Assembly: GCF_021347895.1 (NCBI RefSeq)
Contig: NC_067116.1
Location: 44,450,628-44,514,627 of the forward strand
From: Acanthochromis polyacanthus
Taxonomy: Eukaryota > Chordata > Actinopteri > Pomacentridae
Direction: 5' to 3'
Length of the DNA: 64,000 nt
Position numbers and translations under genes: made by a program. Below the pieces are notes generated by a model. The model was given only the letters and a program-made list of their open reading frames with translations. It was not told the DNA's origin and did no database searches. Positions within the stretch are counted from its first letter, which is position 1. Each line of letters opens with the position of its first letter. Positions 1 through 64,000 of the stretch are shown here, piece by piece.

Positions 1-2164
1 GATTTCTGCAAAAAAATCTAATTAGCATTTTAAATTTTTGCTTATTTTTCTACCTGAGGTTTGAAAACAGACATGTATTGACACAGTTTTGCTAGAATTT
101 GAGGATTTACTTGTGTTTTTAGCATCTTGCAGTGAAAAAAATGAGCATTTCAATCAACGGAAAGCTGCAGAGCTGCGTCCAACGTGATGTTCCGTCTGCT
201 TTCTGGATCCAGGAGCATCTTTGTGTGCACACAAGCTCTTTGTTGGCTGCTGTTCTGCACTTGAGGAGTGTTGTATTTTCTCACCCCACTTCTTCTTCTT
301 CTTCTTTACACTCCGTCTGCACATTAGCAGCTTCAGCGCAGACATGCAGCGACAGGACGGGCTGCTCACTTCCATTTAGCTCCATGAATTATAGACAAAG
401 ACCCCCGTTCTGTTCCCCCTCAGCTGCAGCAGCAGACTCAACACAAGCGCTGGTTTTATTTTGGTAACATGCCCTGAGTGTTATTATTATTATTATTATT
501 AAGTTTGGATCTTCTCAGCTTCAATGAAGACATCATCAGGCTGCAGAATAATTAAAGCAGAGGAAATATTGAGTGGAAAAAGCTGCACAGAGGTCAAATC
601 TGCAGGAGGGTTTAATTTAGAAATGAACATCCAGCCTGTGTGGTGTCTCTGTACGTGCAGACTGGAGGGACAGATGCATGGCCATACCAGCCATTTTACA
701 CCTCCAGTCTTCAGCGTCGCTCTCGCTGACCTGAGATGGATGGTGATAGATTTTTTTCTCTGTCATCTGTCTTTGGTGCTGCAACAGTTTCGACTCATTT
801 GACAACCTCAAATCTGACATTTCGGTTGATTATTTCAGAGCGTTTTTGCAAGATTACCAAGCAACTGTTGGAATTAGATGCATTTTTGTCCATTTAGGGA
901 TGCTTTTAGAGGTCTGTGCACGCTCCAGAAATATGAAAGATGCGCTTCACATGGAGTCAAGGTCAGCGTTAGGCTTTTCTGACCACATATGTGACTCGCC
1001 GTTGTTGAATTATGCAGAACGAGAGAGTCGTTTTCTTCTGTCTATACGCTTTGTGTTCTTCTTGAAATCTGAATTATATATAGGATGCGGAGCGAGGATG
1101 TGTCTTTGTGTCTGTCTGACCTCAATAAACACCGTTGCCTCCTGGGTGGGCGGGGCAGGGGGAGGGTCACGCCCAAACATGGACATCTCACCTGAGAATC
1201 GGACGTTCCCTGAGACAATACAGCACATCAGAACAGGTCGAGAGTTGGATGATTAAGTCATAAAAACAGACTTTAAATGAGATTTTTGTGGGTTTTCTGT
1301 GGAGCTGCATCCTTCATAGTGTTTTTTTCTGCACCGTGGCCCAAACTGCTGCTGTATTGTCATTTTTTTTTAATGCATCTACTCAGTTATATGACGTAAT
1401 TCCAGCAGGTTATCGTAAAGACGCTTCCACAGCGGCTCCATCTCTGCTGCCCGTGTACTTATCTGCTGGTTTGAAGTGATATTCTTGCCTTTGTGTGCTG
1501 CTGGTTCCATTAATTAACCTGCTGGCCGCTTATTTAGCTCTTTATTTATTTTTTTGAGCGCTCTATTGTGCGGGTATCGGCTCAGATTGGTCAGCCGGTT
1601 TCCATGCAGATGAGGCAGGACAAATCCAGCCCCCAGTTAGCCGGGAACCTCATCGGAACGTGCAAACATTGACAAGGCGATTGAGCGATCGGGTAATTAG
1701 GTGTGTGAGCTTCATCCTCAGGGAGCGGACTTCTAAACCTTTATGCTAAACAGCTGCTTGGTACCGAGCTGTGAGATTCCCGCCAAACTCTGGATGCTCG
1801 TGCCAAAACACTGAAGGACGGCGGCTGATGTGAAGCGTCTTAATTGAGGGAGAGTTTTAGAATTAATCTTCAGCAACTGTTGTGTAAGTGCAGCGAACAG
1901 CGCAGGTACAAAGGAGGAATGAGATGCAGGTGTGTGTGGGCGGCAGAACAAGGCCACTTATGCTTTTACCTCTGCAGTCTAATCACTTGTGTGAGCTCAG
2001 AGGAGGAGGAGGAGGAGGAGGAGAGAGCATGTAGAGACTCTGATTTACAATTCAAAGTAAACGACAGATGTGTGTTTGATTTCAGTTTCTGATCACCGTT
2101 TGTTCACGACTTTATTTAAATACAAATGAAATGTAACACAAAGGAATAAAACTGCAGTAAAACA
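1..2164. other. host intron, no gene seen
   Basis: This stretch lies upstream of the xpr1 exon and should be xpr1 intron 1. The reading frames on both strands are short and have no recognisable domains. It contains small simple repeats: a TTC run near 290-305, a TTA run near 481-500 and a GGA run at 2000-2023. I see nothing else I can support. Confidence 0.6.
2000..2023 (+). repeat. (GGA)n microsatellite
   Basis: About seven GGA/GAG units in a row inside otherwise unique intron. The glutamate run they encode in one frame is a by-product of the repeat. Confidence 0.9.
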
Positions 2165-2573
2165 ATATGAACCACCCCCAACATCATTTTACAAGGGAAG
2201 GACTCAAAAAATCAACCAAAATCCAACATATTTTGCTGGATTTGGTTGATTTTTTTTTTTTTTGTGTGAATGTTCTTAAAGAAAATATCAGAAGTTTTAC
2301 TGATATATGTGATCACTTTATATATTTTTAGGATTTTTTTGGAAGATTTTTACTCATTTTTGAAAGTATTTACAAGAATTTTCTTGGTAAATTTCGGGAT
2401 TTTTTTTAAAAATAAAACTTGAGGGAAACTTTTAAGGAATTATTGGAATTTTCTTCCTGAAGGTTTTGTAAGTTTTCAGAAATTTGGGGATTTTTTTGCT
2501 AATTTTTTAAAATTTTTTAGGTCACTTAGAAATGTCTGAAATAAAAGCTGTTTTGTTTTTAATGAAGATGACA
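2165..2573. repeat. partial copy of TTAACCCTC foldback family
   Basis: The core hairpin of this family (AATCAACCAAAATCCA facing TGGATTTGGTTGATT) is at about 2207-2252, followed by the family's AT-rich arm. The last ~55 bases (about 2519-2573) are the reverse complement of 41257-41315, which flanks another copy. The repeated unit is therefore larger than the TTAACCCTC-bounded part. Confidence 0.6.
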
Positions 2574-3372
2574 TTAACCCTCCAGTTTTCTTCATTTAGG
2601 GGCGCCAAAAAATATTGTTTCCTTGTCTGGAAAAAAAAATCCAGAAATTCTGCAAGTCTGAAAATTTGCAAAATTCCAATAATTCCTTAAAAATTTCCCT
2701 TAAAAGTTTTATTTTTAAAAAATCCCCCAAATGTGGCAAGAAATTCTTGCAAATATTTTTAGAAAATGAGTAAAAATCTTCCAAAAAAACTTGTAAATGT
2801 ATCTAAAGTGACTACATATATGTCAGTAAAACTTGTAATTTTTTTAAAGAACATTCACAAAAAAAAACCCAACCAAGATCCAGCAAAATCCACTGGATTT
2901 TGGTTGATTTCTTTGTGAACGTTCTTAAGAAATAATTTTAAAATTTCTTTTTTTCCACCAAAAAAACATTCAAAGAAGTTTCACTGTGAAAATATTTTTT
3001 TTTCCACATTTTCAAACTTTTGTTTTCTAAAAACACTCACCAAAAAATCAACCAAAGTCCAATGACTTTTTTCTGGATTTTTTGTTGATTTTTTTTTTTT
3101 TTTTTGTGAATGTTCTTAAAGAAAATCTTAGAAGTTTTACTGATATATATGGAATGATTTAAGATATTTTAAAGATTTTTTTTGAAAATGTTTACAAGAA
3201 TTTCCTTGCTATTTTTTAAATAAAATCTAAGGAATTATTGGAATTTTCTTCCTGAAGGTTTTTTGCAAATTTTCAGAAATTTGGGGAATTTTTTTGCTGA
3301 ATTTTTGGATTTTTTTCAGATGAGGAAACAATATTTTTTGGTGCCTGTAAATGAGAACAACAAGAGGGTTAA
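2574..3372. mobile_element. foldback MITE, TTAACCCTC family, copy 1
   Basis: It begins TTAACCCTCCAGTTTTCTTC and ends with the matching inverted sequence GAGGGTTAA at 3372. The arms are long AT-rich inverted repeats including a GGCGCCAAAAAATATTG-like block, and the centre holds paired copies of the AATCAACCAAAATCCA hairpin word. There is no coding capacity. The TTAA ends suggest a TTAA-target (piggyBac-like) non-autonomous element, but the superfamily is my inference. Confidence 0.7.
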
Positions 3373-4049
3373 CAGGTTTAATCTTTCTTTTTTTTCCTGA
3401 ACATCCACGGTGAGGTTTGTTTTGTTTCCTGCACAATGAAAACTGTGCATAAAATCCACAGATAATCCACACTGAGTGGGTTTAAAGTGTGATTTATCAG
3501 CGTGTTTGAACATTATGTGTACAACGTTCACGGCACGCCGACCGCTGAGATCCTCCTCCTCTGTACCTCCCTCCTTCCTTCCATCCTCACCTCGTCGTTC
3601 CTCCCCCACTGGGAGGACATCTGGTCCCCGACCAGACCTGCCCTCTGCTGCCTCCTCCTCCCCTCTCTCCATCCTCCCCACTCGTCTTTCAGGGATCCAC
3701 TTAGCTGCACATTCAAGTGATCCATCGGCTTTCTGAGGCTGCTGATTCTCAACAACGAGCATCGAGCATCACAGAGGAAACCTTTCCAGTCCTCAGATAC
3801 GTCCGTAACGCTCGATGCGTTGCCGCTCTTAAAGGATTCATTTCAAAGACAGCGTTTAATCAACAGGAGGCTCTTTATGTGACGCAGTGACAGTGTTTGT
3901 GACTGAGAGTCATCATGTTAATGCAGGGTCACTACAACTAATGGCTTCTAGTACGCTATAAAATAAAAACGGTGATATTTCAGCAGCTGGTGCACCAAAA
4001 AAACACAGGAAAATAACAGAAAATAGACATCTAAGAACAATACAGCTAC
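3373..4049. other. host intron, CT-rich patch, no gene supported
   Basis: Positions 3530-3720 are GC- and CT-rich and open in several frames on both strands, but no frame shows a recognisable domain, splice structure or plausible start. The rest is AT-rich intron. Confidence 0.5.
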
Positions 4050-4640
4050 TTTCCATGTTTAAATACGTGTTCTAGCCTGAGTTTTACATGAAATTATGTG
4101 TATTTTTTTGGCTTTTTTAATATTCAGTGAAGGATATTTACATTTAAAAAAAACAATAGTAATAGGCACGTACATAAGTTCTATGTATCTAATAATAAAA
4201 ACGACTTTTTTACACATTACCGCTGTTTAGACAGTAATTTTTCATAGATCGTAAACAGAAAATACATATTCTAGCCTTAATTTTACATAAAATTACGTGT
4301 ATTGTGTATTTTTTGGCTTTTTTAATGTTTAGTGAAGGATATTTGCATGTATAAAACCAAAATGCATACATTGTTTGTTCGTAATAGACACATACAAAAA
4401 TTTTATGCATCTAAGGATAAAAACTACATTTTTATACATTATCACTGTTTAGACAGTAATTTTCCTAAAGTAAAATAACAAATACATATTCAAGCCTTAT
4501 TTTATATGAAATGATGTGTATTTTTTGTCTTTTTTGTTATTCAATGAAAGATAATTACACTTATACATAAATTATGTACATCTAAGGATAAAAACTATAT
4601 ATTTTTTTTACATGGCCAGTGTTTAGAGACACCATACACT
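4050..4640 (+). repeat. AT-rich minisatellite, about three units of ~200-220 bp
   Basis: The words ATTCTAGCCT/ATTCAAGCCT, TTTTTGGCTTTTTTAAT, AGTGAAGGATATTT and GCATCTAAGGATAAAAAC recur in the same order near 4070, 4270 and 4490, giving a unit of roughly 200-220 bp with diverged copies. Confidence 0.7.
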
Positions 4641-5829
4641 GATAAAAGCACATTTATTTCACATTTTTATCTCATTTAACAAACAAATTTATGCAAAATT
4701 GCAGAAACACTATTCGTTTTCTGTTATTTTACACTAATTGTATCTAATTTTAGAATTATATTTACAATAGTAACTTGAATTTATAAGTTTTGTGTAGCAA
4801 ATAAAAAGGAAAATGACAAGAAATCTGAGAATTTATTTTTCAAATATAAATTTATTAGTTTTTACTTTGCATGAAATGAGACTTTTATAGAACATTAAAA
4901 GAACCACTATTATAATAATAATAAACAAAGAAAACACATCAACCGGCTGAGATTCCTGCTCAGAAACGTCACTGGTTGTGCGTAATAATATGCGTCAAAA
5001 ATAAAAGCTTGCAGCGTCATGGCTGATATTTCCTGCTCCACATCATTCAAATTCAGATTCCTGAATCTGATTTTAAAAAGAGCAGTTTTTAAATGTAAAA
5101 TGCCTTAAAGATATCCTAATAACACTAAGTCCATTAGCACTTTCTGCAAGCCTCAACTGTTCTTAATCGCAAATGCATTTTATTAGCCTGTTTATGTTGA
5201 AAATAATGGAAATTTTATTATAAGTTGCAGGTTTTTAATATTTCACATTAGATGTACAAATTCAAAGTCTGTTTTTTGTAATCATATAAATAGTTTAAGG
5301 TATTTAGAAAGCATGAATAAATAATAGTAAAATAAAGAGTAGAAATTCAGTATTTTTACAGTGTAGGTTTGCATTAGTTATTGTCTACAGGTTTCAGCGC
5401 TGATTACTGCCGAGGCTGCAGGTTCATCAGAATCCCCCAGAGAGCCGCCCCGCCCCCCTCCTCCCGTCACCATGGCGATGCCTCCACCTTAATGAACGCC
5501 CCCCCAGTTTCTATTTCCCACCTATTAGCCGGCTATGGCGGCCGGTATTCGTTAGCCAGGAATTAGTCTGAGCCGAAGCCGCCCGGTTGCTCTCCTGTGA
5601 TGTTTGTCAGACCAGACAGAGACTCTGATGGAAAATGAAATGTTTCCTCTTCTGCGTTTGGTGTTGGAGAGTCAGAGTGGATGTTTTAGTAGCAGCAGTG
5701 TGGATTTCTGTCCACCTACACGCTGGGTTTCTCACACTGATCGCTCACGTTATGTTACACAAGCAGCAGGTTTTATGTAAACCTGCATGCAGACAGGAAA
5801 ACAGACAGTTTGGTGACAGGATTTCCCCC
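4641..5829. other. host intron, no gene seen
   Basis: AT-rich to about 5370, then a GC-rich patch at 5395-5600 with CpGs and C runs. No domain-bearing frame or splice-bounded exon is visible. The GC-rich patch could be a regulatory or conserved non-coding element, which sequence inspection alone cannot show. Confidence 0.5.
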
Positions 5830-6274
5830 TTAACCCTCCTGTTGTCTTCATTTAGAAAATGCTGTTTCCTTGTCTGAAAAAAAGCCAAAAAATCTGCAAA
5901 AAAATCCCCCAAATTTCTGAAAATTTGCAAAACCTTCAGGAAGAAAATTCCAATAATTCCTTAAAAGTTTTACTTTAAAAAAATCCCAAAATTTGGCAAG
6001 AAAATTCTTGTAAATATTTTCAAATAATGAGTAAAAATCTTCCAAAAAACCCTGCAAAAATATCTAAAGTGATTACATATATATCTATAAAACTTGTAAA
6101 ATTTTCTTTAGGAACATTAACAAAAAATCCTGGATTGTGGTTGATTTTTATGTGAATGTTCTTAAGAAACATTTTTAACATTTCATTTTTTCCACCAAAA
6201 AGTGTTCAAACATTTCCCACATTTTCAAACTTTTAAACGGGTCAATTTGACCCACAGCACGACACGAGGGTTAA
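5830..6274. mobile_element. foldback MITE, TTAACCCTC family, copy 2
   Basis: Starts TTAACCCTCCTGTTGTCTTC and ends GACACGAGGGTTAA just after GGTCAATTTGACCCACAGCA. The interior matches copy 1 (AACCTTCAGGAAGAAAATTCC, AAATTTGGCAAGAAAATTCT). It sits about 340 bp upstream of the xpr1 exon. Confidence 0.75.
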
Positions 6275-6339
6275 GATCATCAAAGAAAACCAAAGTAAAC
6301 ACAGAATGCACTTTTAAAATGATGATTTTTATTTGTTAA

Positions 6340-6470
6340 GGGGAAAAAAACTATTCACAGCTTTGTAGCTCTGTGTGAAAAAGTGATTTCCCCCTAAACC
6401 TGCTGACTTATTGAGCCACCTTCAGCAGCAACAACTGAAATCAAGCGTTTTCTAGAAGATATTTCATGTA
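6340..6470 (-). repeat. DNA transposon remnant
   Basis: The segment containing GTGTGAAAAAGTGATTTCCC, CCTAAACCTGCTGACTTATT and AGCAGCAACAACTGAAATCA resembles a block I recognise as widespread in fish genomes next to DNA-transposon ends. No open reading frame remains. The exact family is not determined. Confidence 0.45.
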
Positions 6471-6616
6471 AATCATCCCACATTTACCATCTATACGTAC
6501 AAAATCCATGAACTCTGTGAACTTGAACATCCAGGAGGGTGAAGCAGTGAGTTTTTGTGTGTTTTTTGGTTCACTGTTTGCAGGAAATAATTTTTAATCT
6601 TCCTTTTCCTCACCAG

Positions 6617-6668
6617 GCGTTCAAGGATATGCTGTACGCGGCGCAGGACCAAGCTCCGTCCATAGAGG
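6617..6668 (+). CDS. xpr1: xpr1 internal coding exon (SPX domain), probable exon 2
   Basis: A 52-nt exon is bounded by a good acceptor (pyrimidine tract ending CACCAG at 6616) and donor (GTAAGG from 6669). Read from its first base it encodes AFKDMLYAAQDQAPSIE plus one spare base. This matches the conserved segment of the N-terminal SPX domain of XPR1, the multi-pass plasma-membrane inorganic phosphate exporter; the SPX domain senses inositol pyrophosphates. XPR1 is also the cell receptor for xenotropic and polytropic murine leukaemia viruses. The phase fits the vertebrate gene, where the previous exon ends after a full glutamate codon and the next residue is valine split by the intron. Neither the first exon nor the following one was found, so intron 2 would exceed 57 kb. 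The identification rests on recall of the conserved peptide. Confidence 0.85.
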
Positions 6669-7615
6669 GTAAGGAGAGCCCCTGTTTTTATACGAACAGA
6701 CAGACAAAAACACATTCACAGACACACACTTACGTAGCCAGTGGCCCCTTTTTGGGCATCCCCAGAATAACAGCCTCTCATCGGCTAAAAATAGGCGGAA
6801 ATTATTGCCGCTGCTCGCTGCACACTCTGTGACTCAACAAGGCCAAAGCTAATTACTAAATCATTACCTTCTAGCTGCTATCAGAGCCTCTGTGAGCCAG
6901 CAGGTGGAAGGAGGAAGGAGGAAGGTGAAGAAGAGCGGTTTCAAATGCTGTTCTTAACGTTTGTTTACACCGTTTAAAGTGGCTGCATGCTGGAGCCAAC
7001 ATGACAGAGCTGGAGCAGTGCAGACCACAGCAGAGATAAAGGAGGCCACCGGCTAGAATTACTCTCTGGCATTAGGCTGAAAGTGCTGCGTGATGACGAC
7101 AGGAATGTCAACCATTTGTTTTCGTTTCAGTTTGTTGGGGTAAACAAGTTCCTTTAGTTGCTGGTTGTGCTTTACGACGCGGTAACGGAGCGTGTACGGA
7201 GACATAAATCGGAGAACGTCCTCCACACGGCTGCACAAAGTCACTTCTGCTGTGTTTGCGTGTCTGTGGTGAGGGCGCGTGTGTGTGTGTGTGTGTGTGT
7301 GCACGTACAGTAATAGGTTTTCAGTGTTGTGCAACTCTTCCCTCGTGCAGCTGCAGCTCAGTTCCAGCAGAGCGACTTGATGTAGATGGAAGTACGATGT
7401 GATTCTATTCAGGAGTGACAACAGAGTCACTGAGCCGCTGGAAGGCAGAGTGTGTGGTAGTGTGTGTGTTTGTGAGTTGGCTTCAGGCATGAAGATCACT
7501 TTCAGACGTTTGCTGACTTGATTTTTCGCTACAGTAGGTGTGAAAGTAGCCCTCGAGGATTTCTTATGTAAAATCTTCTATGAAAACCAATTTAATCCTC
7601 TGAACCCCGAAAACG
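6669..7615. other. xpr1 intron 2, first part, no gene seen
   Basis: Unique-looking intron. A (GT)n run lies at about 7279-7301. No further xpr1 coding sequence is recognisable. Confidence 0.6.
7279..7301 (+). repeat. (GT)n microsatellite
   Basis: About eleven GT dinucleotides, preceded by GCGC. Confidence 0.9.
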
Positions 7616-7712
7616 ACTAGGGCTGGACCCGAATATCCGAATATTCGTTCACTACGGCGGTATCCGGATATTAATTTTGGTATCCGAATATTCGCTGTTG
7701 TTGTTGATTTCT
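7616..7712. repeat. hAT-like MITE end (AGGGCTGGACCCGAATATCC)
   Basis: A segment beginning CTAGGGCTGGACCCGAATAT, with repeated CCGAATATTCG words. A related word set occurs at 61756-61835. Such AGGGCTG...ATTCG ends are typical of fish non-autonomous hAT elements; the family assignment is inference. Confidence 0.5.
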
Positions 7713-8400
7713 GTGTCACGATGCACAGCAGATATTTTTGAGTTCTCTTTGCTTTTAGCCGTGGCTGTGCTGTTTCCATAGAGGAGCAGGACTTTATTTG
7801 TAGTGAAAAATGATCCCACAGTGAGGAAAAATGCAACAGAAAAGCCTCAGAGACTGCAGGTTGTTTAAGCTGTGTTGCTGTTCTGGTTTTCGAATTTATT
7901 TTTTTGATGCACAAGAGTGAAATAAATAAAAAGGGAATAGACATGATTTAACAACATGGAACAAACATGCGTAGTAAAACTAAGCAGGAATCCTTTAAAA
8001 TGAAGCGAATGCAGCACAGACAGTGTTCACCGTGTTTGGTTTTATGCTGTCAAGGTGCACAGGAGGCATTTTTGAGTTGTTCTGTTTGTAGTCGTGGTTG
8101 TGCTGTTTCCGTAGAGGTGCAGAACTTTATTTTGCGATGAAAAATGAGCCCATAGTGAGGGGAAAAAAGGGGTAAAAAATGCCCAGAAACTCAGTTATTT
8201 TAGCCGTTTCTTTGGCCGTTTGCTTGGTTTTAAATTGTCAAACTGCACAGAAGGCCTCTGTGAGTTTTCTCTCCTTCTAGCCGTGGTTGTGCTGTTTCCA
8301 TAGAGGTGGAGGACTTTATTTGCAGTGAAAAATGAGCCCACAGTGAGTAAAAATGCAACAGGAAACCCTCGGAGACTGCACATGAATGCTAACTGGCTCC
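7713..8400 (+). repeat. three diverged copies of a ~120-bp unit
   Basis: The block GTGGTTGTGCTGTTTCCRTAGAGG..GACTTTATT..GTGAAAAATGAGCCCACAGTGAGG appears three times, near 7755, 8090 and 8280, each preceded by a CACAG(C/A)AG..TTTTTGAGTT-type stretch. Spacing is uneven (about 330 and 190 bp), so this is a locally duplicated element and not a clean tandem array. Confidence 0.7.
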
Positions 8401-9699
8401 GTCTGCAGCTGCATTGTGATTTCTTGTTCCTCTGTAGAACATTTAATCCTCGTGCCGGACACACATCTTGTTCGTGGATGACGTACGAGCAGCGTCTCTG
8501 CATCGAGCCCCGTCTCCAGAGGCCGGATGATAAATTATTTCCTGTCTCAGGTCTGAGTTGTGCTCGTGGGTCACCGTTCTGTTTCCGGCTGCTCGTCCTC
8601 GGATCGGTGAGCGTCTCTTATGAACACAGACGGCGTCAATCAATCAGCCGAGGATCATCCGTCCGCCGTCGCCGTGACATCTCGGAGTTCCTCACTCAAT
8701 CACATTGATTTGTCTTCTTTTCACACGGCAGGAAGGTGCAAAGAAAGCAGCAGATAGAAGACGTCTTTCAGTGGATCTGGCAGGTGTTCTGTCTGTTGCA
8801 GTGTTGTAGAGTTATGTGGGGAAGAAAGAGGTCAAAACGAGAACAGCGGCAGAGACAAACGGCATTATTGAGCTCTGAAAAGCAGATCCTCCTGTGGCTG
8901 AGATTTGTGGGCTTTTCATAAGAGAAACAAGATTAGGAAATGTCATAAAATACAGGCTCACCGCAGCACTTTCTCTTCACATGTGATCGACTCCAACGGA
9001 CAAATCTGATAAAGTTCAACCTGTGACAGAATGATACTGGAAGAAATAAACTGCAGCGACTTATATATGGATTTATACACCGAGGCCCGGACTCCAGTAG
9101 ACCCCTGAAGGTGAGCTGTGGTATCCGGTACCGAGATGTTAGCAGCAGATCCTTTCAGTCCTGGAAGATGTGAGGTGAGGCCTCCATGGATTGGACTTGT
9201 CTGATCAGAACATCCCACAGATGCTGGAGGTCTGGGAATTTTTTTTGGACAAGTTTTAGTCATCTGCAGCATTTAGAAAAAGATTTTTGACAAGATTTAT
9301 GCAGCTTCAGACTAATTTTGAATCATTTTGACAATGTTACAGTCATTAAGGACACAGTTTGACTGTAAATTGGGACACATTTCAGTCATTTTAGACACAA
9401 GGACATGTTATTTTTTGCACCTTCTTTCTTCTATTCGCACGTTTTGGACTGATTTTGGGGAATTCTGGACAATTTTTTATGCGGTTTGGACGACTTCGGT
9501 CGTTTGGAACAATTTTCATGTAATTTTGGACGAATTTTAGATAAATTTTAGTAATTTGGGTTGTTTTTTGATGAGGTTTGGATAATTTTAAGCACTTTTT
9601 AGTTTTGTTAACGACGACGTGCACATCTGTGAGAAGAACAGTGTAAACCAGGAGGAATACCAGCGTGATCTGCATGTTCTTCTTTTATGTAAAAGGAAA
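8401..9699. other. host intron, no gene seen
   Basis: Mixed-composition intron. From about 9340 to 9600 there is a degenerate repeat of TTTTGGAC/ATTTTAG-type words. No exon or RNA gene is recognisable. Confidence 0.5.
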
Positions 9700-9795
9700 C
9701 CTCCACAGTGGAATCCCATTACTCGATTAATCACCAGAATAATCGATAGAAGGCTGGATTACTAAAACAGTCGGTAGCTGCAGCCCTAGCACTGG
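9700..9795. repeat. MITE fragment (GATTAATC...GCTGCAGCCCTAG)
   Basis: Contains ACTCGATTAATCACCAGAAT, AATCGATAGAAGGCTGG and GCTGCAGCCCTAGC, a combination seen at the ends of common fish hAT-type MITEs. Only one end is clear. Confidence 0.45.
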
Positions 9796-10559
9796 CCTAG
9801 CCGTCTTGTCAAACTGGCTCACATCCTTTTTTGTCCATTTTTCCTGTTTCTAACACATCAACTTTGAGGACAAAATGTTCTCTTGCTGCCTAATAACTCC
9901 AACCCCCTAACAGGTCAGAATGTGTGTATTTAGACTCACACAGGAGCAGAGAGTGTTCTGCTGTGAAAAAGTTAATATGTGGGGAAATTGATGCTGAAAG
10001 AGGAATTTCCACCATCCTGCAGCGTTCATCTGAATGATTTATGAGCCTTTAATGAGTCCATTCAGTACAGCTTTTTAGCGTTTTCTAAACTGTGTTTAAT
10101 CTCTGAATGTTTCTGTTCCTGCGCTGAGGACTGATGGTGGCGGTTTGATTCAGGGACCTGGTCGTCTCTGCTGCTCCGTCCTGTAGAAAAAGCAGCGTTT
10201 TGGTATTCCGAGGTCGTCCCGCTGCCTGAGGGAGACGGTTTACTGGCTCTATCTACCTGCTGTAGCAGCTGATAGAGACTGAACGGTGAACAGGCAGAGC
10301 TTCAAACGACCTGTCAGGACTCTGCATATGTTCCTCCGTCAGACTGTGACCACACATCAGCAGCACCACTAAAATATGTGTCATGTTCATGGCTGGATCT
10401 CTTCATAATGCATTAATTGTCTCTGGTGCTGCGTTTGGCGTTCGTTCAAACCGTCGATCATCACCTCCAACGTAGTCAGACACAGAACAGACGGCAGAAA
10501 ATCCGCGTTTTATCGTCACTTTATCCTTTAATTTAAACAAGATGGATTTACAGTACATT
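9796..10559. other. host intron, no gene seen
   Basis: No repeat family or exon that I can support. Confidence 0.5.
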
Positions 10560-10909
10560 GTGTAAAAACACTGTGAAAATAAGGGCAAATATCTGTAAAA
10601 TAATTATATTTTTGATTATTTAAATACAGTTACTGTATTTTTTTTTGGTCACACATTGCACAGAAGAAATTACAATTTGTAAAAAAAAAAATTACAGATT
10701 TTTTTAAAAATTTGACATTATCTACAGATTTGTCCCTTTTATTATTATTTTTTAAATAGTCAACACGTAAAGGAATTTTTGGCTTTTTTTCTGTGATTGA
10801 TAACATTTTATCTATAATACAATAAATCAGTTTAAAAACAATATTTACTATTTTTCAATCCTTAATATGTGTAATTTTTACTTTAAAATACCAGGATTTT
10901 TTCAGATTT
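10560..10909. repeat. AT-rich CTGTAAAA-type interspersed repeat
   Basis: Dense in CTGTAAAAT, TTTTACAGAT, AACAGT and TATTTTT words. The same vocabulary fills 11555-11930, 12640-13560, 17310-18130, 37600-38480, 52020-52970, 60230-60830 and 63240-63775, which suggests one expanded repeat family with a minisatellite-like inner structure. Confidence 0.55.
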
Positions 10910-11549
10910 AGGCCCTGCTTACACGAGGACGTTTGTGGGGAAAAACGTCAAATTATTTCAACAAAACACCCTACCGTTTATACGAGGACGGCGTTTTGGG
11001 GGCTTAAAAACGCAAAAATTTGAAACCGGCCTCCAGAGTGGAAAAGTTGAAAACTCTCCGCCGTTACGTTTCCGTCTAAACAGCAAAACGCAAAACTTTG
11101 CCAGAAAAAAAAAACTTTGCCGAGATCTGACCACGTCACGTACCCGATTACGTCACATACGTGCGCCGGTGCTTTGGTTTGCCGGCCGGTACAAGGACGT
11201 AAACAAAGATGTGATTATTTCCATCCTTTGTACCTTCAAGCAACTCTGGCAGCTCTATGTACACTACAGGAGTCGTAGCAACAAACGTACAGAATCTGTA
11301 CAGATTCCATTCATGAACATTTACCGCGGCGGAGATCCGAAAAGGGAGATAGTACGCATGCGCGTAGACATGACGGAGTTTTATCACAGCGCCACCCAGC
11401 TGCCTGGCATGCATATCCAATCGAATTCCACACACTATAGAGTCACCGCATATACGCAGATTTCCTTCAAAACCGTTCGTCTAAACGTGAAATGACAAGA
11501 CGCCACTTTTGCGTTTTCTGTTAAGATGGTCCTCGTGTAAACGTAGCCT
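10910..11549. mobile_element. non-autonomous DNA element with TACACGAGGAC ends
   Basis: The left end GGCCCTGCTTACACGAGGAC pairs with the right end GGTCCTCGTGTAAACGTAGCC as an imperfect terminal inverted repeat. Internal inverted matches include GGCGTTTTGGGGGCTTAAAA-like and GCCACTTTTGCGTTTTCTGT blocks. A 186-codon open frame inside has no recognisable domain and is rejected as a gene. It sits within the AT-rich repeat, which it seems to have interrupted. Confidence 0.7.
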
Positions 11550-11930
11550 CAGATACAGCAAAAACAGTCAAACATTGTAAAAGAGCAGATTACTACATGT
11601 AAAAAAAATATTGCATAGCTTTGGCCTTTTTTTATAATCGATGCGTAAATTAATTTTTTTTCAGTAATTTTATAAAACAAATCCTGAAATTTAACAAAAC
11701 AGAAAATCTGTGAAAAAATAGACTTTAAAAAATAATTATTTTTCAGTCCTTAATATACCTAATGTTTCTTTTAAATGACAGCTAATATCTGTAAAATAAC
11801 AGTATTTTTTGTTTATTTTAATTGCATTATTGCATAAAAGAACATTTTTTAGATACAATGTTAGTGATTATTATTTGTAATTTAAGTAATTTGGACAAAA
11901 ATTAGAGTTAAAAAATGTTCCTTTTGTCAT
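11550..11930. repeat. AT-rich CTGTAAAA-type repeat, continuation
   Basis: Same word set as 10560-10909, on the other side of the inserted element. Confidence 0.5.
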
Positions 11931-12639
11931 GAGGAGAATCTTGATAGACCTGCAGTGACCGGTGCACATTAAAGTGGACTTTCACTTCTCGTTAAGCTGC
12001 TTCGTTTCCTGCCTGGTTGCTCTCAGTGTAATAGTAATTAAAACCCAGCTGTCTCAGTGCAGAGAACAGCTGCTTGGATCTCTGTTCCAGCCGTTAGAAT
12101 GAGTTCTACCCCGACTCTGATTCAATTATCCCGCTGATTATTACTGAGATCACAGAATAAACACTCAGCTTTAGTAAGAATCCGTCTGCATGTCGCGCTA
12201 TTTCCACTAAAGCTCACCTGCTGCCTGATTTAAATCATGAAGATAATTCCTGATGATTCCTGCGACTCATTCATTGTTTCATTCATTCATTCATCGTGTC
12301 GGCTCTGTTTCTTCTTCTGTGCAGGGAAGACGTAGTGATGCTGGATTCTCACCGAGGATCAGTTTATGTGGCGTCATGAACACACAGAAGGTCTGAGGAG
12401 GGAATTATTGATCTGCAGCTCAGGGAGGGATTTTTCATCTGAATCACAAGTTTTAGATGTCAGAGATGAATGAATTAAACCAGCGAGAATATAGGAAATC
12501 TGATCATTTCTCATCTTAAACACCACAGGATCATATTTTAACAAAACAAACAAACGCGCTGCCTGGTTGTTGGTAAATTAAATATCGTACACCAAATGGA
12601 GAATAAAAATGCGTCATTGTGCCGCAGGGACACTGTCAG
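11931..12639. other. host intron, no gene seen
   Basis: Contains a short (ATTC)n run near 12270-12295. Nothing else I can support. Confidence 0.5.
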
Positions 12640-13560
12640 CCCCGTTTTTAGTCACATTTATCATTTAATTTCAACACAATGGAATTACAGCGCACTATTT
12701 ATAAGGATCCATAAAAACAGGGGGGATTTACCAACAAAAGAATATTAAAAACTCATTCAAGAGAGTTTTTTAATGCTTTTTTCAAAGCAGTGTCAACCCA
12801 CACTGTAAAAAATTAAGGCACCAGAAAAAATACATTAAACACCACAGAGTTCTGTAAAGTTCAAAAACTGTAAAAAAAAAATAAAAAATAGTGTCAATGA
12901 TGACAAATATTTGTAAAATAAAGATTTTTTTGATTACATACATTAAACCAGAATGATTTAATGGCGATACATTGTAAAAGAACATATTATTATGTTATAC
13001 ATGTTTTGGCCTGTTTTTTATTCCTGAAGTTAACCTGTAAAATATTATTTTTTCTGTGATTTTACTCGTTATCTGTAATTTAATAAATCTGGAAAAATCT
13101 GTAAAATTTAGAAGAATTAATTTTAAATTTTTTCTATCCCTGATATACATAATTTTGGAAAGTAATGTCAACCCGCGCTAAAACTCCATTAAAAATGGAA
13201 AATCTGGCAGCAAAGGCACCACAAAATATGGAGTAAAAAACCCTGTCAATGCAGGCAAATATTTGTAAAAAATTAAATATTTTCTTTTTTTAAAAATGGA
13301 TATTACACATGATTTAACCTGTTTTTTCTATTTTAAACATGTAAAATAATCATTTTTCTGTGATTTTCCTAATTATTATCTAAATAATAGATTTGCTGTT
13401 ATTATCTTATTTCATATTATAATTTAACAAAACAGGAAAAAATGGAGAAAATAACAGTTACTACAAAACTAGTCCTTTACATGCATAATTGTTCTGTCAA
13501 ACAGAAGCAAATATCCTTAAAAATATATATTTGTTTGCAGATCTTTGCGCCTGTAAAAAC
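12640..13560. repeat. AT-rich CTGTAAAA-type repeat block
   Basis: Repeated CTGTAAAAAA, ATATTTGTAAAATAAAGAT, TGTAATTTAACAAA and TCTGTGATTTTAC words. Several sub-blocks repeat in the same order (12780-13080 and 13150-13430), so it has diverged internal units of about 250-350 bp. Confidence 0.6.
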
Positions 13561-14684
13561 ATTTTAATTTTCTGATCAAACAGAACATAATAAAATCAAA
13601 CAGATTAGATGTTTCTTGTCATTATCACAGAACAACAGAAGGCGGTTTAGCAGCTGTTGGAATCAGCAGCATCAATAGAACAAGAAGTCATTATAAAGAT
13701 AATAAGCTGTAATAAACATCAGGTTATTGTGATGAAAACAGCAGAGGTATTTATGCTGCAAAGCTCCGTCTTCACGTCCACCTCACTCTCTCTGGACTCT
13801 CTGCTGGATCACCGCGGGGCTTTTCATGTTTTATGCACTCAATAAAAAATAAATAATGGTATAAAAGCGGCAGCGTGAAAATACGATGCCTTCACTGCCT
13901 CTTTGTGTGGTAATGAACTGTGGTGTTTTCAGCAGGAAACGCCTCCCCTGTTTTATAAAAGAACACTTTTAAACGTCTCTGTCCTTGATCTCAGGATGAA
14001 ATCTGTCACCAGACGTGTTTCATTCAAATCCCAGCAGACAGAACGACAATCTCATCACACAGGAAGCTGAAATGAAAACGTTTTGCTGGTTTTCTGTGTT
14101 TTTGCTGATGTGCTGATATTCAGGTTTCGGTTCCTGATTCTGATATGCCGGCTGCATGCAGGTTCTCTGGGAAAAACTGAACATGCAGACTTTATACAGA
14201 TTGCAGAAGAGATTAAATGCATTCAGACGGGTGGAGCATGAAGGGAGAGTTTTTCTAAACTGCTCTGGAGGAGGTTCTGTCCAGAATTTGGGATTTAAAT
14301 CAGCTGCAGAAAGTTCCACCTTTTCTCCAGTTCTTCACCAGATTCTCAGCTGATGTTTTATCTGCAAACTTGTTGAGCTGCTTGTTAGAAATCCAAAGAT
14401 GTGCAGTGAAAATGGGAAAACTGTGTGTGTCATGTTGCAACAGGAACATGCATGCATTGAGTAAAAGATGCAGAAATATGTTGTGAAGTTTGCTCCTGAT
14501 TTGCAGCCAAGTCTGATGCTTCACCTGTAAAACACACACTAGGAAATGTAAGAGACTGTTCAATAAAAACGTAAAAATTTACTGCGATTTGCCACAAACT
14601 GCAGTGATTTCCACGTATCCGTCATTATGAGACAGTCAGACCAGCTGACAATTAGAAATAAGCTGCATCGTACGTCACTGTAAA
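13561..14684. other. host intron, no gene seen
   Basis: Unique-looking intron. Open frames here are short and have no recognisable domain. Confidence 0.5.
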
Positions 14685-14815
14685 TACAGTTCCAGCCAAA
14701 AGTTTGGATACACCTTCTCATTCAGTGGTTTTAATATTTATTTTTTAAAATTATTTTCTACATCGTAGGTTAATACTGAAGACATCAAAACTGTGAAAGA
14801 ACACTCACGGAACAA
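14685..14815 (+). mobile_element. Tc1-like transposon end fragment
   Basis: Begins TACAGTTCCAGCCAAAAGTT and continues with GGATACACCTTCTCATTCAG, a recognisable Tc1-like terminal region of fishes, then the typical GACATCAAAACTGTGAAAGA block near 14781. The transposase is absent. It is a truncated remnant. Confidence 0.75.
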
Positions 14816-15155
14816 GAAAAGCACTCGGAGCGCAGTCCTCCTCCAAGGCTGCTCAGTCCTATCATGAAATGTTGAAAAAAACCAGCATGACCTTGTGCTG
14901 AATACAGGCGTGTGTTCTGCATGTGCACGTTATGTACAGATACCGGATCACGTGACCTAAATATGTAGCGGGAACTGATGGGACTCAGAAACACCCCCAC
15001 AATTTAATCAGCTGTTCCTTGGATCATTTCTGATGGATAAGTCCTGATAAGTCCTCAGAGGTGGATTTGTAGTAGGATCGCAATCAGCTGATGTAGTGTT
15101 CACTGGTTGTCATGGTTACAGTGACGCCGTGCCGCTATCTGGCAACGATACAGAA
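14816..15155. other. host intron, no gene seen
   Basis: Nothing I can support. Confidence 0.5.
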
Positions 15156-15893
15156 GGGTCATTCCGTATGAAATCAACCAATTTTAAGAAAACTTCCCAC
15201 AGTTTTCAAAGGTCAATATCAGCATGTGGGATAGGTGGTATCAAACAATAAAAGACATCATGTGAAATTACAGGAATTTCCCTAAATTTTGACACCAAGC
15301 ACAACTTGCTTCTATAAACCTTCTATGTTTAATGTTGACCTTTAAATCCGAAGGTGGGACAGATATTTTTGATTTTTAGCTGTTCATATTTCATGCATTA
15401 CATACCATAGCACTTTCATTTTATACAGATCCAATCCTTAGATAGCCACATTATACCACATAAAATCTCTAATGGATATGATGATTAGTTTTTGTGTAAT
15501 GGGTGGCCAAATGTAGCAGTTTAGACGTTCGTGATGGATAAAATCGCAACTTTGTCATTCTCTGTAACATGCAATTATAAATATAAAGTAAATATTTTCA
15601 CATTTCTGAGGACTATAGGTCACTGTGAAATGATTCTGAAAATTTCAGATCTCTATCTTTTGTTGTTCAGAAGTTATAGAAGTCTGAAAATGGTCGAAAA
15701 TGTCAAGTCTTAATTTTGGCTGCAATAATAGGGTACCCCCTACCTACTTCAAATGGCCATAACTTTGAAACTAATGACAATAAAGCATTCAAATTTGGGA
15801 TTTTCCCATCATATATAATGTACTAAATGTATGTAAAAACTTAGCAAAATCTGAGAGGGTCAGGTGGGAAGTTTTCTTAAAATTGTTTGACCC
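15156..15893. mobile_element. MITE with AATTTTAAGAAAACTTCCCAC inverted ends
   Basis: The left end (GGGTCATTCC, then AATTTTAAGAAAACTTCCCA) is mirrored at the right end by GGTGGGAAGTTTTCTTAAAA followed by TGACCC. The interior is AT-rich and non-coding. Superfamily not assigned. Confidence 0.7.
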
Positions 15894-17057
15894 ATTAGTA
15901 AAGAAGGTTGATAACTAACGTATCTCTAACTGGGGTTTTAGGTTTCGTTAGGCCAGCTAACTCAATTAAAAGCCCAAACATGTCAAACTTTCTTCATAAT
16001 AGTGTCTCTGGTTTGGTTTCAGCCACTTTCAGGCCAGACGTTGTTTGGGTTTAAGGCTTCTGGAGCTGCTGAGCTGCTGTCAGAGTGGAGAAAGTAAAGT
16101 CTGTAATTTATTTAGAGGGCAACATAAAACCGATTCTCAAACTTCACTGCACCGTTATGCAATAAAAGACATTCACACAGAGCTAAATGGGCATATAGAC
16201 GGACGAAAAGAACAAGCAGATGTTCATCGTTCCATCACCTGTCTGCAGCCTGTCCAGCTTTTCTTCCCTTTGACAACATCATCGCCTCATTTTTTGACTT
16301 TTTACAGAGGAGTCTACTCATTATTGCACCTTTTCCCGCCACTTTCTACTGAATATGTGAGTTTTCATGCACCTGATCTGCAGCAACATGAACCAGGGCC
16401 ACCAGCTCCGCCTTCCAGCAGCGTTTGTTCTGCAGGTTTCCGTTGTTTCGTCTCTTTCTCGCCGCCATTTTGTCCGCTGTTGTTGACGCCCGTGATGAGA
16501 GGTTTGCTGAAAAGCTTCAGTCGCTGCTGATTATTATTCTGCCGGCGTATATGATGGAACAGCAGCTGTTATTATGGATCTTGTGCCCTGTTGGAGTCTC
16601 TTTTTTCCTCGCCCTCCTGAGTGGAACAGCTCTTAAATTTGTGTAATTTTCTTGTCGTGTTGAAGTTTGTTGTTCAAGTAGGGTTACAAAAACATGAATG
16701 CATGTGTTTTTCTGGCTTTTTGCTTGTTCTGTGTCGCCTGGAATCAGTTCGTTGCCTTTATGTGGACCCTTTCTTTAGGTTTTATATGTAGTGTATGTAT
16801 AAAAATAAAAAAAATGCATGAACATTATTGTGTAAAATTTTGAGTCCGTAATTTGCAGCCAAAGTCACAAAGATGTTGTTATGGTATCATCAAATTAGGA
16901 TTCACGAAGAGACAGAAGACATTGTGACAGTTTAAGTTCAGAGAAAAACTGTGGCAACTTCTCCAAAAACAAACAAACAAACAAACAGAAAATGGCAGCA
17001 AAGATGCCAGGAAAAATATATCGAAGAACTGTGGAATACTGTAACATTAAAAAACGA
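15894..17057. other. host intron, no gene seen
   Basis: Open frames at 16045-16646 have no recognised domain. An (AAAC)n run lies at about 16966-16988. Confidence 0.5.
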
Positions 17058-17310
17058 ATATGAAGAGTTCATTTGCAAAAACAGATAACTCAGTTTTGAT
17101 AAATTTTCAGAAAACTTTTTTATTGTTTACTTGAGATAATATCGATCAAACGGAAGTTGAGTGGATTTGACTCAGTAGAAAAATACATGACAAAATAGAG
17201 AAAAAATAAATTATTCATGTTGTTGTTATTGTTATTATCTCAAGTAAACAATAAAAAATGTATTTTCTGAAAACGGAGTTGCCTGTTTTTGCAAATTAAC
17301 TGTTCATATA
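17058..17310. mobile_element. foldback element with ~90-bp arms
   Basis: The left arm (TTTGCAAAAACAG, TTTTCAGAAAA, TTATTGTTTACTTGAGATAA) is repeated in inverted order on the right (TTATCTCAAGTAAACAATAA, TTTTCTGAAAA, CTGTTTTTGCAAA). The unpaired centre is about 85 bp. There is no coding sequence. Confidence 0.75.
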
Positions 17311-17874
17311 TTTATTTAATGATAGCAATCATAATAATAAGCAATAGTGAAAATATCTGCAAATTAACTTGTTTTTATACTTTCACGGCTACACATCATA
17401 AAAGAATGAATCCCATTTTTAAAAATGCTGATATTTAATGTTTAAGCTGTTTGAGTCAACATGTAAATTAAGTTTTTTTTTTCCTGTGATATGAATAAAA
17501 TAACAGTTAAAAATAATTTGCCATTTTTAAAATCCTTTATGTGCTAATTTCACTTTCAGTTAACAACCAGTATCTGTACAGTAGCGATATTTTTGCACCG
17601 AAAATAGTGTAAGTTTATGGTCAAAAGTTGTGAAAGAATGGATTACTGTGGACATTATTTATTTATAACATTCTATTTTTTTATTTTTCTTGTGTTTAAC
17701 ATCTGAATTATTTCATTCGTTCTGTGATTTTACAAATTATTGTCTGTAATTTAGCATTTTTCATTCCATCATTCCATCCAGTAACCAAGAATATGTCAGA
17801 GTAATCAGCTGTATAATTTGACGCTCACATCTTTTAAAAAAAATGCTTTACTATAGAAATACAGATTTTTGATG
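17311..17874. repeat. AT-rich CTGTAAAA-type repeat
   Basis: Same word set as the other AT-rich blocks. It continues after the short MITE up to the provirus. Confidence 0.45.
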
Positions 17875-17955
17875 TACACTCCTGTCAAAAGTTTTAGGAC
17901 ACTTTCTCATTCAAATAAAGTAGAACCTGTCTCAAAACTTTTGACAGGGAGTGTA
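17875..17955. mobile_element. 81-bp Tc1/mariner-type MITE
   Basis: TACACTCCTGTCAAAAGTTT at the left is matched in inverted orientation by AAACTTTTGACAGGGAGTGTA at the right, leaving a ~28-bp centre. TA at both ends fits the TA target of Tc1/mariner transposases, which could mobilise it in trans. Confidence 0.8.
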
Positions 17956-18134
17956 TGTACTTTTTTTTTTTTTTTTACAGTTTAGGTCCTTTTTCTTACA
18001 CTTAGCATGTAAAATAATACTTTTTTGTGATTTCGGAAAAACAATGCAGATCTATAAAACCTCAGCAAATTGTACCGTGACGAACCGTGTGCACAGAGAA
18101 ACACGATGCCGCATTAAAAGCAAACTGTGGCTAC

Positions 18135-18138
18135 ATGT
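18135..18138. other. provirus target site duplication, left copy (ATGT)
   Basis: ATGT directly precedes the 5' LTR and is repeated directly after the 3' LTR (37138-37141). A 4-bp duplication is seen with several retroviral integrases, including foamy viruses and gammaretroviruses. Confidence 0.85.
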
Positions 18139-18320
18139 TGTCAAGTAAGATGCAGATGTTGAGGTCTCAGAGAGGACTCAGGCTCATTACAGCCCTAAGG
18201 TAACAAAGGTTTTAAAGCAGACAAATAAAGATCTTAAGAAGAAACATTATAAGTTAACCATATGATTGTGCCTGCTAAAATACATATATATTTTTTGAAG
18301 TGTTGATTTGATTGAAGTAA

Positions 18321-18327
18321 TGACTCA
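18321..18327 (+). promoter_or_regulatory. AP-1 consensus site in U3
   Basis: TGACTCA, a perfect AP-1 (Fos/Jun) consensus, lies about 400 bp upstream of the TATA box. The same site is in the 3' LTR at 35471-35477. Binding is inferred only. Confidence 0.5.
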
Positions 18328-18724
18328 GATGATTTATTATGTTCAGATTGAGAAGGATGATTTAAGAAGTGATTCTGTGTGAAGTAATCCTTGTTTAGGC
18401 TCTGTGTGTGCGTACAGGCCTCATAGGCTTGTGTGTCCAGGCCTTAAGAAAGCAGAAGTGAGAATGGCAGAAGTCCCCTTAGAAATGAGGAACTTGGAGT
18501 TTCCACAGGATGACAGGATGGGCTGAGGCCTATTTGCAGAACATTGTCATAGCAACTGAGTATGTGTTAAATGTATTTGCTGTAAAACACATGATTCTAT
18601 GCAACTGTTGTGTGTGTAACAGGAAAAAGGTTGAGTCTTAAGACCTATGAGTCAAGGATATGGGCGTACCAAGAGGTAGAACTGTGTGTAAAACGGTGTA
18701 TGTGTTTGTAAGAGAGAGAGAAAG

Positions 18725-18732
18725 TATAAAAA
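18725..18732 (+). promoter_or_regulatory. LTR promoter TATA box
   Basis: TATAAAAA follows a GA-rich stretch (AGAGAGAGAGAAAG). A start site would be expected 25-30 bp downstream, near 18755. The ATG-free stretch that begins there is consistent with the start of an untranslated leader. Confidence 0.8.
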
Positions 18733-19386
18733 GGGAAGCGCAGAGACATTTGTTGGGAGTTGTTCGCCGGAGCCGTCAGAAGAACAGCAAAGGGAACTTG
18801 GCCAGAGTTCTGAAGAATCTTCACCTTCCTCTTTTGCCCGAGAGACGGGAAGACGACGCGGGACTTAGGCTCCAGAGATCGCTGAGGACATCGTTGGAAG
18901 CAAAGTCTTTTTCTGACTTTGTTCAACAAGCGAAGACCACACTCTGCCAAACGGAGAGTCCTAAGAGGTTCTGAAGTTATCCAGAAGAAACCAATAGAGG
19001 GAAGATCCGACTACACCCGAAGAGGCAAAGGAGGCAACAGCACCGGGCTGTTCCCCTCCCCGGGGCTGGGAGACCCAGTGCCCCACTACAGCCTGACCAG
19101 ACGAGGGTTTCCCATCACCACCATACCACAGAGAAGACAGCTGGGGCGTAAGCACTAACGTTCCAGCCAATTCCAGAAGATAACTGCCAGACCAACGATT
19201 GGCTTACAGGACTCCTCCGCTCCCCCCTGCCAAGGGATAAGATCCTTTTGTCCACAAAGAAGACATCGTACCGAGTCCTCCGGACAACTGAGTGCTTTTC
19301 CCAGACGCAAGACAAGACCGAGTGATACGGTAGTGGCCATGCTGTTTGCTCTCTCTCCTAAATTTAATAATTAGAGAAGATTGTCA

Positions 19387-19388
19387 GG
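19387..19388 (+). promoter_or_regulatory. candidate major splice donor in R
   Basis: TGTCAG|GTACGC matches the donor consensus at the exon end and first intron bases. It lies about 630 nt into the predicted transcript, just after the ATG-free leader. Foamy viruses also place their major donor in R. The ATGs at 19339 onward would mostly be removed by splicing here. No transcript evidence is available. Confidence 0.45.
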
Positions 19389-19483
19389 TACGCTCAATTT
19401 ATTTACTTTAGTCTCATTTTTAATCAGAAATAATTAATTGTTTTAATCATGAATTGATGCTGTGCTCTTGCTAAGATTTGCTT

Positions 19484-19489
19484 AATAAA
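19484..19489 (+). terminator. poly(A) signal of the LTR (5' copy)
   Basis: AATAAA within GCTTAATAAAAAGCTG. Cleavage 10-25 nt later would put the R/U5 border near 19505. The functional copy is in the 3' LTR (36634-36639). In the 5' copy the signal must be bypassed for full-length RNA. Confidence 0.75.
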
Positions 19490-19984
19490 AAGCTGTATTG
19501 CATTTAAAGAGAAGCCTAATGAAATTATTATAAATCACTGGAATTCTGCATAGTGGTAAAAAGTTAAGTTGATTGTGTGCATTCGAACCAATGGTTCTTA
19601 AAGGTTACTTAGTCTAAAGTGAGAGTGTTTAAACATTACCCCTGAGGTTAGTTCTTTCCAAACCTCTAAAACGAACCCAGGAATAGCACCAAGTGCAGGC
19701 AAGTCCTATGAGAGCAGCTGACCGATAACGAATGTGTATGATAGATCAATTCTACCACTTAGAAAGCTGCTTGGTGGGATAGCATTTATCAGATAAGAGG
19801 GGTGAGACATTCGGATGCAAGGCAGTTAGAACCTGGGCGAGTGTCTCTCGATTCCAGCTTAATTTATTCTGCTGAAACCTGTTAGGTGAAAATACTAATA
19901 GGCAGATAGAATCTAACCCTTTAAACAGAGAGCTGGACCAATTTTAACCTGAGGCAAGGGTTGAAAAAGGCTAGACTGGCGAAC

Positions 19985-20011
19985 ATGGCGTCCCTGGGTG
20001 GGCACGAGTGA
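19985..20011 (+). CDS. 8-codon upstream ORF spanning the LTR/PBS junction
   Basis: The last base of the LTR (A) and the first bases of the primer binding site (TGG) create an ATG with a favourable context (GAACATGG), giving an 8-residue frame that stops at 20011. It overlaps the whole PBS and lies about 390 nt before the gag ATG. It may dampen gag translation or be a by-product of the PBS sequence; I cannot tell which. Confidence 0.35.
   Translation: MASLGGHE
19986..20003 (+). promoter_or_regulatory. primer binding site, tRNA-Asn(GUU)
   Basis: TGGCGTCCCTGGGTGGGC directly follows the LTR's terminal CA. Its reverse complement ends in CCA and matches, over 18 nt, the 3' acceptor/T-arm end of vertebrate tRNA-Asn(GUU) as I know it. 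Foamy viruses use tRNA-Lys1,2, so this departs from that group. Confidence 0.9.
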
Positions 20012-20397
20012 AGAAAGAAGTGTCCAAAAGAAGATTCTGAGGGTCCGGCACCGACACCTAGAATCAACCGCCAGAACCTTTTAGTGGAAACTGGGGAAGA
20101 GAGGGCCAATCTCTTCTGACCGAGGGTCCACGCTGCGGAGATCGGGGAAGGAGAAGACGAGACCTTCTGACCGAGGATCCACAGCACGGGTGATCAGCCG
20201 ACAGAGAGACTCGGGATCATCACGCCTGACGGGAGGTACAGTGAGAACCGCAGGCTAGAAGAAGCCGCAGTGACCTTGGGCCAGCGCATCCCAGAAAAGA
20301 GGCACCGCGGAGCAGCTAGACGAGGTCTGCACTCATCCCTGCTCAACGGTCCTACGAGAGGTTTTGAGGGAGCAGACGACTCGAGACGACAAAGACG
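20004..20397 (+). promoter_or_regulatory. 5' leader, likely packaging region
   Basis: An untranslated segment between PBS and gag. It contains a direct repeat TTCTGACCGAGG(G/A)TCCAC at 20114-20131 and 20165-20182, 51 bp apart, each flanked by GAGA/GGAGAAG purine tracts, and an AG|GTACAG donor-like site near 20232. Repeated stem-loop units are common in retroviral packaging signals; that role is inferred from position. Confidence 0.45.
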
Positions 20398-23300
20398 ATG
20401 GCTGAGAGCCAGCAGGACAAAGATGTACTCGTCCCTGATACAGAAGAGGCGACAGCCCCACAAGACGAGACAAAAGCCGGAGGGTCCGGTGAGCAAGAAG
20501 AAGAGGATCCATCCTCCGAAGCCCCAGTGCCGGGGGAAACAACGATCAGCGAAGTAGTGAAAGATTCCACTTCAAAGATGCTTCGCCCAGACCTCACTCC
20601 GACCTTCCAGTACCAGATTGTCCTGGCAGGTAAAGGATGGGATACCTGGGAAGAAGGAATAAGGAAGCATGTGCGCAACTTCAACCAGAGGCTGACAGAA
20701 GCGCAACTAAAAGAGCAAATACAGGAAGGCCTTGACAAAGACGGGTGCTTCACCTCCCACGAGAAAATAGGAAAGCACTGGTTGACAGTGCTAGGAGCCC
20801 TGTCGACACCACCAAAGTCGAAGGATGGGGCGAGACAATGGTTAATCTGGTGGGGTGAGTATCTGAAAGAATCAATGAGAACCGCTCCAATGTCGAAAGT
20901 TGTCATGCTTTTGAGTCCTTCTCCAGAATATGACCCTGTGGTGAAGATGCTCGCCAAAGAGACAGAGGTGACTCCAGTCCTGATTGCCAACCGCGTCCGG
21001 GCAACGGCGATCCCGAGGGACCACAGAGATGTGTTGAGGCCCATACATGAATATAGGGCCTCAAGAAGCCAGATGACGATTGAAGAAGACCGGCGGAGTG
21101 AACAAACACACACCGGATCCGTGATCGAGTCGGAGGACTCAGACGAAGAGCCAGGGGGGCTTGAGTATGCCGGGCTGCCAAAGCCAACAGGGTTCGCCAA
21201 ATGGGAAGCCCTGATGGAAGTTGGTGAACCAAGCCGCACATACCCAATGCCTCGACCAAGTTTCGCAGGAAACTACCCTACTCTGACTCCTGCAGGCCGT
21301 GAGAGGGTGCAAGCAACCGACGAAGTTCTCCAAACCACACAGAAGGCCCTTCAATCCTTAAAGGCGTACCAAGCCGCATACGCCATTGCAGACTACCCAG
21401 TCGACGACCTCTGCACCAAGGACGAGTCAGTGAGCGACAGATCCGAGAGGATCCTCCCCATCCTACCACCGTTGCCCACAGATGGTAAAAAGTTCGGCAA
21501 CCAGACGGGCGCTACAGCTTACTACATCGAAGGAGACCCTTGGCAGTACCACGCAGACGCCCTGCTGGTGATATCCTCCTCCATCCTGAAAGTCAGAAAT
21601 ACAGCTTTCAGAAAGGCGCTCGCACGCAGAGGTGGCGAAGAGTACAAGAAGGAGAGAGAAGAAGCCAGTAAAGAGAATAGAAATCGTCCAGACGGATGTA
21701 GATCTGTGGTGGTAACCAGCGGAGGAGATTCAACGTACTACTCAATAATCCATGTGATAGAAGATGAGTATCGTGAGGGAGACGACATAGAGTCATACAG
21801 AAAAAGGCTGTATGGTGCCCTGATCAAAGGACTGGCGAAAGCAAATGACCTGAAGTACAGGAGAGTGGTCATCTGTGCTGATGGACTGAGATCCAACACG
21901 CTGCCCTGGGAAGTGGCAGAAGAGGCGGCCACAAGAGCAGCGAAATGGCAGCTGATGGCGCATGAGGTTTGTAATGAACTGAAGCAACTGGTGGTCATGA
22001 CCTCTCAAGCCCAGAACAAAGAGCGGAGAGATCGCATACTGAAGCCCTGCAAGGATGCAGAGAAGGCGAGAGGCCTTAAGGCAAAGGGGAAGACGGATCG
22101 ACCAGCAGAGGACGGAGCAAAGCTGCCTGAGGTGTTCAGCCCTGAGCGGGAGAGAAAATCATCCACACCTGGTGAAGCAGCCCCGCCCGGAGCTTACCCT
22201 GGGGGTGAACACAGCTACGTACAGAGCCAGTCTCAACCCAAGTCCATGGTGATATGGAAGCAAGAGACTCCTCCGGGAGCTGTGGTACAGAGGTTGTACC
22301 TACGGGACCAAGAAGGGGCCATGGAAGCCGCAATCCCCGAAGGCGACTATACCAACCTGCAGACCACTGGGCAGGACCCAAGAGAGCAGAGAACACCAAG
22401 GACCCCTGTACCTACAGGTCCAGTAGTTTCACCCATCACTCCAGGACCAACGCCTCCTGTCCCAAGACGACGCACTAGTTTGGAGCCAAGGCGTGTTACC
22501 GTCAATCCAGCACCAGAACCAGATATCGTGATAAGCAGCAGTGAGTCGTCCGATGAAGAAGAAGAGCAAGAAGACGACCAGTCACTGGAATCAGTCCCCC
22601 ATCAGACACCTAACCCTCCAAAAGACCTCAGAGTTGGCACCAGAAAGGGTGAGAAGAAACCAGTAGAAATGGTGTCAGTAAGAAAAACCTCAGAAAGGTT
22701 GGCAAGAGATCCAAGCTTCGGCCCCATTAAAACCAGAGATGAGAGGCAAGCATACATGCCGGAAGTCGGCCAGACCAGCTATGATGTGCCAGTCAGCTGG
22801 GCTGAAAAACCAGATGAGAGGAAAATCCTGCCGGTGAGTGCTACAATTGTGGAATGGGCTAATATATTGATGATGCCTAGTTATGGGACTCTAGCAGCAT
22901 GTACGCAGCTGACAGCTGGTTTCAGAACGGCCTTCATCGCCATAACCCATGATGTGATGCTTCGGAGAATGAAGAGGGCAGCGTACAGTTACTCCAAAGA
23001 AGTGGAAAAGGCAATGTTGGAAGATTTTTCCGAGGATGAAGAAACCGGAGAAAGACCCCAACAGCAGCCACAGCCACAGAAGGCCCCAGCAGCATCCGTG
23101 GCTGGAGCAGCAGGTAATGCGATGAGCCTGCTGACACCAGCCCAGGGCTTCACAGAGTTCAAAAAGGTCAAAATGCTGGTGAAGGACAAAGAGCCTGGGC
23201 AAAGTATGGTAAATTACCTGAGAGACAACTGGTCACTGGTGAAGAACACCACTACGTGCGAAGAAGCCAGAAAGCTGTGGTTGACCTATGCAACAGGTAA

Positions 23301-23910
23301 CTCAGTGAAAGAGGGAGAAACTTCTCAGAGCCATTATGATCGGTTGGTGCTTGAAGACTCAGATGATGAAGAGAGCTGGTTACTCAGAGCCAAAGCAAGG
23401 CTGGAGAAGGGACAGACCCTCACCCTCATCTGGCATGAGATCCAAGACAAATTTCCGCCGACAAGGTATATAAGAGCCCTGAGGGCCCTGACTAAAAACC
23501 AGAGGGATGAGGTAGACTTCGCCGCCATGCCGTATGAAACCACAGTAACCCAGCTCAATGCAGCAGTAAAGGGGTGGGACCTGAAGAGGAGGTTCTACCA
23601 GACGAGAAAAGAGAAGGAGTCACAGCAGCAGCCACCAAAGGCTAAGCCACCACAAGAGACCCCTCAACGACCAAGAGAACCAAACCCACCACAGCGCTCT
23701 CGGTCCTGGCCTAACAGACCAGCCCCCAGAGACCAGGCAAGACCGGCCCAGAACAAGCAACCATTCCAGCCTCGACAGACACAGAAGCCGGCTGGTGAAA
23801 GGAAGAGTGATTACCTGCCCCCAGACGAGTACAGAAAGCTGACCCCGGAGCAGAGAGACGCCCTCCGGGCCGCTCGCCAAGCAGCGGGCACTCAGGGGCC
23901 GGCTAAATGA
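20398..23910 (+). CDS. gag: Gag polyprotein (1170 aa) with internal macro-like domain
   Basis: Start is the ATG at 20398 (GACGATGG context, G at +4). Recognition as Gag is by position between PBS and pol. It is much longer than usual (about 500-700 aa in most genera). Residues ~30-230: unrecognised, Trp-rich helical part. Residues ~374-525: macro-domain-like (see the separate entry). Residues ~560-710: proline-rich linker. Residues ~711-726: SSSESSDEEEEQEDD acidic tract. Residues ~905-1065: a charged helical segment that could be the capsid C-terminal part. Residues ~1065-1150: a Pro/Gln/Arg-rich basic tail that probably binds nucleic acid. No CCHC zinc knuckle is present, unlike orthoretroviral nucleocapsid and like foamy Gag. 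No clear PTAP or PPxY late motif was found. The stop TGA overlaps the pol ATG. Confidence 0.88.
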   Translation: MAESQQDKDVLVPDTEEATAPQDETKAGGSGEQEEEDPSSEAPVPGETTISEVVKDSTSKMLRPDLTPTFQYQIVLAGKGWDTWEEGIRKHVRNFNQRLTEAQLKEQIQEGLDKDGCFTSHEKIGKHWLTVLGALSTPPKSKDGARQWLIWWGEYLKESMRTAPMSKVVMLLSPSPEYDPVVKMLAKETEVTPVLIANRVRATAIPRDHRDVLRPIHEYRASRSQMTIEEDRRSEQTHTGSVIESEDSDEEPGGLEYAGLPKPTGFAKWEALMEVGEPSRTYPMPRPSFAGNYPTLTPAGRERVQATDEVLQTTQKALQSLKAYQAAYAIADYPVDDLCTKDESVSDRSERILPILPPLPTDGKKFGNQTGATAYYIEGDPWQYHADALLVISSSILKVRNTAFRKALARRGGEEYKKEREEASKENRNRPDGCRSVVVTSGGDSTYYSIIHVIEDEYREGDDIESYRKRLYGALIKGLAKANDLKYRRVVICADGLRSNTLPWEVAEEAATRAAKWQLMAHEVCNELKQLVVMTSQAQNKERRDRILKPCKDAEKARGLKAKGKTDRPAEDGAKLPEVFSPERERKSSTPGEAAPPGAYPGGEHSYVQSQSQPKSMVIWKQETPPGAVVQRLYLRDQEGAMEAAIPEGDYTNLQTTGQDPREQRTPRTPVPTGPVVSPITPGPTPPVPRRRTSLEPRRVTVNPAPEPDIVISSSESSDEEEEQEDDQSLESVPHQTPNPPKDLRVGTRKGEKKPVEMVSVRKTSERLARDPSFGPIKTRDERQAYMPEVGQTSYDVPVSWAEKPDERKILPVSATIVEWANILMMPSYGTLAACTQLTAGFRTAFIAITHDVMLRRMKRAAYSYSKEVEKAMLEDFSEDEETGERPQQQPQPQKAPAASVAGAAGNAMSLLTPAQGFTEFKKVKMLVKDKEPGQSMVNYLRDNWSLVKNTTTCEEARKLWLTYATGNSVKEGETSQSHYDRLVLEDSDDEESWLLRAKARLEKGQTLTLIWHEIQDKFPPTRYIRALRALTKNQRDEVDFAAMPYETTVTQLNAAVKGWDLKRRFYQTRKEKESQQQPPKAKPPQETPQRPREPNPPQRSRSWPNRPAPRDQARPAQNKQPFQPRQTQKPAGERKSDYLPPDEYRKLTPEQRDALRAARQAAGTQGPAK
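21517..21972 (+). other. macro-domain-like segment within Gag (residues ~374-525)
   Basis: The protein pattern follows the macro fold order: GDPWQYHADALLV (like GDIT..VDAIV), then a helix, then VVVTSGGDSTYYSIIHVI (like AVITGGYNL...VIHTV), a helix YRKRLYGALIKGLAKANDLK, strand RRVVICAD, and a helix starting at LPWEVAEEAA. The loops that bind ADP-ribose in active macro proteins are altered: the NAAN position reads ISSS, the GGGV loop is replaced by LKVRNTAF, and the STGIYGY loop is not conserved. Binding may therefore be lost or changed. Assignment is by eye; a profile or structure comparison would decide it. Confidence 0.6.
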
Positions 23911-26900
23911 TGGCCCAAGAGGCACGGGTCACCCTGGAACATGCCTACTGGAAGGGGGATGAAATCTACACTGATGTGGATGGAGTCCCTTACCAAGTAG
24001 ACTCCGGGGCAGAGGTGTCGATGACCCGCAAGAGCCTCGACATAGCAGGACACCTACAGGCCCAACTAGCTGATGGAGCAGTTAGGGAGTTCCCATATGC
24101 AATTTGGAAAGGAATTGTATGGGTTCTTGGGCCTTTCAATCTGGTAACGACAAAAGACCTAAAACGGCTACATCAACCCAAGAAGAACATGCCAGTCGAG
24201 AGACTGAAGAAGTTGCGGGCTCGCCTGATCCGCTTTACCCCTCAACAAGAAGAGTTCCAGCTCAAGCAGTGGTACAAGCCAGTCAATGTAGAAGAGGTCG
24301 CGGCACAGAAGGTTGAAGAGAGTGATCTGTCAGCTGCAGGAAAAGAGCGGCTGAAAGAAATCATCTCCAGAGCCAAGGTAGCGCGGTTCAAGAATGATTG
24401 TGGGGATATTGGGGAGAAGTACACCCATACTATGATTGGAGGAGTGCATCCAGCGGTCCGCCAATATCCCCTCAATCCAGGTGCAGTAGAAGAAATGGAC
24501 CTGATCGTCAAAGAGCTGAGCGCACTGGGGATAATCCGAGAGGAACCGAATCCAATAACCAACAGCCCAATCCAGGCAGTGAAGAAACCTGAGTCGGCGG
24601 GTGGAGGATGGAGGCCAGTGATCAACTTTAAAGCCCTTAACCGTCGGACAACCGCGAACAAGGCAAGTTTGATCAATCCCCAAGGCACCCTGAAGACTCT
24701 ACAGGTCAAGAAGTACAAGTCCTGTATTGACCTAGCGAACGGATTCTTCTCCCTGCGCCTCGCCAAAGCCTCACAAGGCAAAACAGCATTCACGCATAAG
24801 GGAAAAGCTTATGTCTGGACCCGACTGCCCCAGGGCTTCAAGAATTCACCAAATGTGTTCCAAGCCGCTGTAATGGATATATTACAAGGACTTGGAGCAA
24901 CAATCTACATTGACGACGTGTTCATCGCAGACGACTCTGAGGAAGAACATCTGGCAAAGCTGCAAAAGATTGTTGAGAAGCTGACAGAAGCAGGCCTAAA
25001 GCTGAACCTGAAAAAGTGTCAATTTGGCCAGTTTGAGGTAAACTACTTAGGATTCCAGGTCTCAACCGACCTAGGGATCTCTGAAGGATACCGAGAGAAA
25101 CTGGAGCAAATTAGACCTCCAGGATCACTAAGAGAGCTACAACAGATCCTAGGTTTGTGCAACTACGTGAGAGACCATGTCCCTGGGTACCAGAAGTATG
25201 CCAGATCGCTGTATGCAAGATTGAAGAAAGCTGAAGACCAGCCTGAAGAGGACCACGACAAGACTTGGACATGGACAGCAGCAGACCAGCACCATCTGGA
25301 AGAACTGAAGAAGGCGATCCAGGGAGCCCTACGGTTGGAGCCCAGAAGCCTGACGACCAGATTGGTAGCTGAGACGAGCTGCGACGACGACGACGCCGTG
25401 GTAAAAGTCAGTAATGAAGGAGCAGGAATTGTGGCTCTATGGAGCTACACACTGACATCCGTGGAGAAGAAGTACCCACCAGAAGAAAAGGAATTGGCAG
25501 TCCTGGCAAGATACTGGAGTGCCCTGAAGGACCTGGCACAGGGTCAGGGCATCAAAGTCAACACCCAGAGCCAGGTACACCGATTCCTGAGAAAGGCCAC
25601 TGTAGAAAGTACCAAGGCGACCAATGCGAGATGGGGAAGATGGGAAGACATCCTACTGGACCCAGACCTCGAGATTGGGCCAACTCAACCCGCAAGTAAG
25701 AAAGCACCAAAGCCTGAAGAACCAACAGAGGATCCATATGAATGGACTCTGTACACCGACGGATCGAGAAAGGGTCCAGACAGCACTGCCTATTGGGGCT
25801 TCATCCTCAAGCAAGGTGAAAAAGAGCGTTACCGACAGAAAGGTAAAGCAGAAGGCAGTGCACAGACAGGAGAAGTCACAGCGGTCCTAGAGGGCCTGCT
25901 GGAGCTAGAAAAAAGAAAGGTTAAAAGAGCTAGAGTAATAACAGATAGTTCTTACTGTGCACAAGCTCTGAATGAAGACTTAGCCATTTGGGAAGAAAAT
26001 GGTTTTGAAACTGCTAAAGGCAAAACGGTAGCACACCGTGATTTGTGGCAAAAAATTGCCGAGTTAAGAATGAATATGGACCTCGAAGTGAGGCACCAAC
26101 GGGCCCATACAAGAGAGGGGGCCCACTGGAAGGGAAACGACGAAGTAGATCGTTTCGTCCAGATGAGAAAATTCGTCTTTGTCGGGATCGAGGAATGGGA
26201 CCAAACCCCTAAAGGAAAAATTGTCCCAGAGAAGTACGTGGAAGAAGTGGTGCGGGCCGTACATGAGGCGCTAGGCCATGTGAGCACGCTTCCTACCCGT
26301 AGGGAGCTGGAAAAGCTGCAACTCTGGATTCCAGAGCGCCGTGTGCGACAAGTACTGAGGGCCTGTGAAGTATGTGGTCGATACAACGCAGGACGCCGAG
26401 GGCAAAGAGTAGACGGGCTCACCATCAAGAGCACTATTCCCTGGGGTTCTATCTGCATGGACGTAGCAGGCCCAATGGGGGTTACAGGGAAAAGAGGTGA
26501 GAAATACCTTTTAGTGCTAGTTGATTCAATGTCAGGCTATGTGGTTACTAAACCAGTGAAGAAAGCTAACGGCAACAGTGTAGTTAGCATGTTGGAACAG
26601 ACGTGTGGCATACTAGGGGTGCCAAAAGAATTGAGAACAGACAATGGGACACACTTCAAGAATGCAAAAGTGGATGCATGGTGCCAACAGTATGGGGTGA
26701 TGAGGATTTATTCACCTCCATACACGCCACAAGCAAATGGAGTGGTCGAGCGAGCCATTGGGCTGGTAAAGAACTGGATAGGCAAGAATGCAAATTCCAA
26801 AGAATGGAGCACTAAAACCCTAGAAATAGGAAAGGCCCTGAACGACAGACATCGAGCTGATAGGCCTTCCCCTTCCGAGGAGCTAAATCAACGCCCCTTT

Positions 26901-27137
26901 GTGTCAGAAGAAATAGGGCGGGGCTCTGAGGATAAGATGGCAGCACCAAGCCCTAAAGTGCCATTCCAAGTTGGACAGCGAGTGTGGGTGAAGGCCAGAG
27001 ACGCACCCACAGGCACAGCGGTGAAAGCCAAATACGAGAAGCCTGACATAATAAAAGAAGTTTTAGACAGCAACACAGTTTTGCTAAAAAGAGGAGGAAT
27101 CCAAGGAGTGGAGCAGCTTAAGCCAGTTCCAGACTAG
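23907..27137 (+). CDS. pol: Pol polyprotein: protease, reverse transcriptase, RNase H, integrase (1076 aa)
   Basis: Begins at an ATG that overlaps the gag stop (ATGA); a second ATG follows at once. Protease: VDSGAEVSM, catalytic D32. RT ~residues 160-440: D275 in CIDLANGFF, LPQGF at 307-311, YIDD at 334-337. Tether ~475-590. RNase H ~611-745: D618 in YTDGS, Glu in TGEVTA, Asp in ITDSSY, and a GNDEVD end. Integrase: zinc site H786/H791/C820/C823, catalytic D852, D912, E948 with exactly 35 residues between the last two, then an SH3-like C-terminal part starting FQVGQRVWVK. All key residues are present, so the enzyme set looks functional. No dUTPase is seen. A separate start codon in a different frame suggests no Gag-Pol fusion, as in foamy viruses, via a spliced RNA or termination-reinitiation. 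Confidence 0.95.
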   Translation: MMAQEARVTLEHAYWKGDEIYTDVDGVPYQVDSGAEVSMTRKSLDIAGHLQAQLADGAVREFPYAIWKGIVWVLGPFNLVTTKDLKRLHQPKKNMPVERLKKLRARLIRFTPQQEEFQLKQWYKPVNVEEVAAQKVEESDLSAAGKERLKEIISRAKVARFKNDCGDIGEKYTHTMIGGVHPAVRQYPLNPGAVEEMDLIVKELSALGIIREEPNPITNSPIQAVKKPESAGGGWRPVINFKALNRRTTANKASLINPQGTLKTLQVKKYKSCIDLANGFFSLRLAKASQGKTAFTHKGKAYVWTRLPQGFKNSPNVFQAAVMDILQGLGATIYIDDVFIADDSEEEHLAKLQKIVEKLTEAGLKLNLKKCQFGQFEVNYLGFQVSTDLGISEGYREKLEQIRPPGSLRELQQILGLCNYVRDHVPGYQKYARSLYARLKKAEDQPEEDHDKTWTWTAADQHHLEELKKAIQGALRLEPRSLTTRLVAETSCDDDDAVVKVSNEGAGIVALWSYTLTSVEKKYPPEEKELAVLARYWSALKDLAQGQGIKVNTQSQVHRFLRKATVESTKATNARWGRWEDILLDPDLEIGPTQPASKKAPKPEEPTEDPYEWTLYTDGSRKGPDSTAYWGFILKQGEKERYRQKGKAEGSAQTGEVTAVLEGLLELEKRKVKRARVITDSSYCAQALNEDLAIWEENGFETAKGKTVAHRDLWQKIAELRMNMDLEVRHQRAHTREGAHWKGNDEVDRFVQMRKFVFVGIEEWDQTPKGKIVPEKYVEEVVRAVHEALGHVSTLPTRRELEKLQLWIPERRVRQVLRACEVCGRYNAGRRGQRVDGLTIKSTIPWGSICMDVAGPMGVTGKRGEKYLLVLVDSMSGYVVTKPVKKANGNSVVSMLEQTCGILGVPKELRTDNGTHFKNAKVDAWCQQYGVMRIYSPPYTPQANGVVERAIGLVKNWIGKNANSKEWSTKTLEIGKALNDRHRADRPSPSEELNQRPFVSEEIGRGSEDKMAAPSPKVPFQVGQRVWVKARDAPTGTAVKAKYEKPDIIKEVLDSNTVLLKRGGIQGVEQLKPVPD

Positions 27138-27159
27138 AGAAAACCAGGAATCAAAAACC

Positions 27160-27321
27160 ATGGCTACGAGCACACAAGGCTTACCACCCTTCATCGGAGT
27201 AGCCAACGTTAAAGGGGTGGTTACTATGCGGAGAAGTACTACGGGACTCTGGGCAGGCAGAGCCCTGAAGAAATTGGACTATGCTAAAAAAGGATTCCTG
27301 TCAGAAGAAAAGAGATGTTAG
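27160..27321 (+). CDS. small ORF between pol and ORF-A (53 aa)
   Basis: An ATG in a strong context (AACCATGG) opens 53 codons ending TAG at 27321, overlapping the ORF-A start by 7 nt (ATGTTAG). The product starts MATSTQGLPPF and has a basic middle (MRRSTTGLW...RALKKLDYAKK) and no predicted membrane segment. It resembles nothing I know. The strong start context is almost the same as that of ORF-C (AGAACCATGGCTA). It may be a real small protein, a leader controlling ORF-A translation, or chance. Confidence 0.4.
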   Translation: MATSTQGLPPFIGVANVKGVVTMRRSTTGLWAGRALKKLDYAKKGFLSEEKRC

Positions 27322-28559
27322 AATGGAAGAAGATGACCAACAACTGTGTGGTTTGCTGGAAGCCAACCACCCTGACGGTCCAATGGGAAGGACCAGGGCA
27401 AGAAAAACCTACAAAGGTTAAGCCAAAACGAAGAGAGATGAAAAGTCTGCACCATAAACCAGTAAAGGTAATTGATGCCTATGTTTGTGGGTTATGCAGA
27501 ATAGATAAGTTACCCAGGCTGATCTTCATCACCCAATGGGATCTACGCGGGGTAAGGCCAGAGACTACGGAGTGTGCTTGTCAGTGGGATGGAGACAGGC
27601 TCTACTACTGCAGCAGCTGCAGCCTCCAGAGAAAGTGTGGGCAGCTGGTACAAACTGGTGAAGCCGAAGGATGGCAGGTGAGGAAGATGGTCGATCCTCT
27701 CCAAGCGTTGGGACCAGGGGAGATTGAAGGTGACGAAAGAGAAGCATCAACCTCAGCCTGGACCCCCGAGGGTGAGGGAGAGCCATCAGCACCGCCACTG
27801 TATCCTCCGATACAGGATGAAGAAAAAGGAGCCACCAAGGGTGAGGTCCGGGAGCAACCGCTCTGGAAGAAGACCATCCAGAGGGCCTGGCCTTACAGCA
27901 CGGCTGCAGCAGAAATGATGTCTCCGCCACTAGCGACAACACAAGTCCCTCTGGTGTTCAGGGTCTATCGTGACCCAGATGGGCCCAAGTATACATCAGG
28001 TATGGAAACGATTCCAGGCCCTCACAGAGAGATGGCACAAGCGCATGGTTGGGAAGGACCATGGGAGCTGACTACCTGGGATAGGTTAGTAGAAGAAGTG
28101 TATGCTGATTCAACCATCCCCTTAGTAGACGCTGGACCAGTGCCAAGAGAAGAAGGTGCCAGAGGCACAAATCTCTACTACAGCGTCACAAGCCTCGACG
28201 CATGGGGCCACTCGGGCATGAAAGCCAAGGAAAAGTCTGCAGAGTACACTGTCACACCAGAAGACTGGCGCCGAGAAGGAAGCGTCCAAGTGGTGAACTC
28301 CTGGGTGTCAAGGGCAGCCACGCCTACAAGACCGCATCAGACGATAACGGTGAAAGTACGAGTGCGCATGGTCATTGTGCCATTCGTGGGTGTGTACTCG
28401 CTGGGGGCAGACGTGTCCGAGGTACAGAGAGAAGTGAAGCCTGAAGAAGATTCTGCCAAGAAGGGGGAGAAAGAGAAGGAGAGCGTTTGGTTAAGAATCA
28501 AAGGCCTCACCAAGAGAGTTGGGAGAGGAAAGAAGAATCCTGAACCCAGCCAACAGTAA
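27315..28559 (+). CDS. accessory ORF-A, Cys-rich protein with PSAP/PPLY motifs (414 aa)
   Basis: The N-terminal ~110 residues carry cysteines in metal-binding spacing: C11-x2-C14, C58-x2-C61, C87-x-C89, C99-x2-C102 and C108, so one or two zinc modules are likely. Residues 157-163 read PSAPPLY, an overlapping PSAP (TSG101/ESCRT-I) and PPLY (NEDD4-family WW) late-domain motif, within an acidic, proline-rich linker. The C-terminal half (~210-380) looks like a mixed alpha/beta domain of unknown type, and the tail is basic (IKGLTKRVGRGKKN). No homologue is recognised. Placement right after pol recalls vif- or orf1-type accessory genes. A role in budding is inferred from the motif, since Gag itself lacks a clear late domain. 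Start choice: first ATG at 27315; an in-frame ATG follows at codon 7. Confidence 0.75.
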   Translation: MLEWKKMTNNCVVCWKPTTLTVQWEGPGQEKPTKVKPKRREMKSLHHKPVKVIDAYVCGLCRIDKLPRLIFITQWDLRGVRPETTECACQWDGDRLYYCSSCSLQRKCGQLVQTGEAEGWQVRKMVDPLQALGPGEIEGDEREASTSAWTPEGEGEPSAPPLYPPIQDEEKGATKGEVREQPLWKKTIQRAWPYSTAAAEMMSPPLATTQVPLVFRVYRDPDGPKYTSGMETIPGPHREMAQAHGWEGPWELTTWDRLVEEVYADSTIPLVDAGPVPREEGARGTNLYYSVTSLDAWGHSGMKAKEKSAEYTVTPEDWRREGSVQVVNSWVSRAATPTRPHQTITVKVRVRMVIVPFVGVYSLGADVSEVQREVKPEEDSAKKGEKEKESVWLRIKGLTKRVGRGKKNPEPSQQ

Positions 28560-28579
28560 GGTCAACCTGTCGTTGTGAA

Positions 28580-29755
28580 ATGCCGTATCTACCAGTGTAT
28601 GCACCATACACGGATGTAGAATTGCATTCTGGAAGGCCATATATACAAGAATGTAATGGTAGAATATACTTAGACTCCCCAGAAAGAGATTTCAAGTACA
28701 TTAATAGAGAATGTGGGACAGTGAACTATTTTTGCTCTAATTTTGAGTACACCAGAGACCCGGATACGCAGAAATCTGGACCATTTCCTATACGTGCGCC
28801 ACGTGTAGTGAGAGGGATCGATCTTCAAATGAGGCAGAGACGGTTCGACGATGTGAACCAAAGAAAGCACTGGATATGGAAAGCGGTGCCCCCCTGCCCA
28901 AAGTCGTCTCCTTGGATCCTAAATGTGGCCTGCTTCTCGTGGGGGTCAACAGAAGTCAAACTGACATGGGGGCCTAACTACGCTGACCCATGGCAGGGTG
29001 AGTACTGCGAGATCAGTATAGGAAGGAGGGTAATCTGGACCTCCAGCCCTTATATGTATAGGAAGATGAGATATCGGATAGTGAATCCTAGCTGCTATCT
29101 CCTTGAAAACCGAAGTCTTCCTCTGCGTACAATCACCCAAGAAATAGAAATCCACCCAAGGCAGAATGGAGGATACCTGCTTCCAAGAACAGTGGAAAGT
29201 CCTCTCATATATCCTGGGCGAGGAAACTGGTTCTACCATGACCGAAAAGCCAAGGTGATGGAGTTGGTGGCGCCAGGAGACCAGCCACTATATGCTGAGC
29301 TATTGCAGATCCGAGAATCGGGCAGAAGAAACGCTAAAAGGGATGGCGGAACGGCAGAAGACTACCTAGAAGACACCCCTTTTGAGGAGGCCCGAAGAGG
29401 AGTGCAAATGAATGCAGGATTGTTCGCACAAATTGCTGAAGGACCATTGCCAAGGCCAGATCGGTTGATCGTGACGTCATGGAAATGGGTGTGGAGAGGG
29501 CTGGACCCAGAGATAGACAAGTACCCTGCTCCTATCTACACGGAGTTACTCAAAGGAAGGATCACACGAGATGAAGAAGCGGAGCTGGCACGAGCACTGA
29601 AGCCCCTCTTCACTGTCTCACCCGAGACCGAACCTGAGGATAAACCAGTCCAGATCCTGAAACCTTGCACCAAGAAGCGGCCCGCAGGCGGATTGAGAGG
29701 AAACTCAGGACGAAGGAACGACAAAAGGAGGAAGGATTCCGATCCTAGCCGATAG
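28580..29755 (+). CDS. accessory ORF-B, soluble paralogue of the Env N-terminal domain (391 aa)
   Basis: About the first 340 residues align without large gaps to the N-terminal ~370 residues of Env, with identical runs such as LTWGPNYADPWQGEY, SPYMYRK/NPYMYRK, ECGT.NYFC, LYAELLQ.RESG and WVWRGLDP. By eye about half the positions match. Unlike Env it has no membrane segment and ends in a strongly basic, nuclear-signal-like tail (KKRPAGGLRG...RRNDKRRK). The ~25 bp before the start codons, and the ends of the preceding genes, are also similar at both sites, so the pair arose by tandem duplication. Function is unknown. A cytoplasmic or nuclear partner of Gag or a regulator of Env is possible. The frame is open and under apparent constraint. 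Confidence 0.8.
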   Translation: MPYLPVYAPYTDVELHSGRPYIQECNGRIYLDSPERDFKYINRECGTVNYFCSNFEYTRDPDTQKSGPFPIRAPRVVRGIDLQMRQRRFDDVNQRKHWIWKAVPPCPKSSPWILNVACFSWGSTEVKLTWGPNYADPWQGEYCEISIGRRVIWTSSPYMYRKMRYRIVNPSCYLLENRSLPLRTITQEIEIHPRQNGGYLLPRTVESPLIYPGRGNWFYHDRKAKVMELVAPGDQPLYAELLQIRESGRRNAKRDGGTAEDYLEDTPFEEARRGVQMNAGLFAQIAEGPLPRPDRLIVTSWKWVWRGLDPEIDKYPAPIYTELLKGRITRDEEAELARALKPLFTVSPETEPEDKPVQILKPCTKKRPAGGLRGNSGRRNDKRRKDSDPSR

Positions 29756-29781
29756 TAAGATAAAGCCTCTCCTTGTACATA

Positions 29782-32700
29782 ATGCCACGCCGACCATATC
29801 TGTGTAATGATAGGTATACGGGGCGACCATGTATACAAGAGATTAATGGAAAGATATATTTGGATCGTCCCAAAAGAGATTTTGAATACACCAACAACGA
29901 GTGTGGCACACTGAATTATTTTTGTACCAACTACGAGTATTCTAGAAATCCAGACAATGACCGAACCGGGTCAATTAAAGTGTGTACTCTGTGCATAGTG
30001 AAAGGAAAAGAACTCCAGGAAAGGCAGAAAAGATACGAAGAATCAAGGGGTAGATGGAAGGACCAGCCAGTGCCAACCTGCCCGGTCGCAGGCCCCTGGA
30101 TCCTGAATGTAGCCTGTATTCCCTGGGGAGGGACGAGCATCAAGCTGACTTGGGGACCCAACTATGCCGACCCATGGCAGGGAGAATATGTTGAGATCAG
30201 TGTGGGAGAATTAGTGGTCTGGACATCCAACCCCTACATGTACAGGAAGCTGAGAAAACGCATGGACGACCCTAACAGGTATGTTCTAGAGAACTGGAAC
30301 CTTCCACTGCGAATGATAGTCCAAGAGAAAAAAGTTCCTACGAATCTGGATGGGAGAAAAATGTTTCCCAGAACAGTAGAAAGGCCTATAGTGAGTGAGG
30401 GAAGAGGAGAGTGGTACTACCATGAACGAAAGGCGAAGTTGGTGGAACTAGTGACTCCAGAAGGCCACCCGCTGTACGCCGAGTTGCTGCAAAGTCGAGA
30501 ATCAGGACCACGCAACGCCAGAGCTTGGAATGAACAGCGGTACTACTATTCATTAGATTCCCCCTATGAAGCGGCCCGGAGAGGGTTAAAGGTGAGACCT
30601 TTTGATCAGTACTCAAGAATTGCTCAAGGGCCCCTACCAAAGCCAGATCGGCTGATCATTACGTCATGGAGATGGGTGTGGCGAGGGCTGGACCCACGGC
30701 TTGATAAGTACCGGCTTCCCATCTACACAAGGTTACTTGAAGGAAGAGTTTGCGGAGATGAAGAGAGGGAACGCTACGAGGAGCTAAAGGCTATCTTCCC
30801 CAAACCACCAGAAGAAGAATCCACAGACGCATCAAAAGAAGACCCGGGGATGAAAATGTCCCCAAAAAGCAAAAAATTTATGGGCCTAGATGAAGAATTC
30901 GACATGGATGAACGGCATTCACAAACACGACAACGACCACGGAACGGTAAATGGATTTGGATATGTCTAGCGATTAGAGTTTTAGCAGTTATAGTAGGAT
31001 GTGCATCAGTCCTAACTATACTATATGTTCTCGGAGAAGAACCATGGGCAGAAGCCTATACAGAAATTAGTTACACCTCAACGAAGAGGTTTAACCAGAC
31101 CTGCGGAGAAGCGCAGCCTAGAAATCTATTCCTACCAAAGCTACAAGCATGGGGGAATGATACAAACCAGACGGCCCTACCAGAAGTGATGAAGCTGCTG
31201 GGCCCAGTACAAGGCAAAGATGACAGCAAGAACTTCACCACAGACATCCTAACCTGGGTTGGAGAAATTGGAACGAACGCCACCAACAACCAGACCACTC
31301 TGCAGACCTGGAGAGACATCCTTGAAGCAGAAGACCTGATCAACGCGACCACAATGGTGGAAGACTGGCAGACCTACTCTGAAGAAATAGGTATCCGGTA
31401 CTGGATCAGGAATGGAACCAGGATCAAGACAGGTCAGTGTAACTGGGTTCATCCAAACCTGGAAACCCCAAGATGGTACTGTACGAAGGCATGTGTCCTA
31501 TGGCCGGGACAGACGACCAAAGGCTACTGGAAATCTGAAGTTGTGTATGCAGCACCCCACAAGAATGAGACGTGTACCAAAATCCTCCCGTCAGATGGGA
31601 TGTTTTGGGGATACTACAACTTCACATGTGATACCCCACCGCCTCCAACAACACAGCCACCAATGGTGACTGAAGCCTCAAGAAACGTAACCCAAGCTCC
31701 AACCACCATCGTAGCTGAAACAGGTTCAGTTTCAGCCACCCTTACACCAGCACCTGGGGTGAGTACAACTACCCAGAAAGCTACTATACAGTTGGTAGAT
31801 CCAAACTTCAAGCCAAGAAGAAACCATCGCCAGAACCGCTATTGGGAAATAATCAAGGCTTGTGTAGCAGATAAGTTCTTAGCCTTAGATCCCTGCTACT
31901 GGAACATGCTCGCAAACTGTAAAACACAGAATTATCTGGTAATAACTCCCGCTACACACCTGATGTTCTACGTCACTAAAGGCAAGTATGGAGCTGAACC
32001 ACGGGCACACCATGAAAACTGGCTTAACGACACCTTGCCCTGGCTATGGATAGTTCCAGTGAAGCACTTTAGAGGAGCATTCCCGAAGGGTTATGCAAGA
32101 ACTGGCCAAGGTCTGGCAGGACCAACACAAACTGACATGTATGTGCAGAAGCTGCCTACGCCACCAGAGCTGATGGGGGTTCCAGGAGGGGATTTCCAGA
32201 AGATTGACCAATGTGTGGTGAAAAAAGTAGTTGAAGCACTGGACGGAGAAGAGTATGTGAGTAATGGTGCCTCGCCAAGATGCCCATTATGGCAAGAATG
32301 GAACAGATACTACGGTACATGGACCTACAACTGCAGCGAACTGACGGCCAACGAAACAGTTAAAGGTATTCTACAGGCCTGGAGTGAAGGACACACTAGG
32401 AGTGAATCCTCTACTTGGTGGGGCCTGCAGAAGCAAGAGATCCAGGAGTGGGTGGTTCCATGCCTGAGCCAGACCAGCAACTACTGGGTAAAGTACCAAT
32501 ATTTGGCTACAGTCTATTCCAAAGAAAGAGACATTTGGCCTGGTGTATGGAGCAAACCTGAACCCTACGTGAATCCAAGGCCATGGCGTATGGTGTGTGA
32601 CAGAGCTAACACGACGTGCACCATTGGCCTAGCCAGACAGCATTGCCAGGGGGTTCCCGGATGGGAAGACCACTGCCAAAGCCACTATGGAGAAGACTAC

Positions 32701-33327
32701 GCGACCTATGGGTTGGAAGTGAAATGGGTTAAGAAGAGTGGGAAATGGAGAAGAGACATTCCTGAGGGAGTGGGATGTGCTAAAGCAATTCTGGGTCATC
32801 AGATGATGAACAGAAAAGAGGTGAACGGAAAGATCATTCCACACGTAGCAGACCCAACTGTCGCCATAGCAGAAGGACACGCCTTCAGAAAGAGCCTTTG
32901 TGAAGGTAAAGAAACCAGAGGGTTCGAGTGGTTGGGCCCCAACAGAATCTACAACAACGGGACCTGCCATTCACCAGAAGAGCGTTGGATGCATTGTGGT
33001 CAGGGAAGAAAGGAGCATGAATGCACCTGGTGGGAGAGAGCCACCTTGACGGTACAAGGAACGTTCGAGACAGCCTTAGAAACTGTGGTTGAGACCATCG
33101 AAGAAGGAGCTTCGGTGGTAGGAGGGTGGATTAAGAGTTTGTTCACCTGGTTATGGCCATATTTGCTGATGATTTTAGTGATAATCATCATAATGGTCAT
33201 AATCTACGCAGTCATCAAGGGAGGAATTGGAGCTGCCTTCCTCTCCTGCCAGAAGAACGACCACGCAGGCGCGAAGGAGGAGGCGAAGCAGTCCCTCCTC
33301 CGGAAGGAGGCGTGGACTACAGTATAA
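29782..33327 (+). CDS. env: Env glycoprotein precursor with long N-terminal leader domain (1181 aa)
   Basis: Start taken as ATG at 29782 (MPRRPYLC), aligned with the ORF-B start. Residues 1-~385: a domain shared with ORF-B, presumably cytosolic. Residues ~391-415: first membrane segment (WIWICLAIRVLAVIV...). Then an ectodomain with 16 N-x-S/T sites and many cysteines, a Thr/Pro-rich mucin-like stretch (~620-672), and basic RXXR sites at 680-686 (RNHR, RQNR) suited to furin cleavage. The last membrane segment is ~1123-1150 with a ~30-residue tail. The two-pass precursor with an N-terminal cytosolic leader recalls foamy Env, but that leader is only about 60 residues before its membrane segment. 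Receptor and fusion peptide are not identified. No frame breaks are present. Expression presumably uses a spliced RNA. Confidence 0.88.
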   Translation: MPRRPYLCNDRYTGRPCIQEINGKIYLDRPKRDFEYTNNECGTLNYFCTNYEYSRNPDNDRTGSIKVCTLCIVKGKELQERQKRYEESRGRWKDQPVPTCPVAGPWILNVACIPWGGTSIKLTWGPNYADPWQGEYVEISVGELVVWTSNPYMYRKLRKRMDDPNRYVLENWNLPLRMIVQEKKVPTNLDGRKMFPRTVERPIVSEGRGEWYYHERKAKLVELVTPEGHPLYAELLQSRESGPRNARAWNEQRYYYSLDSPYEAARRGLKVRPFDQYSRIAQGPLPKPDRLIITSWRWVWRGLDPRLDKYRLPIYTRLLEGRVCGDEERERYEELKAIFPKPPEEESTDASKEDPGMKMSPKSKKFMGLDEEFDMDERHSQTRQRPRNGKWIWICLAIRVLAVIVGCASVLTILYVLGEEPWAEAYTEISYTSTKRFNQTCGEAQPRNLFLPKLQAWGNDTNQTALPEVMKLLGPVQGKDDSKNFTTDILTWVGEIGTNATNNQTTLQTWRDILEAEDLINATTMVEDWQTYSEEIGIRYWIRNGTRIKTGQCNWVHPNLETPRWYCTKACVLWPGQTTKGYWKSEVVYAAPHKNETCTKILPSDGMFWGYYNFTCDTPPPPTTQPPMVTEASRNVTQAPTTIVAETGSVSATLTPAPGVSTTTQKATIQLVDPNFKPRRNHRQNRYWEIIKACVADKFLALDPCYWNMLANCKTQNYLVITPATHLMFYVTKGKYGAEPRAHHENWLNDTLPWLWIVPVKHFRGAFPKGYARTGQGLAGPTQTDMYVQKLPTPPELMGVPGGDFQKIDQCVVKKVVEALDGEEYVSNGASPRCPLWQEWNRYYGTWTYNCSELTANETVKGILQAWSEGHTRSESSTWWGLQKQEIQEWVVPCLSQTSNYWVKYQYLATVYSKERDIWPGVWSKPEPYVNPRPWRMVCDRANTTCTIGLARQHCQGVPGWEDHCQSHYGEDYATYGLEVKWVKKSGKWRRDIPEGVGCAKAILGHQMMNRKEVNGKIIPHVADPTVAIAEGHAFRKSLCEGKETRGFEWLGPNRIYNNGTCHSPEERWMHCGQGRKEHECTWWERATLTVQGTFETALETVVETIEEGASVVGGWIKSLFTWLWPYLLMILVIIIIMVIIYAVIKGGIGAAFLSCQKNDHAGAKEEAKQSLLRKEAWTTV
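33251..33252 (+). promoter_or_regulatory. candidate splice acceptor near the end of env
   Basis: A pyrimidine-rich run (CTGCCTTCCTCTCCTGCCAG) ends in AG at 33252, a very good acceptor. It lies 190 nt upstream of the ORF-C ATG, so it could serve ORF-C mRNA. It also opens an Arg-rich alternative frame. Confidence 0.45.
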
Positions 33328-33412
33328 GAGGAGGAACACGGACGCGCCTCAGCCATTTTACTTGCTGAGCTTGAACCAGCCACAGCTAAACCAAGGACAA
33401 ATTGAGAAGTGA
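33253..33412 (+). CDS. possible Rev/Rex-like second coding exon overlapping env (frame +2)
   Basis: In a frame different from env, the sequence after the candidate acceptor encodes an arginine-rich stretch (RTTTQARRRRRSS, then GRRRGLQYKRR) followed by a leucine-bearing segment (FYLLSLNQPQL) and a stop at 33410-33412. Basic motif then leucine-rich export-like motif is the layout of Rev/Rex-type proteins, whose second exon often overlaps env. There is no ATG, so an upstream first exon would be needed and I have not found one. It could be chance, since the env codons here are purine-rich. Confidence 0.25.
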
Positions 33413-33441
33413 CCACACCCTACAACAAGAAAAGAAGAACC

Positions 33442-34140
33442 ATGGCTAACAACAGCACTCGATTCAATGTAAGTGACTGCACTTTGCTTTGCGACAAAGC
33501 CAGCTTCAGAGAATGCATGGAGTTTTGGGCTATTGAAGTCACTTGGATCATCCATTGCTGCACCGGGGCATGGGCCCTGGACCAGCCACTGAGAATCGCT
33601 ACCCTGATCCTGGGGCTCACTAAAGAAGCCCTAGTCAACGTCTATCGACGGTGTGGCCTGAATACCCTGTCCCTGTTCATGACCTACATCCAGGGACGAG
33701 CCAGGATTGACACCACCCGAGTTGGCCTGCTTAAGGGAGCAGGTGTGGTCTCCTGGGCGATATTGGATTTCGCCGCCCTGTTCTACAGCCCCCTGAGATG
33801 GATCAGCGTCGCCTACGAAGGGTTGCTAGTGGTGCTGCTGTTAGCATATCTAGTCACACTAGCAATGGCGCTGCAAGAAAGAGGAAGAGGGCGTTGGCTG
33901 CTCAAGCTCGGCGCCATTACTCTCTGGGGCGTAGGCTGGGGCATTATGGCAGTTATGTATTGGCTGCTGATAGATAGAGGGGTAGTTGGAGTAGTTTGGT
34001 TCATGTTGTACGGAGCCCTCTTTCCTCGGAAAGAAGGAGAAGCAAAAAGTCCAGGACGCACACCACCAGTGGTCCTGCAATCCCCTTGGAGAAGCAGAAT
34101 GGCACAAAGGCGCGCCCAAAGAGATGACAGGGCAGAATAA
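33442..34140 (+). CDS. accessory ORF-C, four-pass membrane protein (232 aa)
   Basis: Start placed at the ATG at 33442 in a strong context (GAACCATGG); the frame is open further upstream, but only with a GTG. The N-terminal ~95 residues are Cys-rich (C13, C17, C25, C39, C40, C71) with N-glycosylation motifs at N3/N4 and N9 and a moderately hydrophobic stretch ~51-67. Four likely membrane helices follow at ~98-116, 124-145, 153-177 and 180-195, and then a basic tail of ~35 residues (FPRKEGEAK...RMAQRRAQRDDR). No family is recognised; retroviral accessory membrane proteins normally have one span. It could act as a viroporin, a receptor modulator or a trafficking factor. All of that is inference. 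Confidence 0.72.
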   Translation: MANNSTRFNVSDCTLLCDKASFRECMEFWAIEVTWIIHCCTGAWALDQPLRIATLILGLTKEALVNVYRRCGLNTLSLFMTYIQGRARIDTTRVGLLKGAGVVSWAILDFAALFYSPLRWISVAYEGLLVVLLLAYLVTLAMALQERGRGRWLLKLGAITLWGVGWGIMAVMYWLLIDRGVVGVVWFMLYGALFPRKEGEAKSPGRTPPVVLQSPWRSRMAQRRAQRDDRAE

Positions 34141-34243
34141 GAAGCAACACCATGCCCTGTTTTGCTCGCTAGCTTGCTACGCTATGAATATTTATATATA
34201 TATTAAATGAAATCAAGAGTTTCTATGTCTGCTTAAATTCCAG
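34141..34243 (+). promoter_or_regulatory. candidate internal promoter and splice acceptor before ORF-D
   Basis: TATTTATATATATATTAAAT, with a TATATATATA core at 34193-34202, lies about 45 bp before the ORF-D ATG. The segment ends in TCTATGTCTGCTTAAATTCCAG, an acceptor whose AG (34242-34243) touches the ATG. Foamy viruses carry an internal TATA promoter late in env that drives their transactivator gene, so a similar arrangement is plausible. Both elements are predicted from sequence only. Confidence 0.45.
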
Positions 34244-35251
34244 ATGAGTGCAGCCTGCATTAAATGTGGGGGTACAATTGAAGAAAAGAAATGCCTCTGG
34301 GATGTCTCACCTACCTTTTGGTGTGAGATCTGTTACAAGGAAGCCTTCCCTGTTACTACAGCACAAGGCATTTATTGTAAGAAACCTGAAGCTTACCTCC
34401 CTAATGTTGTCCTGGGACACCACATCAGCATACAAACCACGGCCATGCCGATGGGCAGCTCGATGGTCGCATATCAAGCCAAGCCTGAAGAATGGTGTCA
34501 AGAAAGTCCAAGTGGGTATTACCTCCCAGTTTATGTTAGATTCTGGAAACTTCCAACTGGAGAAGGCGTCTCCACAACCCATGTTGCAGACGGAAGATGT
34601 GTCGCCATAGGGAAACCATGGAAATTACCCGAGTTACCTATAACTCCGATCGAAGCAGCGATGCCAGTAGTTGAGAGGCCCCCTACTCCGCCAAAGAAGA
34701 CGGAAGGACGGTCCCAAGGCACGCAGACTGAGCCTCCACCACAAGAAACGGAGGTCCAGTGGAACTACAGCCAGGAACTCAGTGAAATACTGGAGATGCC
34801 ACTCCCAGTGATGGAAGCAGAATGTCAGCTACCTCCGGTGCTGTCACCCATACCTTCACGGCCTCCGACACCTCTAACGGACGACCCGCCTGAGATATCG
34901 GAGGTACAGTCTACACCTGAAATATTGGGGTGCCAAGACACGCATCCTACTATGACGGTCCCAGACGTGCTGGTGGACATCGAACGCGCCATCGAGCAAC
35001 TCACGATGCCCAAAGTGGCTGCTGTGCAGGGTATCCAACGACCAGAGACGCCTGCAGTGGCAGTGGTGCAGGGCGTCCAACGACCTGCATTTCCTGACTT
35101 ATCAGAGTTGCGAGTGATCGACAGCTGGGAGCAGTCACCTGGAGAGCTCTACATCGTTGAAGAAGTTGTAACCACCACTGACACTGAGATGCAGCTTGGA
35201 GACCTGCTGGATCTCACTGCACCAGAAGACGACGTTGACCTCTTCCCCTGA
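34244..35251 (+). CDS. accessory ORF-D, candidate transcriptional activator (335 aa)
   Basis: The N-terminus has C5-x2-C8, C17 and C27-x2-C30, a likely zinc module (ACIKCGG...FWCEICYK). Residues ~40-130 look folded. The middle is Pro/Thr-rich (ERPPTPPKK, SRPPTPLTDDPP). A short internal repeat follows, VAAVQGIQRP then VAVVQGVQRP. The C-terminus is acidic and hydrophobic (DLLDLTAPEDDVDLF), which looks like an activation domain. As the last gene before the polypurine tract it sits where foamy viruses encode Tas/Bel1, the activator of both LTR and internal promoter. There is no sequence resemblance I can name, so the role is inferred from layout and composition. The stop lies 27 bp before the polypurine tract. 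Confidence 0.72.
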   Translation: MSAACIKCGGTIEEKKCLWDVSPTFWCEICYKEAFPVTTAQGIYCKKPEAYLPNVVLGHHISIQTTAMPMGSSMVAYQAKPEEWCQESPSGYYLPVYVRFWKLPTGEGVSTTHVADGRCVAIGKPWKLPELPITPIEAAMPVVERPPTPPKKTEGRSQGTQTEPPPQETEVQWNYSQELSEILEMPLPVMEAECQLPPVLSPIPSRPPTPLTDDPPEISEVQSTPEILGCQDTHPTMTVPDVLVDIERAIEQLTMPKVAAVQGIQRPETPAVAVVQGVQRPAFPDLSELRVIDSWEQSPGELYIVEEVVTTTDTEMQLGDLLDLTAPEDDVDLFP

Positions 35252-35278
35252 TCGCTTGGAGTCGCTATCTGTGACCTC

Positions 35279-35288
35279 AAGAAGGGGG
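35279..35288 (+). promoter_or_regulatory. polypurine tract for plus-strand priming
   Basis: AAGAAGGGGG directly abuts the TG that opens the 3' LTR, the expected position for the RNase H-resistant plus-strand primer. Confidence 0.9.
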
Positions 35289-35874
35289 TGTCAAGTAAGA
35301 TGCAGATGTTGAGGTCTCAGAGAGGACTCAGGCTCATTACAGCCCTAAGGTAACAAAGGTTTTAAAGCAGACAAATAAAGATCTTAAGAAGAAACATTAT
35401 AAGTTAACCATATGATTGTGCCTGCTAAAATACATATATATTTTTTGAAGTGTTGATTTGATTGAAGTAATGACTCAGATGATTTATTATGTTCAGATTG
35501 AGAAGGATGATTTAAGAAGTGATTCTGTGTGAAGTAATCCTTGTTTAGGCTCTGTGTGTGCGTACAGGCCTCATAGGCTTGTGTGTCCAGGCCTTAAGAA
35601 AGCAGAAGTGAGAATGGCAGAAGTCCCCTTAGAAATGAGGAACTTGGAGTTTCCACAGGATGACAGGATGGGCTGAGGCCTATTTGCAGAACATTGTCAT
35701 AGCAACTGAGTATGTGTTAAATGTATTTGCTGTAAAACACATGATTCTATGCAACTGTTGTGTGTGTAACAGGAAAAAGGTTGAGTCTTAAGACCTATGA
35801 GTCAAGGATATGGGCGTACCAAGAGGTAGAACTGTGTGTAAAACGGTGTATGTGTTTGTAAGAGAGAGAGAAAG

Positions 35875-35882
35875 TATAAAAA
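35875..35882 (+). promoter_or_regulatory. TATA box, 3' LTR copy
   Basis: TATAAAAA, same position as in the 5' LTR. If active it would transcribe rightwards into xpr1 intron 2 in the sense direction. Confidence 0.6.
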
Positions 35883-36633
35883 GGGAAGCGCAGAGACATT
35901 TGTTGGGAGTTGTTCGCCGGAGCCGTCAGAAGAACAGCAAAGGGAACTTGGCCAGAGTTCTGAAGAATCTTCACCTTCCTCTTTTGCCCGAGAGACGGGA
36001 AGACGACGCGGGACTTAGGCTCCAGAGATCGCTGAGGACATCGTTGGAAGCAAAGTCTTTTTCTGACTTTGTTCAACAAGCGAAGACCACACTCTGCCAA
36101 ACGGAGAGTCCTAAGAGGTTCTGAAGTTATCCAGAAGAAACCAATAGAGGGAAGATCCGACTACACCCGAAGAGGCAAAGGAGGCAACAGCACCGGGCTG
36201 TTCCCCTCCCCGGGGCTGGGAGACCCAGTGCCCCACTACAGCCTGACCAGACGAGGGTTTCCCATCACCACCATACCACAGAGAAGACAGCTGGGGCGTA
36301 AGCACTAACGTTCCAGCCAATTCCAGAAGATAACTGCCAGACCAACGATTGGCTTACAGGACTCCTCCGCTCCCCCCTGCCAAGGGATAAGATCCTTTTG
36401 TCCACAAAGAAGACATCGTACCGAGTCCTCCGGACAACTGAGTGCTTTTCCCAGACGCAAGACAAGACCGAGTGATACGGTAGTGGCCATGCTGTTTGCT
36501 CTCTCTCCTAAATTTAATAATTAGAGAAGATTGTCAGGTACGCTCAATTTATTTACTTTAGTCTCATTTTTAATCAGAAATAATTAATTGTTTTAATCAT
36601 GAATTGATGCTGTGCTCTTGCTAAGATTTGCTT

Positions 36634-36639
36634 AATAAA
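36634..36639 (+). terminator. proviral poly(A) signal (functional copy)
   Basis: AATAAA within GCTTAATAAAAAGCTG, 759 nt downstream of the 3' LTR TATA box. It should terminate proviral RNA and, being in sense orientation, could also terminate xpr1 pre-mRNA prematurely. Confidence 0.8.
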
Positions 36640-37137
36640 AAGCTGTATTGCATTTAAAGAGAAGCCTAATGAAATTATTATAAATCACTGGAATTCTGCA
36701 TAGTGGTAAAAAGTTAAGTTGATTGTGTGCATTCGAACCAATGGTTCTTAAAGGTTACTTAGTCTAAAGTGAGAGTGTTTAAACATTACCCCTGAGGTTA
36801 GTTCTTTCCAAACCTCTAAAACGAACCCAGGAATAGCACCAAGTGCAGGCAAGTCCCTATGAGAGCAGCTGACCGATAACGAATGTGTATGATAGATCAA
36901 TTCTACCACTTAGAAAAGCTGCTTGGTGGGATAGCATTTATCAGATAAGAGGGGTGAGACATTCGGATGCAAGGCAGTTAGAACCTGGGCGAGTGTCTCT
37001 CGATTCCAGCTTAATTTATTCTGCTGAAACCTGTTAGGTGAAAATACTAATAGGCAGATAGAATCTAACCCTTTAAACAGAGAGCTGGACCAATTTTAAC
37101 CTGAGGCAAGGGTTGAAAAAGGCTAGACTGGCGAACA

Positions 37138-37141
37138 ATGT
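37138..37141. other. provirus target site duplication, right copy (ATGT)
   Basis: Direct repeat of 18135-18138. The uninterrupted target reads CTACATGTATGTACG. Confidence 0.85.
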
Positions 37142-37599
37142 ATGTACGTGTACAGCTGATAAATAAATAAATGCATACATATTTACACAGTGTCCCTGAA
37201 GGCAGCAGCTCAAGGATTCAGGAAAACACAAACGACAGACCGGAGGGGTGGAGAAAACACTGATGCTGCAGCTGAGAGACGGGTAGAGAGACAGACGGAT
37301 GGACAGACAGACAGACAGGTATACAGACAGACAGACAGGTAGGAGGGGCAGGACTGTCTGGCAGCATCAGGGTCTTCCATTCGTCTGCATTATTGATGAA
37401 CTCTTTGACAAGCTGCTGCTGCTGTTTCCTTCCAGACACTAATTGCAGGATTTTGTGGGGGTTGGTCCCTTTTTTTTCTTCTTTTGATTGGTTGTTGTTA
37501 GTGGATTTATAGTAAAACTACAAGTCAAACTAAATAAACATGACTGCTGTAAGCATGTAGGAAAAATCTAACGGCACCATCAAACTCAGAAAAGTTCTA
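37142..37599. other. host intron with (ACAG)n repeat
   Basis: An ACAG/GACA run lies at about 37285-37342. Otherwise unique, with no gene seen. Confidence 0.6.
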
Positions 37600-38480
37600 C
37601 TGTTGCTTCTGTTCCAATGTAAAACAAAAAAGAATGATAATTAAAAATATTATAAAAGAATTTTAAAATGGATTTTTAAAAAATCTTCTTTTCTCCAGTA
37701 TTTTACAGATTTTCTTTGTTTTGTTAAATTTGAGTTAAGAAGTAAAATCACAAAAAAACGACCCGACCAAAACTGTAAAAATGTCCACGTCATAATTTGT
37801 ATTAACTGAAATGATAATTAGTCCTTTTATGACACTTAGCCATGAAATTATGCTTTTTGTTTCTGTATTTGTTTACTAAAAAGCATACCTTTATTTTACG
37901 TATATTTCCTTTTTTTTTTAGAGAAAAATACAATTATTAAGCATTTTAAAATGGGAATAATTTTAACAATTCTAATTATTTAAATTTTATTTTATAGACG
38001 ATTGACAAATTATGAATGTATATTTTTTGACAGTTATTTTACAGATTTTTCCTGTTTTGTTAAAAACAGATAATGTGTCAGTCTCTGGAAATTTTTATTT
38101 TTTACATGTTGGCTGTAAAAACAAACAGAAAAAACTAAACAGCAAAACTATGAATATTTTCCACTTAAAAATATGTAATTATGTAAAGAGTGAATCTTTT
38201 TTTTTTTACTGTATTTAAATTGGCAAAAAAGTTGTTGTTTTACACATTTGCTGATATTTGAAAGAAAAAATGTGCACATTAAGGACTGAAAAATACTTCT
38301 TTTTACAGATTTTGCCTGTTTTGTTAATATCATCTGTATTAAATATTATTTATCTGTTAAGTTTTTACAAATAGCAATTTGTTAGTTTGCAAAATTATTC
38401 TTTTACTGATTTTAAGGTCACACTTATTACATTGTTTTTTGTTTTTTTTACATTTTTCTGGCACTTTTTCTTTTTTCCAG
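37600..38480. repeat. AT-rich CTGTAAAA-type repeat block
   Basis: Same vocabulary as 12640-13560 (TTTACAGATTTT, CTGTTTTGTTAAA, ACTGTATTTAAAT), with several internal diverged units. Confidence 0.55.
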
Positions 38481-40514
38481 TGTAGACAAAACCCTGATGT
38501 CTACAAAGTATATGATGCTGTGTATCAGTGTCTTATTCTTTGCTCCATACCATTAATATTTCCAGAAGAAGACAAATATGTGTCTTGTTGACATCATTAA
38601 TCCACAACAGACTGCATATGTGGTCCAGATATTTTAAATAATTCTACACCAGAACATATCTCTTGCCTGGTGCAGCTGAAGTTTTCTCTCCACAAAAGCG
38701 GGTTCATTTTCCAGAGTGGATTTAAAGCAGAGCAGGAGGAACTCAGCTTTGATGGCACTTGTGAGGGTTTTACAGGGGAGGGGAGGCTCAGGGTCAATAC
38801 GAACCCAGGATCACTGCTCCAAGGTCGGGGGATAATCGAAGGGAGGTAACGAGCGATGGAGGAGGAGAAGGGCGACTGGATGAAGAGAGGATCGCCACCG
38901 TTGGGTTTGCTGTGACGATTATGAAAGAATAAAGACGAAGAGGGAGCGAGTGGAGCGTCGGCGATCGGTCTGCAGCAGAATAAAAGGCAGAAGCAGCCAG
39001 AGAAGGATCCTGGAGGCAGCAGACAGACAGACAGACTGAGTGGGAGGTCCCTGGGCTCATCTCCAATGCACGTTGCCCTGCATTAGCACTGCAGCCGTCC
39101 TGCAAAGAGAGAGAGAACCAGCGCTGGATGAAAGTCTTCTACCCGTCCATCCATTATTCATCGGCGAATTAGATCTCGGCCGAATGAAGAGCAGGAAGGA
39201 GGAGGTGCTGGTTGTAGAGGAGGAGGAGGAGGATGGATATGAGATGCTGCTAGAAGAGGGTGAGGAGTTCAGTCCAGGATGTAGCTGGTATTTTTAGATT
39301 TGGGGTGTTTGGCGGGAGGATTTCCACTGAGGAGATGGTAAAAGAAGAGCAGAGGTGGCAGGAAGTGATGGAGATCTTTGTTTGTTTTGGGGGTGAAGGA
39401 GAGGTTAGTGATGCTCAGAGGAGTCGAGGTCGTCCTGCAGCCTTCTCACCTCCAGAATGTGGTTAATGGGGCCTTTATCAGCTTTAGCACCTCCTTCTTT
39501 ATGTCTACATCTGTATGCACATCTGTTCTGTCTCACCAGATGTCGGCCTCAGGTTTCATCCTTCTATCAGACGCTCATTTCAGCTGCTTTTCTCCTCCTT
39601 TTCTTTTCAGTTTTTTTATTTTTATTTTTAGTGTTAGCATTTCAAATATCCATCCAGCTCCAGAAAACAAACATCCAAAGCACCAACCTACACACTGGAA
39701 ACGTCAAGTTCAGGCTCATGAGGTTAGTTTCTCCTCAGATTTCTACATGTAGGATGAATCTGCTCCTCGACATGTCTCTGGACAGCAGAGCTTCGTTTTC
39801 CAGGAATAAACATAAATTGTAATAAACATCATATAAATAACTGTTGCATATATGAGTCATACACCTTTGTTTAATCATTAATGACTGTATGAGTCACACA
39901 CTTAGCTCATCTAGCTATAAAATTAGCTTTTACTGCAGCTCAGAAATTCTCAGAATCTGTCTCGGTTGATCCGATTTCTTGATCCAACTCATCTTAATTA
40001 ATCTGGAAGCTTCTGTGATCAGTTTAGTAAAGTTCTGTAGGAGCCACATGCTGCTGAATGTGGTTTCAGTGAGTCCAGCGATCTCCTGCAGAGCAAAAGT
40101 ACAATGAGGCTTCACTTGTTGGATGCCTTTTTATCAAAGTCTGAAGTCGTCTTTTGTTTGTTTTTGGGAAGAAATGGCCATTTTATGGTAAAGTTTTCAT
40201 CTCTGCACTTACCAATGTTGCACTGTCTGACAGCAAGCTTTCTGATCACAATTTTACAAAGAAACAGGACGCATTCCAATATCTGTACTTATTATATAGA
40301 ATGGGAAGAAAAGGAAATATGTCCCGATACATCGCACATCAAATGTAGCATGTAAAAAATGTCCACATGTCCGACTGCATCCGGTTGAATTTTGCAGTTT
40401 GTAAGATTTTCTGGACATTTTGACCCACAATCTTGTGCACAGTTAGAAGTTGGTGTCCTGCAGACTGCAGCTGTCAAAACCGAAGGTGCTTTATTGTGAT
40501 ATACTCCAGTTAAA
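38481..40514. other. host intron, no gene seen
   Basis: Includes a GAG/GGA run at about 39215-39237. The frames at 39040-39822 lack recognisable domains and splice-bounded structure. Confidence 0.5.
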
Positions 40515-41256
40515 TTAACCCTCCTGTTGTCCTCATTTACAGGCACCAAAAAATATTGTTTCCTTGTCTAAAAAAAATCCGAAAATTCAGCAAAAAAATA
40601 TTCCCAAATTTCTGAAAATTTACAAAACCTTCAGGAAGAAAATTCCAATAATTCCTTAAAAGTTTAATTTAAAAAAAATAGCAAGGACATTCTTGTAAAC
40701 ACTTTCAAAAAATGAGTAAAACGCTTCCAAAAAAAATCTTGAAAATATCTGAATTGATTCCATATATATCGGTAAAACTCCTGATATTTATTGAGCCGTT
40801 TTAGAATTTGAAAATGTGGAAAAAAATATTTTCACAGTGAAACTTCTTTGAACATTTTTTTGGTGGGAAAAAAAGAAATGTTAAAATTATGTCTTAAGAA
40901 CATTCATGAAGAAATCAACCAAAATCCAGTGAATTTTGCTGGATTTTGGTTGATTTTTTTCTGAATTTTCTTAAAGAAAATATTACAAGTTTTACTGATA
41001 TATCACTTTAGATATATTTACAAGTTTTTTGGAAGTTTTTTTTCCCATTTTTTGAAAATATTTGCAAGAATTTTCTTGCCAAATTTGTTTTTTTTTTAAA
41101 AAAAAAATAAAACTTTTAAGGGAAACTTTTAAGAAATTACTGGAATTTTGCAAATTTTCAGAAATTTGTGGAATTTTTTGCAGAATTTTTGGATTTTTTT
41201 CCGACAAGGAAACAATATTTTTTGGCGCCCCTAAATGAAGACAACAGGAGGGTTAA
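40515..41256. mobile_element. foldback MITE, TTAACCCTC family, copy 3
   Basis: TTAACCCTCCTGTTGTCCTC at the left mirrors GACAACAGGAGGGTTAA at the right. The central hairpin AATCAACCAAAATCCAG / CTGGATTTTGGTTGATT is at about 40914-40953. Both ends carry the CCAAAAAATATTG block. This is the cleanest copy of the family in the window. Confidence 0.8.
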
Positions 41257-42489
41257 TGTTATCTTCATTAAAAACAAAACAGCTTTTCTTTCATACTTTT
41301 CTAAGTGACCTAAACTCTTGAACGTGCCTTTCAGAACGTGCAGCCGCTTGAATAAAGGCGACAGGAACAGATTGTGATCTTCTTCAAAGAGCTACAGAAG
41401 TGAAACACTAATCCTCAGGTTGAACACTAAACCTGATTCTGAGACGCAGCATCTTTACTCCAAAGAGAAAACGCAGCTGAAGGTTAAACAATCAGAAAGC
41501 TGGCTGTTTGCCACGTGCACCGCTGAGGATCATGTATGTGGAGCAGCAGCAGTGATCCCAACCATCCCGACCATGGGAGGCACGCGAGTGGAACCGGATC
41601 CGTGTCCGATGATTGGAAATCAGCTGTCGAGGTCTCGATGGGTTCGATGTGTTTGCTTAGCATTAGCAAGGCTTCCCGACCATAATCTAACCTCTGTTAT
41701 GAGGCGAGTTACGTTTTTAATCGGCGACGTGGAGCCTAATCGACTGCTTCTTGGCTGCTGGCCAGCGGAAACCAATCAGTCACAGCCGACCGCCCGGCTT
41801 TTCATCCCGCCTGGATTCACACAAACGTTCTCGTGGATTAAAATGAATCTTTGTGTATCGACTGGCGGAAATTGGAAATAAAAAATTGCACTGAATTGCA
41901 TTTGTAGATTCGGGAACCGCTCATGTGAGGCGAAGAAAAACTGAGTGACGGAAAATAAAGATGCAAAGCAGGAAGTGGTGATGGATGGATGGATGGATGG
42001 ATGGATGGATGGATGGATGGAGGGAGGCAGGAATGGAGACATGTGACCTTGTCTTTGTTGTGGGTCTTGATGTTTTTATCTGCTCACGCTGTGTCTGCGC
42101 TCACTGTCAACTTACTGCAGAGGGTTTCACGTGCACGCTCACACGCGCACACACACACACGCAGAGACACACACTGCACATAAGGCTGCACGCTGCATGG
42201 TGTGTGGGTGTGATTGTGAGCTATAGGTGATGACAGCAGGGCCATATGCTGATGTATTTCTGTGCTTTTTCAGTGCTGCAGTTAGAGTGAAACTGATTAA
42301 ATCCAACACTGCGCCCACTCCTCGTCTCTGTATTTTTTTTACCGGGAACATTAGAAAACCTTCACTGCTGTAAAGAATCTTAATTGGAGAATGGGCTGTA
42401 ATCAGTAGAGCCAGATTCTAACAATAGTAGAGCGTGTTTCCAACATGTGAGTAAAAACGGTGTGATGTGATGATTTCTGTCAGCCAAAA
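41257..42489. other. host intron with simple repeats
   Basis: The first ~60 bp are the reverse complement of 2519-2573 and so belong to a larger repeat. A perfect (ATGG)n run lies at about 41979-42020 and a CA run near 42145-42166. No gene seen. Confidence 0.6.
41979..42020 (+). repeat. (ATGG)n microsatellite
   Basis: About ten perfect GATG units. Confidence 0.9.
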
Positions 42490-43510
42490 ACCATATTTAT
42501 TATATTTATTAAAAGCACGTTTTACTGTAACTGCACAGATTTCTTTTAATGAATATGATTTAAAGCTGAACAATCTGATGCCTGTTGGAGCCAAAAACAA
42601 GAACTATTGTTCTAAATCCATAAAAATGTTCCTTGACTGCTATCCTTTAGTGTTTTATTTAGTGATCTGTAATTTACAGGCAACTACAGCACAATATGCT
42701 GTAACTTTACAGATTTTTTAAATAAATATGGTTTAAAAACTGAACAATCTGATGCTTTTTGGAGCCAAAAAATGACTGATCTGAATCCATAAAAATGTTC
42801 CTTGTCTGTTATCCTTTAGTGTTTTATTTAGTCATCTGTAATTTACAGGCAACTACAGCACAATATGCTGTAACTTTACAGATTTTTTTTATAGATATTG
42901 TTTAAAACTCAACAATCTGATGCTTTTTCTCCATAAAAATTTTCCGTATCTGTTGTCCTTTAGTATTTTGTTTAATTGTATATGTAATTTACAGTTAGTT
43001 TTGATTACAGTGGCAGCACTATATAAATACAGTATATTGCTGGAAAGAATAGTTAGAATGGTAAACATTAAGCCTCATATTCTACCACAGACCACTGCAA
43101 TAAACTAAGCTGTAATTAACCATGTAAGTAACGTACAGTTAGAACACTGTGAGGAATATGGTAAAATACTGGCAAATGCAGCATATTTTACTGTAACTTT
43201 ACAAATTTTTAAAATAAATATGGTTAAAAATTGAACAGTCATATGCTTTTTAGAAGCAAAAACATGAATGACTGTTACAAATCCATAAAAATGTTCCTTG
43301 ACTGCTATCCTTTAGTGTTTTATTTATTCGTATATGTAATTTACAGGCAACTACAGCACAATATGCTGTAACTTTACTGAATTTTGTAAATAAATATAGT
43401 TTAAAAACTGAACAGTTTGATGCTTTTTGGAGCCAAAAACAAGAACAACTGTTTTAAATCCCTTAAAATGTTCCCTATCTTGCGTTATCATTTAGTGTTT
43501 TAAGCAGTTA
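42490..43510 (+). repeat. minisatellite, about five units of ~170-190 bp
   Basis: Each unit contains CTGAACAATCTGATGC, TTTTGGAGCCAAAAA, TCCATAAAAATGTTCCTTG, CTGCTATCCTTTAGTGTTTT, TTTACAGGCAACTACAGCAC and ATGCTGTAACTTTACAGATT, in that order. Unit anchors lie near 42577, 42748, 42917, 43230 and 43418. Confidence 0.8.
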
Positions 43511-45227
43511 CAGTTAGTGTTTATGACAGTGTCAATTATTGGAACATATAGCTGCCAGTTATACAGTAATTAAACGATGTACAGTAACTTTAAATTGCAG
43601 TCACATAATGGCAGCTGAAGACATAATTTTGCAGTGAAATTTGAAGCTATTTATAGTTGTCACCTTCTTCACTTTTACCTTCATTTTTCTCTGTTGTTTC
43701 TCTTTAAATGATATTTTTTTAAGAGGTTTTGTGGCTGTAAGTGGGTGGTTTTGTGCTGTAAGTGTCCTTCAGTGTCCTTCATGTGTACCTGCTTCCACTC
43801 TCCAGAGAGACAAGCTGGAAATGAGCTCAGAGGCATGAAAATATGTTCAATGCTCCTCTTCATCGCTGGACTGACTCTGGGCTGATTGTCAGCAGAGTTA
43901 CAGGGAAATCTGTCTCAAACCTGGATGGAAAAGTTTCTCCAGCAGCTTAATGGAGGTCGATGGGAGTCAGCAGCTCCGTGCATGATTGCATGTTTGTGCA
44001 CGGATGGATTGTGGGTTATAAAAGTGCTGTTTATTTGCGTTTGCTGTGGCTTCGTACTCCTGATATCTTGGCCCACTTCTGCAGAAATAAGTGGCAGCGG
44101 AGGTCGGTGCAGCGCTGAGGACGGCAGATAAAACGAGAGAGGACGCACGAGAGAGAAAAGAGAGGTGACATTGGTGGTAATTGGAGGAAAGGAAGCGGAA
44201 TCCTCTGGGAGCTTCTTCTCTTCACTCAGACGTTACTGTAACTCTGTGTGAAAATCAAAAGAACTGGAGGGAGAACAGACACGAGGCTCTCTCATTCATT
44301 TAGTCAATGAGTTTTTGCACATTTTAATTGCTTTCCAGAGACAGCAGCTGTAATTTAAGTTCAATACGTTGGAGGTCAGGAGATAGAACTCCTCCTCTTA
44401 TTTACACTCCGTCACCTTATGATTCAGAGACAGAGATCAATAATTCACAGCTGTTGTTCCCTCCCGGTCAGACCGTCTGTTTTTATATTACACGATGAAT
44501 TATTAACTCGCTGTGAGATTGGAAATGTGGTGAATCTCCATCCTGATTCCCACGAGACCTAAAAAAAAGTGCCACAAAAACAACTAAATGGAGAAGTAAA
44601 GGATCGATGCAAAGAGCAGGAGAGGGTTTTACAGGGTTATGAAGCGCTTAAACTGCACTACAGTGTAAGTTTTGCTTCGGTTCGTTTGTAATGTTCAGAG
44701 AGAATTAAATTAATCTGCGAACTTAGAGAAGTTTAGAGATTTAAAGAAAAAGTCCCATGTATTTATTTTAATTCAATATTTTTAGCAGAATGTGAAAGAT
44801 GTAGAAGTTAATAAGAAATCAGTTTTATCACAGTGGATTTTCTGCAGTCAGTAAGCCATAAATGAATGTGATTTATTTATTATTAACAGCACATGTCCAT
44901 TTTTATTTTACTGTTTTTACACCATTCATTTATGAAAGAACAATGCACAAATGTATTTTTCGCTGCATATACACCGTTAAATACTAACAAATAGTCATTT
45001 TTATAATACTTTTACCAATAAATAAAAGGAAACTGTCTTTTTTTGGGGTTTGTCACTAAATATAAAATTTTTTTGTACTATAGCGTGACCATTAAAATAC
45101 AGAAAATATTCAGTTCCTGCTTGTTCCTGTGAACACGCTGTTGATTAACAGAAAACTAAAATAGTTTTTTTGTTTTTATTTACATTAGATACAGCAATAA
45201 AAGCAGAACTTGTTCTGTTTTTCCCTG
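43511..45227. other. host intron, no gene seen
   Basis: Mixed intron, AT-rich from 44700. Nothing I can support. Confidence 0.5.
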
Positions 45228-45560
45228 TTAACCCTCCTGTTGTCTTCATTTATGGACACCTAAAAATATCATTTCTTTGTCTGAAAAAAATCCAAAAATT
45301 CAGCAAAAAAATTCCCCAAACTTCTGAAAATTAAAAAAAAATAAACCTTCAGGAAGAAAATTCCAATAATTTCTAAAAGTTTCCCTTAAAAGCTTTATTT
45401 TAAACAGTCCCCCAAATTTGGCAAGAAAATTCTCGTAAATATTTTCAAAAAAATAAGTAAAAATCTTTTAAAAAATCCTAGAAAAATCTAAGTGATTACA
45501 GATATATCAGTAAAACTTTTAATATTTAAGAACATTTACATTGAATGACACGAGGGTTAA
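45228..45560. mobile_element. foldback MITE, TTAACCCTC family, copy 4 (short)
   Basis: TTAACCCTCCTGTTGTCTTC to GACACGAGGGTTAA. It has lost most of the central hairpin but keeps CCTTCAGGAAGAAAATTCC and TTTGGCAAGAAAATTCT. Confidence 0.75.
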
Positions 45561-45621
45561 AAAGAAATTCCTAAAAGAATTCTGTGGAAATCTACAGTGT
45601 GCTCGCTTGCTTTGTTAATTA

Positions 45622-46045
45622 GGAGTGTCCGATATTAGCTTGTATGCCGATACTTTCCAACTCTCAATTTCCAATTCCGATATCTACCGATATCTGTGGG
45701 CTGCTTAGCTGATTTTATGAACCATCACATATCTCCTGTGGTGGAATGAACACATCATGCCTCATTTTATTGGGATGCATTCTCAGATGCAGCAAGGCTT
45801 TCAGATGTAAGCATTGTCTGTGCAGAACAAGACTTAAGTTATGGAAAAAATGCCCCCCTTTTTTACTGTTATCTCAAACAACAGTTCACTCTCTCCCTCC
45901 CTCTGAGTCCATTAGTGTGGCAACTATACCTCACAATTTTGAAAACTATCGGCGAAATCCAGACGTTATTTTATCGGCAAAAACACCCAATAACGATATT
46001 GACTGATATTACATTTTTATGCCGATATTATGGGACATTCCTGCT
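45622..46045. mobile_element. hAT-type MITE with 8-bp target duplication
   Basis: GTTAATTA flanks both sides (45614-45621 and 46046-46053). The ends GGAGTGTCCGATATTAGC and GCCGATATTATGGGACATTCC form an imperfect inverted repeat rich in CCGATA words. The 8-bp duplication and these ends fit hAT elements. No transposase. Confidence 0.75.
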
Positions 46046-46602
46046 GTTAATTAATTCCTTGTCTCCATCTTTCTGTCACTGAGTTTAAAGTCTCCATGTC
46101 AGGACCTCCAGCATTCATCCTTTTCCTGATTCCTCCTCACCGTCCTGCTGCCATATGCCGGCCTGAGGGAATATTCATATTTTATAACCTACTCAACATG
46201 TGACTGACGCCTTCATGAAGCGTGTTGATAATCAGAGTCAGAATCACTTCAGTTCGGGTCGAGCCCTGTGTGTGTTTTATTTTCTTCGCTGAAAGAAAAG
46301 CCTCTCCTCGGCGCCTCCTCATCAGAAACTACAGTTTGCGTTCGGTCCTCGGGCAAACTGCTGGTTTATTCTTGACAAGTGCCATCTGATAATTAGGTCT
46401 CATAATCAGCCTATTAGTATGCAGCTCAATTGAGCGGAGAGCAGCTTATTGTTCCCCCGGCGTGTTCGGCAGCCATTTGTAAGGGGATTATTGTAGATTT
46501 GTTGTTGGGGTTTTCATCAGAATGAATCATACGTGTAATGAGTGAAACTGCTGCAGTGTTCATCTCAGAGGCCTTTGTTTTTAGTGCAGTGTGCTCAGTG
46601 GA
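46046..46602. other. host intron, no gene seen
   Basis: Nothing I can support. Confidence 0.5.
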
Positions 46603-48021
46603 CAAGGGAAGGAAGGAAGGAAGGAAGGAAAAGAGAGAGAGAGAGAGGGAGGGAGGAAGGATGGAAGGAAGGAAGGAAGGAAGGAAGAAGGGAAAGAGAG
46701 GAAGGGAGGAAGGGAATGAAAGGAAGGAAGGAAGGAATGAAGGGAAAGAGGGGAATGAAAGGAAGGAAGGAATGAAGGGAAAGAGAGGAAGGAAGGAAGG
46801 AAGGAAGGAAGAGAGAAAGCGAGGGAGGAAGAAAGGAAGGAAGGAAGGAAGAAGGGAAAGAGAGGAAGGGAGGAAGGGAATGAAAGGAAGGAAGGAATGA
46901 AGGGAAAGAGGAGAATGAAAGGAAGGAAGGAATGAAGGGAAAGAGAGGAAGGAAGGAAGGAAGGAAGGAAGGAATGAAGGGAAAGAGAGGAAGGAAGGAA
47001 GGAAGGAAGGAATGAAGGGAAAGAGAGGAAGGAAGCAAGGAAGGAAGGAAGGAAGGAATGAAGGCAAAGAGAGGAAGGAAGGAATGAAGGGAAAGAGAGG
47101 AAGGGAGGAAGGGAATGAAAGGAAGGAAGGAATGAAGGGAAAGAGGAGAATGAAAGGAAGGAAGGAATGAAGGGAAAGAGAGGAAGGAAGGAAGGAAGGA
47201 AGGAAGGAAGGAAGGAAGGGAAAGAGAGGAAGGAAGGAAGGAAGGAAGGAATGAAGGGAAAGAGAGGAAGGAAGCAAGGAAGGAAGGAAGGAAGGAATGA
47301 AGGCAAAGAGAGGAAGGAAGGAATGAAGGGAAAGAGAGGAAGGGAGGAAGGGAATGAAAGGAAGGAAGGAATGAAGGGAAAGAGGAGAATGAAAGGAAGG
47401 AAGGAATGAAGGGAAAGAGAGGAAGGAAGGAAGGAAGGAATGAAGGGAAAGAGAGGAAGGAAGGAAGGAAGGAAGGAAGGAATGAAGGGAAAGAGAGGAA
47501 GGAAGCAAGGAAGGAAGGAAGGAAGGAAGGAATGAAGGCAAAGAGAGGAAGGAAGGAATGAAGGGAAAGAGAGGAAGGAAGAAAGGAAGGGAAAGAGAGG
47601 AAGGAAGAGAGGAAGGAAGGAAGGAAGGAAGGAAGGAAGGGAAAGAGGGAGGAAGGAAAGAGAGGAAGGAAAGAGAGGAAGGAAAGAGGAAGGAAGGAAG
47701 GAAGGAAGGAAGGAAGGAAGGAAGGGAAAGAGAGAGGAAGGAAGGAAGGAAGGGAAAGAGAGAGGAAGGAAGGAAGGGAAAGAGAGAGGAAGGAAGGAAG
47801 GAAGGGAAAGAGAGAGGAAGGAAGGAAGGAAGGGAAAGAGAGAGGGAGGGAGGGAGGAAGGAAGGAAGGAAGGAAGGAAGGAAGGAAGGAAGGGAAAGAG
47901 AGAGGAAGGAAGGGAGGAAGGAAGGAAGGAAGGGAAAGAGAGAGGAAGGAAAGAGGAAGGAAGGAAGGGAAAGAAAGGAAGGAAGGAAGGGAAAGAGAGG
48001 AAGGAAAGAGGAAGGAAGGCA
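46603..48021 (+). repeat. 1.4-kb (GGAA)n array with higher-order structure
   Basis: Continuous GGAA/GGGAAAGAGA/GGAATGAA purine tract on the + strand. A longer unit containing GGAATGAAGGGAAAGAGAGG and GGAAGCAAGG recurs, so parts duplicated in blocks of roughly 100-230 bp. Long open frames on both strands (up to 588 codons on the minus strand, Ser/Pro/Leu/Phe-rich) are artefacts of the repeat and are not genes. Confidence 0.95.
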
Positions 48022-48867
48022 GGCATTGGAGTCCTGCTGGTGTTCCACTGTAGAATTTTTCACCTTAATGTCTTTTTTTTTTGGACACTTAAAGCTGCTC
48101 TGAACTTTGTTTTTATTTTGTCTGTCACCGTTTCCATAGCACCAGAGAAACAGGCCACAATCACTTGAGCCTTGCTTTTGTTCTCGTGACATTCAGGACC
48201 AGAACACAATAAAAACCCAGAACATGTTGGACTAAAGGGCTGCAGCGTTCGGCTGAATTACAATTCTGTCCTCCTGAGGACACAGGAACTGAAACTACAG
48301 CTGGCAGAGTGACAGAAACCTCTGAATCTCAGTGGGAATCTGTTTTTACCGAGCTCATATGGCGACTTTAATGTCAGCACCTGTGTGTGTCTGGTCAGAT
48401 AACAGCCTGTACTGTGTATTTATTGTGTATTATCCAGTAATTTTCCAGCCACTCCAGTCTAAATACTATTTCTACCTGCACATTGCCTCCACTGTTGACC
48501 AGCTGAGTCACATTTTCTCATACTAGCGTTTGTTGTTGCTTCTCCTCTGTCAGTAGCGCCTCCAAATACTGCAATAATTCCACTTATACACAAGCTTTTA
48601 GACAAAAATAATGAAACTAATGCAACCAAAAGTAGCTTGTGAGCCTTTTTTTCTGTTTCATGGGTTTATTTTCCCGTTTTTTACTCTCGTAAGTGATTCT
48701 CTACCAACGTGTAGCATCCTCATATTTCAGAATTGCTTATTTTCATATTAATTTGATCTTTAACAACCTCCTCTGAGCCAGTCTCACTTTAGTGTGATTT
48801 GATTTAAATAATTTTTAACCTCTATAGGCAAAAACAACCTACCTAGATATGTGTCTAAAAATGTTTT
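48022..48867. other. host intron, no gene seen
   Basis: Nothing I can support. Confidence 0.5.
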
Positions 48868-49196
48868 CACCCTCATGTTATATTGTGGGTCAAAATTGAG
48901 GTGTTTTAAAGTTTGAAAATGTGGAAAACACATTTATTTTCACAGTGAAACTTCTGATGTCCACATTTTCAACATTTCCTAAAAATTCCTAAGAATATCT
49001 AAAGTGATTCCATATATATCAGTAAAACTTCTGATAATTTCTTTAAGAATATTCACAAAAAAGAATCAACCAAAATCCAGTGAAGTTCGCTGGATTTTGG
49101 TTGATTTTTATGTGAATGTTCTTAATAAACATTTTTAACATTTCTTTTTTTCCACCGAAAAATGTTGAAAAATTTCCCGAAAATGTGGACATCAGA

Positions 49197-49770
49197 TAGC
49201 CTAGCCGCGCTAGACAACCCACGGCAACGAATTTAATTCTCTGCCAGGGTGGGTCTAGTTACCCTCCATAAGGCTCGAGGCTGGATTCTCCTAAAACTGG
49301 CCGGACCAATCACCATGAAGTGTAGAGTCAGAAGGCGGGCGTAACGAAGTGACGACAGAGGCGCGACGATTCTGACAGAAACAACCGGCGCACAATAAAC
49401 AGTTATCTTTCGACTCGGCTTTGGCCACAGCCCTTAAAGATTTGAAGCTAAAATTCAACTTGAAAGATAAACAAAGGACGGCACTGAAGTGTTTCATTGA
49501 GAAGAAAGACGTATTTGGACTTATGCCGACGGGATATGGCAAATCCTTAATATACCAGTTGGCTCTGCTGGTTGGGAAGCTAATGGGACTTAGCCACAGT
49601 CCCCCGGCGCTCTAGGAACTCCGTCAGCCTATTCGTTGCACTGATTGGTTGTATACCTACCCAATTGCTGCAGAGGGATTTGAAAGACAACCTTTTAGCC
49701 CGCCTCTCTAACTGTCGAGCGGTCCTAGACCCTTGTGTCTTCAGAACATGGGTCTAGCGCGGCTAGGCTA
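49197..49770 (+). mobile_element. 574-bp nested element with RecQ-like helicase fragment
   Basis: The ends TAGCCTAGCCGCGCTAGAC and GTCTAGCGCGGCTAGGCTA are near-perfect inverted repeats, flanked by GACATCAGA on both sides (49188-49196, 49771-49779). An 8-9-bp duplication fits hAT or Mutator-like elements. Inside, 49424-49570 encodes a fragment with LKDKQRTALKCF and LMPTGYGKSLIYQLAL, resembling the start of a RecQ-type helicase domain with its Walker A motif (TGYGKS). The frame ends soon after, so no complete enzyme is made. Confidence 0.8.
49424..49615 (+). pseudogene. RecQ-like helicase N-terminal fragment (captured)
   Basis: It resembles only the Q-motif/Walker A region of superfamily 2 helicases and lacks DEAH and the later motifs. 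It has no ATG in frame before the conserved part. It lies within the nested transposon, so it is best read as captured host sequence carried by a non-autonomous element. Confidence 0.65.
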
Positions 49771-49865
49771 GACATCAGAAGTTTCACTGTGAAAATATAT
49801 TTTTCCCCACATTTTCAAACTTTAAAACTGATCAAATTTGACCCACAGGACGACACGAGGGTTAA

Positions 49866-50573
49866 AGCAGTTTTGTGCTGGAGTTTGTGTTTCTCCGAAT
49901 TTCGACACCAATGCTTTCAGTTTTGCAGCAAATATTCAGTCTCCTGACTTGTGACCGTTGGTTTATGAAGATGTTCAGTTCAGGTTTGTGTGCAGACGAC
50001 AGGTTAGCGAGATGCAGGTCAGATTTGTCGGGTTGTTTGCTGCAGGGCTTCAGGAGACACGAAAACATCTTCCACTCTGACACCGCAGAAACCTGCAGCT
50101 CTGATTTGTTTCTCTGTTTGTTCTGAGGCCGGATGAAGGGATGAATGAGAGCAGAGAGGCCAGGAGCTGCTGCTGGGCATGCAGACAGACAGACAGAGGC
50201 TGCTTCTCCTCATCATGCTGCTCTTTAAACTCAGCCAGCGACAGCCTCATGCTGCTCAGCGACACACTCCAGCAGCCTTCAGTGTTTTCTCCACACAGCA
50301 GGTCCACCGACCACCCATGTGGCCGATCCTCTCCTCCACGTCTCTAAATGTGACGCCCCTCGTTGACACGCCTCATTTAGTAATTATCAGAAGTGATGGA
50401 AACTTAAAACCGCTTTCAGACCTGCTGTCCTTTCTGTTAATCTGACGGCATCTCAACACGTCGGCTCCACGTCCTGATAAACACCTGATCCCGTTAAAGT
50501 TAAGACAACAATCCCTCTAAGCTGGACCGAGTAATATTTCACTTTCAACAGGTCTGAACCGCATGTAGTCACA
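49866..50573. other. host intron, no gene seen
   Basis: Several overlapping short frames on both strands, none with a recognisable domain. Confidence 0.5.
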
Positions 50574-51121
50574 TTAACTGTTGTGTCGTCCTGTGGCTCA
50601 AAACTGACCTGGTTTAAAGTTTGAAAATGTGGAAAAAAAAACGTATTTTCACCGTGAAACTTCTGATGTCCACATTTTTAACATTTTTGAGAAATTTTTG
50701 AACATTTTTGGTGGAAAAAAGAAATGTTAAAAATGGTTCTTAAGAGCATTCGCAAAAAAAATCAACCAAAATCCAGAGAAATTCACTGGATTTTGGTTGA
50801 TTTTTATGTGAATATTCCTCAGGAAAATATTAGAAATTTTACTGATATATATGTAATCACTTTAGATGGTTTTACTCCTTTTTTTGGAAGATTTTTCCTC
50901 ATTTTTTGAAAATATTTACAAGAATTTTCTTGCTAAATTTAGGGATTTTTTTAAAAAAATAAAACTTTCAAGGGAAACTTTTAAGGAATTAATGTAATTT
51001 TCTTCCTGAAGGTTTTGCACATTTTCAGAAATCTGGGGAATTTTTTTTGCTCATTTTCTTGGATTTTTTTCAGACAAACAATATTTTTGATGCCTGTAAA
51101 TGAGGACAACAGGAGGGTTAA
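50574..51121. mobile_element. foldback MITE, TTAACCCTC family, copy 6
   Basis: Starts TTAACTGTTGTGTCGTCCTG and ends GGACAACAGGAGGGTTAA. The central hairpin is at about 50760-50800. It is inverted relative to copy 2. Confidence 0.75.
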
Positions 51122-52019
51122 AGTTTATCAGCTGCAGGTAAATCATTAGTGGTTGGGATAATTTTATTTTACTGTTGCTGAAGTAGAAGTTAAATTATCA
51201 CCACAAACAGACAGAAATTTCAGTGTTTAGGAAATAATAAATAAAGTAAGCTGTTAGTGATTTGGACAGTTCTGCTGTTAGTTCAGATTATTAGGTACTA
51301 TCACTGGATGTTCTGTCCGGTTTCACATGAATTACAAATATGGTACCTTGGTTTTCTCATTACTGCGGTGTTTATGTATGAAGAAAGCTTTGAGGAACAT
51401 GAACATAAACTTTAATGGACTGCTGTTGTGTGTTTCCTGTTTGAAAAGAGCTTTAGATGCACCAGGATCAGCTGAAGAGGAGGAAGAGTCAGAAAACCTT
51501 CTTTCAAAAGAGTTTTTTCTGCACCTATGATTGGTGACCAAAGGCTCTAAATGCATTTGAGAGTTTTACAGTGAATTGTATTATTTTCTGCATTGTTTCC
51601 ATGCATTGCTGTGTCAGAAACCGGCCCTTCCTCCTCATGTAAATCACGTTAACGATGTGATCCTCGAGCACCTCAAGGTCAGCGAGCTCCTAATCAGGTT
51701 GAGTCAGGAAATTGCTCCTAATCTAATAACGTCAAGTATTGAATTCCTTCCTCCTGCCAGGATGGTGAAGGTGGAGCGGTTTGTGTGACGGCTCGTTCAT
51801 AACTTAACGACTAAATGGAAACAGAAGTTCCAGTGGGAAGGCTGACCTGCAGAGCTGCATTTAAACTGCAGCTGCGCCTAAATCCGCTTTAGTTTATGCT
51901 GATGGGTCAGATGTGATGCAGGATTTAGCGCCAAATTTGAGAAAATTGTCAATAAAAGGCTGGACAATAGTAGCAAATAGGTGCTTTTTCACACTGTTTA
52001 ATATTGACATGGCACAGTA
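51122..52019. other. host intron, no gene seen
   Basis: Nothing I can support. Confidence 0.5.
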
Positions 52020-52712
52020 GAGCCTGCACTGTAGAAAATGAACATGAAAATGGTAATATTTTAACAGTTTCTAATTGGAATATTTTGCGTGATCGACGAT
52101 TATTTTGCAGTTTTTCCCTGTTTTGTTAAATTACAGATAATATCAAGCAAAACTACAGAAAAAAATATTAATTCAGATATTGATGGCTAAAGAAAAAACA
52201 CAAAACAGGCCAAACTATGAGTAATGTCTACGTCAAAAATCAGCAATTTTACAAAAAGGTATTTCCTCTTTATCAATGTTTCACCATGAAATTACACTAT
52301 TTATTTGTTGTGTGTAAGTCGGCATAAAAAGATCCAATTAAGAATATCTGTCATAAAAGAAAAAATATAGATTAATGACTGAATAAAATGTTAATCCTTT
52401 TTTGTTGTTTTTCCCTAATCAAAAATCAAACAATATCCAGAACAGAGGAAAAAAATATTAATTTATATATTAACTTTAAAATAATTAAAGGCAACAGACC
52501 AAGGCTGTAAATACTGTCTACATTAATAATATTTTTACAAATAAAATAATTTAAAAAAAGTCTAAAAATCATTTGTTCTTTTACAATATGTGACTGTAAA
52601 ATTGCAGTTTTGCTGTATTTAAATATAGAAATAAATTAATTTTTTAACATGTATTTGCTGTTATTTGAAAAAAAAAGATTTACATTAATGACTGTAAAGA
52701 TCTTAATCCTTT

Positions 52713-52765
<53 letters not shown>

Positions 52766-52970
52766 AAATTATATGTTAACTGTAAAATTAAAAATTAAAA
52801 AAACAGACCAAAACTGTAAATATCCACACCAAAAATATGCATTTGAACAAACAGTAATTTGTTCTTTTACTACGTGTGACTGTAAAGTTACACTGATTTA
52901 CTGCATTTAAATCTGCAAAAAAAAATCTAATTATCCTACACATAATTGTTTCTATTTTCACAATTTCTAC
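52020..52970. repeat. AT-rich CTGTAAAA-type repeat with (TG)n(TA)n
   Basis: Diverged units with TTTTGTTAAATTACAGATAA, CAGACCAAAACTGTAAATAT and TTGTTCTTTTACTACGTGTG. A compound (TG)n(TA)n run lies at about 52715-52758. Confidence 0.6.
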
Positions 52971-53887
52971 AGTCTTTGAGCGTTGCAGTATTTTAACCTT
53001 ATTTAATGTGTTTTTGTGGCTCCTTTGCTGCCAAATTTGTCAGTATTTTTATAGATTTTCCACCATGTGAGCTGGCTTTGCTTTGAAAAGTCACATTTAA
53101 TTATGGAATTATACTATAATCTGCCTTTTGATTCTCTTTGTTGTGTTTTGATTCCATGCTCCGTTTTCGCTATTATATTTTCCCTTGAATATTCACTTCA
53201 ACGCCGTCACTTTCTTCCTCTTTTTTTTCTTTTTCCACCTTTAATCCACCCAGCTGATCCTCTGTCGTGTTCCTCCTTCACGTCTCCTTCAGGGCAGATA
53301 AACCCAGTCTGTGTGGGATATCACTTTGACTTTTGACATAATATTTGGCTGCTCTGTTCATACGATGCGTTCAGGAGCCTCCTGGCAGGAATGTCAGCTC
53401 CGCCTGGCTGAGGATTTTCCCCAAATGCTGCAGAATGTTTCTCCTTCTCCGAGGAAAATGTCTTTCTTCATGCTGGCTAATCTGCCAGCTTCTAAATATC
53501 TGCCACAACGCTGAAATATGTGTGTGTGTGTGTGTCTTTATATTTCAGCTCATTTTGTCCTCAAAGTGAAGCTGTTCAGTGTGACTCTTATCTAGTGGCA
53601 GCAGCTGTTGTGAGAACAGTACGGCAGCCTGGAGGGACATCTTCACACAAACACATAAACACACCTTGGCTTACTCACAGCTGACTCTGCACACGCCCCT
53701 GAACAAGCATGAATAATAGCATGTTAGCGACCAGCAGAACGTCTCGTTGAGCTGCACGCTAATTAAGCTGCACACCGAGCTCATATTTACACTCTTTAGC
53801 TGCTAATCGTGTCACAACTTTATTTTGTGTGTCAGTAGATGGTGACGCAACGCTCGGAGGTGACCTTCCACCGTGGAAATCAGTGTT
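52971..53887. other. host intron, no gene seen
   Basis: A (GT)n run lies near 53519-53535. Nothing else I can support. Confidence 0.5.
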
Positions 53888-54680
53888 ACACTCATAAAAA
53901 TAAAGCTGCTAACTGGAAAGAAAAGTGGTTCTTTGCAGTTGTGCCACAGCAGAACCTTATAAGAGTTCCACAAGGAGCCGTTTCTGAACCAAAAAGTAGA
54001 TTCTTTAAGGAACCGTTTGCAGGATAGTTCTCTGAGAATCCACCATGTTCAGGAAAGAAGCTCTTTAAAATGTGTCACGAGTAATTTTTTACATAATATA
54101 AGTTACTGAGGGAGGGAGGAAGGGAGGGAGGGAAAGGAAAGGAAAGAAATAAGAGTTGGAAGGGAGCAAGGAAGGAAGGAAATAAGGAAATAAGAGTTGG
54201 AAGGGAGCAAGGAAGGGAAAGGAAGGAAGGAAATAAGGAAATAAGAGTTGGAAGGGAGCAAGGAAAGGAAAGGAAGTAAGGAAATAGAGTTGAAGGGAGC
54301 AAGGAAAGGAAAGGAAGTAAGGAAATAAGGAAATAAGAGTTGGAAGGGAGCAAGGAAAGGAAAGGAAGTAAGGAAATAAGAAAGGGAAGGAAGGAAGGAA
54401 AAGAGAAGGAAGGAAAAAATAAGTAAGGAAGGAAAAGAAGAAGCAAGGAAGGGAGGGAGCGAAAAGAGGAAGAAAAAAAGAAAGGAAGAAAAGGTGAAAA
54501 CAATCATTCAATCATCATTCTACTTGCACCAATTAACTCCCAATCAAAGATAAAGTATGTAAAGAACCGTCCCTTAATAAAGACGTTGATGCTTTGAGGA
54601 ACCAGAGAACCTCCAGTAGAACCATAATTCTTCTGAGAGTAGAACCAGGATGTCTACTACAACCTGACATCTTCAACATG
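53888..54680. repeat. GAACC-type short element split by a GGAA array
   Basis: ACTCATAAAAATAAAG, GTGGTTCTTTGCAG, AGAACCTT and AAGGAACCGTTT (53888-54075), and AAAGAACCGT, GAGGAACCAGAGAACC and AGAACCATAATTCTT (54555-54660), are typical of a fish short repeat with GGTTCTT/AAGAACC words. The GGAA array at 54108-54497 lies between the two parts. Confidence 0.55.
54108..54497 (+). repeat. (GGAA)n array with AAATAAGAGTTGGAAGGGAGC units
   Basis: Purine tract in which a ~65-75-bp unit containing GAAATAAGAGTTGGAAGGGA recurs about five times. The long minus-strand Phe/Leu/Pro frames are artefacts. Confidence 0.9.
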
Positions 54681-55240
54681 TTTCCTCTGGATGGGAGTAG
54701 AGCATCTCTGCTGTGTCGCCTCTAAAGAACAGCGACGTTCCACATCTCCTTCCAGGGACGACAGATGAGTTTTAATCAGGCTTCATTGCTCTGGTATGGA
54801 CCCTGAACCTCCTCTTTACCTCCACACAGCGTCCTGGTTACAGTCGACTCTTGTTCTGCTCAGATTAATGGCTGCAGCTCGGACTATCGACACAACACTT
54901 ATCCTGTTTTATGAGTCCTGCGGCTTCCATCTATAAACCTCCGGTGTGTCGGTCGCTCCTCTACGTACAGTTACAGTCGCTCCTCGTAACTCGATTGATG
55001 TTTCCAGCTCAATAATGGCTTCGAGCCCGAGATAAAGGAAGAACTGAGGCGGCCTTTACACGTCCAGGCCCACCACCGACTAACAGGAGCACAGACAGAC
55101 CATAATATCTGAAGCCCTGGAGATGGAGTTTACATAAAAATGATGTGTTTTTACAACCGAGTCGGGCATCGATGTTAGGATGTAGTCTGATGGATTGAAA
55201 AACATTATAGCAAGTCTCTGAGCTGTAAGTAGCTGTTATA
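54681..55240. other. host intron, no gene seen
   Basis: Nothing I can support. Confidence 0.5.
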
Positions 55241-56052
55241 TAGGAAGGAAGGAATGAAGGAAGGAAGGAAGTGAGGGAGGAGGAAGGAGTGAGGGAAGGA
55301 AGGAAAGGAAGGAAGTGAGGGAGGAAGGAAGGCTACAGGCATGAAGGAGGAGAAAAGGGAAGAAAGGAAGAGGATGGAGGAGGGAGTGAGGAAGGAAGGA
55401 AGGAAGGAAGTGAGGGAGGAAGGAACAGGATGAAGGAAGGAGAAAAGGGAAGAAAGGAAGAGGATGAAGGAAGAAGAAGGAAGGAGAAAAGAAATGAAGG
55501 AAGTGAGGAGGAAGGGAGAAGTGAGGGAGGAAGGAACGAAGAGGAGAAGAAGAAGGAAGGAAGGAAAAGGAAGGAAGGAAGGAAGGAAGAAGGAAGGAAG
55601 GAAGGAAGGAAGGAAGGAAGGAAGGAAGGAAGTGAAGGAGATAGGAAGGAGAAAAGTGTAGGAGAAGGAAGAGGATGAGGGAAGGAAGGAAGTGAGGAGG
55701 GAGGAGGAGGGAAGAGGAGAAAAGGAAAAGGAAGAAGGAAGGAGAAAAGAGAAGAATGGGCAGGAAGGAGAAAAGAAAAGGAAGGCAGGAAGGAGAAAAG
55801 GAAGAAGGAAGGAAGGAAGGAAGAACCAAGGAAGAAAGGAACCAAGGAAGGAAAGAAGGAGAAAAGAGCAGGAAGAACCAAGTAACTAAAGGAGGAAAAA
55901 GAGTAGGAAGGAAGGACAGGAAGGAGAAAAGTAGGAAGGAATAAAGGATTCACGGAAGAAGGAAAGACAAGAAAGAGGATGAGTGAAGGAAGAAGGAAAG
56001 AAGGCAAAAGAAAGCAAAGGAAGAAATAAAGAAAACGAGAGAAGGAAGGAAA
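55241..56052 (+). repeat. ~0.8-kb degenerate (GGAA/GAGGAA)n array
   Basis: Almost pure purine on the + strand, more degenerate than the 46603-48021 array. Open frames on both strands are artefacts. Confidence 0.9.
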
Positions 56053-56689
56053 ATTGCTTTGGTTAGCATATAAATAGATTTTAGATTGAATGTTTACATG
56101 TTTTTATGCAATGCTAAGATTAGCATGTTAGCTTAGCCTTGTGTCTTTACCTCAAAGCACCGTTATACAACCTCACAGAGTCACTTGTTTGACTGCAGAC
56201 ACAGTTCAGAGTTATAATCTGCATCAGAAGATCTTTTGAAACGCCAGAAAGCAGCACAAAGCCTTCAGCTTGTGATCAGAGCTCCAGAGCAGCTCCAGCA
56301 GCCTCTCCGTGTTCGTCGTGTTTGTCTTATTATGCAGCATCGCAGCAGATCAGAGCGGCGGGGAACGAGAACGAGCAGATGAAACGTCCCCGCAGGCCTC
56401 ACTTCCTTGCTTACCTGCAGCTTCAAACACAACGAGCAGCGTGGGAAACTGTCAGGGAACGTAGAATAACACATCGCTGTGCCCAAACTTATGGCTGTCA
56501 ACGTGAGGGAGTGGAGAATCACACAAACTGTTTCACCTTCAGCAGGAATAGACTGTCACACACACTGTAGAGGTGATATGACGCTCTAAAAGAAGGCACC
56601 TTTTTCATCGTCCGGTGGATTTCAGTCACAAAACCAAAGTGGAGATACTCAGTATCTCTTAATATTTTAGGTGACATGCTCTTTGTATA
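56053..56689. other. host intron, no gene seen
   Basis: Nothing I can support. Confidence 0.5.
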
Positions 56690-57670
56690 CTTCATGGCTT
56701 TGACAGCATGTTTTCTGCAGGAATATGTTAATTTAATGAGATTTGTCACAGGTTTAAGGTTAAATAATTGAATTTGGGGAAGCTCTGGCTGCTTATGAAG
56801 TCTGTAACGGGGGAAAGAGTCATTAGTCGGATTTCTGTGACTTGTAGAGCAGTTGTTGGCGTTGAAAAACAGACACATTATGTGTTTACTGCAGGAGTAG
56901 GCTTAGTTTAAATTAACTTTACTACTGTTTGAAGGGGAAAACTTGCAAAATCAACTCATATACTGCAATAGAAATAATTGATGTTTCTGCTTTATGAGGT
57001 CTGTGATCAATTTCTGTGACTTCTAGTAGATGTTTAAAACAATGTAGATTATGTTGGAGTTTCTAACAGCCATTGTGTGTTTTTTTACAGAAATATGTCA
57101 GTTCAAATGAGACTTTCCACAGTTTAAAGGGAAAATTTGGCAAAATCAATTCAACATTGCACACTGCAAAAAGAATGGTGAATTTAGGAAAAACCGTGGC
57201 TGCTTTAGAAGTCTGTAATGATGTAAAGCGGTTCCGACTAGCTAGTATTTCTGTTGGATTTATAGAGCAGTTGTTGGGTGTAAATCTGAATTATTGTGTG
57301 TTTTGCTGCAGAGTAGGTTGGTTTATATAAGATCTTACATAGTCAAAAAGGAAAATTTGCAAAATTTACAACAGAAATCGTTTGAATTTAGGAGAAGCTT
57401 CTTTATGAGGTCAGTCATTGACTTCTGTAACTTCCAGATTAGTTGTTGAGTTTAAAGCAGTCATTGTGTATGTTTTTCTGCAGAAATATGTAGTTCAAAT
57501 GAGAGTTTCCACGGTTTAAATTGATAAAAATGCAACATCAGCCTCTATAGTATTATGCTACAGAGTTAACTGACTTGTGGAGAAGCTGTTGCTGCTTTCT
57601 GAAGTCTGGAATAGATTTCTGTGACTTGTTGATTAGCTGTTGACTTTTAAACCTGAATTATTGAAGAAGG
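56690..57670 (+). repeat. diverged minisatellite, about five units of ~190 bp
   Basis: Each unit contains words such as CTGCAGAAATATGTNAGTTC, AAATGAGANTTNCCACAGTT, TGGCTGCTTNAGAAGTCTGT, TTTCTGTGACTTNTAG and AGTTGTTG, in the same order. Copies are heavily diverged. Confidence 0.65.
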
Positions 57671-58520
57671 AAAAGTCCATTTTTCTTTCTTGGCTCAGGT
57701 CGATGTACTGATCTGGTGTTGTAACCCTCAGAGCTCCAGATGGAACCTGGACGGTCCGACTCTGAGCTGATGACGGCTCCCCGCTGGAGCAGCATGCTGC
57801 TTGACATCAGTCATGATTGGCTAAAGTGGGAATTGACGGCTGTATTGGTTGTGATGGCGGTAATACAGGCTGCTGGTGCAGTTAGCCTGGATACAGACAT
57901 CCCTCTCTGTGTTCGTGGCCTTGGCCAAGTGACGGACGGCATAAACGCTCTGCAGAGGAATTTGTCAATCTGTTGATTCTGTGAGGATTTCTTTATCTGT
58001 CTGTAACGGATCTGTATCTCTGAGTCTCTTCATCCCTCCGGTTCCGCTCGTTTTACCGCTGGCATGCATTTGTCCTTCTGTTGATCCGCCAGTCTGAATA
58101 CATTTCACTGTGAAATGTGGTAAAACGCACAAGGACATGAAGGAAAAAGGGCTTCTTGAACATTTGTGATTCTTATAACGTCCATTGTTGTTTGAATAAT
58201 AACATCTGACAGCTCCTCTGAGAATCCATCACTCCACTGCAGATCAGAGTAGGAATCCGTCAAACTGTTATCATGTTTTTATGACTGATGCAGCTGAGAA
58301 GTCAATAATTAGAACCATAATTATTGGTCATTTTCAAATGACTTGTATTTCTTAAAAGACCCAAAAGAAAAAAGGATTTATTTGGATTTAAAAAGCTTAT
58401 TTTTACATTTATTTCAATCACTTCAATCTATTTATCAAGGTACATTAGTAATAAGTTTAATAACACTAGTTTCACAGTTATTTCTACAAAATGCTCATTT
58501 GTTAGACTGAAAAAATACGT
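57671..58520. other. host intron, no gene seen
   Basis: The ~78-codon frame at 57740-57976 has no recognisable domain. Confidence 0.5.
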
Positions 58521-58805
58521 TATTATCCCCCGCCTCCACGAAGTGGAAAAGGGGGATATAGGTTTGGCCTCCGTCCGTGCGTCTGTCCGTCCGTCCGAGA
58601 TGAAGGGGACAGCTTTTCTCAGAAACTATTACAGCTGGGATTCCAAAATTTAGTGTGTAGCTTCACAGCATGGACACCTTGATCAAGTTCGAAAATGAGA
58701 CCTGTGCGATAATATTTAACAGAGTTATGGCCCTTGATCACTATCTTGGATATAGACTCAGACATCACATGTGGCGGGGATATTGATGACCATGTCGTCT
58801 TGTTT
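58521..58805. mobile_element. non-autonomous element with CCCCGCC / GGCGGGGATA ends
   Basis: Begins TATCCCCCGCCTCCACGAAG, contains GGGGGATATAGGTTTGGC and GTCCGTCCGTCCGAGATGAA, and ends near TGTGGCGGGGATATTGATG. I recognise it as a common dispersed repeat in fish and other animals. There is no coding capacity. Class not assigned. Confidence 0.6.
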
Positions 58806-59249
58806 CTTGCTGCATTTAAATCAGCAAAAGTGTAATTATTGTGCAAATATCTGCCATCATTTGAAAGAAGACGTATGTATATTAAGGATTGAAAAATGAG
58901 TAAACAAAAATACTGTTATTCTTAAGATTTACCTTTCTAAAAACATTTATGTAGAAATAATCTGTAATTAAAATATATGATTCCTTTGGTCACTTTTTCA
59001 CCATCAGTGTTTTACCAAAAACACAGAGGTAAATTCTCTGACTATATTTAATAGAAAAAATATAAACTTTTGGGTAAACATTCTGGTTATATTTTATAGT
59101 AAAAGTGTAAACATTAAGGTGAACTCTCTGGTCGGGCTTCAGGCCTCCGGCTGCTTCGTTCCTCCTCCAGAGCTGCAGCTTCTGGCTGATCTCCAAACTC
59201 CAGCAGACGCCTGATAATCTGTTTCTGGACCAACATGAGGCTCCAGAAC
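58806..59249. other. host intron, no gene seen
   Basis: AT-rich. Contains two copies of a TTTTAT/AAAAATATAAACTTTTGGGTAAAC-type stretch near 59045-59125. Nothing else. Confidence 0.5.
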
Positions 59250-59764
59250 ATTCTGCTGCTGTGTGTGTTAGTGTGTAACTGTGTTAGTGTGTAACTGTGT
59301 GTGTGTTAGTGTGTTTGCAACCTGTCTGCAGCCAGTGTGTGACTGTGTGTGTCTGCGTTTGTTAGTGTGTTTTCTGCAGCCAGTGTGTGACTGTGTGCGT
59401 ATATGTGTTAGTGTGTGAACATGCACGTACACACACACACAGACACACAGTGTGTGTTAGATAAATAGAAAAAATAAGTGTGTGTTGAGTGTGTGTGTGT
59501 GTGTTGGTGTGTCTGAGTTGTGTGTCTGCAGCCAGTGTGTGACTGTGTGTGTATATGTGTTAGTGTGTGAGCATGTGAGCGTGTGTGTGTGTTGGTGTGT
59601 TTGGAGTCTGTCTGCAGTCCGTGTGTGTGTCTGCCTGTGCATGTTAGTGTGTTTCTGAGTTGTGTGTCTGCAGCCAGTGTGTGACTGTGTGTCTATATGC
59701 ACTAGTGTGTTTGCAGCCTTTTCTGCAGTCTGTGTGTGCGTATTAGTGTATGCCTGTCTGTGTT

Positions 59765-59803
<39 letters not shown>

Positions 59804-59815
59804 TCAGGTGCTGGC
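59250..59815 (+). repeat. TG-rich VNTR ending in (TG)n
   Basis: Repeated TGTCTGCAGCCAGTGTGTGACTGTG, GTGTTAGTGTGT and GTGTGTTGGTGTG units of variable length, then a pure (TG)n run at about 59767-59801. The minus-strand Thr/His frame is an artefact. Confidence 0.85.
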
Positions 59816-60015
59816 TATACTTGTGGGGACCAAATGTCCCCACAAGTTTAAACAGTGTTTTCTTGGCCAAGTTGTTGTTACTGAAAAAAGTAAAAGAGCA
59901 AAAACGTTTCTTTAGGGTTAGCCATTGTTTTGGTCTGGATTAAGGTTAGGGTTAGGGTAAGGGTTAGATATGAATGGGAGTCAATGGTAAGTCCCCACAA
60001 TGATAGAAAAACATA
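59816..60015. repeat. palindromic GGGGAC element with telomere-like motif
   Basis: TTGTGGGGACCAAATGTCCCCACAAG forms a hairpin, and GTCCCCACAATGATAG near 59991 repeats half of it. GTTAGGGTTAGGGTAAGGGTTAG at about 59946-59968 resembles vertebrate telomere repeats but is short and degenerate. It sits between two TG runs. Confidence 0.6.
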
Positions 60016-60229
60016 GTATGTGTGTGTGTGTGTGCGTGCCGTCGGCTGGTTTTCGTGTCTCTGGGAACTTTGCCACAGATTGAACGTTCTGCTTTCAGTC
60101 ACACTGTTCACCTTAAACACACACAATAACACACACAAATGCTTTTAGATATTATAAAACATAAAGATTTAATATTTCTTGCGTAAACTTCTGTAATTAT
60201 ACAAGATTTTGCTTGTGTAAGAAACAAAC

Positions 60230-60830
60230 CTACACTGTAAAAGGTTTTTTCAGCCGTTTTTCTTGAACAAATCGCTGGTATTTTACAGATTTGCTGATTT
60301 TTTTTTTAACATGTTCACCTCCACATAAAAATTTGTTTTTCTAAATGATATCTCATTCTTTAACAAAAAACATGAAAAAGCACCTTTTTACCGTACTTAA
60401 ATCTTCTAAAAATCACCATTTTACAGATATTTTCCATAATGTTTTCTGTTTTTACAACTTTTGAATGTTAGAGCTTATTTTCAGAACATTTTTAAAATCA
60501 TTTTTCTGTAGATTCTTTTCTACATTGTATGCAAAATTACTGAACCAAAACTTGTTTTTCTGTTGTTGTCACTAATATTATACTATATACAGAATTATTT
60601 CAATAATATGACCCGTTTTATCCGCTAAACCAAAAATGTGAATTAGAATATTAGTTTTATATTCAAAATATATATATTTTTAAGTTTTTAATTGTTATTT
60701 TCATTAATTATGAAAATCTAACTGTCCATTTTTGATTTAACATAACATTAGGAAAAAATCTGGTAAAAATAAAATTCAGTTAAATTTACACTGTATAAAA
60801 CTATCAGCTTGCAAAAATCTCACAAAAACG
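60230..60830. repeat. AT-rich CTGTAAAA-type repeat
   Basis: Opens with ACACTGTAAAAGGTTTTTTC and carries TTTTACAGATATTTTCC and TTTCTGTAGATTC words. Confidence 0.5.
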
Positions 60831-61755
60831 ATAAAATCTGGGCCTTATAACTCCCATCCACTGCAGTGCATCCGTCTATTCTGAAGAGAGCAGTGGAGGA
60901 GAATGTAAAAAAAAAAAAAAAAAAAAAGGGAGGTGAACATTTTAGAATGAGATCAATAAACGGTCGGACAGATTTACGCTGCAGCTCTGTGTGAACACAA
61001 AGCAGATGAGCTCGTTAAACTTAATGTGCTCGGTGGTCAGTTGAGGGTTTAGTGGAGCGTAAACGGACCTGCAGATGGTTTCCACCGCTGAACTGTAGCT
61101 AAGAATCATCTTCACCTGCTCTAACTGCTTCTTGGATCGATGTGCTGCTCTGTGCAGTTATTTAGACGAAGCTGACCTTCCTGATCTGCAGAATCAACTC
61201 AGCCACTCCCTCCAGGATTGTCTCTCAAGGCCGGGACTCGCTCCCGTTGAACCCCTCGCCTCCGTTTCCTTGACAACTGCCGGCTGGCTGGGCGGGGTGT
61301 CGCTCACTTTCTCCGTGATGGCGCGATAAGTGCTACAATTATGTAAATTCTGTCCAACCAAAGTGTTTTTTTGTAGACTGAAAAGCTCCCGGCTGATGTT
61401 TGCAGCTCTGAAGTTGTCGCTCTGCTGCACGCCTCTGATCCTGGATCTGCAGTCAGAGCAGGCACTCAGGTGGATTAATGCACAGCAACAGATAGAATTT
61501 CACATGCTTAATCTACACAGCAAACACATGATAGTTTATATGAAGTAGAGTGAACCACTGCAATGTCCAGAGTCACTCCCTTGTTTACTCTTTAATTATC
61601 CCCAGTAGACACTCCATAGTTCTCTGTTGCATCAAATTAATGCCTTGCGATAATTTCCTGTCATCACTGACTAAAGAGTGAACTCCACATTTGTTTATTT
61701 TTTGTCTCTAATAACATATTTGCATCTTTAAAATGTTAGTTTGTGAGCTAAAAGT
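60831..61755. other. host intron with a ~21-A run
   Basis: A run of about 21 A lies at 60908-60928. No gene is recognisable; the frame at 61132-61329 has no known domain. Confidence 0.5.
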
Positions 61756-61835
61756 GTAGGGCTGTAATATCTGAATATTCGATCGTGACGGAGGTGTCCA
61801 AATATTAATTTACAGATCCGAATATTTTTTATAGT
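61756..61835. repeat. hAT-like MITE end, related to 7616-7712
   Basis: TAGGGCTGTAATATCTGAAT, ATTCGATCGTGACGG and TCCGAATATTT parallel the copy at 7616-7712. Confidence 0.45.
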
Positions 61836-62625
61836 GTATAAAATTTCAGCTTGCAAAAGTCTGCAAAACTGATTCTAGTGTACTGATGCTATCATCTGGA
61901 CCACGTTCTTCTATCCAGCAGAAGGAGAATATTTTTTATCTGTAAAATTACACTTTTTTGTTTTACAGTGTAAGAATTTCTGCCTGCAAAAATCGTGAGA
62001 TGTAGACCTGATTTTAGTGTAATAATAAAGTCAAACATCTTTCAAGCCTATAAATCTATTTCCTCCTCTCTGCTATCCAATTTATCTATTCGTGTATTTT
62101 GAATATTTTCCTCGAGGCTGTGTGACTCTTTTAGGTGTATTTTTTTTAGAGGATGTTGCCTTTTTACACCAACAGATTCCTTGAATCTATCCCACGTGTT
62201 CTTTATTCTCCGTCGCCTACTGCTCTTTAATATCATGTATTTTCAGCCAAATGTCGTCGTTTCTTCAATCCTGTTCGCCGAGCTTCGGCTCTGGCTCAGA
62301 GACTCTTGTTCCATCTTCCAATAACAAGTCGTCCCTCAGAGACTTTCTCTCGGCGGTTTCAGCGGCACAGTTTGACTCCACTGATGCTGGAAGTCTTCAA
62401 GTGTTTCCCTGGAGGCTGAGATCTGCTGCGTGTCGCCTTTTTCTCAATCAAAAGTAACCATATGTGCTGAAACGTAGACTTTAAGGGAATAAAGCTAAAC
62501 CGTAAGATGAATAAAAAGAAACACCAGAACAGAAGAGGAAATAAATATCAGAACTGCATCCACGCTGACGTTTATTAAACTGATGAGAGGAGGAGGGTTT
62601 TTGTGAACGTATTTATGCTTCTTCT
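61836..62625. other. host intron, no gene seen
   Basis: Nothing I can support. Confidence 0.5.
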
Positions 62626-62908
62626 ATGGAGTCACAGGAGTGCCACATCAAAATATAAATAAATAAATAAATAAATGAAGAAATATGAAGAGAAATAAAT
62701 AAATGTGGAAATATAAAGAGAAATAAATAAATAAATAAAAAGGAAAATTTTGTCTTTGCTTTTACCTTTTCTGTTTTTTCCTTTTATTTATGTATTTATT
62801 TATTCATTTCTCTTTATATTTCCACATTTATTTATTTATTTATTTCTCTTTATATTTCAACATTTATTTATTTATTTATATTTTGATGTGGCACTCCTGT
62901 GACTCCAT
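62626..62908. mobile_element. 283-bp foldback MITE with perfect ~33-bp inverted ends
   Basis: ATGGAGTCACAGGAGTGCCA (continuing CATCAAAATATAAA) is exactly mirrored at the right end by TGGCACTCCTGTGACTCCAT. The interior is (AAAT)n/(ATTT)n with GTGGAAATATAAAGAGAAAT and its inverse, so nearly the whole element can fold. T and A just outside the ends suggest a TA target (Tc1/mariner type). Confidence 0.85.
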
Positions 62909-63239
62909 ACTTTTCCTGGAGAGACAGATGAAATGAGCTGGAAATGCACTTTACACATGATTGTTCTCCACAGGGAGTGAAGCTGAGGCCACCTGCAGAG
63001 CTTCAGTAGTCAGCTGTGGACGTTTTAAAGACTTTAACTCTCTGAACCCCAAAAACACACCAGACAAAATTTATCAGAGCCAGAAACAGTAAAAACAGAA
63101 AGAATCTCTGGATTTTCAGCTTTCCGATGGTCCGTGTTCTGTCAGAAAAATTAACAAATCTTCCCTGAAATATTTAATCAAAACCACTGTGTTCACCGTG
63201 TTTCATTTAAAAATGCCCCAAAAATAACCCTGATTCTGT
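62909..63239. other. host intron, no gene seen
   Basis: Nothing I can support. Confidence 0.5.
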
Positions 63240-63775
63240 AAAATACTGAAAATTAGTTTGCTATCACCAGTGTGCTGGTTTCCTTTTAGGTTTTTGCAAG
63301 CTGTAACTTTTATATAATAGTGAACATTTTTTTGGTAATTTCACAAAATTATTAGTTTTTATGTTACAGATTTTTTTCTACATTTTTTAAATGCACAGGA
63401 CTATTGAAAAAAAATACAAAATTAGATGGTGAATTAACTTATTTAATGTAAAATAGCATCAAATATCTGATTATAAAACTTCTTTTTTAATTTCTAAGGC
63501 TGTCTGGACTTTTATTACCATTGTGCGAAAGTCACGTCTGCATTTTATCGTTTTGGAGGTTTTGCAAGCTGTTAAAAAAATAATAATTTTTCAAAAGTTA
63601 TTTGTCTTAATTTTGCAGTTTTTTTTCCCACATGTTTGAAATACGCAAGAATATCAATAAAATTACCAAAAGAGACAGTGAACTAGCATATTTAATGTAA
63701 AGTAACATCTAAAACATTTTTAATTTCTTAAATATTTCCATTTTATTTCATTGACAAACTGTTAAATGTAAGTTG
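63240..63775. repeat. AT-rich repeat block
   Basis: Repeated TTTTTGCAAGCTGT, ATTTAATGTAAAATAGCATC and TTTCTAAGGC / TTTCTTAAAT words. Two diverged units of about 220 bp. Confidence 0.45.
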
Positions 63776-63784
63776 AACACTCAG

Positions 63785-64000
63785 CTGTGAATTTGGCTGA
63801 ATTGCAGATTGTTTTTACTCAGAGAGGAGATCAAGTTATTATTGCGGGTGACTTTAACATTCATGTTGACATAGATAGCGACAGCCTTACAACAGCTTTT
63901 AATTCATTATTAGACTCAATTGGGTTTTCTCAACATGTAAGTTTAGAAACAAGTACTAAAATTGAGATATTTCATAGAAATCACTTTATTCTGCATGCCC
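63785..64000 (+). mobile_element. LINE endonuclease fragment, cut by window edge
   Basis: Translation from 63785 gives AELQIVFTQRGDQVIIAGDF followed by NIHVDIDSDSLTTAFNSLLD. The GDFN motif with a downstream His-x-Asp is the catalytic core of the apurinic-type endonuclease of non-LTR retrotransposons. After ...GFSQHV the usual downstream pattern is not recognisable, so this copy is probably broken. The clade (Rex1/CR1-like) is a guess. Confidence 0.8.

What the first reader, a model, noticed from the sequence alone, without database searches (positions are those of the whole stretch)
18139..37137. A structurally intact ~19-kb retrovirus, far larger than described genera, with four sizeable accessory genes
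LTRs, target duplication, PBS, polypurine tract and all large frames are intact in 18,999 bp. Typical retroviruses are 7-13 kb. The combination of a 1170-aa Gag, 1181-aa two-pass Env and ORF-A, -B, -C and -D matches no genus I know. Foamy-like traits (own pol ATG, no zinc knuckle, long Env leader, possible internal promoter, 4-bp duplication) suggest a spuma-related or separate deep lineage.
Basis: partly seen in the sequence, partly recalled or inferred. Interest (0 to 1): 0.92.

Follow-up and report, generated by a model that had tools for sequence, protein, structure and literature searches.

The report
Giant foamy-like retrovirus, doubled Env leader
This is a 19,000-letter provirus with all its large genes still open, likely a recently inserted giant relative of foamy viruses of the kind already published from ray-finned fish; it carries one extra gene that is a copy of the front part of its own envelope protein and a macro-domain match inside its capsid gene, two features that likely mark new biology in a poorly understood virus group.

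Summary
A provirus lies at 18139-37137, with LTRs of 1847 and 1849 bp (no substitutions, two 1-base indels), a 4-bp target duplication, PBS, PPT and seven open frames. The reading as an undescribed deep lineage does not hold. Pol matches foamy-virus PR-RT at 279 bits; next come an "Enzymatic polyprotein" (127), Ty3 (108) and MLV-like RT (106). Pol has its own ATG with a pol-frame stop just upstream. The gene order gag-pol-A-B-env-C-D equals gag-pol-acc3-acc4-env-acc1-acc2 of 17.4-kb ray-finned-fish foamy-like ERVs published in 2017. I could not compare sequences with those or confirm the host. Two features appear in no paper my searches found: ORF-B (acc4 position) is 54% identical over 363 residues to the cytoplasmic N-terminal part of Env, with five apparently standalone relatives in public data; and Gag contains a macro-domain match (Pfam, above cut-off). 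A third, not searched for in print, is a PSAPPLY late-domain motif in ORF-A that Gag lacks. Most likely it replicates like a foamy virus, with the Env-leader module predicted to be used twice, tethered on Env and free. New variant of a known kind.

The parts
18139..19985 (+). 5' LTR (1847 bp; TG...CA; TATAAA at 18725, AATAAA at 19484)
35289..37137 (+). 3' LTR (1849 bp), identical bar two 1-base indels
18135..18138 (.). target site duplication ATGT, left copy
37138..37141 (.). target site duplication ATGT, right copy
19986..20003 (+). primer binding site, reads as complement of a tRNA-Asn 3' end (tRNA assignment recalled)
20398..23910 (+). gag, 1170 aa, no CCHC knuckle, no P[ST]AP or PPxY
21613..21927 (+). 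macro-domain match inside Gag (aa 406-510, Pfam PF01661; NCBIfam ADP-ribose-binding models 367-509)
23904..23906 (+). TAA in the pol frame directly before the pol ATG: rules out a Gag-Pol frameshift anywhere upstream of this point
23907..27137 (+). pol, 1076 aa: protease DSG (32), RT YIDD (334), RNase H, integrase
27315..28559 (+). ORF-A (acc3 position), 414 aa, three CxxC pairs in its first 102 residues
27783..27803 (+). PSAPPLY, overlapping P[ST]AP and PPxY late-domain motifs in ORF-A
28458..28467 (+). second exact copy of the PPT core AAGAAGGGGG near mid-genome, candidate central PPT
28580..29755 (+). ORF-B (acc4 position), 391 aa, paralogue of the Env leader with a basic C-terminal tail
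29782..33327 (+). env, 1181 aa from first ATG
29794..30876 (+). Env leader region homologous to ORF-B (54% over 363 aa, E 2e-131), predicted cytoplasmic
30979..31035 (+). first TM-like stretch of Env (leader anchor)
33160..33216 (+). second TM-like stretch of Env
33442..34140 (+). ORF-C (acc1 position), predicted multi-pass membrane protein
34193..34202 (+). TATATATATA run about 50 bases before ORF-D, candidate internal promoter
34244..35251 (+). ORF-D (acc2 position), 335 aa, two CxxC near N terminus, acidic C terminus (13 acidic, 0 basic in last 45)
35279..35288 (+). polypurine tract core abutting the 3' LTR

Best explanation
The stretch is an 18,999-bp provirus with two LTRs that show no substitutions and with seven intact large frames, whose Pol matches foamy viruses best among solved structures, and it is likely a recently inserted member of the giant foamy-like endogenous retroviruses (FLERVs) of ray-finned fish. 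Shown: the pol frame is closed by TAA directly before its ATG, so no frameshift upstream of that point can give a Gag-Pol fusion; only a shift on the very last gag codon could, so Pol very likely starts at its own ATG (from a spliced or re-initiated message; which one is inferred). Shown: ORF-B is a diverged copy of the N-terminal ~365 residues of Env. Inferred: as in foamy viruses, where the Env leader binds the N-terminal part of Gag and drives egress, the very long predicted cytoplasmic Env leader would dock on the oversized Gag, and ORF-B, the same module without a membrane anchor and with a basic tail, would bind the same Gag surface in soluble form and tune assembly or egress. Inferred: ORF-D, behind a TATA run and with an acidic tail, would be the transactivator (Tas-like); ORF-C a multi-pass membrane accessory protein; ORF-A would recruit ESCRT through PSAPPLY; the macro domain in Gag would bind RNA or ADP-ribosylated host protein, without catalysis, since the usual glycine loop and NAAN-type motif (recalled) are not seen by eye in the sequence.
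For:: LTRs, TSD, PBS; foamy PR-RT 279 bits against 127 for the next entry (labelled 'Enzymatic polyprotein'), 108 Ty3, 106 for 'Reverse transcriptase/ribonuclease H p80' entries (MLV/XMRV by recall) and about 58 HIV (best 60 of 370 matches seen); PFV integrase is first for IN (54 bits, HTLV-2 48; best 60 of 129 seen); pol-frame stop at 23904, gag stop TGA overlapping the pol ATG. ORF-B and Env 195 of 363 identical, E 2e-131; dN 0.40, dS 2.55 (NG86; saturated), third codon positions less alike than both others in 17 of 18 overlapping windows, consistent with both copies kept under selection; five relatives without the Env ectodomain; all 16 sequons of Env lie after residue 437, none in the leader; published FLERVs share the gene order, and the same paper says acc3/acc4 mark one clade; review passages on Elp-Gag binding, the internal promoter and Gag-independent Pol.
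Against: No tree with named FLERVs could be made: no relatives came from viral contigs and the genome tool did not complete, so the fish host is unconfirmed. The PBS reads tRNA-Asn, whereas the two published giant FLERVs use tRNA-Lys. No foamy Gag or Env model of Pfam was hit at E<=1 (that Pfam holds such models is recalled). The integrase margin over HTLV-2 is small. The Env tail lacks KKxx. In shuffled Env 258 of 2000 also had no sequon in the first 400 residues, so that topology argument alone is weak. YN00 dN/dS failed, only NG86 ran. No test of any protein function was possible.
Confidence: 0.75

Rival explanations
1. The direction is the reverse: the standalone accessory gene (acc4) is the older form and in this lineage a copy of it was fused onto env, creating a giant cytoplasmic Env leader.
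For: In the 7-row tree the two window copies are sisters (100/99) and all five other relatives lack the Env ectodomain. At sites where the two copies differ, all five relatives side more often with ORF-B (37 v 29, 35 v 16, 28 v 25, 28 v 23, 16 v 13). The 2017 paper noticed the acc1a/acc1b paralogy but the sections and passages I saw report none between acc4 and env.
Against: The protein search admits only proteins of 0.55-1.75 times the query length, so full Env relatives could not appear. The five relatives lie on short contigs (1016-3725 bases) that I could not read, so some could be cut or broken env genes rather than standalone genes; P0009 lacks the N-terminal part. With one env row the tree can be rooted on it, so an old duplication or gene conversion is not excluded.
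Confidence: 0.45
2. ORF-B works as a nuclear RNA export factor, like HERV-K Rec or MMTV Rem, which also derive from the Env N terminus (recalled), using its basic tail to bind the viral RNA.
For: The tails of ORF-B and the five relatives are net positive in 6 of 6, which the Env copy does not share (14 K+R against 18 D+E).
Against: Rec and Rem are much shorter and arise by splicing (recalled); foamy viruses are not known to encode such a factor (recalled); no export signal was tested.
Confidence: 0.15
3. A separate deep retroviral lineage or a lokiretrovirus, not a foamy relative.
For: Gag, Env and the accessory proteins match no foamy family model; no Gag relatives found.
Against: Pol bit scores; the gene order of published FLERVs; lokiretrovirus Env resembles Mononegavirales fusion proteins (PMC9040795 passages) and Env here gave no Pfam hit above its cut-off.
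Confidence: 0.05
4. The macro match in Gag is a chance or fold-level resemblance without ligand binding.
For: No pairwise hit to any solved macro domain; no homologues found; the single-sequence model was poor and showed no macro-like fold (pLDDT 38); active-site motifs are not recognisable by eye.
Against: 27.8 bits against a Pfam cut-off of 22, E 2.6e-6, and two NCBIfam macro models hit the same residues (E 1.8e-5 and 7.4e-5) though far below their equivalog cut-offs.
Confidence: 0.25

Closest known systems
AciFLERV and AliFLERV (Aiewsakun and Katzourakis 2017, PMC5512871)
   Same: Giant size (17.4 and 17.5 kb), order gag-pol-acc3-acc4-env-acc1-acc2 (AliFLERV lacks acc4), similar accessory lengths (465, 334, 253, 234 aa in AciFLERV against 414, 391, 232-243, 335 here)
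   Different: 19.0 kb; single acc1; PBS reads tRNA-Asn not tRNA-Lys; larger acc2; those were read from reconstructed ancestral sequences with broken copies, this copy is open throughout. Sequence comparison was not possible.
Mammalian foamy viruses (Spumaretrovirinae)
   Same: Pol best match, separate pol ATG, no Gag zinc knuckle, predicted N-terminal Env leader with its own TM
   Different: About twice the size, ORF-A and ORF-B between pol and env, leader of about 395 residues, macro match in Gag, no Pfam match of ORF-C or ORF-D to any foamy accessory family
NviFLERV-1 of the eastern newt (PMC5512871)
   Same: tRNA-Asn PBS, foamy-like Pol
   Different: 9.2 kb, one accessory gene, defective
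Fish epsilon-like ERVs with macro-domain ORFs (Basta 2009 as cited in PMC4977317)
   Same: A fish retrovirus with macro-domain coding capacity
   Different: There an additional ORF in epsilon-like elements; here within the Gag frame of a foamy-like element
HERV-K Rec, MMTV Rem (recalled)
   Same: A regulatory protein derived from the Env N terminus
   Different: Those are splice products of env; ORF-B is a separate duplicated gene

Membership tests
Foamy viruses / FLERVs (Spumaretrovirinae) | Pol nearest to foamy viruses | tested here: met
   by best match among solved structures, not by tree
Foamy viruses / FLERVs (Spumaretrovirinae) | Gag-independent Pol from its own ATG | tested here: met
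   pol-frame TAA at 23904 directly before ATG 23907; a shift on the last gag codon is the one fusion route left open; expression itself not tested
Foamy viruses / FLERVs (Spumaretrovirinae) | Gag without CCHC knuckle | tested here: met
   motif scan
Foamy viruses / FLERVs (Spumaretrovirinae) | Env leader with cytosolic N terminus and own TM | tested here: met
   hydropathy and sequon placement; prediction only
Foamy viruses / FLERVs (Spumaretrovirinae) | Internal promoter before the transactivator gene | tested here: inconclusive
   TATA run at 34193, between ORF-C and ORF-D rather than in env
Foamy viruses / FLERVs (Spumaretrovirinae) | tRNA-Lys PBS (most mammalian foamy viruses, giant FLERVs) | tested here: not met
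   PBS reads tRNA-Asn (assignment recalled), as reported for NviFLERV-1 and galago FV; not a defining feature of the group as a whole
Foamy viruses / FLERVs (Spumaretrovirinae) | Env C-terminal KKxx retrieval signal (recalled) | tested here: not met
   Env ends AWTTV
[quoted passage not shown]
   order and sizes
Ray-finned-fish FLERV clade with acc3 and acc4 | sequence homology of acc genes to published ones | not testable with these tools
   no named FLERV sequence was returned by any search I ran
Ray-finned-fish FLERV clade with acc3 and acc4 | ray-finned fish host | not testable with these tools
   The genome search did not complete
Lokiretroviruses (lokiorterviruses) | Env similar to Mononegavirales fusion proteins | tested here: not met
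   no Pfam hit above its cut-off for Env
Macro domain | curated profile score | tested here: met
   27.8 bits against 22
Macro domain | predicted or solved macro fold | tested here: inconclusive
   single-sequence model pLDDT 38

The most novel reading that the evidence does not exclude
A giant foamy-like retrovirus that uses one Gag-docking module twice, as a 365-residue cytoplasmic arm of Env and as a free duplicated protein (the first identity found for the orphan gene acc4), and that built a captured macro domain into Gag, so that its capsid protein reads RNA or ADP-ribose marks; with ORF-A supplying the ESCRT late domain that Gag lacks.
Probability: 0.25. Interest if true: 0.75.

Novelty: new variant of a known kind. 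Interest (0 to 1): 0.55.

Why it matters
The 2017 description of the giant fish foamy-like retroviruses left their accessory genes without known origin or function. Tracing one of them to the virus's own Env leader gives it a relative and a testable partner (Gag), and a macro domain inside a Gag would be a new way for a retrovirus to meet host ADP-ribosylation or RNA. An open copy whose LTRs show no substitution also bears on whether such viruses were active very recently.

Tried and rejected
Rejected: that the element is an accident of chance ORFs; that it is a lokiretrovirus; that the 588-aa frame at 46426-48192 is a gene (GGAA satellite).

Led nowhere: viral-contig scans with Pol, the ORF-B alignment, ORF-A and Gag (no relatives); Gag protein searches over residues 60-560 and over a 261-residue piece (0 of the 7993 candidates scored, a capped list, and 0 of 1141 at E<=0.001); the ORF-B family model (mean pLDDT 43), whose fold searches gave no match at E<=0.001 (0 of 466 in PDB, 0 of 168 in BFVD); the single-sequence macro model (pLDDT 38, not searched). 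Relations among the seven proteins: all-against-all BLASTP found only ORF-B/Env (next best ORF-B/Gag, E 0.044). NCBIfam gave nothing for ORF-A to D, and PHROGs only a weak match of ORF-C to a family of unknown function (E 0.069). Env against the PDB gave two weak matches not followed up: a designed repeat protein (E 0.0053, no stretch passing alone) and a cell-adhesion-molecule chain (E 0.018). The Rfam scan and the tRNA scan of the window were empty.

Papers: PMC5512871, sections 6 and 8 read whole plus passages; passages only of PMC4977317, PMC5127032, PMC6955096, PMC9040795, PMC3798896, PMC6001957; others seen only as search listings. Ruboyianes and Worobey 2016 is not held and is cited from recall: it may already describe some of these features. 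The claim that macro-in-Gag and the acc4-Env relation are not in print rests only. No search was made for a late-domain motif in acc3. Supplements of PMC5512871 were not available to me.
Full report
What is there. The provirus at 18139-37137 is real. The two LTRs (1847 and 1849 bp) differ by two 1-base indels in homopolymers and by no substitution; the flanks give a 4-bp duplication ATGT; the PBS abuts the 5' LTR and the PPT abuts the 3' LTR. With zero substitutions, a 95% bound (Poisson, 3 events) on age is about 56,000 years at the fish rate of 1.46e-8 quoted in PMC5512871; with the slower rates of 1.9-2.4e-9 quoted in PMC6001957 the same arithmetic gives roughly 340,000-430,000 years (not run in a call). 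The host is not confirmed, and LTR gene conversion is not excluded.

Genes. Seven large frames are open: gag, pol, ORF-A, ORF-B, env, ORF-C, ORF-D. ORF-A, B and D exceed the longest stop-to-stop run of 300 block shuffles; ORF-C (243 aa) does not exceed the maximum of 249, but from its ATG it has no stop where its two other frames have 16 and 8. Env starts best at ATG 29782 (1181 aa).

Family. Among PDB sequences Pol matches foamy-virus protease-RT-RNase H at 279-274 bits over about 580-640 residues (four chains; 237 for a shorter fifth); next are 8r0s, labelled "Enzymatic polyprotein" (127), Ty3 (108), RT p80 entries that I take to be MLV/XMRV (106-104) and HIV (about 58) (best 60 of 370 matches shown). 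For integrase, PFV is first (54 bits) but HTLV-2 is close (48) (best 60 of 129 shown). The pol frame carries TAA at 23904-23906 immediately before its ATG at 23907, and the gag stop TGA (23908-23910) overlaps that ATG. No frameshift upstream can therefore fuse Gag to Pol; the only route left would be a shift on the last gag codon. Gag-independent translation of Pol, the leader-Gag contact and an internal promoter are foamy traits according to a review (PMC3798896, passages). The order gag-pol-acc3-acc4-env-acc1-acc2 and genome sizes of 17.4-17.5 kb are published for ray-finned-fish FLERVs, where acc3 and acc4 mark one clade (PMC5512871). I could not compare sequences with it. Features that do not fit the published giants: tRNA-Asn rather than tRNA-Lys PBS (tRNA assignment recalled) and a larger acc2. 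Features that do not fit foamy viruses: no KKxx Env tail and no hit to any foamy Gag or Env family model at E<=1.

ORF-B is an Env-leader copy. BLASTP gives 195 of 363 identities, E 2e-131, between ORF-B and the N-terminal 368 residues of Env. The Env copy is followed by a TM-like stretch (residues 403-421 of P0005) and then by all 16 sequons, so the shared module is predicted to be cytosolic (the sequon argument alone is weak, as 258 of 2000 shuffles also have none in the first 400). dN is 0.40 and dS 2.55 by NG86, which is saturated (YN00 failed); third codon positions are less alike than both others in 17 of 18 overlapping windows. The copy is therefore old, and both copies look kept under selection. 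One protein search found 5 relatives among 4770 candidates. None carries the Env ectodomain and all five end in a net-positive tail, as ORF-B does; P0009 lacks the N-terminal part. They lie on contigs of 1016-3725 bases that I could not read, so I cannot exclude that some are cut or broken env genes. Because that search excludes proteins above 1.75 times the query length, Env-fused relatives could not appear. In a 7-row tree ORF-B and the window Env leader are sisters (100/99; the other three inner branches have 85-90 bootstrap support). This fits a copy made after the split from the other five, or gene conversion; rooted on the single env row it also fits an old duplication with uneven rates. 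Direction (env to acc4 or acc4 to env) is open. [quoted passage not shown]

Macro domain in Gag. Pfam PF01661 matches residues 406-510 (27.8 bits, cut-off 22, E 2.6e-6), and two NCBIfam ADP-ribose-binding models match the same part (E 1.8e-5 and 7.4e-5, 24 and 22 bits, far below their cut-offs). Pairwise searches against PDB found no macro domain, two protein searches found no relatives, and the single-sequence model was uninformative. By eye the usual Asn-containing and Gly-rich motifs (recalled) are not recognisable, so I predict a non-catalytic binder. A survey cites macro-domain ORFs in epsilon-like fish ERVs (PMC4977317, passages), not in Gag.

Other accessory genes. ORF-A has three CxxC pairs and PSAPPLY, an overlap of two late-domain motifs found in 0 of 5000 residue shuffles of ORF-A (each motif alone in 105 and 431). 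Gag has neither P[ST]AP nor PPxY, but does have one YPTL. ORF-C has several hydrophobic stretches between residues 107 and 204. ORF-D has two CxxC pairs and 13 acidic and no basic residues in its last 45, and lies about 50 bases after a TATA run. I propose ORF-D rather than ORF-C as the transactivator; untested. A second exact PPT core at 28458 lies near the middle of the genome; in shuffles of the window a mean of 0.20 copies is expected and 2 of 100 shuffles had at least two. It is a candidate central PPT.

Verdict. An intact-looking, young provirus of a known group. Two of its features (the ORF-B/Env-leader paralogy and the macro match in Gag) turned up in none of the papers that my searches found; the PSAPPLY motif was not searched for in print. 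The most solid is the ORF-B/Env-leader paralogy; the macro match is next; the functions are predictions. Ruboyianes and Worobey 2016, recalled as describing giant foamy-like teleost elements with long gag-like genes and many accessory genes, is not held here and could contain some of this.

Noticed in passing
46426-48192 and 54075-55949: Long frames here are artefacts of GGAA-type satellites (331 copies of a 4-base unit at 46607-48023).
   Followed up: yes
20352-21239, - strand: A 295-aa antisense frame overlaps the start of gag; no Pfam match.
   Followed up: partly
18660-18974 and 35810-36124: A 104-aa ATG frame inside each LTR; the left one was scanned and gave no Pfam match.
   Followed up: partly
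19984-19986 and 35288-35290: The LTR end CA abuts the PBS and the PPT abuts the LTR start TG, leaving no extra bases at either end for integrase to trim; unusual compared with orthoretroviruses (recalled).
   Followed up: no
Env residues 680-686 (from ATG 29782): RNHRQNR holds two overlapping RxxR sites, the only such cluster in the Env ectodomain (one further RxxR at 933); a candidate cleavage site.
   Followed up: no
Env leader residues 103-170 (TTG numbering): Weak sequence match (E 0.018) to a chain of a Down syndrome cell adhesion molecule in the PDB.
   Followed up: no
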